Source: Massospora cicadina (Eukaryota; Entomophthoromycota; Entomophthoromycetes; Entomophthorales; Entomophthoraceae). Taken from it: a stretch of 64,000 nucleotides of DNA. This document shows positions 1 to 64,000 of the stretch, piece after piece. The DNA is taken from positions 1 through 64,000 of the forward strand of contig JAKSZP010017439.1 in assembly GCA_022478985.1 (NCBI GenBank). Direction: 5' to 3'. The first letter of the stretch is position 1. Every line of letters begins with the position of its first letter. The notes beneath the pieces were generated by a model. The model did no database searches. It saw only the letters and a program-made list of their open reading frames with translations, and was not told where the DNA came from. Position numbers and translations under genes: made by a program.

Positions 1-64
1 AGCAATATAAATATGTATAGAGAGGGAAAGGTTGTATGTTAAATTACGATAAAAGAAAGTTTAT

Positions 65-643
65 TTATTTGTAAAGTTGTGTCTTTAAAACGTTAGTCCC
101 AGAACTTTTGGAATGCACTGTGTATAATGCCCCTTCTTGATAGTTATCATTGTCCCAGCGAGATGACCAAGAAGGAGTGGTTAATCCTTGTTCTGCATAT
201 TGCAGCCGCTGGGTGGTATCATTCAGTCGTTTGCCAAGTTCTTTGCTTTGTAGTCCCAATATTTGCATTTGACTAAACATACTACCAAGTTGGTGCATGA
301 CCACGTTACGTTCTTGAAGGAGTTCACCTTGGTTTTTAAGTACCGCGTCCAAGGTGACTTTGAGTTCCTCATATCCAGTTGATGAGGGGTTTCAGGAAGA
401 CTCCCCAATGACATGGCTTGAGTAAGGCATGGCAGGCGACTGGAGTTCCGGAGTGTTAGGTGGTTGGTCAATGGGCCCCTTGTAGTGAGTACCACTGTTA
501 TAATTTTGAATGGTATTGCTAGGATCCGTAGGGTTATTTGCATGGGTCAAACCCACTGAACAACAGATGGACGATGTGGGGATTGTTGGTCCTTCAGACA
601 CACTTAAAAATATACTTAAAATAGGAGCAATTGCCCCAACCAA
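65..643 (-). pseudogene. Gag-like coiled-coil frame of an unidentified retroelement
   Basis: On the minus strand a start at 643 opens a Pro/Thr/Asn-rich segment. After at least two frame changes (near 392 and 350) it continues as a heptad-like helical stretch rich in Leu, Gln and Met (about 170-350), and a stop closes it at 65. A polar N-terminus followed by a coiled coil resembles the first part of retrotransposon Gag proteins in this window, for example the Gag of the element at 44231-53785. No zinc knuckle, protease or polymerase is visible because the left edge cuts the element. The assignment rests on overall character only. It could also be a fragment of an unrelated structural protein. 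Confidence 0.3.
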
Positions 644-1074
644 ATATTTTATTTATTTTTATAAATACAGCTACTTTTTGCTGTTCCGTTTCTTCTTTGC
701 TATCAAAACCTACTCCTCTCAATCGCCCATTTCACTTATATATGTCAGCTTCAGGCGATACTGTTTCTCATTGCTTGGGTCATTCTATTCCGCTGATTCT
801 CCTTAAATTTGACTTGTTATTCTTAATCCTCTGTCGCCCTATTTGTAGGTTATTTTTTTTAGTACTAGATGGTACCTATTTGTAGGTTATTTACTTTGTA
901 TTTGTTGAATGTTGACATCGCCTTATCGCCTTATTGCCTAATATAGAGGCCATCCAATAAAATAATTACATCCAATAAAGACCCGTTGTATTTAATATTG
1001 CCTCATCTCGAGGCACTCAAATAATCACAACTGATACCATGCTCAGCGGATCCCACCTGGCTATCACACGATTA
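644..1074 (-). other. Non-coding stretch upstream of the gag-like frame
   Basis: No gene is visible. Read on the minus strand it holds a TATA-like box (CATATATAAGTG, about 738-749) some 100 bp before the gag-like start, as expected for an LTR or 5' UTR. A TGGTATCAG word on the minus strand (1036-1044) resembles a primer-binding site for initiator Met tRNA, but a 9-base match is weak evidence. The LINE-tail micro-insertion at 856-874 lies here. Confidence 0.25.
838..892 (-). repeat. LINE-tail micro-insertion 1 with target duplication
   Basis: The 18-bp word CCTATTTGTAGGTTATTT occurs at 838-855 and again at 875-892. Between the copies sit only about 19 bases (856-874), which on the minus strand read TACCATCTAGTACTA plus an A run. 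This matches the last bases of the LINE at 33542-39996. A duplicated target, an A tail and a 3'-end core are the hallmarks of target-primed reverse transcription, with essentially the whole element missing. The exact boundary in the T run is ambiguous by a few bases. Confidence 0.8.
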
Positions 1075-2399
1075 TTGTCCAGTCATATCAAAATCATGAC
1101 AAAAGCATTCTGCATATTTTGGGTGAACATTATGAAGATGGCCTAATGCATCAGTCAAAGATAAATTGAGATGTGCTTCAACTCCTTTATCTTGTTTGCA
1201 ACGTTGAAACTTTTTTTCTGATGTGTTCCATGTGTAGTATGTTAACAATTTAGAGTAAAGTAGCATCTTTACAAACATATTATCCCTGAACAATGAGGAA
1301 AATGCAGTTAACGATGTTAGAAGTTAAACAATGCTTTTTACTGTGCATTTTCTGCTGTGAAGTATACATGCTGTCCATTTTGAAGGTGCACTGCCAAATT
1401 TACAACTGTTGGATGTCATATATGGATTTGAAATGATAAAATGTGCCATACTGCTTCTTTACTACAAATGTAGCATCCAGTTGATATCAGTTGATTTCAT
1501 TGATAGATGCAGCTGCATTTTCTACTTTAAAACTGTCATATCGCTTCTTTTGTTGACATGTTTACAAATGTAATTGATCAATGATACTAAATTTCAAAAC
1601 TTGACATTGATGTGTGCTTTATCAATTTCCTTTTGAGTAACAGTGAATAAGGTACAATTCAACAATTATTAGCTTCAACATTATTGTTTCATACTTTTAA
1701 AGTAAAGGACTGTCACCATCTTCACCTAAACATCAGCAATAGAGTGGATATCCATCATTTCTAGTAATAGTCTTGGTATGTAAGTCTATTGGGTATTGTT
1801 TTGTGCATTTCCCATCAGACATGCATGGTGCATTGTTGTTGTGTAAGCCACATGGACCATGAATCATGTTTTTAGTGATGACTTTAAATAAGTATGTATT
1901 AATATTGATTTTGGGAATTTCTTTAAGATAACTTGATCATTTTAATCTTGTATGACTTTTTTGATCAAACAGATCAAAATGTGTGCATATGGAAATACTA
2001 TTTTTTTCCATTTAATATAATAGATCAAACATTGTGTCTCTCCAAAACATTTTGCTTGATAATGAAATCTATTAAAGATTTCAATTTTTTAAGAACACAC
2101 ACGCAGACATATCATGACAATCCATTAATGATTTTAACTTAACAAAAGTTCCTTATCTCATCCCATGTAGGATTGCATGTGAATCTAATAAACAAATCTG
2201 GGCGGTCATATGCGTGAAAATATGTAATTGCATCTTGTGCATATTCATGCATGTTCAGTGAACTCCCTGTAAATGTGGCTGATAGTATGACCATACCCTT
2301 CAATTTATAGGGATTCACATTGCCATCAATAACAAATGCATCACATAAAAGAATGTATACTTTGTAATGCAACTTGGTTTGATCTAATCAAATGTAGAG
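1075..2399 (-). pseudogene. Helitron Rep domain, degraded block
   Basis: Helitron Rep proteins nick and join DNA during rolling-circle transposition. In frame pieces this block carries typical conserved strings: DAFVIDGNVN, MHEYAQDAITYF, RPDLFIRFTCNPTWDEIRN, KNMIHGPCG and APCMSDGKCTKQYP. Next comes the tyrosine region INYICKHVNKRSD (about 1537-1581), then TYYTWNTSEKKFQR and VHPKYAECF near 1100. The expected HUH site reads FPYAHIL (about 1975-1995), with the first His replaced by Tyr. The second catalytic Tyr of the Y2 motif appears as His. With several stops and frameshifts it is certainly inactive. A 5-bp target duplication (TAGAG, 2395-2399) marks where the element at 2400 entered. Confidence 0.88.
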
Positions 2400-2552
2400 T
2401 GTAACAAGTGGTTTTTTCCTGCATGCCACAAAGAGATTGGGTATTACAAGCCAGGTCACTGACCACATCCTGGATAAGCCTGCAGAGACCCATCCTGGAA
2501 CCCATGCCATGTTTGGATGTCATGCATATTCTTAAATGACGGTCCCAGTAAC

Positions 2553-3705
2553 TGTAAGTCCAGGGGAACGTCCCCTATGCCTAGATCGTGCGCTCTTTCC
2601 ATTTCCAAATAAAAAGGGGCCAAAGAGGGCGGCTGTACCCCTCATCACCCAGGGTGACCTCTCCCACATGGTAGATGAGCGCTGGGTAACAGTCTTCGCT
2701 CTTCAGATTCCTCCCCCAATACACTTGCTCAACTCAGTCGAACTGGTCAGCCCAATTAAGGAAATCTATGCTGAGATCACTGAATCAATGTTGTAGGGTC
2801 TGAGACCAATGGAATCAAAGTCAGAAGATTGGAAAATACATTCCAAAAAAGGGACAAATGTCAAATTAATGGCCAGAATCACAGATGGTTTCAACTCAGT
2901 CACCAATATGATCATTGACGCCAACCCCCTCCCAAAATTGATGGGGGTGATCCCAAAATGCCAATGGTATCTTCAGAAACCATTGCTGACAGTTCAAAAC
3001 CCTGATCCAGCAAATCAGGAGTTGAAGCTGACATAACTCATTTGACCAAACAAATGGCTCAGCAACTGGGCACAGGTGGGTTGGGCATCCCAAATCCATT
3101 TACCACCAATTAGGACCACCCCTACATGGGGTGGCCTTAGGGATTTCCTGCTGCTCGTCAATCCAGACCTGTTGCACTAACTGATGGAAATGCAGTTAAG
3201 CCTCAGTTCAGGAATTTGAGGTCAAACTGACAGCAACTTGGCCTGCCACCAAATCCTTCAATGTCAGTTCCAATTGAAATTATCTGCCCCATTCCCTAAA
3301 AATTCGCTGGGTTAGGTGAATTTGAGGGACATGATCCCTGCTTGGACTCACCACAATTGAACACTATTTAATCACTTGCCTTGCACTAAGAAAATTGTTG
3401 GTCAATTTTCTTTCTTATTAATAATAAAAAATCCTTTCCCCAATTCTAGTTTTTTACGTTGAAAAACAAACCGCCTTTTCTACCAGTATTCCAACACCCC
3501 TCAGGGTTTATGGCCATGTTCATCTAGTATTTCACTATGTGTCTATGTGAGATTATGGCTCATATGCAATTATTGGCGGAACTCCTTTCTAGTTCCATAG
3601 CCGTTGTACTAGCAGCAGTGCCTCTGGCATTCTGATTTGCCGTTTGGGTGCTTCAGCACTCAGGTTGGCAGACCAGTCTAAAAATAACTTACTGTTTGCC
3701 TGACA
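2553..3705 (+). repeat. 5' LTR of chromovirus C
   Basis: Starts TGTAAGTCCAGGGGAACG and ends CTGACA, matching 7461-8611 throughout. Preceded by target duplication GTAAC. The short frames inside it are LTR sequence, not genes. Confidence 0.93.
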
Positions 3706-4380
3706 TAATCAACCAACCATTATTCCTAACCATTTACGCCTCTCTCGTTGATATTGGCGCAGCAATGGCCCCTTCTCTGCAGCTGAACCAGGTTGTGAAG
3801 CAATTCTTTCTCTGGCCATGTTAGCCTAGTACCACTCAAAATGTCCAATCCACATACCATAGTTGCCGCGGCCATTGTGTCCATGTCAGTATGCTCTGAC
3901 AATCCAACTTGTGAAGGGCTTACTCCCACTATGAACTTAGTGGTTTCCCCCGACTCTACTACCATCTCTTCTGTAACGCTGGATTCAACTACAGCTGCCA
4001 ATAAAGAGAACTTCACTTACTTAGTACTGCCCATGAAGATTAGTGTCAGGTCCCATCACGTTTCATTTGAGGCTTTGGTGGATACAGGAGCTGTGGGCAA
4101 TTTTATTAGTGAACTAGGCCAACAATTGGAGCTCAATCTGGATGTAGGTCCTTTGGTAATGGTTGCTTCTTCAGCCTCCCAGACCTCATATCTAGTTAAT
4201 CGCCAGTTTCTTTCTCAGTACATCAGTTTAGCTTTTGTGATTGGTTCTCAGCAATGCCAAACTTGGTGTTTCCAGTTATCTTGGGAGTTGGATGGGGGCG
4301 CCAACAGCATGTCAAGATTCATCTGGAGTCATATATGTTGTCATTTGCCAATGATCAAACGGAGGGAGAATTTCCCTTAG
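3706..4380 (+). pseudogene. Gag zinc-knuckle remnant and aspartic protease of chromovirus C
   Basis: Only about 130 bp separate the 5' LTR from the protease frame, so nearly all of gag has been lost. Around 3732-3790 the plus strand reads YWRSNGPFSAA with a preceding stop, which looks like a CCHC zinc knuckle that has lost its Cys and His residues. The frame from 3841 contains the aspartic protease signature VSFEALVDTGAVGNFIS (about 4065-4115), with the catalytic DTG intact. Retropepsins of this kind cleave the Gag-Pol polyprotein as dimers. The protein then drifts out of frame near 4250, where another frame (4254-4526) continues toward RT. Confidence 0.75.
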
Positions 4381-4429
4381 TTAATACCCTTAAGAAAACA
4401 CAAGGTTTCAGCTTCATTACTTCCCTCGT

Positions 4430-5430
4430 TTCCCCTTCTGTCCTTCCATCTGATTTTCCTGAAGAATTGATGCGCTATCAGAGTATCTTTGATTCTGAGA
4501 AGGCGGCTTCCTTCCCCCTCACATGAAATTTGACTTTGGATTTTAAACAATGGTACAGTTGGTGAACATCAACTGCCCTTTGTATCCATACACGGCAGAA
4601 GAGGAGGCTGCTCTTAACACCTGGTTAGACGATATGCTTAAGAAAGGATGGTTGTTTAAGGAGATGTTACCAATTGCCTCCCCCATCGTTTTTGCCAAGA
4701 AGGCTGATGGTTCTCTCAGTCCCTACGTGGATTATGGTCACCTAAATAAAATTACAGTGAGCAATCCCTACCCTTTACCCCTTGAGCAGACTAAAAATTC
4801 AAGTGATTGCAAAGTCTCAAGTGTTCTCCAATCTTGCTCTCGTCTATGCCTTTAACCAAATAAGAGTAATGGAAGGTCAAGAATGGCTTACTGCAATTTG
4901 TACCAAATGAGGCATCTTTCAGTTCCAGTATTGCCCTTTAGTATGAAGAATGCGCCAGCCACCTTTCAAAGAATGATTGATAGTGTGCTGGGCGACCTCC
5001 AGTTTACATGCACAATCACATATATTGACAATATCTTGGTTCATTACCCAACTCCCAAACAACATACTAAAGACTTGGAAGAGGTCAGGCTGCTTTGCAC
5101 AAGACGTTCCTGTTTGACAAGCCTTCAAAATGTGAGTTTTATAAGGAGGAAGTTACCTTTCTTGGGAACCTGGTCCTAAAAGATGGTTATGCGATTCCAC
5201 TAAACAAGTTAGATACCATCTGGAAGTGGCCGACTCCAACAATCCAAAAACAATTATGGAGTTTCTTGGGTACCATTATTTTCCTAAAGAAATTTTCCCT
5301 GACCCTTTCCCAAATAGCTGATACGCTCCACCCCCTCACGGGTAAAAATGTGCCTTTCTGTTGGACCCCCAAGTGCCAGCAGGCGTTTGAGTCCATTATA
5401 AAGTATTCTTATCACCCCCTATACTAAAAC
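4430..5430 (+). pseudogene. Reverse transcriptase of chromovirus C
   Basis: The RT is spread over frames 4254-4526, 4550-4855, 4883-5179 and 5095-5427. Visible motifs are a DFPEELMRYQSIFDSEKA-like linker, SPIVFAKKADGSLSPYVDY with LNKITVSNPYPLP (fingers and palm), MKNAPATFQRMIDSVLGD, and the catalytic box ITYIDNILV near 5020-5045. The last should be Y-[IV]-D-D, but the second Asp is Asn, so polymerase activity would be lost even without the frameshifts. The connection segment (SKCEFYKEEVTFLG, WTPKCQQAFESI) leads directly into RNase H. Confidence 0.9.
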
Positions 5431-5432
5431 AT

Positions 5433-5711
5433 GTGGACCCCTCCGAACTATATATTGTCTCTTGTGATGCTTCAGCAGTAGCAGTTGGGGCAGTTCTGCT
5501 CGAGGAGCATGATGGCTTAGAACATCCAATTGCCTACTTTTCCCAGAAATTTTCTTCACCTGAGCAATTATGGGCCATTTATGATAAGGAATTGGCAGCC
5601 ATAGCATGGGCATTGACTCATTATTGGTACCTGTTACAGGGTGCTCAGCATGAGTTAACTGTGCGTACAGACCACCAAGCTCTTTTATATTTCTGCAAAC
5701 CACACAATTAG
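5433..5711 (+). pseudogene. RNase H domain of chromovirus C
   Basis: This is the best preserved stretch of the element, one open frame. It shows the three typical acidic blocks: IVSCDASAVAVGAVLLEE, YDKELAAIAWAL and VRTDHQALLYF. The enzyme degrades the RNA strand of the RNA-DNA hybrid during reverse transcription. The domain follows RT and precedes integrase as in other Ty3-type elements. It ends at a stop shortly after the third block, where the tether to integrase begins. Confidence 0.9.
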
Positions 5712-5769
5712 GCACACAGGAAGGCTCATCTATTGGGATTTATGCAGTCTCAATTTTAAATATGAATTC

Positions 5770-7152
5770 ATGAAAGGTGCATTAAATGTGCAACCCAACT
5801 TCCTTAGTTGCAACCTGGCCCATTGCTCCACAGACTTGGAGGAAGTAGACCTGGTTACTGTGGTATCCACCACCCAAATTCTATCTATTGTCACGCCTGT
5901 GGTTGCCTCAGTAGAGTTAGCTCCTGATGCTCCGCTTATTTCATGGGTTTTGGCAGCTCAGATGTCCTGCCCCAAAGGAGTGGAGTTACTTGATCAATTA
6001 TCCCTTCAAACCCAAAAACATTCCCTGTATTCCTTGGTGTAGGGTCTCATCTATTTTAGGTCATGGGTTTGGGTTCCTTCTCTCCTTAGAGCTGAGGTGT
6101 TTTGAGCGCATCATGACCCTCCCACAATCGGCCATCTGGGCAACAAGAAATGCATCAAATTGATCAAGTGGACTTATAACTGATCGGGTTTAACTAAGGA
6201 TTTTCCAGCCTGGATCGCCGATTGCATTACCTGTGCATGAGCCAAGTCAGACTGCTCAGGAAGAAATGGCCTCCTACATTCCTTACAACAGGCGGAGGGT
6301 CCATGGACATAGGTGTCCGTGAGTTTTATTATCAAATTCCCCTGTTCTAATGGGTTTACGGTGATGATGGTGGTGGTCAATCATTTCACCAAATTTTCCC
6401 TATTTATTCCCTGTGCTTCCGCAATCACATAAAAAGAAACCACTTGTCTTTTTGTACGCCATGTGTTCTCTATGCTTGGTCTCCCACAGGAGATTATCAG
6501 TGACCATGGGCCCCAATTTACAGTGCAGTTCTGGAATGAGCTTTTAACAATCTTAAAAATCACCCCCTGCAATTCCGCCGCATACCATCCCCAGTACAAC
6601 GGACAAACCTAGCAGGTTAACCAGATTTTGGAACAGTAATTGCGTTGTTACATGTCAGCCGCACAAGATACCTGGGCCAACGACCTTCCTCTCACCTAAT
6701 TTGCCTATAATAACGGTACTCATGCTTCTATGGGGTTTTCTCCTATGAAACAACGTTGAATTATAATCCCTCTTTTGGTAGGTCCCTGTCTACGTCCAGA
6801 GGTTCCTGCTGCCGCAGATCACGTTGAGCACATCTGGTATACCCAGTACTTAGTGCGGGAGCACCTCACAAAGACTATCAATAATTATAAATGGTTTGCG
6901 GATCAAAAATGGCTTCCTGGCCACAATATAATGGTGGGCTCTCACGTTATGTTAGATACTTGCCATCTGCGGATGCAGATACCTTCCCATAAGTTTGCAA
7001 GCAAGCGTTCAGGTCCCCACCTGGTGGAGGAAGACTTGGGCAATGGTGCTTTCTGGCTAAAACAGCCAACATATTGGAAACAGCACCCCATCTCCCATGT
7101 GTCTCAGTTGTCCCCAATCAAGGGATTGTTCTCGCCAAACCTGAATCAATAG
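5770..7152 (+). pseudogene. Integrase of chromovirus C
   Basis: Pieces in several frames give the whole enzyme. The zinc-binding region (HLGNKKCIKL, CITCAXAKSDC) lies at about 6130-6260. The catalytic core shows VVVNHFTKFSLFIP (about 6370-6415), LPQEIISDHGPQFT (about 6480-6525) and AAYHPQYNGQ with ILEQ (about 6580-6640). The first catalytic Asp seems replaced by Asn, while the second Asp and the Glu are kept. The C-terminal GPY/F-type region is the frame 6775-7152 (GSHVMLDTCHL, RSGPHLVEEDLGNGAFWL, HVSQLSP). Stops interrupt the core at least five times. Confidence 0.87.
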
Positions 7153-7157
7153 TAATA

Positions 7158-7345
7158 GAGGATGCAGAAGAAGCTGAGGTGGAAAACATCTTAGCATCCC
7201 GAAAATCATGGCATTCAGTTCAGTATCTCATTGTGTGGAAGGGGTATCCAGCCTATGAGAACAGTTGGGTCAAGGCTTAAGATTATGCTAATCGCATGTA
7301 ACTGGTCAAGGCATTCCATGAGTCCCACCCTGATGCTCCCCATCC
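7158..7345 (+). pseudogene. Chromodomain of chromovirus C
   Basis: The frame contains EVENILASRKSW, VQYLIVWKGYPAYENSWV and, after stops, VKAFHESHPDAP. This is the standard chromodomain layout of the integrase C-terminus in chromoviruses, where it directs integration by binding modified histones. The aromatic cage positions are partly kept (Y, W). The region ends about 100 bp before the polypurine tract and 3' LTR. Confidence 0.88.
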
Positions 7346-7442
7346 CCCCAAAAAAGTTGTGACTGTAATAGCGATCAAATTGCGTAAGGCTCATAAAAAT
7401 GTGGCCCTTGTGCAGTTTCCCAGGTGGTAATGCCCTCCCATT

Positions 7443-7460
7443 GGAAAAAGGAAAGGGTAA
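7443..7460 (+). other. Polypurine tract of chromovirus C
   Basis: GGAAAAAGGAAAGGGTAA lies immediately before the TG of the 3' LTR and would prime plus-strand DNA synthesis. Its position exactly at the LTR edge supports the boundary. Confidence 0.8.
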
Positions 7461-8611
7461 TGTAAGTCCAGGGGAACGTCCCCTATGCATAGATTGGGCG
7501 CTCTTTCTATTTCCAAATATAAAGGGGCCAAAGAGGGCGGCTGTACCCCTCATCACCCAGGGCGACCTCACCCATGTGGTAGACAAGTGCTGGGTAACAG
7601 CCCTCCCTCTTCAGAATCCTCCCCCAGTACCCTCGCTCACCTCAGATTAACTGGTCAGCTGGATCAAGGAAATCTGCGCTGAGATCACCGAATTGATATT
7701 GAAGGGTCCAAGACTGATGGGATCAAAGCCGGATGATTGGAAAATGCATGCCAAAAAAGGGACAAATGTCAAATTCTCAGACAGAATCGCTGATGGTTTC
7801 AACTCAGTCACCAATATAATTGTCAATGCCAACCCCCTCCTGAAATTGTTGGGGGATTATCTCCGATGTGCTGATGGTATCTTCAGAAACCATTCCTGAC
7901 AGTTCAAAACCATGATCCAGCAAATCAAGTCATTGTGGCTGACATAACTCATTCAACTGAACGAATGGCCCACCGATAGGGCATGGGTGAGTTGGGCATC
8001 CTGAACGTTCCCACCAATTGGGACCACCCCTATGTGGGGTGGCCTTGGAAATTTCCCACTGCTCATTGGGCCAGACGCCATAGCACTAACTGACAGAAAT
8101 ACAGTTGAGCCTTGGTTCAGGCATTTGAGGTCAAACTGACAAGCTTTGCCTGCTGCTGAATCCTTCAATGTAAGTTTCAATTGAAATCTTCCCCATTCCA
8201 TGAAAAATTCGCCAGGTTCGGTGAATTTGAGGGACCCAATCCTGCTTGGACTCACCACAAGTGAACACTATTTATTGAGTTAACTTGCACTGAGAAAATT
8301 GTTGGTCAATTTTCTCTTCTTATTTTTCAATAAAAAATACTTTCCCCAATTCTAATTTTTTATGTTGAAAAACAAACCGCCTTTTCCACTGGTATTCTAA
8401 CACCCCTTGGGGTTTATGGCCATGTTCATCTGGTATTTCCACTATGTGTCTATACTCAGTTATGGCTCTTATGCTTTATTGGTAGAACTCCTTCCTAGTT
8501 CCATAACCGTCATACCAGCAGCAGTGCCTCTGGCATTCTGGTTTGCCATATGGGTGCTTTGGCACTCAGGCTGGCAGGCTGGTCTAATTCTAACTTGCTG
8601 TTTTCCTGACA
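7461..8611 (+). repeat. 3' LTR of chromovirus C
   Basis: Matches 2553-3705 from TGTAAGTCCAGGGGAACG to CTGACA and is followed by target duplication GTAAC (8612-8616). The mismatches with the 5' LTR are spread evenly, consistent with long neutral decay. Confidence 0.93.
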
Positions 8612-8871
8612 GTAACACTGCATTTAAAAAGAAGGGTCTGGCCCCAGGACAGCACTAAGAATGAGGTCAATGCCTGGCCTAGATTGCTTTTTAAGGTTAT
8701 CCTCCAGATCTTGGTTCTCTTATATATATATATAATAAAGTTGTAATATAAAGAATTTTAATCAGCTAGCAATGTTTATTGAATATCAAGTATTTTCATA
8801 GAAGACAAAACTAAATTCTAAGTTATTGCCTTTCCCTTGATATAACACTGCAAACCCTTTACTAAACTCCT

Positions 8872-8913
8872 TTACCCTAAGCTCTTTTTTTAGTACTCTT
8901 ACCCTAAGCTCTT
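8872..8913 (-). repeat. LINE-tail micro-insertion 2 with target duplication
   Basis: TTACCCTAAGCTCTT is present at 8872-8886 and 8899-8913. The 12 bases between them read GAGTACTAAAAA on the minus strand, the last bases of the LINE tail. The sister LTR of the host element (about 13771-13785) has a single copy of the target word and no insert, so the empty site is seen directly. Confidence 0.85.
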
Positions 8914-9144
8914 AAATGCCGCCCAGATCATCATCCATGAAGGCTCAACATTCCATTTGATCATAATTTGGAGAACTTGAGATGCTGGTGTCACATTATT
9001 GTAACGCCCCCAATTCATGATATGATCTTCTGTCAATATCATTTTTTCTAAACTGCTCTTTAATTTCTTTACAGAATCTGAGATTTCGCTAATTATGTCA
9101 ATGTGTGGACCAGGCTGCACCTGATCCAATACATCACCCCCCCT

Positions 9145-9312
9145 GTGAGCCCAAAATTCGTGGACCTTCTCTGAGCACTGTGCGCATTCTTCTAGCTTCT
9201 GCCACATTGCCTCCTACACTAGGTATCCATTCCATTTCATTAAGGACTTCTGCTGGCCTCTCATCCACTGCATGTCCAGTATCTGCTCGACCTCAGATTC
9301 CTGACTATCCTC
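9145..9312 (-). pseudogene. Chromodomain of chromovirus B
   Basis: Read from 9312 downward, the frame shows ESEVEQILDMQW, SLMKWNGYLV, a stop, EAMWQKLEEC and KVHEFWAHRGG. This matches the chromodomain core (acidic start, ILD, KWxGY, W, helix). The reading ends in the Gly-rich end that overlaps the G-run polypurine tract. It lies between integrase and the 3' LTR as in other chromoviruses. One stop codon interrupts it. Confidence 0.82.
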
Positions 9313-9399
9313 TTTATGAGGTCTCTTTAGCCCAAGCTGATCCAGTTCCTTTCCTTTAAATGGACGTAGTCTGAAGCATGACTACCAGATGGGCCTTAG

Positions 9400-10503
9400 A
9401 CCCTTCTAGTAGCTCCAGTTTGAAAGCATCCTTATTAATAGTGTGAATAATTTTGTATAGGCTCAAAATTTTTGGCCTAGCTTATGACTCTTCACTGGCA
9501 TGGCGTAGTTCTTAGCCGCCACAAGCACCCAATTCCCAGGGACAAATTTTGGATCTATAGCACTTTGTTGGTCCACTCGACGCTTCTGCCATGAAATGGC
9601 CTGTTCCAAGTTCACCCGTAGTATTCTCCTGACATCTGCCATGGTGTGGGATAACTCATCCGCCCCCTGATACATTCCACCACAATACTCCCATCTAATG
9701 TATGGTTGAATCCATGTTTCATGAAAAATGGGGTCATTCTCATCAACAATTGGCAATGTTTAATATATGCAAACTGGGCTAACTGGATCCATGAAAGCTA
9801 TTCATCCTACCAGTTCAAAAAGTAAAAATGGGGATATTTCTCAGTTATTTAATTCACTCTATTCGTTTGCCCATAAGACCGGGGATGATAAGCTGAGTAT
9901 TGACATGTGTAAAATTTCAAAACTCCAAGAAAGTTTGACTGGAATTTTGACATAAACTGAGGCTCATAGTCTGAAACAATTTCTTCTAGTAACCCATGCA
10001 GGAAAAATATTTATTGACAAAATCTTTGCTGCCAACTGCTGAAAAATTGGTTGTGCACAAGAAAAATTTTGCGTATTTAGGTAATTAATTGACGATCACC
10101 ATGATTGTGTCCTTCCCCTAAACCCTTGGCAGGCCCATTATAAAATCCATAATAGCCAAACACCACAGATGACCTGAAATTGGAAGCAGATTTAATTTAC
10201 CAGTGGGAGCCTGTATAGAGGGTTTTCAATATAGTGCAAATTCAACATTTTATCATGTGTTTCATAACGTTCTTTTAAAGGCCTGGCCATATGTAATTCC
10301 TCTGCGTCAGCTCTTCCATTTTTTTTCTCCAGGGTGTCCCACCAAAGGATGGTCATGAGAATCCTGAAATACCTTTCACTGCAAAGACAGATTTGGGACC
10401 CATACATGCATATCATAGTACAATAATCCATTTTTCTTTCAGTAAGTGTGGTAGTGACTGTGTTGTTGTCCTTCTGCTGTCTCAGTCCATAAATGATGTC
10501 CAA
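9400..10503 (-). pseudogene. Integrase of chromovirus B
   Basis: From 10503 downward the zinc-binding region is degraded (ILMTILWWDTLEKK resembles the HxxxxxHxG block). It is followed by LPISGHLWCLAIMDFIMGLP and IMVIVN, the start of the catalytic core. The frame 9463-9756 carries the C-terminal part: ISWQKRRVDQQSAIDPKF, GNWVLVA and KSHKLGQKF, the usual LWxRVxLxxxN-like segment before the chromodomain. Many stops and frameshifts are present. The catalytic Asp and Glu after the first block cannot be located with certainty. Confidence 0.75.
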
Positions 10504-10573
10504 ATGCTAACTTACTATGTTTCTGGTGGATCCCCTCTCCTGATTCACTTCCCACACTTGCAATCATCGCGAA

Positions 10574-11100
10574 TTAATCTGGACAGAACATTATACCCAT
10601 TTTGAAGCCTTCCAACTCAGCTCTCTTGTATGCCAACCCCACGTCCCAACTTAGATAATCTGCCAGGGTGATGGTCAATCCCAGATGATATTCTACCCAA
10701 AAATTGTACTGGACAAGCTCCACGTGACATTGGACTTGACGCTGGTCCATATACCTTTGCAAGTGATAATATTCCAGGGCTCTATGATTTGTTGAACCAC
10801 AAAAGGATGACAAGCATATAGCAGGTGGTGTTACCATTCCCTTAAAGCTGAGACCACTGCCAGCAATTCAACATATATTATGTAATTTGTTTCACCCAGA
10901 ATCATTTTCTGGCTAAAATAACATATGGGTATTCTAATCCATCCTCACCTTCTTGTAATAGCACCACCCCATGGCATAATTTGAGGCATCCATTTCAGCC
11001 ATAAAAGGGTTTCTGGGATTGGGATAAGCCAAAACAGGCGTCAAAAGTAGTTTCTCTTTTAACAAACATAACGCCCATTCCTCCTTCTCTACCCATATGA
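10574..11100 (-). pseudogene. RNase H region of chromovirus B
   Basis: The minus strand gives VVLLQEGEDGLEYPYVILAR around 10960-11000. The frame 10574-10837 follows with NHRALEYYHLQRYMDQRQ, VEYHLGLTITLADYLSWD, which is the end of RNase H and the tether to integrase. The expected first Asp block is not clear. The region is badly decayed. Confidence 0.7.
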
Positions 11101-11149
11101 AAATCTTGCATTTATTGCATAAAAGGTAGGGCCATTTATAACATATTTT

Positions 11150-12111
11150 TTATGAACTGCTATAGGAAATTCATCATCCCTAGGAAAATCCTCACCCCTT
11201 TTCAGTCCAACGGTGCTTTCCACACTCAAACTACCTTCAGCTTGTTGGAGCATATCCCAAGTCCATTCCTAAACATGACATTGCCCAAAACGTCACCAAG
11301 CCTTTAAAATTTTCATTCTGATGGCTTCAACCTCAGACCCATCTTGGCACTTGCACCCAGTACCTCCTGCACATCATGCACATGATCTTCCCAGGAACAG
11401 GAAATCTGAGGATATCATCCAAGTATGCTACACAGAACCAGCTGATCATATCGTTCAGCACATGATCAATCATCCGCTGGAACACCACTGGGGCGTTCCA
11501 TAGCCCAAATTTCATTATGCAATACTGAAACATCCCCAAGTGGAATTTAAATGCCATATATCTTTGAAGCTCTAGTCTCATGGGTACCTGGTTAAATGTG
11601 TCCATGAGATCTAGCTTCATAAAAACTTTGCAGCCCGTGATCATTGGAAAATATCCTCTATCAGGGCATTGAATAGGGATTAGGCTCCGTAATTGCATTT
11701 AGCTACTAGAAGTTCACACAAAGCTGCAATTCCCCACTTTCTTTTGGCACTAAAAGTACCAGTGACACAACGTCAGATTTTGATAGCTTAATCAACCCTT
11801 TACTAAGCATCTATCCTATGTGCTCATCCAATGTGCCTTTCATCCGCTAGTTGAGTGGGTAACTGGACATCCATGTGGGAGTTATGACTCTTCTATAAAT
11901 TGAAAAGAAAGCGTGATTGGGCAAGTGGGGAAAAAGGAAAATCCCTCCTGGTACTGAATGGCAATAAAAATTCGTGATATTCCACAATAGGTTCATCCGC
12001 CTGCATCACTCCCATACTTTTTAATTCATTCAGCACATACTCACCAAATATCATCTTCCATATCATTGGTGGCACAAATTTTAGTTTCAAATTAACCACA
12101 TGGAAAGGCAA
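11150..12111 (-). pseudogene. Reverse transcriptase of chromovirus B
   Basis: The frame 11333-11698 holds the palm: KVFMKLDLMDTFNQVPM, KFHLGMFQYCIMKFGLWNAP, VFQRMIDHVLNDM and the catalytic box VAYLDDIL (about 11410-11435) with both Asp residues present. Upstream, the frames near 11710-12111 give PFHVVNLKLKFVPPMIWKM and a GELQLCVNF block, the start of RT. Frameshifts separate the parts. The order and spacing fit a Ty3-type RT. Confidence 0.85.
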
Positions 12112-13373
12112 GTTAAACTGGGGTCAAAACAATGCTACCACCGCATCCCCAACACCACTGGACGGTCCAGTATCTCTTTTGAACAAAGTCTCTTTGAACC
12201 CAAACAAATTCTGCCATACTCCTATAGTGGTATTTACTCACCATGAGAGAGCTCTCTGTGATTCATCAGCAATAACAACCTCTGGACCCTCCTGATTCTC
12301 AACTTTGATCTCCTTGCTACCATGAGACTAATGTAATCTCCTCTGCCTTTGTGTCCACCAGGGCCATCACCTCTTCCATTCCGCCATATTTTTATAACTT
12401 CATTGGGATAAATAAATGAGGGTAAAGAAAAAAAGGCAGATTTATTTTGATTGTATTTTTAGATTCAAATTTGTGAGTGGTTTATATTTAGGAACATCCT
12501 CCTTCTCATGTCCCTGGCTCGCCTCTCTCTACTGGAGTCCTCTATGTTTCCTTGTTGGGACCTTACACATTTCTGAAGTTCCTAAGTGAGGCATGCCAGC
12601 TACCCTAGCCATGCTGATCACCCACCGGAGATTGCCCCTTTTTAATGACATGGAACCATTGCACTAGTCTTTTTCCAACGTCAATTGTTTAAACCTGTAG
12701 GGCTAATGCGATTTCCTCACCTGCATATCTTGAACTTTTGCTGCCGCCATGGCCAGCAGTGAATCTGCTTGTACCACTGACAGAACATTTGTGATGATTG
12801 CGAATTTGTCACCCAGGCTGCATTCACTAGCAGTTAGAAAATCCGCGCATACTCCTCCACTGAGCTACACCCCTGGCTAAACATCAAAAGCACCAACCAT
12901 GCTTTTTCCTGGACCTCATCTGGCTAAGACGCACGGTCAATTAAATCCACACATTCATCCATGGAACTTGGGAGGCGACCTTGCTCTTTGATCAAATCCT
13001 GTACCCAACTGGCAAATCTGAGGGTAATGCAACCCACGATTTGGGCAATCTTTAGTGAGAGAGGGGCTCTCCCCTGTCACTTGAGTCAGACACACCTGGA
13101 ACCAACTCCACACAATCACCTGATGAATCTTATCCACTGCCTCCATGGACGAAGTTACCTGACAATTATTCAATTTGGGTGCTACAAGGCTTTCCACTGC
13201 TTTTATCATTGCAACACCACATGCTCACCCCACTTTGCGCATTAAAAATGCCAAAGAAAATCCCACCATCACCACGGTCAATAAATGCCAGTACCATTAC
13301 TCCCCTCCTGAGACCACCTCCTCCTCTTGGGGGCCCCAAAAAACTCAAAAGAAATTATTTAAGTTTCAACCAA
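12112..13373 (-). pseudogene. Gag and protease region of chromovirus B, degraded
   Basis: This lies between the 5' LTR edge (13374) and RT. The minus strand shows a capsid-like stretch around 12830-12960 (AWLVLLMFSQGCSSVEEYA) and an N-terminal frame at 12955-13209 (VESLVAPKLNNCQV, MEAVDKIHQVI). A protease motif could not be recognised with confidence. Just inside the LTR the minus strand reads TTGGTTGAAACTTAAAT, in the primer-binding-site position, and a similar word is found in the element at 33321-42422. Confidence 0.55.
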
Positions 13374-14001
13374 TGTAACAAGTGGGTTTGTGCCAGTATG
13401 CTACAAAGTAATTGTCTAGTACAAGCCAGGTCACTGACCACATCACAGATAAACCCGCAGAGACTCAACCCTGAACTGCGCATCATATCTAGATGTCACG
13501 ACATATTATTGAACGGCAGTCACAGCAACACTGCATACCAACAGAAGGGTCTGTCCCCAGGACAGCGCTGAGAATGAGACCAATGCTTGTTTTAGATCGT
13601 TAGTTGAGCTCATCCTCCAGATCTTGGTTTTCTAAATATATATAATAAACGTATCTTATAATCAATAAGATATGCTAGTGATGTTTATTGAATATTTAGT
13701 ATTTTTGTAGAAAGAGACTAGATTCTTAGTTATCTCCTTTAATATAGCACTACAAACCCTTAACTAAGCTCATTTACCCTAAACTCTCAAGCAGCGACCA
13801 GATCATTGTCTGAAAAGGCTCAATATCCCATTTGATCATAATTTGAAAAATTCAAGATGCCAGTGTTGCATTCGTTGTAGCCTCAATTCACAATATGTTC
13901 TTCTGCCACTTTCATATTATCTAAACTAATCTTTAATTTCTTGGTACACTGAGTTTGCCAACTATGTCAATGTGCAGACAGACTGCGCCTAATCCTTTAC
14001 A
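13374..14001 (-). repeat. Right (5') LTR of chromovirus B
   Basis: Begins TGTAACAAGTGGG and ends TTTACA. It aligns with 2400-2552 plus 8612-9133 and contains the site where C inserted in the other copy (CAGCAACACTGC, uninterrupted here). Followed by TAGAA, the diverged target duplication. Confidence 0.87.
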
Positions 14002-14050
14002 TAGAAGAGGCATTCAGCTTTTATTTTTGCATACATATTGACAGTGTATT
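14002..14050 (-). pseudogene. Helitron Rep relic, short middle block
   Basis: These 49 bases lie between the chromovirus at 2400-14001 and the solo LTR. Read on the minus strand they encode TVNMYAKIKAECLF, which fits the conserved VDMYAKIExERL segment of Helitron Rep proteins. The reading continues into 2394 downward (LDQTKLHYKVYILL). The fragment is decisive for the nested-insertion model because neither neighbouring repeat can account for it. Confidence 0.85.
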
Positions 14051-14861
14051 TGTAACAAACAGGGCTCCCAAGGCCCAGCCTACTACCAGACACGTACATA
14101 AACCCCCAGATAGGGGTCACTCCCATTAGGGAAATGGAAATAGCCATACCAAACCCAAAAGACTCCTATCTGAGCAGGTGGCCTTGCTGGGCACACCGGG
14201 CTGAGGTGCGGCACACCAGCCTCTGTTGCCATGGGGCCACTCTGGCAACTGCCATCCCAAAGGGATAGGCATGGGCTGAGGTGTGGCAGCCATTGATGTC
14301 CTGCCAGCCTCTGGTCACCTTCGCTGCAGCTTTTGAAAAGCTCCCCCAGCCAACACTGGGCCAGAAAATTTTTGCTCTGCCAGGGCATCGCCACCTCAAA
14401 GGATCTCAGGACATCCACCCCTTTCCTCACTTCCTATAGCACCACTATCCACACTGGAACAATCTATTCAAATAAATAAAATACAATATCAAATTATACT
14501 AAAATTAACAGGTCTAGCAAATAGCAGCCTTTATTTGAAGTGAACTTGAAGTTCAGAATAGAATACCAAAGTGAGGTCCATCAGGAGCAATCTCACTTTT
14601 AAATGATACCTAAAAAGGCTAAATGCATTGTCAGTCATAAGGCGCGTAAAAGCCTCAGAATTAACAGCATCCCAGCTACTCATCGACAAATGGGGAAACC
14701 TCCAAAAACGGAAAACCACTCAAATATATATTTAACTGTTTATCCCTCTATTAACCCAATTAGGAAAACTGCATTGGAATAACAGAATTGCAACCATCAA
14801 CATACCCAAATCTCATAATTCCCAACCTTATGAGATCCATGTACAATCATTGACCATTACA
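14051..14861. repeat. Solo LTR inside the Helitron relic
   Basis: An 811-bp segment starts TGTAACAAAC and ends CCATTACA (TG...CA with short inverted ends). It is flanked by a perfect 5-bp duplication GTATT (14046-14050 and 14862-14866). Skipping it with one duplication restores the Helitron reading QLFHKYTVNMYAKI. A single LTR with no internal region is the expected product of recombination between two LTRs. The open frames inside it (for example 14083-14430) have no recognisable domain. Its orientation is unknown. Confidence 0.85.
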
Positions 14862-15960
14862 GTATTTATGGAATAATTGTCAATATTTCAAGATTTTATT
14901 TTTAACGGTTTCACAAAACATCAAACAAAATGATTAATAGTTTATGGCACTGACTTTATTATTTGGTTCCTCATATGTTTGTAGATTTCTCAATTTCATG
15001 TTAAAATAATATCCATCTTTTCCTTACCAAAATAAAATAATTTTTTTAATCTGTCATATGAGTGATGAGTTTCTGAGACTCCTGAACATCAGCATTTCTG
15101 CAATGAAGTATCATATCACATGAGTTAAAATCTTTTTCAACTATATTTATATCTACTTCATCAATTGTAGGTGCATTGTACTGTCTTTTTAGTTGGCAGA
15201 CAGTTATTTTTTCTGCAATAAATATAACTTTGTAGTTATCAACTGGCATTTGTTCAAGGGCAGTTTGAACAATCAAGCTAATTTGTTGTAATAATTGGAT
15301 AAATTTTGCAATGCATCAATAATTTATTTTTTAGTGCTCATAATGAATTGACAATGTTAATTGATTTGTTCATTAGTGTTTCCCACGAACTAAACTTAAA
15401 AAATTATGATCTGCACTTGACAGAGGTAGTAGTCATCCTGCACAATGATAATTTGCCCCTGTACTTTGAATGTTGGCATGTAATTCTTGTACACAATATT
15501 TACTGCACCAAACATAGTCATTTGATAACAAGAATTGTACTTGCATATTTTTTCAAGAAATGTTATGATTGGCTTGTGTCACCTGATATCAATATTGATA
15601 ATGGATCAAGTGGTGAATGTAATTCTAGCAATTTCACTTTCCACACATGCACCACATTCCTGGTGTTTCATTCTTAAATAAAGAGGGCACTGCAATACAT
15701 GTATAATTTATCCATCTATCCAATAACCACACTTGGATGAAGACTGTAACTATAATTGAAAATGTAATGGAATGTACTAAGATCTATTCAGCGTGCAGTG
15801 TTTGTCTGGATCATGAAGTGCATACAAAATGATTTTCAGCTTTGCTTCTTGCTGCTCATCTATTTCAGAAATATGGGATAGAGCAGTGCATACTCAAATG
15901 GTTTCCAATCATGCTTCCCATTGCTTATCTGTTTCTGCTGCTTGTGACTCTTTTTTTATT
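14862..15960 (-). pseudogene. Helitron N-terminal domain, degraded block
   Basis: From high to low coordinate the minus strand shows AETDKQWEA and ISEIDEQQEAKLK, which look like the ETxxQREARL repeats at the start of many Helitron proteins. Next come VWKVKLLELHSPLDPLSILI, ICKYNSCYQMTMFGA, MPTFKVQGQIIIV and the frame 15046-15276 with QYNAPTIDEVDINIVEKDF and ILHCRNADVQ. The end of the block reads NKVSAINY, NKILKY and QLFHKY. These are the usual blocks of the Helitron-like N domain, in order, broken by stops and frameshifts. Confidence 0.88.
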
Positions 15961-17200
15961 TTGTTCTTGAAATGTAGATCAACCAATCACTTGTCATTTA
16001 AGTGGCATAATTGACTTGATAAAAAGAGTAATACTTTGTGACAAATTTCAAATTTACTTGTAAAAAGCAAAGAAAATCCATGAAATACCTATTATCTAAT
16101 GCTGACTGGAAATTTATAATTTCACATTCAAAACCACTTGTTATTTTACTCAAAAACTAAAACGTCAATGTATCTATTTTATTTAATTCAACTCTGTCAA
16201 GCATATGAACCCATGCTAAATAACCACAAACTTCCACTAAAACTATATAAAAAAATTCATTTGTTAAAAGAATATCTAACTTTTAAACTAATTAATGGGT
16301 TTCAGAAGTGGTACAATCCCGCGCCACATAATATAAATGGTTGTAATAATTCAGAAATTTTTGTGGGTGTGCACACAACTCACCGAATTTTCTTTGCAAT
16401 CAGATAAATGGTATGAGAATACATATGAGAAAAACTAAGAAACATTCATATTTATATACAAAGATATTGCAAAGTTGAAATTAAGATTTAGCTATTAATT
16501 TCAACTTTGTATATCGCTCTAAAATTCTTGATTTTTAATAAAAAAAGTAAAAGGTGATTTACTAGTATTTCTTAAATTGTAGCAAAATAGTTCACTTTTT
16601 AATTTTTATAATAAATTTCCAAATAAATTGAGTTGGATAGTTGAAACAATTTTCCGCTTTCATAATGTGCCTTTTTCATAAAATACTTGGATTTGAAATC
16701 AAAATTAAATTTGTACTGCTATTTTTAGTATTCTGTTTATGTATTTTGGGATTATTAACACTAATAAATTTAATGTTATGATTAAGAGTTTCATATACCA
16801 ATAAAGCATTTTTATAGTTTTCCTACATAAGCTCTCCATTGGGTAATAACTACAAGTAGTGTCACAATAGATTATGTATTGTGCCATAGCCCAATGAAGA
16901 GGATACCCTGCTATTACCTATTGTATGCAAATCCAAGCCCCATCACATAACTTAAATTTTTAGCTTGACATGATTGTTCTAAAGTGAAACACCTTAGAGT
17001 TTAAATTTATATATTATACTTGCCCTTATGCAGTTAGTTGCGTAAATTTATATTGAAGATTTTTATTTAAAATGTAATATTTTACAATTTTACACTTAAT
17101 TTATTTTTTAAAATATATATTGCTACAAAAAATTTATTCTAAAAAATATCTAAGTACTCAATAATTTTTTGTTACTCTATTTATTAAATTACTAGATAAA
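15961..17200. other. AT-rich DNA with no gene
   Basis: No domain or sustained reading frame is seen; the short frames are of the length expected by chance in AT-rich sequence. A 14-bp perfect inverted repeat (16470-16483 and 16496-16509) is the only structure noticed. The stretch may be the upstream part of the Helitron or older unrecognisable repeat sequence. It is the left flank of the LTR element starting at 17201. Confidence 0.5.
16470..16509. repeat. Short inverted repeat (hairpin)
   Basis: CAAAGTTGAAATTA (16470-16483) and its exact reverse complement (16496-16509) are separated by 12 bases. Such a hairpin could be chance in AT-rich DNA. No link to a Helitron 3' hairpin is shown, since no CTRR follows. 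Confidence 0.6.
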
Positions 17201-17800
17201 TGTAACAAATGGAAACGTTCCAGTTTCCAACTGCCATTATTGCAACTAGTTTGGTGCCAACTGACAACACCAAAATATTCCAACTTAAAGTTGGATGCAT
17301 TGGGACCATCTAGTACTAAAAAAAGTTGGATGCAAAAGTTGACTGATAATTGATTTGGTTCAACTATGAGAAAACACACTCAAATATAAGACCAAAAGAC
17401 AAACAGGTAAGCAAGGTGGCAAAGAAACCCTGAAATCAACCTTATCTTCTTCACAAAAAATGATTGTCAAGTGGAGTTGATTGAGGAGTGGATAAAATTA
17501 TCAACATGGTAAGGACAGCCCATAGGCTAAAGACAAAAACTGCTCCAGGGAAGGGTAAACTCAAGAGAAAAAGTTCTGGAGTGAGCTTCAGAATTTGTGG
17601 CCCAACCTTTTAAGGTTGCCCTTTTGGGGTTTTCACCCAAACTATTCTCTAGGCTACCACAAGCTTAAAGAATGGCTACGATGAGGCACAGCCCAGCGCC
17701 CAAAATAAACCACAACAAAATTTTTTCATCAATTTGACTTAGGATTTGGAAATTCAAACCTGAGTCAAGCTACAATTATCAAACTAATCTGATCAGTACA
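17201..17800 (-). repeat. Left (3') LTR of element F
   Basis: Aligns with the reassembled right LTR through GTAACAAATG, the ATTATTGCAACT block, the AACAGGTAAG block near 17400 and the TTTGACTTAGGAT block near 17735. It carries a LINE-tail micro-insertion at 17300-17321 that the right LTR lacks. Confidence 0.85.
17287..17334 (+). repeat. LINE-tail micro-insertion 3 with target duplication
   Basis: AAAGTTGGATGCA occurs at 17287-17299 and 17322-17334. The 22 bases between are TTGGGACCATCTAGTACTA plus A residues, the longest version of the core seen in the plus direction. The right LTR of the same element (about 18465-18480) has the uninterrupted site AAAGTTGGCTGCA, so the empty allele is visible within the window. 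Confidence 0.88.
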
Positions 17801-18382
17801 TTACCCTCCACTAGAGAAGGCCTCCCCATAAGAGGGCACCCCAAAATGGAAGGCTACCACCATTAGGCTTCCTGGAAAAATTCCCGTGAGCCCCAGGAAA
17901 ACTGCCCAGAATAAATACTGGGCCCTGGGGTGAGAGACAAATGGTTAGGGAGAGTTGGGACTGGACTGATGGAATCAGCGAAGCCAGTGCAAGGAAGCAC
18001 GCCCAGAACTTTGCTGTGGTGTGCTCCCCTCCCATGCTTCCATTGGCGAGGTCTTCCCATATTGCCTAATAATGCACTCTTTCCAAAAAAACATGAGAGG
18101 GAATGCGGTCTAGCACATCTTAACGGCTGTACCCTAACAAGGTGGACTATCCTTTAGTGAGGGAGCCCTGCTGGTACAGGTCCCCTCAATGACAACTGAA
18201 ACCCTGGTGAGGGAGAGACCCCACCAGAATTTTGCGCTGATGATCACTTCAGGTCCATGTTGGCCATCAGTCACCAGCTCCCACAGGTGCTGGTTACTCA
18301 ACAGCTGGAAACTAATGTGACCACTGAGGTCATCCAAACTGGTGATTGGTGGTGTGATAAAATGCACTTGACTTTTGATTTA
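17801..18382 (-). pseudogene. Internal region of element F with a possible gag start
   Basis: The region is more GC-rich than its neighbours. A minus-strand frame (18134-18367) begins 16 bases inside the 5' LTR edge with MHFITPPITSLDDLSGHISF and runs 77 residues, in the position of a gag N-terminus. It matches no domain I recognise. No protease, RT or integrase motif is present. The region may be what remains after a deletion that removed pol, or the original content of a non-autonomous element. Confidence 0.4.
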
Positions 18383-18499
18383 TGTAACAAATGAAAACGT
18401 TATAGTTTTTGAATGACATTATTGCAACTGGTTTGGTACTGACTGATAACACCAAAATATCCAACTCAAAGTTGGCTGCAAAAGGTGAACGGTAGTTAA
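18383..18499 (-). repeat. Right (5') LTR of element F, first piece
   Basis: Corresponds to 17201-17360 of the left LTR. It ends at GTTAA (18495-18499), the target duplication of element D, after which the LTR resumes at 32962-32967. Confidence 0.85.
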
Positions 18500-19060
18500 T
18501 GTTGGGATTCCTACCCAAAATTAAAGATTTATGAGTATCTGATGAAGAAACAAACTTGATATGAAGAGATAATCAAAACAATTGTTAGGATTTTCCTTGA
18601 CTAAATTCAAGGCCTCCTGATATTGAGCTCAACCCCAACTTGTACAAACAAATATTACTCAATTAAAACCTCCCTATATTGAGGTTCAAACCTGATCTAT
18701 GCATTGATTGAATCCTGATTGACAGACGTGACCAGAATGCCGCAGAATCTCCAATTGGTAATGAGTATAGATCTTGGCATAGAAGTGTTTGGTTATTTAC
18801 CTGAGAAAAACTCCTGGATCTACCATACAATCATGTTTTTAAAAATAAAGAGTAATCTTTTTTTGCCATTATTGATTTGGCCTACCTCTATTCATTTAGG
18901 GTCAAAGAACAACTTTAGGAAAACCATTCAAGGAACTTTATCCTAAGTGAAGACTTTTTGTTAAAGAAAAGTAAAACTTATAATCCAACATCCAGGAACT
19001 TTGGGTCTCCTGGCTTTAAAAATAAAGGACAAGTGGTATAAAACCGCCTCTATACTAACA
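18500..19060 (+). repeat. 5' LTR of element D
   Basis: Starts TGTTGGGATTCC and ends CTAACA. It aligns with 32397-32961 along its length, including the shared block GATTGACAGACGTGACCAGA and a TTATCCTAAGTGAAGACT block. The 561-bp length is close to its partner's 565 bp. Confidence 0.9.
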
Positions 19061-19063
19061 AAA

Positions 19064-19077
19064 CTGGTGCTCCATGC
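19064..19077 (+). promoter_or_regulatory. Primer-binding site of element D
   Basis: TGGTGCTCCATGCC begins three bases after the LTR. The first eight bases are complementary to a tRNA 3' end reading GAGCACCA and are shared with three other elements in the window. Confidence 0.65.
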
Positions 19078-19095
19078 CAGGCTTACCACAAGTTC

Positions 19096-21110
19096 ATGGT
19101 TTTAAATATTATTACACTGAATAATAGAAATTTATCTTTGGATACCTCCTCAGATCATGAAACCACCCATTTCAGTGACTCATCAATAAATATGCACATA
19201 GGGGAATTGGCAGTGACATGCAACCTTCTATTTCCCTTGTCATTGGTGGTGAACATCCCTGCTCCTTCCATAGAGCAATATCAATTGCAACTATTGGACT
19301 CTTTTGAAGCCCTTCAGCTCCTCTTTTGGGAGCCTTTGTCCCCAGAGGCTGAGCTAATAGAAGAAAACTCTTTATGTCCAGCCCATATGATAATTTGGCC
19401 AATAGTTTTTCTCTTGAGTAAAACAGGTTGGAGCTGGACGTTCAGAACACTATTTGCATCAATCTGTACATCACACCCTGTACCATCTACTACAAGTAGC
19501 CAGTTTCCATCATCAGAGACTACTCCTCCATTTACAGTTATCAGGGATGTTACATTCACAACTCCTCCAATTCTATCAATTTGCCTATCTCTTTGGCAGT
19601 ATTAACTGAAACACTCTATTGGAAAATCAACAGATTATGAACGAGATGCAAGTAGTGTTAGCCCATCTGGTTGATGAAATTAGGAGATTTGTTTGAATGG
19701 AACTCTCCAATCATTTTAGTTAACCAGAGGTCATCGTCCATAATCAGGTCAGAGATTATATCCCCAAGTTACAAACATAAGTTGATGACTTTATGACCTC
19801 TGTGGACAAACGCCTCCTCTTTCTGGAAGAATTAATTTATTAAGTAAATGATGCCTAGGTTAATCTCCACTTCTTCTGGACCATTGGGCATACCTGGCGA
19901 GCGCAGAGCCCCTAATCACAACGGACAAGATGGTGTATGAGGATCCATTAGACCCCCTGGGCTACTTGGACCTCCTGAACCTAGTACTGACCCAATAATC
20001 CCTAATGAACGCATCCAGTCATTATTTAGAAAAGTTCAAAATCTTGATGTCCAACTAGGATGCATAGCCAAGAAGCGCAAATCAATTGTGATGGAGTGCC
20101 TCACTTTCCCTAAATTTCCCTAAACTCTCATCATAAAAGCCTTGGAAACTTGGCAACTTTACCTGCTGTGGTACGTGGCTTGGAGAAAAGAATGATCACC
20201 ACTGAGCAACACCAACTTGAACTTTGAGATGCAATTACTGATTTAAAAAAATGAAATTTTGGAGTTAAGTTAGCCCATCACCATAAATCAGCTCTTTGTG
20301 CTGCCTATGATTAAGTAGATTTAGTAATTGAAGATATTAACGACCTACCTTATCAAGTGGATGCTCTTTATTCTCACAAATATTCCTGAGATACCATTTC
20401 CTCTTTATGTAAAGGAGCGCCTCCAGTGTCAGTTCATTTCATTTGGCCTCCAACCCCCCAAGTGCCACGTTTAAACCTGCGTTCAAAGAGAAGTATGTCC
20501 CAGGAGATGGGAGCATCTTTTTTAACTATATAGTTATGAAAGTGCTATGGAAGAAGCCACCAACAATCAATGCTCAAACACTTGACAAACTATCATAGTC
20601 GCATGGATTAAGACATTATAGTACCTCATCTAATGCATTGCCATACTTGGAATAAAGTCAAGACTGCCTTGCTTCAGGAATTTGGGAGCGACCTAACCAT
20701 ATACAACCAAAAACAAACTTTTATGATAAAATAAGCTTTAATTTGGGAGAGACCATAAATGAGTTGACCCATTGATTTTATTTTGAGGCTCAAAAGTTTG
20801 TCGCAGAAAATTATCTTACATTAAATGATGCTATCACCGCCTCGTTTTTGGCCTTTGAATATGCCTAATATTCTACTCTACTTATAGCAATAAAGCCTAA
20901 CTTAATGTCTTTCCTTCATATCAAAGAAGCCATCTTGAATATTCCTGTAAAACTATTCAAACCCATTGGGACACCACATTTTAATAAGCCTTGGCCACAA
21001 GTGTTAGTGATAACAACCCCAATTTTCCTAAACTTATATTATTCTGCACTTATTGCAAGAAAACAACCACACTTTAAACTTTTGTCACACTCTTCAAAGT
21101 AAGGCAGCAA
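19096..21110 (+). pseudogene. Gag of element D, degraded
   Basis: An open frame (19096-19605, 169 residues) covers the N-terminus. Further on, the frames give a collagen-like Gly-X-Y stretch (GPLGIPGERRAP, then RPPGLLGPPEP, about 19878-19985), a helical stretch, and a degraded capsid. A zinc-knuckle relic reads FCTYCKKTTTL near 21040-21075, with the His and last Cys lost. Gag would form the retrotransposon particle. The N-terminal frame has no recognisable domain, and its start is chosen only because it follows the primer site. Confidence 0.6.
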
Positions 21111-21429
21111 AAGATCAATCAGTATAGGTAGGAGGATCCCTATGCTGACGATCAAGTGCCTCAATCTCCTTGATGTAGCTCTAGTTCTATGCCCTGCACC
21201 TTGGGGTGTTTTGCGTTATTTGCACCTGCAGATATTGATGTAACTCTTTCTATCTAAGAATATAAAGATCTTCAGAATTCTTATTTTTACATTGGCCAAT
21301 TACCTAAACAAATTTGGTTGGTCAGCTCCTCTATGAAAAGTCACATGTTAGCAGATAAAACTTTGAAACACATTGAAAAGACCCAAGTTTGGCCACTGCA
21401 AAATCCCCCACTTGCTTCAAGAAAAAAAA

Positions 21430-21790
21430 TCTAATGAATGTTTACTAGCTGTTAATTCCCATTATGGCTCTTTGGTGAATCAAGTAGAGGTAGTTTTTAA
21501 CAAGGTTAAAATCCTGGCTATAATTGATACAGGTTCATCAGTTAATGTTATATCCTCCTGAATTATCCAAAAAATAAAATTGGCTCCAGATTTGATTCAC
21601 AATGCTGCATATGGGATGGCGGATAATCAGTCAACTAAGGCAATCACAGCGTATTCTGCAATACCTCTCTAATTTGGAAAGCCCTTACTTAAAGCCCCTG
21701 CTATCACATTAAAAAGTAAAATTATAGGTTTTTTGGAGTCTAATTGATGAGGAGTTCAACTGCATTATCAAACCTAAAAAATACCTTTTG
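21430..21790 (+). pseudogene. Aspartic protease of element D
   Basis: The frame ending at 21561 contains KILAIIDTGSSVNVIS with an intact catalytic DTG. After a stop the same region continues with LAPDLIHNAAYGMADNQS and AITAYSAIPL. The protease at 50491-50922 has the corresponding SPDLEHKREYGTAG, and the one at 58340-58660 has APDLEYNQEFGTAD. These shared strings show that the elements belong to one lineage. Retropepsin would process the polyprotein. Confidence 0.82.
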
Positions 21791-22439
21791 CTGATTAGGG
21801 TTTTGGATACCATTAATATCTGATCTCCAAGTAAAAAAGTAAAAGAGCCCTAAAATAAACATGACTCCTTTTTTATTTCCCTCTATTTGTAAAGTCAAAT
21901 TTCAAGTCTTAGGAGGAAAAACTAAGATCCCCTGAGGCGGTGACGCAGAAAATGGGATACCTCTATATGCCCCCATCATAATAAGATACCTTCTGGATAT
22001 CAAGTTATTGCAGATATGTGGATCAAGACTCACATCCCTCCTAATCAAGTTTTGGAGCTAAGTGGACACCTGAATCCTTATATCAAAGAAGCGTTAGCCT
22101 GCCTAGAACTTGGATCACGCTTACAGGAAATCTATCTCTATTATATTAGAATTCCTAACAAAACAATACCCTCCAAGTCCCTTGATATGCCCTATCACTT
22201 ATGTAAAATTATGTACCATCGTAAATATTGCTGATGTGAGATTTTATGGCTCCTTATAAGATCTAAGGTTTGATCCCCTGCCCACAATAGATCTGATCAA
22301 AAGTAAAATTGGAGATAATCTCATAACAAACAAACGCCAGAATGTTGAAGATCTTCTTGAGGAGTATTGAAATATCTTTTCCTCAGGACCAGGTGACTAT
22401 AAAAATTATCAGGAGTAATTTACCAAATTAGAACCAAGT

Positions 22440-22668
22440 CTCATCCTCCATTTAAATACCAAGCCTACAGAAAATCTTAAGTCAAAGAAGCTCAATTGGC
22501 CCTAGAGCTACAGCAACTATTGAAAGTGGGATTACTTGTGCCTTCTATAGACCTGTGGGCTTCCCTACTTTTATAAAGAAGAAGGATGGTGGCCGCCATG
22601 TTGTCATAGATATTGCTGACTAAATTATAATACACAAAAAGATAGCTATCCCTTGCTGCATATAGATA
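22440..22668 (+). pseudogene. RT of element D, N-terminal part
   Basis: The frames give QLALELQQLLKVGLLVPS, KKDGGRHVVID and, one frame away, NYNTQKDSYPLLHIDN. These are the first RT blocks (the primer grip region and the SYPLPxID block). The reading stops right after HIDN, where sequence unrelated to RT begins. The next RT block appears at about 30152. Confidence 0.82.
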
Positions 22669-22744
22669 ACTAGTGAAATACATGTGCTTTGCTACAGAGT
22701 TTATAGCTTACCAGATAATTTCTTTATTTTATATTTTATATGAT

Positions 22745-23445
22745 ACAGATAACCACCAACCGCTCAGCCAAACCCATTAAACTTATTGGATTAACTAAAT
22801 TCTACAACCACTTGACCGAACCCAATTGCCCTATTAAATCAACCAAAAATTATAAACTACTCAGTCATAATTAAAACCAACTAAAACTTATAACTTACCA
22901 AACTACTAAGCAACCACCATAACCTATTGAATCTATTAAATCAACCAAAAAGCACTCAGCCAAAGCTAAACTGAACCTATCAAATTAACCAAAGACTGTC
23001 AACCACTTGGCCAACTAAAACTAATCCCATCAAATCAAAAAATTACCAAACCAAACTGATACTTAAAACCAATTAAGCTTATCAAACTCAACCATATTTA
23101 CCAAATAATTAGCCAAAACCTATTATACTGTTAAATCAACCAAAAACAACTAGCCACTTGGCCAAACTCAAACTGAACCTGTTGAATCAACTAAAACCCA
23201 ATACTTATCAGCCAAACCTAATTAAACTATTGTATCAACCACAAACCACCAAATCTCCCTAAGCTAAATTACACTTTTTAATTTAACCAAATTACCAACT
23301 AATTTCCAAAATGAATTAAATTTATCAGATCAACTAAATATTCATACACTTGGCAAAAGCATACTGAAACTACCAACAAATCAACTAAAAACCACAAACC
23401 AAATAACTAATATTAATTGAATTTATCAAATTGGCTGATTTACAA
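22745..23445. repeat. Degenerate tandem repeat with a period near 50 bp
   Basis: The words ATCAACCAAAA, CAGCCAAAC and their variants recur at about 22790, 22838, 22941, 22988, 23036, 23085, 23135, 23187, 23237, 23284, 23331, 23380 and 23434. The usual step is 47-54 bases, giving roughly 14 diverged units. The strand is strongly A- and C-rich with very few G residues. It looks like an old minisatellite or satellite fragment. Confidence 0.65.
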
Positions 23446-23991
23446 ATAATCCTTAATCCAAAACTGATGCAGAAATGACATAAAGCTAAGATTCTGCCAA
23501 TCATTTTGTTGACGGTTGCTCTGTGTTTCTATGATCTGAAATTTTATACCTTAAAATAGTAATATTTATCTGCAATCTAAAGTCTGATTTAAAAATGATA
23601 TAAAATAAGATCCTACAAATCATATTGTTATTAGATCAGGGAACTTTCATTTTTATATAACATAGCCTATTAGATGATAAAAGTGATTAAAAAAGTGATT
23701 GCACTAGGACTTAATCTACTGACCTTTATATAATATAAAATTAGAGCAAAAAAGCTAAGCAAATTATGCTAGAGGTTGTATTTATAAAATCAATTAGGTT
23801 TTGATTCAAAATTCTAATTTAGATCAACTTGCTATCTAGCCAAATGACCACTAACCACATAAACCATTTATAATATTGAAAAAGTAAATATATAACTGCT
23901 ACTTTTCTCTCTTTGCAATCACTTTTGCAACTTATTCAATTCAAGTCTGATTCTAGTTTGATAATCTCACAGAGGAGATTAGTCTGCGCCC

Positions 23992-25402
23992 ATGTCAGGG
24001 AGCAGTTGGGAAAGTAAGGAAAGAGGAGCAGATGGTAGGCCTATGGCCTCAAACGTTTGAAAACGCCCTGGAGAAACTGGCAGAATAGAAAAAAATAAAA
24101 AACTGGCGGTCACTATTTCCCCAGAAATCCTTGCTTGGCAAGCATGATGCAACCATTACATCAACACGCCGCACTCCCAACCACTCTCGTTGGTGGAATA
24201 TGGAGTCTGTGTGTTTCTGGACATCCAACAAACAGCTTTATGGGAAAAATTTTGTGAATGTGCACACACTTTTTCCTGACTGCAGTGTACGTCGCACCTC
24301 ACTCCATGTCACATGGTTGGCTGGACCTCAGTTTCAAAAACAAGGAGGCAGCAGATGAAGCTGCTGCAGTGCGTGTAGTGATCAACCTCCCCGAAGGGCG
24401 ATGGGTCATCAAAACCAAATGCACCAGATGGACAAAATCCAACCAAATTTTCCTCACGTTTGACTTTTTGCCTACTACGGTCAAACATGCCATTTTGGAG
24501 CAGCACCTGAAAGATGGTCTCACCGTGTATGGCGAAATACAATCTTTTGAGATGCAACACTTTATGCTGATGCCACACCTGTGCACTGGCAAAGCCATCG
24601 CAGTTCTGACCCCAACTGAGGAGATTGCAAAGGACCTAACCCAGATCCCACACTCCACATATATCAATATTGAAGGGCATACCACCCACCCTTTCCGGGT
24701 AATCATGGACAGCGCACCCCCCATCTGCACCCACTGTGATGCATTAAGCCATAAGGCACATGCATGCCCCACCAAGGAGGGCATCACATTCCAAGATCTC
24801 CCCTCGGCGGCCATGGCCAGTGGAGAGGCGCACTATGAACCAACCACAAGCACCAAAGAGGCTTTCCCGTGGGGAGCATAAGGCTGCTACCTACTGGTAA
24901 AACCTATCTCCCCTCAAGAGTGGAAGAAGGCCAAACAGGCCCGCAGGGCCACAGCCAAGGAAGCGGCCAAAGTCGCCTCCACTATCCCACACTCCCAACG
25001 CCAGGAGGACATCAAAACCTTCGCGGCAGAAGCAACTCAGGAATCCATCGACCAATCAGATTGGGAAGCCCATGCCAATTGGGCCAACCAATCTGAGGAT
25101 CCGATGGGTGAGTTGATCTCACCTGACCTTTGCAACCAAGCTCCGGTTGGTACTTACTTGGTTTCCAACCTACCTTAAAATTTTTTTTTGACCTGAACAT
25201 TGGCGCACTGAACTCATCTGCACCACAAAAAATTCGCTCAACGTTGGGGAAACAAAAAGCAAAGGCAAAAGCCAACGAGAACCTTTCTGCTAAAATTAAC
25301 AAAACTACTGATAGCGTTGCTGCAAACACCCATGCTGCTATGAAGGCCCATGGGGATCTAGAGGAGGCTAGTGGGCCTGGGTGCCCACCCCCTCATTCCT
25401 AA
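23992..25402 (+). pseudogene. ORF1 of LINE A (nucleic-acid-binding, zinc knuckle)
   Basis: The first ATG after the 5' UTR (23992) is followed by frame changes and stops. The longest intact part (24258-24881, 207 residues) has an RNA-binding-like fold region (FKNKEAADEAAAVRVVINLP, IFLTFDFLPTTV) and a CCHC zinc knuckle, CTHCDALSHKAHACP, near 24727-24771. A Lys/Ala-rich tail (KKAKQARRATAKEAAK) and the frame 25130-25402 complete it. LINE ORF1 proteins coat the RNA and act as chaperones. It ends at 25402, six bases before the ORF2 ATG and in the same frame. Confidence 0.85.
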
Positions 25403-25408
25403 GGTGCG

Positions 25409-28400
25409 ATGGGGGAAACCTTCACTTTAGGGACGTTGAATATCGCCAGACTCAAGGCCTCGCTGTCCCAGGCTAGGAAACTGAGTTTTTTACAAAAAAA
25501 TTTACCCATAGATATCCTGGCCATCCAGGAGTCCCACTGACTGTGAGGTTCTGAGGATGCTTGGAAAACCATGCTCCTCCCTTCCCTATCCTTTTGGTCA
25601 GAGCACTGTGGGGTGCTTGTTCAGAAAAACAATTTTTTAAAATTTTTATCATCAGAATCCTTCCTCAATGGCTGAGTCCTCATTGTCACTTTCTTGTGGG
25701 CTGACGTGGCGCATGCTATTGTCAACATCTATGCCCCAACCTATGCATGAGAGCATCGGGAATTTTTCTCATTGGTCAAATCCCTCCCGTTATCCCCAGA
25801 CCCTCTCATAGTCAGCGACATGAACTGTTGGCTAAACACACCCATGGACCGTTGGCCTTCCTCCTCCCACGCCCCAGGGTCACGTAGAACTTCGCGTTCT
25901 AAAGACCACCCTTGGGTTAATAGATGCGCTGCCGTGGCAAACCCCGCTGCTCAAAAACATGATGCGCCCCCACATCCACAATGGCCAATTAAGGTCCATG
26001 ACCTGCATCAACCTTATCCTCATGCCGGCGAAATTTCAATCTCACATTTCCCACTTCCAAACATCAAAAATAGAATTCTCCAACCACTGGCTGGTCTCAA
26101 TAACCTACCACTTACCTGTCACAGTGGCTAAGGCCCCACATTGGTGCAAACTCTGCCCTCCCGAACTTGCATTGCCAGGATTTTCCACTTAAGTGGAATC
26201 AGCAACTTTGGCAAAAGAGTTTGTTACACCATTTTGCGCGGACCCAATTTCCACATGGTCAGCCTTTAAAAAGGATACCATCCGCCACTCTCGCCACCTC
26301 TCCTCCTGACACTCACAAGCCACATTGGCCATCATTTCGCGCGCTCTGGCAGAGTTGGCACACCTAGAGTCCAACATCCCAGCCACAGGCTACAGCCCTG
26401 CATGGGGCCAGAAGTGGGCGGAGGCAGCCGCCCACCTCAACGCGCTCAAAAGGCAACACAAACATCAGGTTTGTGTTCAGTACAGGGCCAAATGTATTAC
26501 AGAGGGCGATAAGTGCGCCACATATTTTTTTAAAAAATTCTTCACACCACGCCAGAGAGTGGCCTGCACACAGGTGTGGAGATTGGATAATTTTGTCACA
26601 GATATGCCAGCTGAAGTGGCAATCGAAATACAAAAGTATCACTCCAAGTTATACTGATCTAGTCCAATTCAGCTGGCTGAAGTGGCAAAATTTTTTGACT
26701 GAACCCACATCTGCACCGTTTCCTGATACCCAGAATTAATGAATTTGGTTACTATGAATGAACTCTGGACAGACATCCGCGGTGCACCAAATCAGAAATG
26801 CCCAGGCCCAGATGGCATTCCATATGAATTCTACAAAAAGTACTTCAAAAATATGTCCCCACTGCTGCTTGCCTCCATTAACCAGAGCCTTCTGGAAACG
26901 CGCCTCATACCAGGAGGACAAGAGGCCTTCACCGTCACACTCTTCAAGAAAGGGGACAAGCTAGACTTAGCCAACTGGCGCCCCATTTCTTTAACTAACA
27001 CGGATACAAAAATTAAAACTAAAATCATGGCTAACCGTTTAGGATCGTAGCATCTGCCACCATCTCCCCAGAACAATTCAGTTTCAAACCTAGAAGGTCG
27101 ATTTGGGACAACGTGCACTCTGTGGCTAACGCATGCCAGTCCACAGCCTCTGGGGCACTTGTATTCTTGGACCAACAGAAGGCCTATGATAGAGTAAACT
27201 GGGAATACCTCAGGGCCTGCCTCCATCAATTCCGCTAACCCCCTCGCTCCATCAACTGGGTAATGCTACTCACAGAATCTGCAATGGCAGTGCGTGGCCC
27301 TGGCTTCCTAACAGAAGTAGTCCGCCCTCAAAGGGGCTTACGACAAGGGGACCCCCTTAGCCCACTCTTATACTACTTCAGCCTTGACCCACTACTTCGA
27401 AACTTGAATGCCCACCTCACTGGGGTCCATGTACCAGGCCAAGCCCCAGTCAAGATGATGGCGTTTGCAGACGACTGTGTGGTAGGGGTGTCTAATAATA
27501 AAGACGCACGCGCGCTTGAAGCTCTAATCCAGGAGTATTCCCAGGTAAGTAATGATGCACTGAACGCTTCCAAAACTGAAATCATCCTCCTTGGTTGGTA
27601 TCAAACCTGCTGGGCCCCAGCGACCAGTGCTCAGCCCGGCCCATCTGCTTGCACACATGCTCGCCCTCCCTGCTCACCCCACACCACCCCACTAGTGCTC
27701 CCCTTCATGCCACGCCCTACCATAGGGCCTGTCCGCCACCTGGGTGTGTGGGTGGAGGCAGGTGGGTACGCATCAGCAGTAATGGAAAGTCATATTATAG
27801 CCAACGTGATGAAGCGCATCGCCTCCCTCAGAGCCCACCCTACTTCCCTTACTGGCAGGGTTGTTTTAGCCAACTCTATGATTCTCTCCAAAGTCTGGTT
27901 TGGAGCCCACGCCATCCCCTTCTCCCCAGGCTTTTTCAAATCCTTGTATGCCCTTCTGCAAGGATGGCTTTGGTCAGGCCGCCCACCACCAGTATGGCTA
28001 GAGGTCATGTTTGGCCCTCATCATCATGGTGGCATGGGCCTGCTTGACTTCAAAGCCCATGCTGCCAAGATCCTGGGCACCTGGATTGCGGCTGTCACCG
28101 CCCCTACGCTCCCCTCCCAATACTGGTCCCACGCGGCCCACTCCAACTTCTCCCGCGCCTTGGGCCTTAAAAATCCATCGAACCCTCACTCCTTGATGAA
28201 ATACCTGGCTTCCCACCCATTGGCCACAGGTCCTCACAGTACTAAAACCCACTACAAATGAATCCTCCTCTCCATGCAGAGCGCTGAGTGGAGAATTCGT
28301 ATTTGTGGACACACAGTCCAGAGAGGCCGCCCCTCTCCTCAGTTCACACAAGAGGTACAGGGGTTACCCATTTAAGATGGCGTGATCCCCACACGGCCCC

Positions 28401-28921
28401 ATGTCCTATCCAGGGTAGACTACCTGGACATGATGGACATCCCTTACTCCATTGAGACTCAGAAGACTAAATGGAAATACGCACACCATCCTCTGTTGCA
28501 GCCTCAAATCTGTTCCCATGTGTGGCGCTGCCTGAGGTGGGTGTACCATACAGCTGAGCGCTCTAACGCTTTACACTCATCCTGCGTCATGTGTGGCCAG
28601 TATGGAATGCTGTTCCACCACATGGAGAAGTGTCCTACCTCTAAAGTGATATGGCGCGAAGTTCAACGTCTGCTTGGCCAGGATCAAACACATCCCTTCA
28701 GTCTGTCAAGAGATATGTTTGCTTTATCAATGGCCTCCCCCCTTCCACCTTCCCTCTGTGCTCTGGTGGTTGCAATCGCCATGTGGACTATCCACACAAT
28801 TGTCTTGGATGCCATCGCAGGCTCCACCCCCACCCTCCCAGAAGCTGTCCACAGATTCCAGTCTCATTTGGTGGACCACTTTCAGGCGTGGATGTTTGGA
28901 TACCTCCCACCGCGTCACTGA
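25409..28921 (+). pseudogene. ORF2 of LINE A (endonuclease and reverse transcriptase)
   Basis: ORF2 opens at 25409 with an apurinic-type endonuclease: FTLGTLNIARLKA, IDILAIQESH, IVNIYAPTYA and VSDMNC (GDFN-like). RT follows: CPGPDGIPYEFYKKY (about 26800), LANWRPISL, FKPRRSIWDNVHS, LVFLDQQKAYDRVNWEYL, LRQGDPLSPLLYY, and the catalytic box MAFADDCVVG (about 27460). Frame 27263-28261 is 332 residues long. The C-terminus (28382-28921) has the CVMCGQYGMLFHHMEKCP Cys/His motif. No RNase H is seen. Stops and frameshifts, mostly in the endonuclease, make it inactive. Confidence 0.92.
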
Positions 28922-29184
28922 CAGCTGGTCTCCTCCTGGTTCCCAGATTGGTTCATCAAATCAGACCCTTTCCTCCACACGTGTTCAATAGTGGCTATGG
29001 ACCCTTCACACATTCCCTCCCCCTCCCCATAGTGGCGTTCCCGCTGGCAACAAGAGATAGCATCGCTTCTCTGGGGTGCCTTCCCTGTTACTAAGTTTAG
29101 TTTCTTTTGGGTCAAATTTGGAAGTGTTCATCCCATGGTCAGCCTTCCTCACAACAAATAAATAAAAATAAATATATAACTGCT

Positions 29185-30151
29185 CAGCCATAATATTATA
29201 CCAATTACCATCAAAAAATATAAGATTTTCACTTGTTACATATAAAACTTTTATTTTACTAAAAATTAAAATAAATTCTTTCTTATTGCACCTCTATATT
29301 TAGTGAATATCTATGTAAAGTTTCATTGTTCTAGGCCTTGTCATTGTTGAGATACATTGATGAGTGAGTGAGTGGGCTATGGCAAATATATTATAGACTA
29401 GGTGACTCATGAAAATACTTACATCACTTTTGGTAATATGATCCATTATACAACTATCCTGTGGATAGTAATTTAATCAATAAAAATAGATTATTGAAAA
29501 TAATGAATGATGACAAACTGGCAAAAATATAATGAAAATAAAAGCTAATTTTTAATTAATAGACTAATTTTAAAGTTGTAAAAAATTAATAATAAAAAAT
29601 TAGTAAATATACAAATATTGTGACAAATAATTTGAAATAAAGATTTACTTTTTGTAATTCAAATGCAATAGATATTTTTCACATTAATTGTATATTTACT
29701 ATTTTTTTATCAAAAATTATGACAACAAACACTTGCTATCTCAATATTATTGAGGTTAGAATAGTGCTCCAATGCTTTTGCAAATGCTGTATTACATACT
29801 TGTTGTAAATTTCGATTGACACATTGTTTATACATTGTTTATACATTTATACGTTGTTTATATGTCATTTATACGTTTATTCTATTCTATTCTATTCTAG
29901 TCTATTCAGAGACTTCAGCGCCACCATGACACTTTATATATGTTTTTTTTAAATGGAATATTTTAAAATGTAAGTATTAAAATATATTTCTTAATTAAAA
30001 CATTAATTTCAAAATATTTACTTACTTTCAATCATTAAAGAAACAAATAATCTTCAAAATGGCATATCAAACATTAATTTTGATACAGTATTTAGGGAGA
30101 TACTTCATACCAACAAAAAAAACCTTTTAGAAATAATATATAGAGTTCCCT
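29185..30151. other. AT-rich DNA right of LINE A
   Basis: Nothing coding is visible. It holds simple repeats at about 29819-29908: diverged TTTATACATTG-type units followed by about five TTCTA pentamers. It is the right part of the foreign insertion in element D. No similarity to its left part beyond base composition was noticed. Confidence 0.5.
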
Positions 30152-30540
30152 TATGCTTAATGTCAGGTTCCCATTATTTTTGGCTATGGATCTCACTAGT
30201 GGGTACTGGAAAATTGACTTGTCACCTAAAGACTGTGAAATTGTGACTTAATTTCAAGTGAAGGATTATTTGAGAGACTTGAATGCCGCAGATGTTATGT
30301 AATACCCCCGCCACCTTCCAGCAAGCCATGGATGGACCCTTAGGTGATTCAAAACGCTCCTGTGTGCTAGTTTACCTTGACAATATCACAAAATTTTGAG
30401 AACTTTTATCAAACACATGGCTCATCTAAGGAAAGCCTTTCAGTGGTTATGTTGAGCTTTGCTAAAACCAAAGCCATCAAATTCTCCTTTTTTAAAGTGA
30501 AATAGATTTTTTGGGCCATAAGGAAGGTAAAGCAGGATTA
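30152..30540 (+). pseudogene. RT of element D, palm region
   Basis: Resumes with LMSGSHYF, then in the next frame LAMDLTSGYWKIDLSPKDCE, the second RT block. The catalytic box near 30365-30400 reads CVLVYLDNITKF, so the second Asp of YxDD is Asn. Further frames give MAHLRKAFQWL. Stops occur throughout. It continues the fragment that ends at 22668. Confidence 0.82.
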
Positions 30541-30799
30541 CTATGATGGATTATAAGGTCATGGTCAATTATGAGATGCCCCTAAATCTCTTCATGATGT
30601 ACAGGTTTTTGAGGGATGGTAGGATATTGTCACCAGTTTATTCCATACTTTGCCAATACATCCAATTCTTTAGTATATCTATTGAAGAAGGGTATACCCT
30701 TCCAATGGAAAGAAGAACAACAGCATGCATTTGACCTATTGTGCATAGCTCTTTCCACTCTTTAATACTTATACATCCTAATTTCAATAATCCTTTTTA

Positions 30800-31250
30800 C
30801 TTTTTATAAATGCCAGCAATATAGCTATAAGTACTATGTTATCTCAGCACAATAAAACTTAGTGGATCATCCCATCGCCTATTATAGCAAAACCCTACCC
30901 TAGAGTTGAATGCAACTATAGCATTACTGAATGCAAATTCTTGGCGGTACTAATAGCTATTAAGCATTATGCCCCTTATTTGTATGGGAATAATACTGTA
31001 ATTACCAGACATGCTTCATTGCAGTGGCTGCAACAAATGAAGGATCTTGACAGGAGGCTAGCCTGATGGGCATCAGAATATAAAACTACAATATTTTCAT
31101 CATTCATTACCCAGGGCCCATACACCAAAATGCAAATTTCCTATCCAGGCTCCCCATATTAACTTTAGCTGACCCTAAGGAGGATCCACTCTACAATCTC
31201 TTAACCAAAACACAATTATGGAAATATGAGCCCCCAACTCTTCAAAAATA
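30800..31250 (+). pseudogene. RNase H and tether of element D
   Basis: The frames give NYSITECKFLAVLIAIKHY and NTVITRHASLQWL, the second and third RNase H blocks, with the final Asp of the TDH block read as Arg. Next comes GPIHQNANFLSRLP, the typical segment that links RNase H to integrase. The first Asp block (NASNIAISTML) has lost its Asp. Confidence 0.75.
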
Positions 31251-31299
31251 AGAAAAAAATTGGAGAATATCTAAGTTAGATATGGCAAACTATACAAAC

Positions 31300-32396
31300 T
31301 CATATCTTAAAAATGGTTGCCCTACTTAGAACTTTGGCTTGTACTGACCTCATATTGGAGGAAAACTTGTAAGTATGCCACGGAGGAAGTTGGAAAGCTT
31401 ACCAGTGGCTCAAGACTCAATTCTATTAGATGGAATGCTTATCACAAATCTAGATGTATTAGAGTCCTGTCTGGTATGTAAAAGTCAAGCCAGACCTAAT
31501 CCATGACCTCAACATCCAGTGGTTACATCCTGAGAACCCTTCCATACTATTAGTATTGATGTTGTGGGAAGCCTCCCTCAAACCTTTAATGGTCATTCAT
31601 TCCTCCCTCTAGACTTTGATCATTTAACTAGTAGATTAAAGCTGTATCACTATCCTCTTCTTTGGAAGAAAGCAACTGCCACATTCCTATATGATCAGAT
31701 TTTCACCCAGAATGGGTGCCCTAACATAATTCTCTCCAATAATGGTCAAAAATTCTGATCATCAATAATGAATGATTTAGCTGAGCTAATGGGATCCACT
31801 TAGGTATTTTCCACTCCTTACCATCCTGCAACTAAAGGAAAGAGAGAGCGTGTAAATGGTACTTTACCTCAACCCTTTGGAATATGGCCACAACTGACCT
31901 CTTCATTGGCCACAATAAAAGCCTGGTGCAATTATGACCTATATAATAAGCTATCATTGACATATCAAAATGTCTCTCTTCCAAGAGTTGTATGGAAGAA
32001 ATCCTCAGCTTCCCTAAAAATGCAGGCCATGATAGAACAAGCTTCCCCTCAAAGCCCCCAAAGTTACTATGAGAAGTATCACCAATGAGATTATCTAACT
32101 TTAGGCCCTGGCTTCAGAGAACTTATCTGCTATCCATTACCAGAGAAACTATTAAGTTTGACGATAAGATGAACATCTGCACACCTTACAACTGGGTGAT
32201 CTAGTAATTTTCTATTATCATTGGCCTGGTGATTGTGAAAACAAATTGGGAACTAACTGGTTGAGGACCTACAAAGTTATCTATAACCCAGGTATTGAAC
32301 ACTCGATTTGGGAGTCACTCAGGGAACTGAGATAAATCGCATACACAGCCAATTTCTTCAGCTATTTCCCCATGTGCTAAGATCTAGAGGTGGAAT
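31300..32396 (+). pseudogene. Integrase of element D
   Basis: CLVCKSQARPNP marks the zinc-binding Cys pair. The core shows HTISIDVVGSLPQTF (about 31545-31590), CPNIILSNNGQKF (about 31720-31757) and KGKRERVNGTL (about 31830-31865). The second catalytic Asp is Asn, while the first Asp and the Glu remain. The C-terminal part reads LGDLVIFYYHWPGDCENKLG and TNWLRTYKV (about 32190-32280). Integrase ends just before the purine tract and the 3' LTR. Confidence 0.85.
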
Positions 32397-32961
32397 TGTC
32401 AGGATAATAACCAAATTAATTGAATTTTTTGTGTAGCTGATGAAAAAATTGAACCTGATCCAAAGAGATAGTCAAAACTATTGTCAGTGAATATCTCTGA
32501 CTAAATTCAAGGCCTCCTGATATCAGGGTTCAACCCTGACTTGTGCAAATAAATTATACTCAACCAAAACCTCTCAATATTGAGGTTCAAACCTGATTCA
32601 TTCATTGATCAAATTCTGATTGACAGACGTGACCAGAATGCCGCAGAATCCCAGTTTAGTAATAGATACAGATTTTGGCTCAGAAATGCTTGGAGATTCT
32701 TATGAGAAAAACTCCCTGATCTCTCATATAATCATATTTCTAAGTGAATAAAGAGTACTATATTTTTGCTGTTATTAATTTGGCCTACCTCTATTCATTT
32801 AGGGACGAAAATCATATTTTGGATTACCACTCAAGGAAATTTATCCTAAGTGAAGACTTTTTGTTAAAGAAAAGTAAATTTATAATCCAACACCCAGGAA
32901 CTTTGGGTTTATTGACCTTTGAAATAAAGGAAGAGCAGTTTAACATCCCTCCATCTCAACA
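32397..32961 (+). repeat. 3' LTR of element D
   Basis: Starts TGTCAGGATAATAACC and ends CATCTCAACA. Aligns with 18500-19060, and GTTAT follows as the diverged target duplication. Confidence 0.9.
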
Positions 32962-32966
32962 GTTAT

Positions 32967-33320
32967 TTTGTGTAACTACAAGAAAGAACACTTGAAATGA
33001 GACCAAAATATGAACAGGTAAGAGATGTGGCAAGAAACCTTAAGATTAACATTTTATACTCACAAAATAAAAGGATCACCAAGTGGAGGTGATTAAGAAG
33101 TGGATTAAATTCTTAACATGGTAAGGGTGGCCCAACAGTTTAAAGGAAAAACCAGCTCCAGGAAAGGATAAACATGATAGAAAGAATTCCAAAGCGAGCT
33201 TTAGAATTTTGAGCTCAACCTTTCTAAGGCTGACCTTTTAGGGGGCATTGCCCAAACCATTCCCAGGCTCTTAAGAGCCTAAATAATCGCTCAGGTGAGG
33301 CACAGTCAATTTAAAAAGAC
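32967..33320 (-). repeat. Right LTR of element F, second piece
   Basis: Corresponds to about 17370-17690 of the left LTR (shared AACAGGTAAG and GAGGCACAG blocks). It ends where the element at 33321 inserted. TCAAT (about 33306-33310) and TCAAG (42423-42427) may be the target duplication, so the true edge could be some ten bases to the left. Confidence 0.8.
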
Positions 33321-33520
33321 TGGTTCTTTCCAGTAGTGGACAAAGGCGTTGGTTACACCAACCAGGTAATAGTCCAAAACCCAGAAAGAACCCCAGATAA
33401 GGCTCTGGATGCCCGCATATCACTATTGTGGGATTGAATTAAAACTTGGAGAAGATTTAAGATTATGCTTAAACCTAACAGCACTCCTTGACCCCAGGAG
33501 AGAGCAAAAAGGTTTCATCA

Positions 33521-33567
33521 AGCGACTAAATTCAGTCTTTTTTTATAGTACTAGATGGTCCCAACCC
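33521..33567 (-). other. 3' end and A-run tail of LINE B with its target duplication
   Basis: On the minus strand the element ends GGGACCATCTAGTACTAT plus an A run, then continues into the 21-bp target copy 33521-33541, which is repeated with one mismatch at 39997-40017. This is the same 3' core found in the five micro-insertions of the window, with TACTAT where those have TACTA. Confidence 0.9.
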
Positions 33568-33784
33568 AAGGAGGGGATTCATCGATGTTTATTGAATTAC
33601 GCCTGGGCTCCTAAGAGCCTGAGGCGAGGGAAGGGGAGGGAGGAGGCATCGAGAAAGGGAGGGGGTTTGCGCGCCAGAGCCGTGCTGCAGTGACAACTGA
33701 GCGGGGGAGGGTTGGCGACATAGTGCAGACCTTCAGGGCCATCTCAAAGTGTACCCAAAAGTGGGTGATCATGTGTGGAAGGGT

Positions 33785-36700
33785 CTACACCTGCTGGTCA
33801 AAGGCAGCACGAAGGAAGGATTTATGGATGGTCCAGATGGCTGTGGCATAGGCGAGGACACGGAGGGGTCGGTGACAACCAGGCAATGTCTGCTCAAACA
33901 TGAGGTCCTGCACAGGGTGTCCAGACCAGGGCTGAGCATGGAGGAGCGCGCAGGCCTTTGGCCAAAATGCGGCGACACCTGGACAAGTGAAAAAACGATG
34001 GAGGTGGGAGTCAATAGGCTCCACACAGCGGGGGGGCAGCTTTGGTGCTGGAAGGTAGGGCCAGTCCGGTCCCCTGTCCTGTATGAACAGTGGAGCACCC
34101 TCCATAAGGTGTTGGACACCTTTGCTGACAGGATGGGGTGATAGACGTCCTTCCACAATTCCTTAAGGTCAAATCTCACGGAGGGAGGGAGGAGCTCAAG
34201 GAGTCTTGGGCGGATGGGAGGATGATCTTGGGGGTTGAGGCGAGTTGTGACAACTTGTCCATTGTGCACAATTGCATGGCGACGGGGGCTGAGGCCAGGG
34301 CCTTCCCTTCTATATGGGAAGGCATGGTGGATCCGCGCGCCTACTCGTTTCAGGGCAAGGAGAGCCTGGTTCCAGTAGGGGGATAAAGATGGTTTTAGGC
34401 GATGGCCTGGGTGGTTTGTGAGCCACTCCCCTAATGAGGTCAGAGATGCTCTAGGAAGACCCAGAGCTGCTGACACTGACTGGCGGAGGGTGGGCGCCCA
34501 TTGGGGCATGGGGGTCGCGTCCCAGCAGACAATTGGCCATAGGAACTTCAGGAAGATTGTGGTGGCGTGGGATCGCGTGTCCAGAAGCCCTAGGCCCCCT
34601 TCATTGCAGGGTCGGGCAATGGTTGAGAGGGCCATTGGTGGATGATTTGAGCCCCAGATCCAACAGCGGAGGAGTACATTGAGCCGCCTATAAAAGGCAT
34701 CTGTGAATAGGCAGAGGTGCGCTAGGAACCAGACTTTGGAGAGGAGGAACACATTGGCCATCAGAGCTCGACCCTGGGGGGTGATGTGCCACCGGTTCCA
34801 GCTGGCAATCCTGGAGTTAACTGCTGCAAGGAGCAAGTCCTCATTGTCTTTTAGCGCAACTCCTTGTTGGTTGGTGAGAACGCCCAGGTGACGGAAGGTA
34901 CCGCGCTCAGGTTCAATACCAAATGGTGGGGGAAGGTGGGGGAGCCGACCTGTACAACTGTTGTCTTGGAGGTGTTGACCATGGCGTTGGACGCCTTGGT
35001 GTACCTCTCAATGGTCACAGCAGCGAGGGCAACATCCCCAGGGCAGCCAAATGCAATGGCAGTGTCATCTGCAAATGCCATGGTGCGTGTGGGGGCTTTA
35101 CCTGGGACCAGAATCCCTGTTAGCTAGTCCTGTAAGGAGGCCAAGAGGGGGTCAAGGGTGATGTTAAAAAGGATAGGGCTCAGGGGGTCCCCTTGCCGGA
35201 GACCTTGTCCAACTGGTACTGCCACTGTAAAACCCATTGGCGCCAGGACTCTGGTGTGGAGCTGGTCATAGAGCGCTGATATCCAGCGCCTAGATGCGGG
35301 TGGGAGATGGAAGCGGGCCAGGGAAGCATCAATGTGCTTCCAGGCTACCCAATCATATGCTTTCTCCATATCCAGGAGAGCCACAAAGCCATTCACCTTA
35401 CGAGAGTTAGCAGTCAAAGTCACGTGAAGGTCATTATAATTGTCCCATAACGACCTCCCCGGAATAAAACCGTGCTGGGATGGGGAGAGGCGAGGTGACA
35501 CCCATTTAGTGATGCAGTTGGCCAGAAGCTTCGTGAAGAGCTTGTGGTCTGTGTTGATCAACGCTATGGGCGCCAGTTCGCCAGGTTCTCACAGTCTGAC
35601 TTCTTGTGAATGAGGGTCGTGATTGAGCCTCTGGAGTCGGGGAGGACCTCGCCATTCACCAAGAGTGCAGCGAAGAGGTCGCGGAGGGTTCTGGCTATCA
35701 CTGCAGGTTCCAGAAGGTACACCTCAAAGGGTATTCCGTCTGGGCCTGGGGCTTTAAGCCGTGGGGATTTCAGAAAGGTTTCCATCACCTCCTGGATGGA
35801 AATAGGCGCCAGTAGAGACTCATCAGCCCGTGGGTCAATGGGCGGCTCTGGAGCCCGCCACAGGAAGTCTTGGATGTCCGATGGGTCCACCTGGGTGGCA
35901 TGGAAGAGGCTGGAGTAGAAGCGGTGTAGTTCCTGCGTGATTTCCTCCTTATCTGAAGTGGTTGTAAAGCCAATCTTCAGTGCATTAATATCCTGCGCTG
36001 TTGACCGGGTTTTCTGTTTCTGAAAGAAGAAGCGGGTGGGGCTTTCCCATTGAGCATAGTAATGAGATGTTGTAAAGTTTGCTGCCCGTTCTTCCTGCAG
36101 TGTGAGCTCCAAGTTGAGTGCTTCCTGCGCCGCTTCCCAGTCTTCCAACCATCTGGGAGAGGGCGAAGGCTGGCAGTTTCGCTCTAGATGTCTGATTCTG
36201 GCTTCCGCCCTTTTGACTCTGGCGAGAGCTGCAGTCATCTGGGCTTTGGCACAGTTGTAAGCAACGCGGGTGATGCCCTCCTTGGTCACCGCCCATCTAG
36301 CCTTGTGGTCAAGCAGGTGGGGTGGGGGGAGGTGAGAGTCTCCCAGATGATCATAGACAGCTTCTCCTTAGTGAAGGGGTTGTTGAGAAGAGCTGGGGCA
36401 ACCCTAGGCCAGAACCTACGCGACGGTCTAAGTGTGGTGGTGAGGACAACGGTGAGTGACCTGTGATCACTCAGATGGTTGTCACGAGAGATGGGAGAGG
36501 AGACGCGGCCAATTAGCAGGGGGCCAATCAGTGCCATAACTATGCGTGACGCTGACTGGAAAGCTCCTCCATCATACTGAATCCTAGTCATGCAACCTAG
36601 GCCAGACGCGGAGGGTGGAAGCGCATCTATAAAGCCACTCAGGCGAAGGAAATCCTGGAGGCGACTTGATCCAGGGCGTTCCTTTGCTGCAGGGGGAGTA

Positions 36701-37143
36701 AGAGTCACGGACGCGACTTATGGTTGTGTTGAAATCTCCTAAGAGGACTGTATTCCGTGGGGAGATTCGTTGGAGAAGCTCTTCCAAGAGCCGATTTTGC
36801 TCCTGACCTGCATTAGGCAGGTAGATGCTTGCAGCGAAGAAGGAGAAGTCAGGAGTGGTGAGTTTGGACAGTATGAGGCGGCCACCTAGATATTATGAAA
36901 AAGAATGGGTTTTAACCCGGGATTCAAAACAATAAGGGCGGCATGGTTTGTCCAGAAGGAGTTGCCTCCAAACTGTTCATTCCATGCAGATTGTTCTTGG
37001 GGGAGGATATGGGGCTCCTGGACAGCAGCGATGTCAATTTGTGCTGACCTGAAGTTTCAGAGGAGGCGGGCTCTCCGCTTAAAGTCCCGCAACCCATTTG
37101 CGTTGATGGATTGCAGGGCCAGGGTGCTGCCATGGGGACTCAT
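33785..37143 (-). pseudogene. ORF2 of LINE B (endonuclease and reverse transcriptase)
   Basis: Begins MSPHGSTLALQSINANGLRD at 37143. The endonuclease continues across a stop with IDIAAVQEPHI, NTVLLGDFNTTISRVRDSY (about 36710-36770) and NHLSDHRSLTVV. RT covers 35564-36289 (LKAPGPDGIPFEVY, LIHKKSD, LANWRP), 35124-35561 (HGFIPGRSLWDNYNDLH, FVALLDMEKAYDWVAW, LRQGDPLSPILFN) and 34851-35081 (MAFADDTAIAFG catalytic box). The long frame 33769-34836 is the thumb and C-terminal part (SKVWFLAHLCLF, NEGGLGLLDTRSH). After a frameshift the Cys/His end is HLHRFFTCPGVAAFWPKA. The protein ends at about 33785. Confidence 0.93.
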
Positions 37144-39903
37144 AGCTGTTCCCCTCCATGTCCTGGGGGGGTTGCCAGCGCTTAAACCTGCTGCTGTGAG
37201 GCGGCTAGTTTTGAGTCCTTTAGCTTGACTATTAGCTGCAATCCGTGAGGAGCGTCGAGGGTTCTGAGGGGAAGGAGAGGGTGGGGGGGGGGAGGACCCA
37301 GTAAGCCAGCCTAGGATGCTGCCCCCACTCCGTTGCAGGGGAAGGACCTGAGGGTGCTCAATGGTGACCTCCGCGGTGTCCCCATTTGATGAGTCTGAGT
37401 CCATATTCACTTCCTCTAACACTGCAAAGGATCCGCGCGAAATGGACTGTGGGGTTGGGGTAGGACTCTTTGAGGTGGCACTTCTACCGCAGGCCGCAGG
37501 TTGCCAGTCCATGCTGGTGGGCATAGCTCCATTGGGAGCTGAGGGTTGATGCGATAAATCGCTGGTGGAGGTTGGTGGGGGTGCCGCGGAGCCCTGAGTG
37601 GGGTGGCTGACGAGGGGCACCCTGTGGGAGATGCCTTGCGCTTGGTGAGAGAGGGAGTTGACTCTGGGAGATTAGAGGGGGTGCCCATTGGAAGGGGGGC
37701 ATGAGCGCGAAGGTATCCCATACCAATAGTGGGGTTAGCTGTTTCAACTGCTAGGCGTAAGGCCTCAGGGGACAGGTCTTGAACGGGAACCCATTGTGTG
37801 GGTTGTAGAATTGCTGCTGCAGCCACGTGGGATCGTTTTTGGCCTGGTTTAGGCCCCTGGGTGGTGGCTAAGAGGGCTTGTTTTCGAGCTGTGCAGCCAC
37901 TATATAAGTGTCCAAGGGCGTTACACCATGAACACCGGGGGCGCGCCTGATCAGGGTCGACAAAAAGATCTCAGGGCATGCCCCAACTACCACCACACGA
38001 GGAATAATCTCAATGTATCGGGATACAGTGGGGAGGGGATGAACGACGCCCTAGCAGTGCGAGCTTTTTGAGTGGGAGCATAGTAAGAGGGGACGCTAAA
38101 GTCCACTGAAAGAACAGACCTAAACTCCATTAAACCACGATGGAGTGCCAGTTTAAGAGACTCAGGATCAACAGTCGTTGGTAGGTTGGAAAAAGTAACC
38201 CATGAAATTTTCTCCAGGTGAGAGCGTGTGTGGGAGATGTGAAGAGATCCGCGTGGAATAATGACCTGGAGGGTGGCAGCATGGTCAGCAAGGGCAGCTT
38301 CAGTGAAGCCCACATCGATGTAGTGGCCCTCCATTGATTCATGGATGGTGGTGTTAATTGGGAATGTCTCCGCAATCGCTGCAAAGTATGAGAAGTAATC
38401 CTCTGTATAGAATTCAACAGGGTTATGCCCATAATAAAGGCAAATTGTGTGGAGAGGGTTGAGTGAGGTAGAGCTTTTTGCGCTCTAGTTTCGGCCCATT
38501 TCTTCTTAACATCAGCAATAAACGCCACTTCACGTGGCTCAGCCTTGATTAGCGTTGGTGCCAGAGGTTTTTGCCACGCCCCAGTGGCTCCTTTGGTACA
38601 TTTGTGTTTGCTTTGGGCTGCAGTTGCGGGTTGAGTGTGAGCTGGTGGTTTGGACAAGTTTGCGGAGTTCCCTTGTTGCTGGAATGTTACAGCAGTTGCT
38701 GGCGTCATATTAAATTGAGGGGCAGTTTTTTGGGCCTCGCTAAATTGGGGAGGCCCATCCAGATTGGAATTAACTCCAGCCAATTGGGAGGAGGGAGATG
38801 TTTCATCACCATCTCAATATATTTGGGTAAATTCAGCCCGAGTATTTGCTGTGATTTCGTGGGCAAAATTCACTGGCTGATTGGTGAATTGGTCATTTTC
38901 AGCATATGGAGATAAAGTGCCGACTTGAGAAGTGCCAATTATGAGGCTTAAATGGGACGGGTGAGATTGGAACTGGTGTGAAGTCCCAAAATCTGAACCA
39001 TTTAAATCCCCATTGGGAAGAGTAGATTGTCCCAATTTGGTGCTTAGTGAACCAGAATGTGTGGCTAATCCAACCTTACATCCGAGGGTTTGGGGGCCAG
39101 GTGATTGTTGGGCCTCGCTAAATTGGGGAGTCCCATCTAGATTGGAATTAACTCCAGCCAATTGGGAGGAGGGCGATGTTTCATCACCATCCCAATCTAT
39201 TTGGGTAAATTCAGCCTGAGTATTTGCTGTGATTTCATGGGCAAAACTCATTGGCTGATTGGTGAATTGGTTGTTTTCAGCATATTGAGATAAAGTGCCG
39301 ACTTGAGAAGTGCCAATTACGGGGTTTAAATGGGATGGGTGAGATTGGAACTGGTGTGAAGTTCCAAAATCCAAACCATTTTTATCCTCATTGGGAAGAG
39401 TAGATTGTCCCAATTTGGTGCTTAGTGAACCAGAATGTGCAGCAAATCCAACCTTACATCTGAGGATTTGGGGGCCCGGTAGCTGGGTATCGCCCCTCAT
39501 GGAGGGAGCCAGAAACACGGCATCAGCAATAATAGATGAGACTGAATTAGCTGACACATTGGGGGAGGTGAATGCCTGGATGGGCTGAGTTGCATTCAAC
39601 TGAGCAGACGCCATTAAAACAGTGTGGGTGATGGCCTCCTTGGTTGGAGGGGGCCCAGCGGGTTGGTGGGAGGCAGCGCACACAGAGCTGTTAGGCGTGC
39701 AGGTTTCAGAAATGTGTGATCAGGTGAACTGGCGCTAGTTGGAGTAGCTCCAGGTTGGGGGGTGGTGCCTGCTTTCATGGCTGCTGCTTGAGAGCGGGTG
39801 ATTCTGGTTGACCCTGAGGTGGGTAACCAAGGGTTGCTTCGTTAGGGGTGATGCTGGCTCGTTTGGCATAGCCTGCGGGTTCTTTTGCGGGGTTTCCCGC
39901 CAT
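37144..39903 (-). pseudogene. ORF1 of LINE B (zinc knuckle, internal repeats)
   Basis: The ATG at 39903 follows a 93-bp leader (MAGNPAKEPAGYAKRAS). After stops, frame 38814-39683 holds a polar Ser/Thr/Gln-rich region with two copies of a 126-residue unit. Frames 38130-38783 and 37987-38334 carry an RNA-binding-like region (ISWVTFSNLPTTVDPESLK), comparable to FLTFDFLPTTV in LINE A. A zinc knuckle CSWCNALGHLYSGC lies near 37900-37945. The Pro-rich end (37144-37620) runs without a stop into the ORF2 start in the same frame. ORF1 proteins bind the element RNA. Confidence 0.88.
38730..39485 (-). repeat. 378-bp tandem duplication in ORF1 of LINE B
   Basis: Segments 38730-39107 and 39108-39485 are similar over their full length, with a period of 378 bp (126 codons). 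Recurring strings are HSGSLSTKLGQSTLPN, DFGTSHQFQSHPSHL, IGTSQVGTLS and FAHEITANT. The copies differ by scattered substitutions and keep the frame, so the unit was duplicated while the protein was still coding. Confidence 0.9.
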
Positions 39904-40754
39904 ATTTGCTAATAGTTTTCGTAAATCTCTTTAGTGGAGCTAAATTTCAGGCTGAATTGATTTTCGAAAAGTGATGCTTAGCAGAAAGAGATTAATAGCG
40001 ACTAAGTTCAGTCTTTTCGTTTTAGAGAAAGGGCATTCATAGTAGTGTATCTTGGCAAATAAAATAAGGAATTTTGAAGGGTTAAAAGCACTTTAGCTAT
40101 AAAAATTGAGAAAATACACAGCATTGAATGATAGAATGTACTCAATTAATATTTATAAGAGTCTTGAATAAAGCTCAAGGCTTGTTAAGTCTTATGAAAT
40201 TCTTCTAGTTGTAATTGTTGAGCTTAGGTGATTTAAAAATTAGTAATACTTAGTCATTGCACTTAGGCTTTTAAATTATATAAAGAGTGGTAATCACGCT
40301 TAGATTTATAAATTGTAATAATTTGGTTTTTGTGCCATATTTGGAAGGCCTATTTATAGGCCTGATATTCTGGTTTTATCTGATTTAAATTTTTGACGAT
40401 GGAAAATGGGCCAATGACAGTTTCTTTAGATACTTGAACTTTCTATGTAATATGGTTAAATTACTCCGTTTGCTCAGAGATTCTGCCATTTTTGGATTTA
40501 CTATAAATAGGGTTTACCTTTGATTCCTATCACTGAGGTGATCTGACATTAATGTCAGATTGGTTCCTGAAAAATGCTTTATTTTTTTTGAAGATCAGAA
40601 ACCTCAATTTTTTAAAGGCATATAATGTCATTTATTCATTAATTGATTAAGCACCAATTCTATGGGCCCACCTAAAATGCAATTACTCTTAATATCTTGT
40701 TATTATTTTTTAATTAAAACAATGTGGTGGTCAGGAATATCCTGTACCATCACA

Positions 40755-41453
40755 TAACCCCCCCTTTGTGAAAAAAGTTCCTGATTTTCCCTCAAAAACT
40801 TTTGATTAGGCGCTTCATCGCTAAAGCTGAGAGAAAACCAGGTGTGAGGTTTTTAAACATTTGCAGAAGCCGTGATGGATTAACCTTAGCTTCATGGGCC
40901 AGTGAGCGGAATGAATGAGCATTTTCCTCTACTAAACCTTATCTGAGACGTCAACAACAAGGTTGACCAAGTGGAATCAAAGCCCTTATTGGGACATAAA
41001 ACTCAATCAATAAACTGAAGAAAATCATCAATAATATTAGGCAAAGAATTTTATTTGTCCAAAAGAGTTTTGAGTCAAGTGGCGGGTTTCTTAGGTAACT
41101 CATAAAAACTTGAGAAAAATGATCACCAAATGTATAGTCCCTTCCCCGCCCTAGTCAGGTGGCCTTGAAAATGCACCTTGTCAAAGACCTCATGAATTTT
41201 TCCAAGGCCATGGTACCAGCAGGGGTTGAAAAGAACTAACATGAGTTGAAACTGCTTCATGGTTAGCAGGCACTGGAATCCACACCTTCATTATCCAATA
41301 AATTTCATACAGCAGAAACACCAATGAAGATGATCATCAGAATTTTGGGGGATGCTGATACTAGGCAGGTAAGAGGGTTTGAACAGGCACCACTATAGAA
41401 GCTCTCACCAAGGACCAAAAAGGTGTGAGAATTCTGTATAATTTTCAACGGAA
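40755..41453 (-). pseudogene. Remnant internal region of element E
   Basis: At the low end the minus strand reads FLRENQELFSQRGG into the polypurine tract, consistent with the last residues of a chromodomain-bearing integrase. Next to the 5' LTR the minus strand reads TTCCGTTGAAAATTATA, similar to the primer-site word of the chromovirus at 2400-14001. The rest has no sustained frame or recognisable motif. Gag and most of pol are gone. Confidence 0.55.
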
Positions 41454-42422
41454 TGGTTCTTTCCAGTAGTGGACAAAGGCGTTAGGTAACACCAACCAGG
41501 TAATAGTTCACAACCCATAAAGCACCCCAGTTAAGGTCTGGATGCCCAAATACCACTATTGTGGGGCTTAATTAAAACTTGGAGAGTAGTTAAGATGATG
41601 CTCAACCCTAACAGCGCTCCTTGACCCCAGGTAAGAGCAAGGAGGGATTCCACCAAAAGACTAGGTTCAATCTCTTGGTTCAGAATAAAGGCGTTCATAA
41701 TAGTGTATCATGTCAAATAGAATCAGGAAAATGAAGGGTTCCCAAAGGCAAGTTTATTTATCAAAAACTGCGGAATTTACACAGAGCTGAAAGATGAATG
41801 TACTCAATTCTTATTTAAAGAAGTCATGAATAATAATTAAGACCTGTTAAGTCATATGAAAACTATCAAAGCTGTATTTGTTGAGCTTAAGTGACCTAAA
41901 AATATTTGATACTTAGTCATTGCACTTAAGGAATTTAACTTATACAATAAGTGGTAATCTCACTAAGAATTATAGAAATTTTAATAATTTGTTTTTAAGT
42001 ACCATATTTTGAAGGCCTATATAAAGGCCTAATCTACTTGTTTCATCTGAGTTAAATTTTTGATAATGGAAAATGGGCCAATGTCAGTTTCTTTAGATAC
42101 TTGAACTTTCTATTTAAAATGATTAAATTACTCCGTTTTCCCAAAAATTTTGTTATTTAGAAACCCCAATAGGTTAGGGGTTGCCCTCAGTTTCTGTCAT
42201 TGAGGTGATCTGATATTTATATCAGATTATTCATAAAAAATGCTTTGTTTTTTTGAAGTTTGGATCCGTCAATTCCTCAAGAGCATATAATGGCCCTCAT
42301 TCATTAATAGAGTAAGCACTAATTCTGTGGGACCAACTAAAATGCAATTACCATTAATTTATTTGGTTATTGATGCATCTAACAAGAACAATATGATGGT
42401 CAGAAATATCTGTACCATCACA
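41454..42422 (-). repeat. Right (5') LTR of element E
   Basis: Intact copy of 969 bp, TGGTTCTTTCCAG to CCATCACA. It shows the site where LINE B inserted in the left LTR as an uninterrupted sequence near 41650-41675. Confidence 0.88.
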
Positions 42423-42529
42423 TCAAGTGCCAAAGCCAAATTATTACAAGAATTTTAAATGATTTGACTTAGGATACAGAAAATAAACATAAATCAAATA
42501 TCAATGATCAAACTAATCCAATAAGTACA
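42423..42529 (-). repeat. Right LTR of element F, last piece
   Basis: Matches 17690-17800 (shared TTTGACTTAGGAT, ATCAAACTAATC and AGTACA blocks) and ends the element. Confidence 0.78.
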
Positions 42530-43110
42530 ATTAGAAAGACAAATAACATAATTGGAATGTGCCGTTACCACTTAAATTTACATTTTTTGAACCAGTATAT
42601 GGCTAAATCTTGATGTGGTACTTGTTTTAAGGCTGACTTACCTCAGAAGTTTTTATATAATTGTTAATAAGACATTATGTATCTAATAATTTAAATTTGT
42701 AAATGTATCAGTCCTTCAAAAACCAATTTTATCTAAACAGCAAACACCATGATTGATATAAAATCGTTTTCAGTACAGGTACTATAAAGTTTAAACTTAT
42801 TATCTTACATTAATGTTTTATGTCACTACTGTTTACATTTTAATGATTTTTAGATAATTTGCTTCAAAGGCTTAAGGTAAACTAAAATATACGAATGTAG
42901 TCTTGCTGAAAAACTAAATTTTGATTATTCTATTCGCAAAGATATATGTAGAAACTACACCTAACTTATACATATATACTCACAAAGCAGCTAATAGGGT
43001 AATACTGTATCTATCTCCTAACATGAACAAGTATTTAAATGCTTAGTTAGTAGTTGGTACTTCTATAACTATAAGGTTGCAATATAGATCCTGCCCTTGA
43101 CTCTCATAGG
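42530..43110. other. AT-rich DNA with no gene
   Basis: No reading frame of note, no repeat partner in the window and no recognisable motif. It separates the end of element F from the presumed start of element J. Confidence 0.5.
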
Positions 43111-43847
43111 CTGTTGGGCTTGGGACTTACAATGTAGATTTTGATAAAAATTTTGTAAAATCAAACAAAGAAATCTAAATTTTATCTATCAAAGTCCATT
43201 TAGTATAGTTGGTACCTTAACCCTTAACCCAGTTATACTTTAAGCAGGCACTTTATATGATATATTTAGAAGAAAGATTTAAAGTTCAACTGTGCTTTGA
43301 TGCTGGGAATTCTAGATTAGAGATCATGCAGATTGCACAAGTGAAAATTGTTGAGTTGACATGAAAAATATCGTTGGGATTCAAGATGATGAGCAAATCA
43401 AAATCCCTACTTTCAAATTGTGCCTTGGTAGGTTGAGTCCTGAGACAGCGTGAACGGAACCTTACCCTTAAGGCACTGATATAAGATTCAATCAGGAAGC
43501 ATCACGTTCATGAGAACTGATGGATACACCTTCAGGAATCCCATCACCGCTTCCTTGAATCTTGAGAGGCGCGGCCCCCAATGCTGCAGTCATGAGGAAG
43601 ATGCATAACAATGAGGGTGCTGACCAGTTGGTCAATAAGGAAGGCAGTGAAAGATCCAGATCATACTTGGCCACAAAGGTCTCAAAGGCACCACGTCCCC
43701 ACACTCCCTATAGATATTGATGTTTTATAAAACGTAAAGTAGTTTATTTTCGCCCCATCTTTTTGTTTTTTGACCTCTCCACTAGTTTACAGTTTCAAGC
43801 CCAGTTTTGAACTTCAACATCAATTTAGAGATCTGTTATGCTGAGAA
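43111..43847 (+). repeat. Candidate 5' LTR of element J
   Basis: A primer-binding site at 43851 implies that an LTR ends just before it. TGTTGGGCTTGGGAC at 43111 resembles the LTR starts TGTTGGG and TGTTGGA of related elements here, giving about 740 bp. The 3' LTR lies outside the window, so the call cannot be checked by pairing, and the end lacks a clear CA. A 70-residue minus-strand frame (43492-43704) lies inside it and matches nothing I recognise. Confidence 0.3.
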
Positions 43848-43850
43848 AAG

Positions 43851-43868
43851 TGGTGCTCACTAAAGGGG
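43851..43868 (+). promoter_or_regulatory. Primer-binding site of element J
   Basis: TGGTGCTCACTAAAGGGG shares its first eleven bases (TGGTGCTCACT) with the sites of the elements at 44231 and 55228. It marks the start of an internal region whose gag is found only after the inserted element H. Confidence 0.65.
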
Positions 43869-44230
43869 CTCTGAGATGCCCAAGTGAAAACGTCTATCAC
43901 AAACAATGTATAATGAAAGCAGTCAATAGATGCAACCTGCTGATTGGTCAAGAGGCATCACTCAATATATTTGTACCTCAATATATGAAGTACCGCCCAT
44001 GAAGCCTGAAAGCTTAGAGTTTTGGGCTGCATTTCAGTTCACTATATCTTATGTTGATGGTGATTAATACCAACTTAAATATGAGGACCTTAATAAAATA
44101 TCTGACAGTTAGATAATGGCATTTCTTCTGTGGGAGCCTCTCCGGTTGCTCACATGCTTCTTTGTGCCTTATGCTATGTGGGATTTATATACCTCTCCCC
44201 AACTACCAGCAGAGGAATTGACTTTGGGGC

Positions 44231-45383
44231 TGTAAAAATTTACTTAGGATTGATTATCAGCTGTCAACCCAGTAACCTTTTTACTGCACAGGTTTAATTT
44301 CCTCATGCACTTCGTTGCATTGTATAGAATGTATTAATTGATAATAGTATGGAGACTATTACCCATAGTTGATATTGAACTATTATTAGGCCCAACGCTT
44401 TGGCCAGTACTTACAATCAAATTTCTGTTAGTTGTACTTGTAGGGATTCATTCCCTATATTTCTGTCCACCTGATCTTCGTTAAGATACCCCAATGACAG
44501 TCTCTCTCAGCCCAACACACAGTCAGCAGCTATCCCTGATTGTGATTCCTTTGTCTCTAGATCTCCGCTCAGATCTTTACTCTTCTCTCTGAGAGTCTTC
44601 CAATTATTGCCTTCTGCAATAATATCCTTGAGATGGAATGTCACAATAGAAGCTGATAGTCTAACTATACACCGAATTGATAATATAACTGTAGCTAATA
44701 ATGCTTTTTTAGATAATACTTGTCAGTAATAATAATTGTTTTATTATAGTAAATTCTAGGGATTTATATTGTAGGGTATTCAGCTGTCTAACCCCCAGTT
44801 GACACCTCTTCAATGAAATGGCAGCTAATGCCATTGAATCACCCTTCCTCGTTTTGGCAGCGATGGTCTTCCCCATCCAGGCTAGGATTCCATAATTGGA
44901 CATCCTCGAGACCTCAAACAGAAAGAGCCAGAAAACGTGTCCTTAACGTTTTCCTCTCGATCCAAGTGAACAAACCATAATTGGATAGCGTTTTGCTTAG
45001 GTAATGGGACTTATTACCTATTATAGCAGGTCACTTCACCAACTGATTGAATTGCTAGTTGCAGGTGGCATCACTCGCCTCGAAACTCACTATTCATTCC
45101 CAATCAGTCAGCGATGAAACATGACCAATCCCAATCAGTACACCTGATAGTTAATCACTATCAGATGTCCCTATTTTGTTGGCCACTCTTCCCGATGAGA
45201 TCTTAGTTATTCATCTAGATCAATCCCCAAAGGATACAACCAGGTGAATATCCCAAAATCCCCTGAACATAGTTCCTCTGAAACTTGGGACAACTGATTT
45301 CTGATTCACTTTGCCTTAGGGAATTTTCCCCTAGCGACACTAGGTAATCTAGAAGGCTGGGAATATGGGCGAAAATCCCAACA
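44231..45383 (-). repeat. Left (3') LTR of element H
   Basis: Minus-strand start TGTTGGGATTTTCGCCC and end TTTTTACA. Aligns with 52638-53785, including the shared words CAGTAACCTTTTTACTGCAC and TCACCCTTCCTCGTTTTGGC. Open frames within it are shared by both LTRs and are not genes. Confidence 0.92.
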
Positions 45384-47260
45384 CATCATTCCTCTTGCCT
45401 AGATTTCCTGCGAGAAAAGGACTGGGGCATGAGAAAAACTGCTTCAAACACCTGGTCAAATACTTCATTGGTTCAAGTGGAGTATACTCATCAATGCTCA
45501 ACGCTGCTTGGGATAACCTTTGGCATATGGCGTTCTTCCTCTTCCTCCTCACTACCGCCTTCTCAGAGCACAGCCCCACGACCTTATAACATGCTGAGCT
45601 GATCAATTTACTCATGATGATATTAGTCCTGGGATCCAGTTTTCCCCTTCATGGTATATGACCCGCTGTCATATTCAGGATTCTTGGTCCGGCGTCCTTG
45701 ATTACCTGGTTTTCTCCTCATCCTAGACAGGAGACTCTTGCCATTGATGTTCGTTTCATGGCTTGATTAAGAATACTTATTTCTATTTGCCCTAGTTATT
45801 TTGCTCATAACCTCTTGACTGTAAGTCATTCCTAATTCTTCCCTTGGAAAGCTTATCTCATTAAAATTGAGATTGATTTCCCTGAAATTGGAACATAATG
45901 GATTATAGAGTGCATAATGTCATTCTCTATATAAGTCTGACATCCCCCTCTCATCCAGCTCATATGTCAGATTCCGATCTTGCTACCAGCAGCTCCTCAA
46001 CAGTCTGCCTGATCTCAACCTCCATCTCTTCCACCAGATGAGTTGGGATGCTTGATGGAACCTCTTTTATGGTCCTTTCAGGACTCATACGCCTAGTCTG
46101 GCGCCAGTGGCTATTCCTTCCATAGAATTACCAGAAATGGTAACTAATCCTTCCAAAACCAGGCTGGCCATCGTTTTAAACTACTCTCAGATGACTCTTC
46201 CCTTGCAGTCAATTCCAAAGTTAGAATTTAAAACCCTCCTGTATTCAGCTTCTTTCGCTGATGCTCTAAACATCATTGTAGATGCTCCAGAGATTATTTC
46301 AGTTGCTCTGGATTGTTTGTTCCTGGCTGTGTCAGATCTGCTCCCTGAGTTCCTCTTCTGACTCAGTCAATTTAACAAACCCGCTGTACTGGTTTCTGAG
46401 CTCTCAATTGGTAACAGTATACACTTACAGCTCCCCTATGCTGAACTCCAGGCCCAAGTCACTGAGAATTTGACATTAGCACTGAATCCCTCTGATCTGG
46501 ATAGCCTTCTGGATCTGAATACTGCCGCTTTTGCTCTTTGCTTTGCTGACCAAGTTCTTCATAGTTGGTCTACAAAGCCTCCAGCCTCACCTGGATTCCA
46601 CCGTTCATTCAGCTTTAGCTTCTATGAAGCCTGTAGTCGCCGCTTGCAGGATGCAATTCGCTCTCTGCACAACTGCCTCTTCTCCAGAGCTTCCTATCGG
46701 TATTTCCGCTGATGGCGTTAATAGGGGTCATGATTTGACAACCCTCATCGAGTATTCCTTCTTTGCTGCTGGCCCACATGTCCGGTGTCCTTGATGAAGC
46801 TCATTTATGGGTGCTCAAGACAAATCTTCCAGCTCCAGTGCCATATTAGGATTACTCAGGGTTATTCACTGATTGCCTCTTTCTTAGTTGCTTCTTTCCT
46901 CCCCACTCTGGGGTTTCACAATTAGCATCTTCCAAAATTTTAATTTCCCTTCCCCTAGATGCTTTTTCTCAGGGCTCAGCATCCACTTAACAAACATGGT
47001 TTTGTGTAGGTCTCGCCCTTGCAAGAGTCCAATTGCATATCAATTTGACAGGCTGTTTATTTCTACCGCGATCCATCCTCCCTCCCCAAGAGGCGACATA
47101 GGCGGAATCATCCCCATACTGAGGACAATCAATAAAAATAAAAATTCTAAAAATATATCAGCTTTTTTATCTATGCATTTAAAATCTTTTTATCAATATT
47201 TTTTACCAATTTTTTTTTCTTTATTCTTCTTTTTCAAGTGGGACTTGAACTTGTTTTAAT
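45384..47260 (-). other. Long post-integrase region of element H
   Basis: Almost 1.9 kb separate the end of integrase from the 3' LTR. On the minus strand there are relics that could be a further protein: GDDSAYVASWGGRMDRG (about 47060-47115), a Glu/Gln-rich helical stretch KLTESEEELREQI (about 46320-46370) and VEEMEVEIRQTVEELLVA (about 45985-46045). On the plus strand two frames of about 85 residues exist (46107-46361 and 46531-46794) and may be shadows. I recognise no domain, so this is either a degraded extra ORF or a long 3' UTR. Confidence 0.45.
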
Positions 47261-47264
47261 TAAG

Positions 47265-48600
47265 AGGTTCATCCTTTCCCCCAAACTGGGTCCTGGGTAC
47301 TTAAACCTACCAGTTTTCCATGGTTCAGAGGTCCTTTTTTCAGACTTAACCATCTAAATTGGTTCAGAGGTACTTTTTGGACTTGACCTAATCATCAGGA
47401 AATGACCAACTTAATGGTTCATCGGTCCTTTGGGAACTATTTTATTTTTTTTCAATCCAACGCTTTAGATACTTAGTGTGGACTCAATTTACAACCCTTC
47501 CATCTAAGAGATTCTTGATGGAATAAGCATCAGTTGCTAACTTGGCAGTTACTTTGAACGGACCCAACCACAATGCATCTAATTTGTTTCTTCATCCAAA
47601 ACCATGCGTATTGAAATAGGTGACTCTTTCCCCTATTTGATATTCTTCTAATGCCAGTTAGTTTTTTTCATCCGTTGATTTTGCTCATATCCTTTTCTTC
47701 AAGTTTGTATCAAATGCTTGAGATTGTATATCAATCAGGATACTCATCAGTTAGTTCAAGTTTTGCTCAGTACTCATCCCCGATGTAGGTTCCACTACCA
47801 AATATAATATCAGCGGCAACGCGGCCTTTCTTCCATATAGTAATTCAATTGGCGTCTTTCCCGTTGCCATATGATGACTAATATTGTAGGCGAATGTCAC
47901 CAAACTCAGGTACATTCCCAACGCGGAAGTTCTCCCTGCAACTAACTTCCTCAGCATCATGGCCAGCGTCCCATTGACCCATTTTACCAGTCCATTCATC
48001 TCCTGCAGGTATGGTACTGACATGAATCCTTGGATCCCCATTATTTCATTTAGCCTCAGGATCACATGAGATGTGAAGTATGTCCCATTTTCGCTCAGTA
48101 GGACTTGCGGACATCCATGCCAGTATACTACTTGATCCAGGATGAATCTCGTAGTACTGGTAGCATCTACTCTGGTTAGGGCCTTCATTTCGACCCATCT
48201 CATCAGATGGTTGATGGCAACTATGATGTACTTGACTCCCCTTGTGCTCATTGCCAACAGTCCCATCATGTCAATGGACATCATGTGCCATGCAAATCCA
48301 GGGCGGACCAGTCAGTATCCAGTTGTGTTCTTGTGTGGTTTATGCAGCTGGCACTCCACACAACAAGCCAGATGATCTGCGACATTGCAGTTAATTGAAT
48401 TCTAGTAATAATACTGGCGAATATGGTTGGTTGTTTTCCTCAGGCTTTGTGCCCAACAACCTTGTGAGCTGCTTGTACTATTGCTGATCTTTCCAATGGT
48501 TTCAGGAATAATAGCTGCTTCCCATTGATCGTCTTGAATACTTGTCCTTCCATAGTCTCAGTGTTTTCCATTGCTTTTCAAAGTGCACCTTGGATTTCTC
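47265..48600 (-). pseudogene. Integrase of element H
   Basis: The zinc-binding region ends with CNVADHLACCVECQLHKPHK (about 48335-48400). The intact frame 47751-48284 covers the core: MMSIDMMGLLAMSTRG, CPQVLLSENGTYFTSH and NGLVKWVNGTLAMML. Compared with the usual D-D-E triad the second Asp is Glu (SEN instead of SDN) and the Glu is Lys (VKW instead of VER), so it is inactive. The C-terminal part reads LWLGPFKVTAKLATDAYS and continues to about 47265. Confidence 0.9.
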
Positions 48601-48849
48601 GAGGCTCGTCCCCAATTCCTCCTTTGACCATTCTCTGGAATAGCTCATCTACCTGCGGGTATACCAACTGGACCATTGGCAACCGCGATAAGCCATCCGC
48701 GTTCTGGTGAGAGGTTCCCACTTGGTGGACTATCTCTAATTGTAAGCCTGAAGCTTAAGTGCCCAACGGGCCAGTCATCCTTCTGGTTCTCTTAGATTGT
48801 GCAGTTAACGCAGTGAAAAGTGGTCCATCACCACCTTAAAGTGCGTTCC

Positions 48850-49170
48850 TTAGACATACACCCAAAACTGCTTGCGTGCATATATGACTGCAAGGCATTT
48901 CTGCTCAGTTACAGTGTAGTTCCTCTCAGCGGCTGAGAATGTCCGGCTCACATACGCCACCAGATGCTCGTCCCCAAGTTTTTCTACTTGGCTCAGTATG
49001 GCGCTGATCGCCATCAACAAAGAATCAGTTTGAATGATAAACTCCTGATTGAAATTTGAATATTTCAGAATCGGCGAATCTACCAAATACTGGCATACCT
49101 CATCAAAGGAGCTGTGGGCCTCTTCATTCCATACAAATCCTTTTTTTGGATCCTTTAATAAATGAAACAA
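48850..49170 (-). pseudogene. RNase H of element H
   Basis: One open frame reads KDPKKGFVWNEEAHSSFDEV (the RT-RNase H connection), then FIIQTDSLLMAISAILSQ, HLVAYVSRTFSAAERNYT and VTEQKCLAVIYA. The first and second acidic positions are present. Beyond 48850 the third block is frameshifted. It sits between RT and integrase in normal order. Confidence 0.88.
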
Positions 49171-49231
49171 AGGCTCTTCTATTCAGGCGAAGTCTCAAAT
49201 AAATCTTCTGTATTATCTAACCATCCCAAGG

Positions 49232-49920
49232 TTACTTGGATGTCTTGGACACTCTATGGTCAGCTATAAGCTCTATAGCTGCTAGCTTCTGGGTTTGTGG
49301 CTGCAATCCACTTGAGTTGATCACAAATCCCAGGTATTCCAACTCTTTTTTGAAGAAGTGGCACTTCCTTGGCTTGATCTTCAGGTTAGCCGCGGACAGC
49401 ATCTTTAAAACTTCTTCCAAGTGGTGCAGGTGATCAGTAAACGTTCTACTGAACACATTGATATCGTCCAGATATACCAGGATGCACAACAACTTCAGGT
49501 CGCTTAATATCGTGTCCATGGCCCTCTGGAACGTCGCAGGCGCATTGCAGAGACCATGGGGCATCCTTGCCAGCTGGTATAACCCCTGCACAGTAATAAT
49601 CGCGCATTTTTCTTGATCTTCTTCTGGCAATTCAATATGCCAGTATCCCAAGATTAGATCCATCACGGAGAAATACTTCGCTTCTCCTAATTGATCCAGC
49701 ATGTTGTCAATCCTCAGTAGAGGATACGAATTCTTCTTCATAATTTTGTTTAGCCTCTGATAGTCAATCACCACCTGATTTGATCCATCCTTCTTCTTCA
49801 CAATCAGAATTTGACTCGCCCAGGGACTTGACAACAGAACTAGAAGCCCATGCTTCACTAGTTTGCTGATCTCATCTTCCACTACCGCTTCAGCGGTCTT
49901 TAATCTTCAGATTGGTCTCA
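49232..49920 (-). pseudogene. Reverse transcriptase of element H
   Basis: An uninterrupted 216-residue frame carries nearly all RT blocks: LLSSPWASQILIVKKKDGS, VVIDYQRLNKIMKKNSYPL, AKYFSVMDLILGYWHIEL, MPHGLCNAPATFQRAMDT, ILVYLDDINVFSRTF (catalytic YLDD intact) and KCHFFKKELEYLGFVIN. It is the best conserved RT in the window and the most useful for classifying this lineage. The frame opens inside the domain, and the preceding part in another frame reaches about 49920. Confidence 0.95.
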
Positions 49921-50152
49921 TCCTTATTGGTAGATTTTCCCCGGTGTTGACCTTATAAATTATGTCTCATGCGCATTGCAAATAATGGTTGACCTGAGTT
50001 AACACTTCCTAATATTTCTCAAATAATTTGAGCAACTTCTCCTTCTGGCATTCTGGCAGATCAGCAAGCTGCTCTCTACCAACCAATAGGTTGATGCTTT
50101 TGGCTACCCCAGCTGGTAATCCCATTTCATCAAGAGACCCAAAATTGTGGAA

Positions 50153-50470
50153 TCATCTCAATTTGGCCATTGGGATCAAATGAATAAATGTGATGATCTG
50201 ATTCCTCTTGATCTTCATCGGTTTTTGCTCAAATTCTCCAGGAGAACTCGTATTTCTCCATGGACTGGCATTATTATCCCAGGAGCCACCCATGGCTCCG
50301 CTCTGGACTTCTTCCAGGGAATTCTGACCTCCCCATACAACAGCTCCAGAATCTCCAAATTCAACCCTGTGTTGACTAATATCTGCGATCTGGCTGTTAT
50401 GGTCCTTTCTTTCTTGATCCTTAATGGAATTCCCCAGTTTTCTAGGATTTCCGCCAGCATCTCGCGTCAC
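50153..50470 (-). pseudogene. Region between protease and RT of element H
   Basis: Overlapping minus-strand frames (50153-50470 and 50215-50460) include LNLEILELLYGEVRIPWKKS and IIMPVHGEIRVLLENL. Segments rich in hydrophobic beta-like patches commonly bridge protease and RT in Ty3-type elements, so this is read as part of the same polyprotein. No separate domain is recognised. Confidence 0.5.
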
Positions 50471-50490
50471 TTCCTACCAACTAATTGGTA

Positions 50491-50922
50491 TCAAATTGGT
50501 ACAATGACATCAGTGTATATCAGATTAATGAAGTTGTTTCTCCTATTCAACGGAGCTTCACCATCCTTCTGGTATACCAATGGTAACGTCTGACCCAGGA
50601 TGGTCAACATATTATCCTTGAAGTTACATTTAACTCCGTACTTCTGTAGAAACTCCGTTCTGATCAGGATATTATAGCTTTGGCTCTCCAAAACTATCGC
50701 TGGTGCAGATACCACCAATGACCCAAATTGTAGTGGCAGCGCACCATATGCTCCACAGGAAATGGTGGTGTTTGGCCCAGCGGTTCCATATTCTCTCTTG
50801 TGTTCCAAGTCCGGCGAGATCTTCATCCTTTTCACCAGTTTGGTTGACACAATATTGATGGGCGCTCCACTATTGACAATCACCCTCACCGTTACTTGAT
50901 TCACTTGAATATATGTGTACAC
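50491..50922 (-). pseudogene. Aspartic protease of element H
   Basis: The frame (143 residues) reads VTVRVIVNSGAPINIVS, where the catalytic Asp of the D-[ST]-G triad is Asn (codon AAT). It continues SPDLEHKREYGTAG, YGALPLQFGSLVVSAPAIVL and YNILIRTEFLQKYG. The surrounding sequence is well kept, so the loss is a point change (GAT to AAT). The protease would have matured Gag-Pol. It follows Gag in a different frame. Confidence 0.9.
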
Positions 50923-52600
50923 TCAGAGTATTGTAATATAGTATTTACTGAGTGAATGGCGGCATTATTAGCCAAATATAGGGTGTAAATAATCTGCGCT
51001 GATATTTCAGTAAACAATTCCTTTATCACGCTGAGGGAGATTGACAGATTGGCCTCATCTAAACGGATGTCTGATAACTCATCAGGATTCTCAGCGGTTT
51101 GAATCTTCTCCAACAGTTGTTGGGCATATGGCCGGGCAACTTCCTGATTTATCTTGGGGTAGATCTTCTTCACTCTGGCTTTGGTCACGGCATTCACATC
51201 CATGTTGACCACATGGTATAGCTGATCCTGCTCATCATCTACAAACAGATTGCTAATTTCTATTTCTTCATTCATGATATCATGAAGAACAGGAGATCTA
51301 CCCCACACTAGACTGTTCCTTGTCTAGGCAGTGGGCCCTTTTCCCAAATATTTGGCAACTGATGTCTCCTTGTCCTGGACCACGTTAATCTGATACTTTG
51401 GCTTTTTGCAGTGTGCGGCGCAATGTCCTTTCCCACCACACTGATAGCAGACCTTCTCTTTCTTGCTTAACCGTCTGAATTCCTCAGGCTTATTTCCTGG
51501 TACACTTTGGTTGGTAGCCTCTTTTGCTCATTCGTTTCCCTTCATGGGATTCAAATTTTGGACCGGATTTGACTTGAAGCTTCTATTTGGGGCATCAAAT
51601 GTCACTCCCAAAATCTTCAGGCTGTCTACCATTTGTGAGGTAGTTATCTCCATCGCAAATATAGAAGACATCATTTGATGCAAATTGTGATAGGGCCAAA
51701 GGGCTGCTTGTAAAGCGATTTTAGCAGCAAAGTCATCTAAAACTTTTGCTTCAGCCAGATCTGTGATTCCTGATAAAATTAATCTGCGAAGATAGAAAGA
51801 GACTCATCTATATGAAATTGAGTTCTCATAAATTCTTGCTTGCATTTTGACATGTGGGTTGGACTCCTGAACTCCTTCATTATGGCCACCTTTGCCTTGG
51901 CATATGACCAGTTGTCCCCCTCCAGGTGGGGTAACAATAGATTCTGGTAGTCAGTGTCAAGCAGTTCATGACTGTTGACGCCTTTTGACGATCCCCATAT
52001 CTGTTCATAGTCATGTCAAACGGTTGGAAAAATGCTGGGGAATTATACTGATGGAATTTTGGCAATTTTAGTATTGCTTTAAATTCCTCCGAGTCATTTC
52101 AGGCTGATTCTCTTGGTTTGGCTACTCGGCTAACTTGTAAAGTGACTTTGGGCATCATCTCCAAAAAATGCATTAAAGGCAGGTGGCATATTTCTTGGGG
52201 TATTTGCCTTCCCAAGTATCATGCGAGGACTTCTCTCTTCAGCATCTCTGGCCATATTAGGCTCACAAGCACATCAGTAAGCTTTCAAGTCCTCCACTTC
52301 TTTTATCAATTTCTCAATATATGCACTAAACTTTCTTAAATGAACGTGATCCACTTCTAGCTACATTTTCAGGAATAGGACTTCTTGAATGATGTCTCCT
52401 TCTTTCTTCTTCAATGAGTTTACTTTGACGAATAACTCATTCCTAAAGTTTACTACATTTTCTACTCCTTCCTCCACCTTGGTGACTCATTCTTCCAAAG
52501 CTGCAAACTCCTAATGGTCCGCTGAGTTTAAGGCATTCTGATTCACAGTGGCGATCTCTGTCACAGCTTGCGCATTTATTCTTTATATGACATTATAATA
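50901..52600 (-). pseudogene. Gag of element H
   Basis: From 52600 downward the protein starts with a long coiled coil (VEEGVENVVNFRNELFVKVN, LRKFSAYIEKLIKEVEDLKA). A capsid region follows (frame 51880-52065 and KQEFMRTQFHIDESLSIFAD near 51800). A zinc knuckle VCYQCGGKGHCAAHCKKPK, all four ligands present, lies at about 51405-51460. The last frame (50901-51308) contains LFVDDEQDQLYHVVNM and an acidic, Leu-rich C-terminus. It is interrupted by several stops. Gag assembles the particle and binds the RNA. Confidence 0.88.
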
Positions 52601-52617
52601 GATTCTTTACTTAACTA

Positions 52618-52635
52618 CCCTGTAGTGAGCACCAA
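52618..52635 (-). promoter_or_regulatory. Primer-binding site of element H
   Basis: On the minus strand TTGGTGCTCACTACAGGG directly follows the 5' LTR end. It shares TGGTGCTCACTACA with the site of element I. Confidence 0.75.
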
Positions 52636-52637
52636 CT

Positions 52638-53785
52638 CATAAAAATTTACTCTTGGTTGATTTTCAGCTGTCAACTCAGTAACCTTTTTACTGCACAGGT
52701 TCAATTTCCTCATGCACTTTGTTGCATTATATAGAAGGTATTAATTAATAATAGTATGGAGACTATTATCCATAGTTGAGATTGAACTATTCTTTACCCA
52801 ACGCTTCAGCCAGTACTTCCAAGTAAATACTGTAAGTCATACTTGTAGAAATTCGTTCCCTATATTCTTGCCCACCTGATCTTCATTAAGATACCCCGTT
52901 AACAGTCTCTATTGGCCCAACACACAGTCGGCAGCTATCCCTGATTGTGGTTCCTTCATCTCTAGATCCCCACTCGGATATTTACTCTTCTCTTTGAGAG
53001 TCTTCCAATTATTGCCTTCTGCAATAATATCCTTAAGATGGAACAACACAATAGAAGCTGATAGTCTAACTATACACCAATTTGACAATATAACTGTAGC
53101 TAATAATGCTTTTGTAGATAATAATTGCCAGTAATAATAATTGTTTTTATTATAGTAAATCCTAGGGAATTATATAGTAGGGTATTCTGCTGTCTAACAC
53201 CCAGTTGACACCTCTTCAATGAAATGGCAACTGTTGCCATTGAATCACCCTTCCTCGTTTTGGCAGCGATGATCTTCCCCATCCAGGCTAGGATTCCATC
53301 ATTGGACATCCTTGAGACCTCAAATGGAAAGAGTCAGAAAATGTGTCCCTAACGTTTTCCTCTAAATCCAAGCGAACCAACCATAATTGGCTAGTGACCT
53401 GCTTAGATAATGGGACTTATTACCCATTATGGCAGTTACCTCACCAACCAATTGACTTGCTAGTTGCAGGTGGCATCACTCGCCTCACAACTCACTATTC
53501 ATTCCCAATCAGTCAGCGATGAAACCTGACCAATCCCAATCAGTACACCTGATAGTTAATCACTATCTGATGTCCCTACTTTGTTGGCCGCTCAACCGAT
53601 GAGATTTTAGTTTTCATCTGGGTCAATCCCTAATGAATACAACCAGGTGAAAATCCCAAAATCCCCCAAACGTAGTTCCTCCAAAACTCGGGCCAACCAA
53701 TTTCTGATTCACTTTGCCTTAGGGAATTTTCCCCTAGCGACACCAAGTAATCTAGCAGTCTGGGATATGGGAAAAAAACCCAACA
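52638..53785 (-). repeat. Right (5') LTR of element H
   Basis: Aligns with 44231-45383, ends CCCAACA in plus orientation and is followed by target duplication GGGGC. The LTR edge near the primer site is mutated, with TG in place of CA on the minus strand. Confidence 0.92.
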
Positions 53786-53849
53786 GGGGCTAAGTGTTAT
53801 ATCGAATATTTTGTTCATTCTGATCTCCATCACCTCCTAAATGAGTTGA

Positions 53850-55227
53850 GTTGCACCATCATGAAGTCTCCTGACAACTAGGGCTTACACAAACCCTACA
53901 TTAACACACTGTCAATTTCTATAATGCAGCCTCTTTCGTTGTCCACAATAATTGATAAGCCATTGCCAATAACTGATGATTAATCAATGTGGACCTTAAC
54001 CAACTCACGGCATTGGAAAGCAGAATTTCTGGCTACCTTAAGGACCAGCTCCATCAGAATGTACAACTCCTTGAGGTTTTTGGTACCAACGCTTCACCCA
54101 AGTCAAGTACCTGATGCAGACACTTCAACAGCACTACCAGGAGCTAGCCTCTTATGACTTCGACTTAAGGAATAAAGGGCCTGAAGGTCTCCTTGGGCCT
54201 CAAGGGCCCTCTGGCCCCGCAGTGCCTACTTCAGGAGACCTTAAAGACTCCTTGAGAAAGGACATAATGGCAGCCCTCGCCGCCTTATAGAGCTAGATCC
54301 ATAATGTGGTTAAAGGGCCAATCTCCAAATGTATGAAGTCCCTCTTGACACTAGGGTCTCAATTGAGGCCTTGTTGGATGAAATGTGTAATTTTAGCGCC
54401 TTCACCAAGCTCACCAATAGTCACATTTTCCATCTTGAGCGAACATGCCAAGGGTTTGACACCCTCATGAACAACTTTAAACGCCAAAGACTTCTTCAGC
54501 ACGCCGACATACAAGTATTAAAGGAGCAGGTGGCTCACAAGACCTCCATTACCTCCATAAACTGAAACAGGGATGATATTCAAGAGGACCTCCAGGTTTT
54601 GATGACGGTTGGATCAGCAGGCTTCCCATAACTACACAGAAACCGAAATTTCCAAGCATGCAACAATCTCTGGTGGCAATACCCTTTCAACTCCTTTTGT
54701 AACTAAGTTAATCCTAGATTTAAGGAGAAGTTCACCCCGGCCAGGAAAGTATTTCCTCTTTCCTATATGTGTATGAGAGTTCCATGTAAGAGGCTACCAA
54801 ATAGTAGAAATTGAAAAATCCACTCCTGCCTGAATAAAATTGAACAGGAGATTATAAAACCCCATCTAAAGGGATGCCACACATGGGAACAGGTCTGCAA
54901 CGCCTTGTACAAGAATTTGGCAGCTACCAGACCCTGGCCAATCAAATGCAAGCGTTCATGGATATTCACCTATAAAGGAGGACCCTGTGGAGTAAGCCAG
55001 CCAATTATATGCACAAGCACAGCCTTTAATAACCACAAACTTCATTGCCTTGGACAACGCCATAACTGCTGTCATGCCGTGGTGGGGTCTTAACCTGATG
55101 TTCAGATGAATATGATCGACCATAAAAATTGTTTTACTTGCATTTGGTGTTTAAGAAAGCCCTTAACAAGATAATTGCGTCAAAATTTTACATCCTAAAG
55201 CCACCGCCTCTGTCTTGTCTAACCATC
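53850..55227 (+). pseudogene. Gag of element J, degraded
   Basis: Frames give a helical N-terminus (TALESRISGYLKDQLHQNVQ, LLEVF, about 54005-54085). A perfect short collagen-like tract GPEGLLGPQGPSGPA (about 54176-54220) follows, leading to LKDSLRKDIMAALAAL. The capsid part includes HMGTGLQRLVQEFGSYQTL and NQMQAFMDIH (about 54880-54970). A zinc-knuckle relic reads HKNCFTCIWCLRKPL (about 55120-55165). Stops and shifts are frequent. It is cut by element I at 55228, with protease and RT following after 61600. Confidence 0.65.
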
Positions 55228-56064
55228 TGTCAGAAATTTTTTTCTTCTTTAAGGGAGAAGAATGCTTTGGGTACAGAATAGTCCTAATGATGGGGGAGTC
55301 CACCCATGCACCAACTCAAATTTGGTGCTTGTTGGACAATTACCTGTCCAAGTTTATGATAATGATGTTTCAAATTTCAATAACTATAAAATCGGCCCAA
55401 AAGCCCTGGTCAATTATCAGTGGAATCCTTAGAGCTGGGGTAGTACTTCCAACCCCTCCTCTGGTCAAATAACTCTATGATTAAGGGCAGGGCTACACCA
55501 AGCCTGCGGCGAAATCAAGGGAGTTGCACTGAGGGTTCTCCCCATCCTGATTATAATTTAATTCAAGCATCTACGCTGGGACCACCTCCTTTTATAGACG
55601 TGGAGGGGATCCCAAAAGGGGCAACTAATTTCTCTTATGGTGATTGCCTAAAATATATAGGATTTTTGCATCATTGACTTGTAATACCTACTCTTAATCC
55701 TCTATTAGCTGTTCTGGATAAAGCGATGCTATTTTTGAGAGCTTTGATAAGTCGAACACCCACATTTTCTAAATAGGCTTGAAGCTAATAATGAATTTAT
55801 GCATATCTTGCTTCAATCCTTGAGTTAATTAAATACTAAGCAGCGAGGTCAATATAGGGCTCGCTTCTTGATACTCTTGCTGCCAGTAATAAAAAATTTA
55901 TTAGATCCAACCTTTATCTTAACTTATAAAAGTAGATAATTTAACTAGTGGTCACAAAACCTCTTCATATATATTGGCAGTTGAGATAGATACTTATCCT
56001 GCCAGATTGTTGAAATCAGGGGCTAATTAGCACCTTCAAGCTTACAAAAACCCTGACTCCAACA
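55228..56064 (+). repeat. 5' LTR of element I
   Basis: Aligns with 60733-61594, for example through the shared words AAGCCCTGGTCAATTATCAG and TTATAGACGTGGAGGGGATC. It has the uninterrupted site where micro-insertion 5 entered the other LTR (about 55521-55540). Confidence 0.92.
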
Positions 56065-56066
56065 AG

Positions 56067-56084
56067 TGGTGCTCACTACATGGG
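56067..56084 (+). promoter_or_regulatory. Primer-binding site of element I
   Basis: TGGTGCTCACTACATGGG begins two bases after the 5' LTR. It is the same word as in elements H and J and shares its first eight bases with D. Confidence 0.75.
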
Positions 56085-56109
56085 GTAGTACACCACACAA
56101 AAACTTAAA

Positions 56110-57150
56110 TGGTGGGTGTTGGGGTAATTAACCCTCACAACCTCCCCACTGTTTCTGAACCCCGGATAGTTGCCCTTGAACAACAACTAGCCAGCGCTTT
56201 ATCACGACTTAAAAAGCTTGAACAATCGCCTTTCAAAAAACCCTTAAAAGACAAGTTTATCCCTGGTTAGGGTAGCATTGCTACGTTCATATATATCTAT
56301 GCATCTGTCATGCAAGGCGCAACTGACCACCAGAAAGTTAAGAACATCCTTTCTTGTTTGAGTTGCCTTGTCCAAGAGATAATGGTCCCTCATATTGATA
56401 CTCTGCGCACCTGGGCCGAGGTTAAGGAAGATTTTGTAGCTGAATTTGGCTCCAAGCAGAGTCTAAACAGGAAAAACATGCCTTTATGTACCTTAGTAAG
56501 TATGATGATGAACGTATTACTGCCTTTGCCGAAAGAAAAATCTTGCTGCCCAGAGGTTGTCAACTTCTAACATGCTACCCCTGGATGATGGCATCGTTGC
56601 CATGTTAACTGGGCTAGCTTCTCAACCTTCTTTAGATATGCATATCATTTCAGTGAAGCACAGCTTCAAAAATGTCCACGACATTTAAGAGGCTTTGTTA
56701 TATGTTGCTGATTTTAATACCTGTGCGACCACCAACAAAGCTGTGGTGAAACCCCAAGTTCTAACCTTTGATGAGTTTTTGCCTGCAGGGCAGTGGACGG
56801 TGGCTCCAACGACCTCCATGGGGCCTCCTAGACCTATCCACCTCGTGAAACCTGCTCCTTCAAGGCGACTCAAAGCAGACATCACATCATCCCATAGGTC
56901 TGAGCCCTTCAAAGCAGTTAATACTGCTTCCGTCCCAGCTCATTAAAGCCACAGTGCCTTCCCCCCAGCCAAGCTGGTAGTCGCACACCCTAAGGGCAAC
57001 CCCTGCAACAAGAAAGGGCTTGCTGGAAAAACTTATGATTAGAGGATAGCTACCCAACCTCATATGCCTGACTCCCCTACTTCAGTTGCTTTATTACCAT
57101 TTGTGAGAATACCCCTATAGACGAATCTGAAGGGGTTATAAGAATGTTGG
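56110..57150 (+). pseudogene. Gag of element I
   Basis: Starts MVGVGVINPHNLP at 56110 and passes through a coiled coil (IVALEQQLASALSRLKKLEQ). A capsid frame at 56310-56570 (ATDHQKVKNILSCLSCLVQE, LRTWAEVKEDFVAEFGSKQS) is the standard retrotransposon gag region. The C-terminal frame 56695-56946 is Pro- and Ser-rich. No zinc knuckle was recognised with certainty. Several stops and a frameshift near 56570 inactivate it. Confidence 0.78.
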
Positions 57151-57159
57151 TTACTATGA

Positions 57160-57491
57160 CTGGGAGTATCCGCTGAAGTGGAGGTTCCTGATCATTTGAG
57201 CTCTGGAGGAGTAGACGAGACCACCATACATGAGGACACATACCTCAGCCAAGCTCTAGGGTGTCCCAAGATTATTGACACTGCTAGCGATGTGTATCAG
57301 CTCCTAGATGGCTTAATTAGACCTCTTCAGCAGGTCCATGTGGGAATCCAGCAAGTTTTATGCTCTCTGGTGCTAAATTCAGCCATATTTCCACAAAAAC
57401 TTTTATCTAAAAGATACTTTTTGAATAAAAGTAAAGAATTTTTTTATAGGCTTTTATTAGTTGTGGACAAGAGATCAAAAGCGAACACTCT
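57160..57491 (+). pseudogene. Gag-protease linker region of element I
   Basis: An open frame (57178-57585) of 135 residues includes YLSQALGCPKIIDTASDVYQ and LLDGLIRPLQQVHVGIQQVL. Its C-terminal part runs into the inserted SINE and so is not native. The region lies between the capsid and the protease and has no recognisable domain. Confidence 0.35.
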
Positions 57492-57628
57492 AAAAAATTA
57501 CTTAAGGTGGGTCGACCTTGGGACAAATATACCACGGCAAGAATTTTCTAGCCAGTACAGGTTTCAAACTCAAAACCTGCACTAGGGTGGAAGCAGTTTT
57601 ACCTGCCCGGCTAACCACCCTTAAAGAA
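57492..57628 (-). repeat. Probable tRNA-derived SINE
   Basis: A 137-bp insert is flanked by an 8-bp duplication AACACTCT (57484-57491 and 57629-57636). On the minus strand it has a good RNA polymerase III A box, TAGCCGGGCAGG (57602-57613), and a B box, AGTTTGAAACC (57560-57570), 31 bases apart. A perfect 7-bp T-arm-like stem (CAGGTTT with AAACCTG) encloses an 8-base loop. The 3' end is a T run rather than an A tail. Box order, spacing and the T arm support tRNA ancestry. Only one copy is in the window, so the family assignment is open. Confidence 0.65.
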
Positions 57629-57636
57629 AACACTCT

Positions 57637-58244
57637 TAGTATTGCAAAGATTAGTATTTAAATGTATTAAGGATCAAAATGAGCGAGGCGTGAATTTTGG
57701 ATTAGGTTATAAATAGACAAATTAGGGAAAAAAATAAGTTTTGGCTTATTGAAGCTCTCAAGTCTCACATTGCTTAGATGGGATGACCAATGGAAGGTCA
57801 GTTGCAGTAAGATCAGTCTGTTAAACAAGGATTTGATATATCTGATACAATCACCGTGTAGGAAAATTTTTTACACCTGATGGGACCCCTCTCCAAGGCT
57901 ATAAAAGGGTTGGTATCCGCATAGGTGGTTTAACTAAATTATTAATGGAATAGGGAGGAACCTCAGATGGAGTCCCCTGATTCCAGCACATGGTCGGTGC
58001 AATCTAACTGCACAAACTAGTGCTATTTGACCAAGAAGTATTATTTTAAAGTTTTCCAAAGTTTGAGGGGTTCCACTGAGAATCAACCAGGGTCTTTTGG
58101 CCAATATTCTTGTTATTTTCATTCAAGCTGCTCTTATCCCAATATAAAACTTGTAATTGTCCGACATTACCACATTTCAGCCTATTTTCTCCCAAAACAT
58201 TCTTTTCTTGAAGCTGAGAGGGTAAATGTCTAACAGTCCATACT
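57637..58244 (+). other. Degraded stretch before the protease of element I
   Basis: No domain is seen over about 600 bp. A TATA-like word (GCTATAAAAG, about 57899-57908) is present but has no gene behind it. The stretch may be decayed gag C-terminus, or may contain further unrecognised insertion. Confidence 0.35.
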
Positions 58245-58339
58245 ATGAAATCCATCTTGTCGAGCTACCTAAAAACCACTCAAAAACGAACATCCACCTT
58301 CTGGACCAAGGAGGTCCTAGATCTGTCTTATAACTTTAA

Positions 58340-58670
58340 AGGAAAACTCAACAAGGTGGAAGTAGTCATTCAAAAAGTCTGGTTGATGGCCACCCTGGAT
58401 ACTGGATCCCCATTGAACGCAATTTTCCTCAAAGCTGATCAAAAAGATCAAGCTGGCGCCTGACTTGGAGTACAATCAAGAATTTGGAACCGCAGACCCA
58501 AACAACACCTGCGCAATGGGGCATACTCTTCACTTCCCATTTGAATTTGGAAGCTCATCTTATTTGCCCCCGCTGTGGTCTTAGACAAAAACACCTATGA
58601 TATGCTCATAGGTACCCAGTTTATGATTGAATACGAGGGAATAATCAACATGAAGCAAGGTTTCCTCTCG
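58340..58670 (+). pseudogene. Aspartic protease of element I
   Basis: The frame from 58245 reads VWLMATLDTGSPLNAIF with the catalytic DTG intact. In the next frame it continues with LAPDLEYNQEFGTADPNNT and HFPFEFGS, and frame 58575-58814 begins VLDKNTYDMLIGTQFMIEY. These match the corresponding parts of the proteases of elements H and D. At least two frameshifts break it. Confidence 0.82.
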
Positions 58671-58683
58671 TTACTCAACTATG

Positions 58684-58735
58684 AAGTCCCTTATAGTTTT
58701 TTTTTAGTACTAGATGGTCCCAAGTCCCTTATAGT
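58684..58735 (-). repeat. LINE-tail micro-insertion 4 with target duplication
   Basis: AAGTCCCTTATAGT stands at 58684-58697 and again at 58722-58735. The 24 bases between read GGGACCATCTAGTACTA plus an A run on the minus strand. It lies in the pol region of element I, and here no sister copy exists to show the empty site. Confidence 0.85.
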
Positions 58736-59339
58736 CTTATCCAATAAAGATCTCAACAAGAACATATACTCTTGCCTGGCAGGATATCCATTTTCCGCTT
58801 TGACTTTACATTAAACCACTTCTGGGCACAATTCAAAAAATGGCCTGATTCAGTGGATGCTAAGATGGTATTCCTTTTATGCTTCAGATGAGGTAGTGAT
58901 TAAGCCAGGTGAACAACGAGTAATTGACACAAAGATCATGCTCCAAATCCACACAACTGCTTGTTGCACCTCGTAAGTATTGAGGGCGTTAGCCCCTTTT
59001 GAGCCTCGGTTATTGCCTGGTATACTAGACCCAGCCTACCAGAGGCCTATTAATCTTCTGTTGGGGATCCTTACCAGCAAGGACCTCATTGGAAGAAAAC
59101 ACCAGGAGATTATCAGAGGCTTATTAAGCCCTGTAGAGGACATTGAACAAATTCACTTCATTAGCTCTACGTTGAATATGGGCTTGCCAACGGATAACCT
59201 GTTATGTACCTTACCCAATGTCCATACCTCAGATGATCAGACCCCAGATGAACTTGATAAAGTTCATACTTTATTGGATGGATTTAGTGAAATTTTCTTT
59301 AATTTGGATAATGATTATGACCACATGAAGGACTGAAGC

Positions 59340-60230
59340 TCATTGAAGTAGTAATGCCTGTCCCATTTGGTCAAAGCCTTACAACAATTCAAAGGTGGAA
59401 GAACAGAAGATGAGGACTGAGCTCAAGCAGTTATTAGACGCGTGGTTACTATTTCCTTCAAAAACCCCTTGGTCTTCCCCCTTTTGCTAATCAAAAAGAA
59501 GAACGGAGGTCTTTGGGCAGTCATGGACTACCACAAATTAAATAAATTCACGAAAATGGATAGCTATACTATCACCTGCATTGATGACGCCCCTGGCTCA
59601 ACTCTCTACATCTAAGCTTTTTCTCCACGATGGACTTGGCTAGTGATTATTGGCAAATGGACCTTTCTCCTCAAGACCAGGAGAATTATGCTTTTAACTG
59701 CAGTGAGGGTCTCTTCCAACCCACCAGATTACCTCAAAGGTTGTGAAACGTCCCTGCAACTTTTCAGAGCGCCATGGAGCACGTCTTGCAGGGTTTAAAG
59801 TTAAGTTGCATCATCATATATCTAGATGACATCATGGTGTTCTCCAAGACCTTTACCAAACATCTTACTCACTTGGAGGAAGTGTTTCAACGATTACGTG
59901 AGTCTAAAATCAAATTCAAACTCTCCAAATGCACCTTTTTCCAGAAGAAGTTAGATTTTTAAGACACGCCATATCTCAGGAAAGAATTTAACCTACACAG
60001 GATAAGGTTGAAGCAATATCAAAAATGCCTTCCCTTAAAAATCCACGAGATACTCAGGTATTATTAGGGATGATGGGGTATTATCATCAGTTGATCCCTA
60101 AGTTTGGCCAACTTAGTGAGCCCTCGTCCGCCTACTGACTAAAAACACCCCTTTCCATTGGGGTGCGTAATAAAATGCCGCTTTTGAGATTCTGAAGAAA
60201 CTTCTACAACAACGTCCTAGTCTAGCATCT
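59340..60230 (+). pseudogene. Reverse transcriptase of element I
   Basis: Frames give STMDLASDYWQMDLSPQDQE (about 59625-59685), FNCSEGLFQPTRLPQ, NVPATFQSAMEHVLQGLK and the intact catalytic box CIIIYLDDIMVFSKTF (about 59810-59855). HLTHLEEVFQRLRESKIK and SKCTFFQKKLDF follow (about 59860-59962). The connection continues degraded (GMMGYYHQLIPKF-like, about 60070-60110). Sequence jumps from here to integrase near 60300, so RNase H is absent. Confidence 0.87.
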
Positions 60231-60299
60231 TCTGATCCACTTCACTGGGTTAATTCCTGCCCAGTGCTTTTATGGCCTACTATATTTAGTTTATCACTG

Positions 60300-60645
60300 T
60301 ATCTTAACAATGTCCCCATTCCATGTTCTGTATGGGAGGGAACCAGGGATACCCGCCATTTTAGCTAAAGATGTTTTCTCCTCTAAAGTTGAGGAGCCTG
60401 AGAAAGCCATGAGAAAATTACTCAACGCATCATTCAGCTTTAATCCGAGGCTTTTTAACCTAGCTAAACAGTTTCAAAGGAGGGACAAACTGCCAATGAG
60501 CTTAGGACTCCCCTATCTTCATTCAAAGTGTCTGACCTGGTCTTATACTACCATATCCGCATCACTTCTAGAAGCGGTAAGTTTAGATAAATTTGGGAAA
60601 GTCCCTTCACTTTCACTTACAAGAGAGGGAATGAGTATTCTATAA
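60300..60645 (+). pseudogene. Integrase C-terminal end of element I
   Basis: The frame 60310-60645 starts MSPFHVLYGREPGIPAILAK, the well-known segment that follows the integrase catalytic core (SPxxLLYGRxP). It then passes KVEEPEKAMRKLLNASFSFN. The catalytic core and the zinc-binding part upstream are deleted, so this fragment lies about 70 bp after the RT remnants. It precedes the 3' LTR by about 90 bp. Confidence 0.82.
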
Positions 60646-60732
60646 AGTCTTTGGATACAAGTATTACCATAAACAGAGTACAAGGACGCATTTTACGCCC
60701 CTATTCTTCCCCCAACATTCTTGAAGGGGTAA

Positions 60733-61594
60733 TGTTGGACAATCGCCTTTTTGTTTAAGGGAGAAGAATGCTTTGGGTGCAAATAGTCCTTATGATGGGG
60801 AGTTCACCCGCTCACCAACTCAAATTTAGTGTTTGTCGAATAAATTACCTGCCCAAATTTATAATAATCTATAAAAATTTTAATAAGGGTAAAATTGGCC
60901 CAAAAGCCCTGGTCAATTATCAGTGGAATCCTTAGAACTGGGGTAGTACTTCCAACCCCCTCCTCTGGTCAAATAACTCTATGATTAAAGGCAGGGCTAC
61001 ACCAAGCCTGCGGCGAAATCAAGGGAGTTGCACTGAGAGTACTAAAAAAAGGGAGTTGCACTGAGGATCCTCCCCATCCTGATTATAATTTGATTCGTGC
61101 ACCTACACTCCAAAACACCCCTTTTATAGACGTGGAGGGGATCCCAAAAAAGGCAACTAATTTCTCTTATGTTGATTGCCTAAAATATATAAGATTTTTG
61201 CATCATGGACTTGTAATACCTATTATCAACACTCCATCAGCCGTTCCTGGTAAAGCAATGCTAGTTTTGAGAGCGTTGATAGGTCAAACACCCACATTTT
61301 ATAAAAAGGATTGAAGCTAATAATGAATTTACGCCTATCTTGCTTTAAGCCTTGAGTTATTTAAATACTAGCCAGCGAGATTAATATAGGGTTCACTTCT
61401 TGACCCTCTCGCTGCCACTAATAAAAATTCATAAAATTCACTTTTTTTAACTTATAAGAGTAGTATTTTAACTAGTGGGCACAAAACCCCCTTCATTTAT
61501 TTTGGAAGTTGAGATAAATAATTTTCCTGCCAGATTGTTGAAATAAGGGGCTAATTAGCACCTTCAAGCTTACAATTAAAGCCTGAAACCAACA
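60733..61594 (+). repeat. 3' LTR of element I
   Basis: Begins TGTTGGACAATCGCC right after the purine tract CTTGAAGGGGTAA, ends CCAACA, and is followed by CCATC. It contains micro-insertion 5. Confidence 0.92.
61021..61065 (+). repeat. LINE-tail micro-insertion 5 with target duplication
   Basis: AAGGGAGTTGCACTGAG is present at 61021-61037 and 61049-61065. Only 11 bases, AGTACTAAAAA, lie between. The matching position of the 5' LTR has a single AAGGGAGTTGCACTGAG and no insert. The event therefore happened after the element had integrated. Confidence 0.9.
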
Positions 61595-61599
61595 CCATC

Positions 61600-62621
61600 C
61601 TCAGGTCCGTGTTGTCAGAAATCAGAAGAATTCTTGACCCTGGTGCACTTACTGCAATTTTTCCATCACAGAGCAAGACATGCTAAAAATGACTTGCTGA
61701 GGAGGTGGGAAAAGGGCTTTCAGAATGAAGGGAGAAGCTCTTCACACTGACATCCCTATCTCGCCTCAAGAATTATCTATGACCTCTAATGAATCTGGAG
61801 ATATTGTACCTGAAGAAGTTTTGGTACCCTTTGATAATAAAGAACTTGTAATGCTTACTCTTTTCCTGATGAACCTCCTATGTTTCTCACGAACCTCTTC
61901 TGTTTGGAAGTCTGGTTACTTATGTCGCTGTTCAAGTTATTAAATTCTGGCCCATGCATCATTAACTGTGGTTCCCTATGAAAGTCATTTATCCAAACTG
62001 ATGAAAAGTTTCAAGATCGCTCTGGACTTGCTGTACTACATGAAATACAGCACAGCTGGACCTCAGTGTACACAATCCATAGGGGCTTATTCTTCTCTAC
62101 CTATCAATTTTGGAAGCTTTTGAAAATATCCCCAGCATGGCACTGATACTTTGAGCTATGACCTTCTTCTAAGGACTCAGTCTCTCTAGGACTACTCCGC
62201 AGTAGTGCATTATGACGAAGGAATTAAATTCCCGCTGGGACATCAGGTCCCCTTGTTTTCAAAGCCTCGCAAAACTCTGAATTGGAAGTCAAAGCTTAAG
62301 CTTGCCTATTAGAGTAAGTGCCAAACCAATTGACTTGATTATTATGTAAGGGGCTCTTAAGTATGGATGCCCTCACCTGTAGTCGATGGCCATGAAGGCA
62401 CGCCCATCTATTTACCTAAAACAACCACTATATCTCTGAAGTCCTAGGTTAATGTTGACACCCAAGTTCACGTCAATATCCCCTTTGGATACCTTCTGGA
62501 GTTCCAGGGGTCTAGATAAACCATCGGTCTAAGAGGTCCTAACCTGTCTAGGATTTTTATATCACGCCTATTCCAGATCCATATTGGTGTTACTAGCCAA
62601 TTTACTGACAAACCTAAGGTA
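61600..62621 (+). pseudogene. Region between gag and RT of element J, degraded
   Basis: A frame at 61725-61943 includes ISPQELSMTSNESGDIVPEE and VLVPFDNKELVM, an acidic linker of the sort that precedes protease. A protease active site could not be recognised with confidence. The rest of the stretch has short frames only. Its place directly before RT implies it is the gag-protease-RT linker of element J. Confidence 0.4.
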
Positions 62622-63765
62622 GTGGGCCTTAATAGTCTAGCCGCTTATGTCAGCCTCTTACCAAAAAAGGCTGCTAATGATGTCCACAGCTTTGGATGTT
62701 CAAGCGAGTTTGGTTTGGAGACACCCCCATCAGTAGACCTAGTCGACACTTTTATCAGAAATGGTCTCACTGGGGAACAACAGCGCCAAGTTGGAGAATT
62801 ATTAGAGGAGTACTCAAACCTCTTTTGGCCTCTACTTAAAATTTCGGAAAAATGAGTGGGGCACTACATCATGTGGAGACTGTGGACTCTTCTCCCTTTT
62901 AATCCTAACCTTACCAAAAGAGTAAGGTTGAGGAAGCCTTCTAGCGGTAGAGATTAAGCAACTACTTGACGCCAGACTATTGGTGCCTTCTAGCAGTCCT
63001 TGGGCCTCCCCCTCCTGTTGGTATGGAAGAAGGATGGCAGCCATCAGGTGGTGATGGACTAACGCTGGCTCAACTCCATCACTAAGAACGACAGTTATCC
63101 ATTGCCCCAAATAGACGACTCTCTTTACTTTCTCGCCAGATCACAATACCTTTCCGCATTGGATCTTGCTAGCAGATATTGGCAAGTAGAGCTCACCCCA
63201 AAAGCCAAGCCAAGTGTGCACTCATAGAAAACGAGAGGCTATCCAAACCCACAAGGATACTCATGGCCTTTGCAACGCGCCAGACACCTTTTTAACGCGC
63301 CATAGATGGGATCCAGAGTCTTGGATCTATATTGTCCTTGTATATCTTGAAAATATAACCTTTATTTCGCAAAACTTCAATGGTCATTTGAAACACCTAT
63401 AGGAAGTCTTCAATCGTCTTAGGAAGAGTTAAATAAAACTCAACCCTTCGGAGTGCTCTTTCTTCCAATTTGAAGTAGAGTCCCTCAAACAAGGTTAAAA
63501 GATGGTTTATAGCTCATTATGGACAAAGTTGATGTCATTGAAAAGACGTCACGCCCCCAGAGCCTGAGTGATATTCAGGTATTCATTGGAATGATGGGTT
63601 ATTATCAGCAGTTCATCTCTTGGTTTGCTGACCTATCTAAGCCCTTGTTTTGCCTCCACCAAAAGAATGTGTCTTTTGTATGGCGGCCTAAACAGAAACA
63701 TGCTTTAAATGCGTTAAGGACCGCTTTTTGCAATAAACTTAATATAGTTCATCAGTTCTAATCAA
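62622..63765 (+). pseudogene. Reverse transcriptase of element J
   Basis: Frame 62622-62855 is the RT entry (LTGEQQRQVGELLEEYSNLF). Blocks in other frames are VWKKDGSHQVVMD, NDSYPLPQIDDSLYF, LSALDLASRYWQVELTPKAK, HGLCNAPDTF and the catalytic box IVLVYLENITFIS (about 63330-63370), where YxDD has become YLEN. The connection frame 63519-63761 reads IQVFIGMMGYYQQFISWFA and VSFVWRPKQKHALNALRTAF. Heavily frameshifted. Confidence 0.86.
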
Positions 63766-63769
63766 CCTT

Positions 63770-64000
63770 TATTGCTATTTATGTATGCGAGTGATATCGC
63801 TGTTGGGGCCATAATAGCCCAGCAGGATGAAAAACAAGTCAACTATCCAGTAGCGTTTTTCAGAAAGACCTTAAGCAAGGCTGAACAAAACCATAACATT
63901 ACTGAGCGGGAATGCCTGGATGTCTTGTTAGCAATCAAACACTTCCAGCCCTATCCCTATGGCACCCAATTTACCATTGTCACTGATCATTCCTCGCTCC
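63770..64000 (+). pseudogene. RNase H of element J, cut by the window edge
   Basis: The plus strand gives LFMYASDIAVGAIIAQQDEK, PVAFFRKTLSKAEQNHNI, TERECLDVLLAIKHFQPY and FTIVTDHSSL. All three acidic blocks of RNase H are visible and appear in a single frame up to the edge. The domain and the following integrase continue outside the window. Confidence 0.88.

Follow-up and report, generated by a model that had tools for sequence, protein, structure and literature searches.

Micro-insertions of a LINE 3′ end in discrete length classes in the genome of Massospora cicadina

Results and Discussion

Micro-insertions and a full-length LINE in the window

The window, the whole stretch of 64,000 nucleotides of Massospora cicadina DNA that was analysed, contains five very short copies of a LINE 3′ end and one full-length LINE of the source type, named LINE B. 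The features are listed below; the target duplications carry no strand.

838..855: site 1 target duplication, copy 1, identical to 875-892
856..874, minus strand: micro-insert 1, class I, sense TACCATCTAGTACTAAAAA
875..892: site 1 target duplication, copy 2
8872..8886: site 2 target duplication, copy 1, identical to 8899-8913
8887..8898, minus strand: micro-insert 2, class I, sense GAGTACTAAAAA
8899..8913: site 2 target duplication, copy 2
17287..17299: site 3 target duplication, copy 1, identical to 17322-17334
17300..17321, plus strand: micro-insert 3, class I, TTGGGACCATCTAGTACTAAAA
17322..17334: site 3 target duplication, copy 2
33521..33541: LINE B target duplication, 3′ side, 21 bp, one mismatch to 39997-40017
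33542..39996, minus strand: LINE B, the full-length LINE of the source type, some 6.45 kb long with disrupted reading frames, a reverse transcriptase domain and an empty paralogue of the host repeat
33554..33583, minus strand: predicted terminal hairpin GATG...CATC
33588..33593, minus strand: AATAAA of LINE B; class II inserts elsewhere start at its last A (ACATCG...)
33601..33625, minus strand: predicted upstream hairpin GCCTCAGGCTCTTAGGAGCCCAGGC
39997..40017: LINE B target duplication, 5′ side
58684..58697: site 4 target duplication, copy 1, identical to 58722-58735
58698..58721, minus strand: micro-insert 4, class I, sense GGGACCATCTAGTACTAAAAAAAA
58722..58735: site 4 target duplication, copy 2
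61021..61037: site 5 target duplication, copy 1, identical to 61049-61065
61038..61048, plus strand: micro-insert 5, class I, AGTACTAAAAA
61049..61065: site 5 target duplication, copy 2

An earlier note on this DNA had described five micro-insertions, each with its own long target duplication, and the flanking direct repeats are indeed identical over 18, 15, 13, 14 and 17 bp. The common core that it assigned to the inserts held in part. The sequence AGTACTAAAAAAA was found at all five places, with exactly five matches in the window versus a mean of 0.01 in shuffled sequence, but the full ACCATCTAGTACTA is present in only three of the five inserts; those at 8887 and 61038 have AGTACTA only, and the one at 8887 has an additional G. 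The core is present in full a fourth time at position 33546, as the 3′ end of LINE B itself. Self-comparison of the window identified a clean empty paralogue of the 61038 site (55447-55617), an insert-free paralogue of the 8887 site with about 70% identity (13613-13969) and a match for the left half only of the 17300 site, and yielded no empty paralogues of the 856 and 58698 sites. Short inserts enclosed by exact direct repeats of 12 bp or more were also sought blindly over the window and 210 kb from three other contigs, and 31 repeat pairs were returned. Twelve of them included an A or T run, and eight of these twelve were tails of LINE B; the other four were a pair at 47321 and three with inserts of 75-113 bp.

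LINE B lies in a repeat that has an empty paralogue at 41443-42423. Its reverse transcriptase is of the non-LTR type (RVT_1, 1.7e-21), and its top PDB hits are LINE-1 ORF2p, R2 and similar enzymes. A weak fragment of an APE-type endonuclease (Exo_endo_phos_2, 0.0019, below the Pfam cut-off) was detected in the broken frames. Searches with two LINE fragments as queries found no protein relatives outside Massospora, and there were no matches in viral contigs, where records of the Massospora cicadina genome were possibly left out. All 12 long LINE copies probed, 11 of them full length, showed a target duplication and an A-rich 3′ tail.

Abundance and target sites

A 20-base core has 21,382 exact matches in the 1.47 Gb of Massospora cicadina, and the backwards-pattern control has none. 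One hundred of these copies, all with the exact core and located on contigs C1-C12, were listed, a sample that misses old or very short inserts; 85 were micro-insertions (up to about 55 bp) and 15 were long. The number of exact 20-mers and the large share of short copies among those listed bear out the earlier estimate of inserts in the tens of thousands. For inserts that hold fewer than 16 LINE bases, the only sources are the window (856, 8887 and 61038), the 210 kb sample and a few of the 100 copies, in which the duplication overlaps the core; the total numbers are lower bounds. A target duplication was found in 76 of 82 short copies versus 0 of 484 mismatched flank pairs. With three further short copies, one of which has a duplication, the overall figure is 77 of 85; the eight copies with no detected duplication (L042, L045, L059, L104, L122, L125, L164 and L165) were kept as short. 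Shuffles, mismatched flanks and the backwards-pattern control rule out a composition artefact.

The short inserts belong to two classes. Class I inserts consist of about 7-30 bases of the LINE 3′ end, while class II inserts have about 42 bases plus A's and start at one nucleotide (ACATCG) on the edge of the AATAAA in LINE B. In most insertions the element leaves only its last 7 to 45 bases. Median duplication lengths across classes were 16, 17 and 16.5, and the A-leading target and the A-run (mode 7) also agree, in a comparison that contains two apparently spurious class II rows (with insert starts at 55 and 71) and whose class labels were unused for totals. LINEs in general nick the target and prime on the A tail of their own RNA. 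Since all classes are alike in target motif, duplication length and A-tail, all of them look like products of target-primed reverse transcription by LINE B. The proposal of the earlier note that the inserts are LINE B 3′ tails set by a nick at A-rich targets is supported. It is hardly credible that they are instead deletion scars of former full-length copies: the duplications would stay in place, but the same exact 42 bases would be needed at thousands of unrelated sites, with a variable 7-30 bases elsewhere, and the inserts are nearly always flush with the 5′ duplication.

Length classes and the class II boundary

The cause of LINE truncation has long been a question, and most accounts treat truncation as random fall-off. 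In the length table the inserts peak and do not taper, as had been anticipated, and comparison with a smooth series did not overturn this; the micro-inserts do not represent the shortest members of a smooth series of truncations. Among the 100 listed copies, 12 of the 15 long ones are full length. The first 88 include 13 long copies, of which 11 are full length, one starts at LINE position 243 and one is 514 bp long, and none of the 88 is between 55 and 400 bp. One copy, L126, has no LINE at the expected 5′ place. Genome-wide, a LINE 5′ marker occurs 3,020 times versus 3,388 for a 3′ marker, i.e., the two are nearly equal and the 5′ marker is 11% rarer; pairing of the listed 5′ and 3′ places took in 91 of 100 3′ places and 86 of 100 5′ places. 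One of these 5′ places, on contig C171, was entered by its end coordinate, which does not affect the pairing because no 3′ place is listed for C171. The table and the marker counts are inconsistent with truncation points spread along the element.

The class II boundary is visible in the whole genome. Exact counts by pattern start were 7,012 for TCGATG, 6,720 for ACATCG, 2,237 for AATAAACATCG and 1,833 for GTAATTCAATAAACATCG, so that two-thirds of the matches are lost over the five bases at which the count falls from 6,720 to 2,237. Among 46 distinct motif-bearing short copies, the number of extra LINE bases 5′ of the class II start was zero in 31, one in 10, two in four and three in one, which is the distribution expected by chance at 29.7% A. 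Another 33 copies were selected for ACATCGATGAATCCCC; L132 in this set and L166 in the list of 100 are one copy. In some class II inserts there are one or two additional A's, or one or two anomalous bases. A discrete 5′ end together with a LINE-matching 3′ end is a property of class II only. The earlier note foresaw neither class II with its one-nucleotide 5′ boundary nor that copies longer than 55 bp but short of full length would be almost absent.

The 514 bp copy and the one that starts at position 243 indicate that ordinary truncation does occur, and Anolis CR1 copies below 50 bp appear in the available part of a published account (PMC5389967). As the source of the micro-inserts, ordinary 5′ truncation is nevertheless very improbable in view of the empty 55-400 bp range, the near equality of the 5′ and 3′ markers and the loss of two-thirds of the matches at one site, and for class II it already fails.

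Possible origins of the two classes

Most class I 5′ ends are located in the 3′ arm and loop of the predicted terminal hairpin or 3′ of it. The predicted stability of this hairpin alone is no better than that of shuffled sequence, and the two hairpins together with the tail are mildly stable (z -1.78), values that led us to reject a strong terminal structure as the cause. Rfam searches with the window at the gathering score and with one LINE 3′ end at E values up to 5 both produced no match; on this basis we discarded the idea that the class II boundary coincides with a structured RNA or ribozyme of a known kind. At the class I 5′ junctions, mean microhomology was 0.64 versus 0.46 after shuffling (p 0.08, 39 junctions), which is not a significant sign of microhomology-driven joining. 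In human truncated L1 copies, on the other hand, about 80% have junction microhomology according to the portion of the source consulted (PMC2912911).

One possible, if rather doubtful, explanation is that reverse transcription starts on the full-length LINE RNA and aborts. The enzyme would stay bound at the 3′ end, class I would stall in or before the terminal hairpin, class II would meet a block at AAUAAA, either a modified base or a bound protein like the cleavage and polyadenylation factor, and the stub would be joined with a normal duplication. The clustering of class I ends in and 3′ of the predicted hairpin, the class II end exactly at the AATAAA edge and the mild stability of the hairpin pair plus tail are consistent with this explanation, as is an Anolis L1 that stops early or is complete, as outlined in part of a report (PMC5389967). 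However, the one-nucleotide end of the motif-bearing class II copies is sharper than pausing would suggest, and the class I junctions have no significant excess of microhomology. A precise block by a protein or a modified base would be expected to give the same class II 5′ end.

A separate mini-retroposon, in which a 42-nt RNA transcribed from a master gene and promoter of its own would borrow the LINE tail and enzyme as SINEs do, is unlikely. It would agree with the discrete 5′ end, the high copy number and the 3′ end identical to that of the LINE. Nonetheless, its sequence lies wholly within the LINE, there is no Rfam match, and CTTGGG and CTCAGG, the two 3′ variants of the long copies, are both present in class II, which indicates that several LINE lineages feed this class. 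A Pol III-type head (tRNA, 5S or 7SL) was not detected by Rfam match, and the 42 bases of class II are all LINE.

For class II we favour a short RNA template, with a road-block on full-length RNA as the main rival. Insert structures, duplications, length classes and the genome-wide boundary were read directly from the DNA; the pathway proposed here is a reading of those sequences. The LINE B enzyme would nick DNA at A-leading targets and prime on the A tail of its own RNA. Reverse transcription would then have three possible end points: a stop in the first 7-30 bases would give class I, a stop on the last A of AAUAAA would give class II, with about 42 bases plus A's and the single-nucleotide 5′ end, and copying as far as the RNA's 5′ end would give a full-length insert. 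Class II would come from run-off copying of a short, discrete 3′ RNA. The simplest candidate is a segment of the LINE RNA that the bound enzyme and the terminal hairpin protect and that is left once the remainder has been trimmed. Class I may represent a still shorter remnant or early release; early release fits better than a fixed RNA because class I ends are scattered over many positions. Beyond about 50 bases the enzyme would be highly processive. We consider this model of three end points, with class II from a short 3′ RNA template and class I from a remnant or early release, evenly balanced between right and wrong. More tentatively, the RNA of about 42 nt may be the LINE RNA 3′ end cut or trimmed to exactly ACAUCG and itself a mobile template, responsible for some 4,000-5,000 insertions in exact copies alone. 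If so, it would qualify as a minimal retroposon derived from the element itself, and its genomic copies would record which RNA piece the LINE enzyme protects.

The giant genome of this cicada-killing fungus thus carries tens of thousands of scars of a quantised outcome: a stub, a stub with an exact end, or mostly the whole element. Such an outcome separates starting from elongation in target-primed reverse transcription, and the scars are a natural data set on the contents of the first reverse-transcription complex. Each scar adds a private duplication, mostly of 13-20 bp, and about 10-50 bases that repeat masking could easily miss, and therefore LINE insertion rates based on recognisable copies may be several-fold too low.

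Comparison with known systems

The claim of the earlier note that no family of this kind had been described was too strong. The accessible part of a study of Anolis carolinensis reports many CR1 insertions below 50 bp, with truncation tapering with distance from the 3′ end, and L1 copies that are either below 1 kb or complete (PMC5389967). Massospora resembles the former in its short insertions and the latter in the early stop or complete copy, and differs in the fixed 5′ end of class II, a feature that this part of the study does not describe for CR1 or L1. Very short LINE copies are then already known, and the nucleotide-exact class looks new; the titles and abstract openings returned by literature searches contained no description of the phenomenon, a weak absence since part of the search was poorly worded.

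New copies of the yeast LINE Zorro3 are, like the long copies here, mostly full length, and the portion of that report at hand mentions no micro-insertions (PMC1965478). As summarised in part of another report (PMC2104539), the Mg-SINE of Magnaporthe is a short element with a LINE-like 3′ end moved by the machinery of the LINE MGL, and in the MINE chimeras of the same fungus LINE reverse transcription quits its template at preferred sites. Both are similar to our case, but the Massospora inserts have no tRNA, 5S or other head that we could see, their 42 bases being all LINE, and the stub is joined directly to the target with nothing fused 5′. LINE B shares with APE-type LINEs a reverse transcriptase near LINE-1 ORF2p, an A-leading target, an A tail and duplications of 14-21 bp at full-length copies. 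It differs from them in that the sampled copies are either up to about 55 bp or mostly full length, that one short class has a single-nucleotide 5′ end, and that the A-run is short and constant.

Micro-insertions and their source in the window

The five micro-insertions proposed in the earlier note, short pieces of the 3′ end of LINE B followed by A residues, were all found in the window, and each lies between identical 13-18 bp copies of a private direct repeat, as had been described. The sequence AGTACTAAAAAAA occurs five times in the window, in these inserts and nowhere else. Self-comparison of the window identified a clean empty paralogue of the insert at 61038 (55447-55617) and an empty paralogue of the insert at 8887 (13613-13969). 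The gap with respect to the empty paralogue is the insert plus one copy of the duplication, 28 bases at 61038 and 27 bases at 8887. The 55447-55617 segment and the sequence hosting the insert at 61038 are probably the two long terminal repeats of one old element. The clean empty site comes from the direct-repeat pair 55242-56064 / 60748-61594. Further pairs were seen at 44233-45383 / 52640-53785 and at 2548-3705 / 7457-8611; the three pairs are 83-89% alike in the self-comparison and resemble the termini of ancient LTR elements. The source-type element is the following:

33542-39996, minus strand: source-type LINE (LINE B), with a 21 bp duplication carrying one mismatch; empty paralogue at 41443-42423

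The self-comparison showed no partial copy of LINE B in the window. The proteins of the window LINE matched Massospora cicadina at 93-94% in a protein search. The 5′ half of LINE B includes a 378 bp tandem duplication (38730-39480).

Abundance in the genome

The searches covered 1,469,884,898 bases in 16,968 contigs. The assembly of strain MCPNR19 is described as 1.488 Gb in 19,694 scaffolds, the longest of 1,107 kb, with transposable elements making up 92% of the genome (PMC9584336), and a LINE expansion later than the Ty3 burst has been reported for the species (PMC11105155). The 20-base core GGACCATCTAGTACTAAAAA had 10,672 + 10,710 exact occurrences genome-wide, and the same core read backwards, used as a control, had 0. 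Four more micro-insertions (L008, L014, L016 and L019) were found in 210 kb of three other contigs picked regardless of the motif, a density of roughly one per 50 kb that rests on four events only.

Length distribution

Lengths were determined for all 100 of the listed copies of GGACCATCTAGTACTAAAAA (L022-L109, L122-L129 and L163-L166); 85 were short and 15 long. Among the first 88, 13 were long, 12 extending beyond 400 bp and one other measuring 514 bp and apparently flanked by a duplication of its own, and no copy fell in the 55-400 bp range. When the LINE bases 5′ of the core GG were counted, 47 of these 88 copies had 0-10 bases, the 11-25 range was nearly empty (3 copies: L042, L083 and L108), and a peak of 15 copies stood at 26. 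Another 11, including L032, had 27-42 bases, most of them class II copies (about 42 bases of LINE plus A residues, starting with ACATCG at the edge of the LINE AATAAA) whose match extends by chance into the flank. The remaining 12 had 56-58 bases, which is the end of the reference used.

The 12 long copies were probed about 6.4 kb upstream. All have duplications of 14-21 bp, and 11 reach the LINE 5′ end (LINE positions 4-11). The twelfth, L032 (5′ probe L113), is nearly full length: it starts at position 243, and an internal segment close to its 3′ end is deleted (between LINE positions 6279 and 6396). Of the two remaining long copies among the 100, L166 is full length by its marker distance (6,379) and L126 gave no LINE match where its 5′ end was expected. 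Genome-wide searches with 25-base markers, allowing up to two mismatches, gave 3,020 matches for the LINE 5′ end versus 3,388 for the segment immediately 5′ of the class II boundary; the two segments may decay at different rates. Among the matches listed (contigs C1-C255), at least 54 of 91 exact 3′ markers had an exact 5′ marker 6.0-7.1 kb upstream; this is a lower bound because the other 37 may have mismatched 5′ ends, absent from the exact list. The distance was 6,333-6,393 or 6,003-6,014 in 48 of the 54, and these two length groups of full-length copies differ by about one 378 bp tandem-repeat unit. Long LINE copies are mostly whole.

Very short LINE insertions are already known, so the earlier note's remark that no such family had been described is too strong. 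In Anolis, many CR1 insertions are reported to be shorter than 50 bp, and L1 copies to be either complete or halted before 1 kb (PMC5389967); preferred sites of template loss have been described in Magnaporthe (PMC2104539). Literature searches turned up no LINE described as combining stubs with an end exact to the nucleotide and almost no copies longer than the stubs but shorter than the whole element, which is weak evidence that this combination lacks precedent.

The class II boundary

The class II insert starts 26 bases 5′ of the core GG, at ACATCGATGAATCCCC. This 16-mer yielded 33 matches from contigs C11-C26, 25 short and 8 long (6 long of 20 in a first batch and 2 of 13 in a second; the long copy L132 is the same as L166 of the 100). 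In 19 of the 25 short copies ACATCG adjoins the duplication or its A is common to both; one or two extra bases intervene in L151, L152, L154, L158 and L159, and no duplication was found at the flanks of L161. The L130 junction was judged by eye. In the 46 distinct short copies with the motif among loci L022-L166, the LINE match 5′ of the motif was 0 bases in 31, 1 in 10, 2 in 4 and 3 in 1, close, as compared by hand, to the chance expectation at 29.7% A in the flanking bases.

Exact genome-wide counts were 7,012 for TCGATGAATCCCC (backwards control, 8), 6,720 for the pattern beginning ACATCG, 2,237 for that beginning AATAAACATCG and 1,833 for that beginning GTAATTCAATAAACATCG. From one pattern to the next the count drops by 4% (three bases, inside the boundary), 67% (five bases, spanning the boundary) and 18% (the following seven bases). 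Therefore, about 4,480 exact copies disappear at the five-base step, and we estimate that mutation may explain a few hundred of them. The sequence CATCGATGAA at the class II start (LINE 3′ end, window 33588 downward, minus strand) may match a stretch of conserved 5.8S rRNA, a likeness that could be due to chance.

Origin of the inserts

Class I (about 7-30 bases of the LINE 3′ end), class II and long copies were compared using 52, 26 (two probably spurious) and 12 copies, respectively. The median duplication was 16, 17 and 16.5 bp, the first target base was A in 51/52, 21/26 and 12/12, and the A-run mode was 7 in all three. Duplications were detected in 76 of 82 short copies versus 0 of 484 mismatched flank pairs; the last three short copies included one with a duplication (L163). 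Mismatches between duplication copies were similar (1.6%, 2.5% and 2.4% per base); the classes are therefore of similar age. There is good support for the inserts having been made by target-primed reverse transcription with the enzyme of the LINE itself.

Two sources can be considered for class II, a discrete short RNA of the LINE 3′ end or a block on the full-length RNA at AAUAAA that would set the early ends. The short template is favored because the 5′ end is exact to one nucleotide. Class II copies come from both LINE 3′ variants, CTTGGG and CTCAGG; this argues against a single master gene and was also counted for the short template, as was the finding that class I junctions have no significant excess of microhomology. 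In the latter respect, Massospora class I resembles full-length and differs from truncated human L1 insertions as described in PMC2912911. Extra bases ahead of the LINE start were present in 7 of 11 full-length copies by our reading and seldom in class II, suggesting that the 5′ ends are formed differently. The block on the RNA has in its favor that the class II end falls right at the AATAAA signal and that most class I ends lie inside a predicted terminal hairpin, itself weak when taken alone, or on its 3′ side. On balance, the short template is somewhat ahead.

Other elements in the window

Remains of a second LINE with an RT domain lie at 24258-28921 on the plus strand; its 3′ end is undefined, and a blind scan found no micro-insertion assignable to it. 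At 47321-47371, 12 bp direct repeats enclose a 27 bp insert that contains a run of T and is not a LINE B tail. Its target has no leading A residues, and it possibly represents another family or chance.
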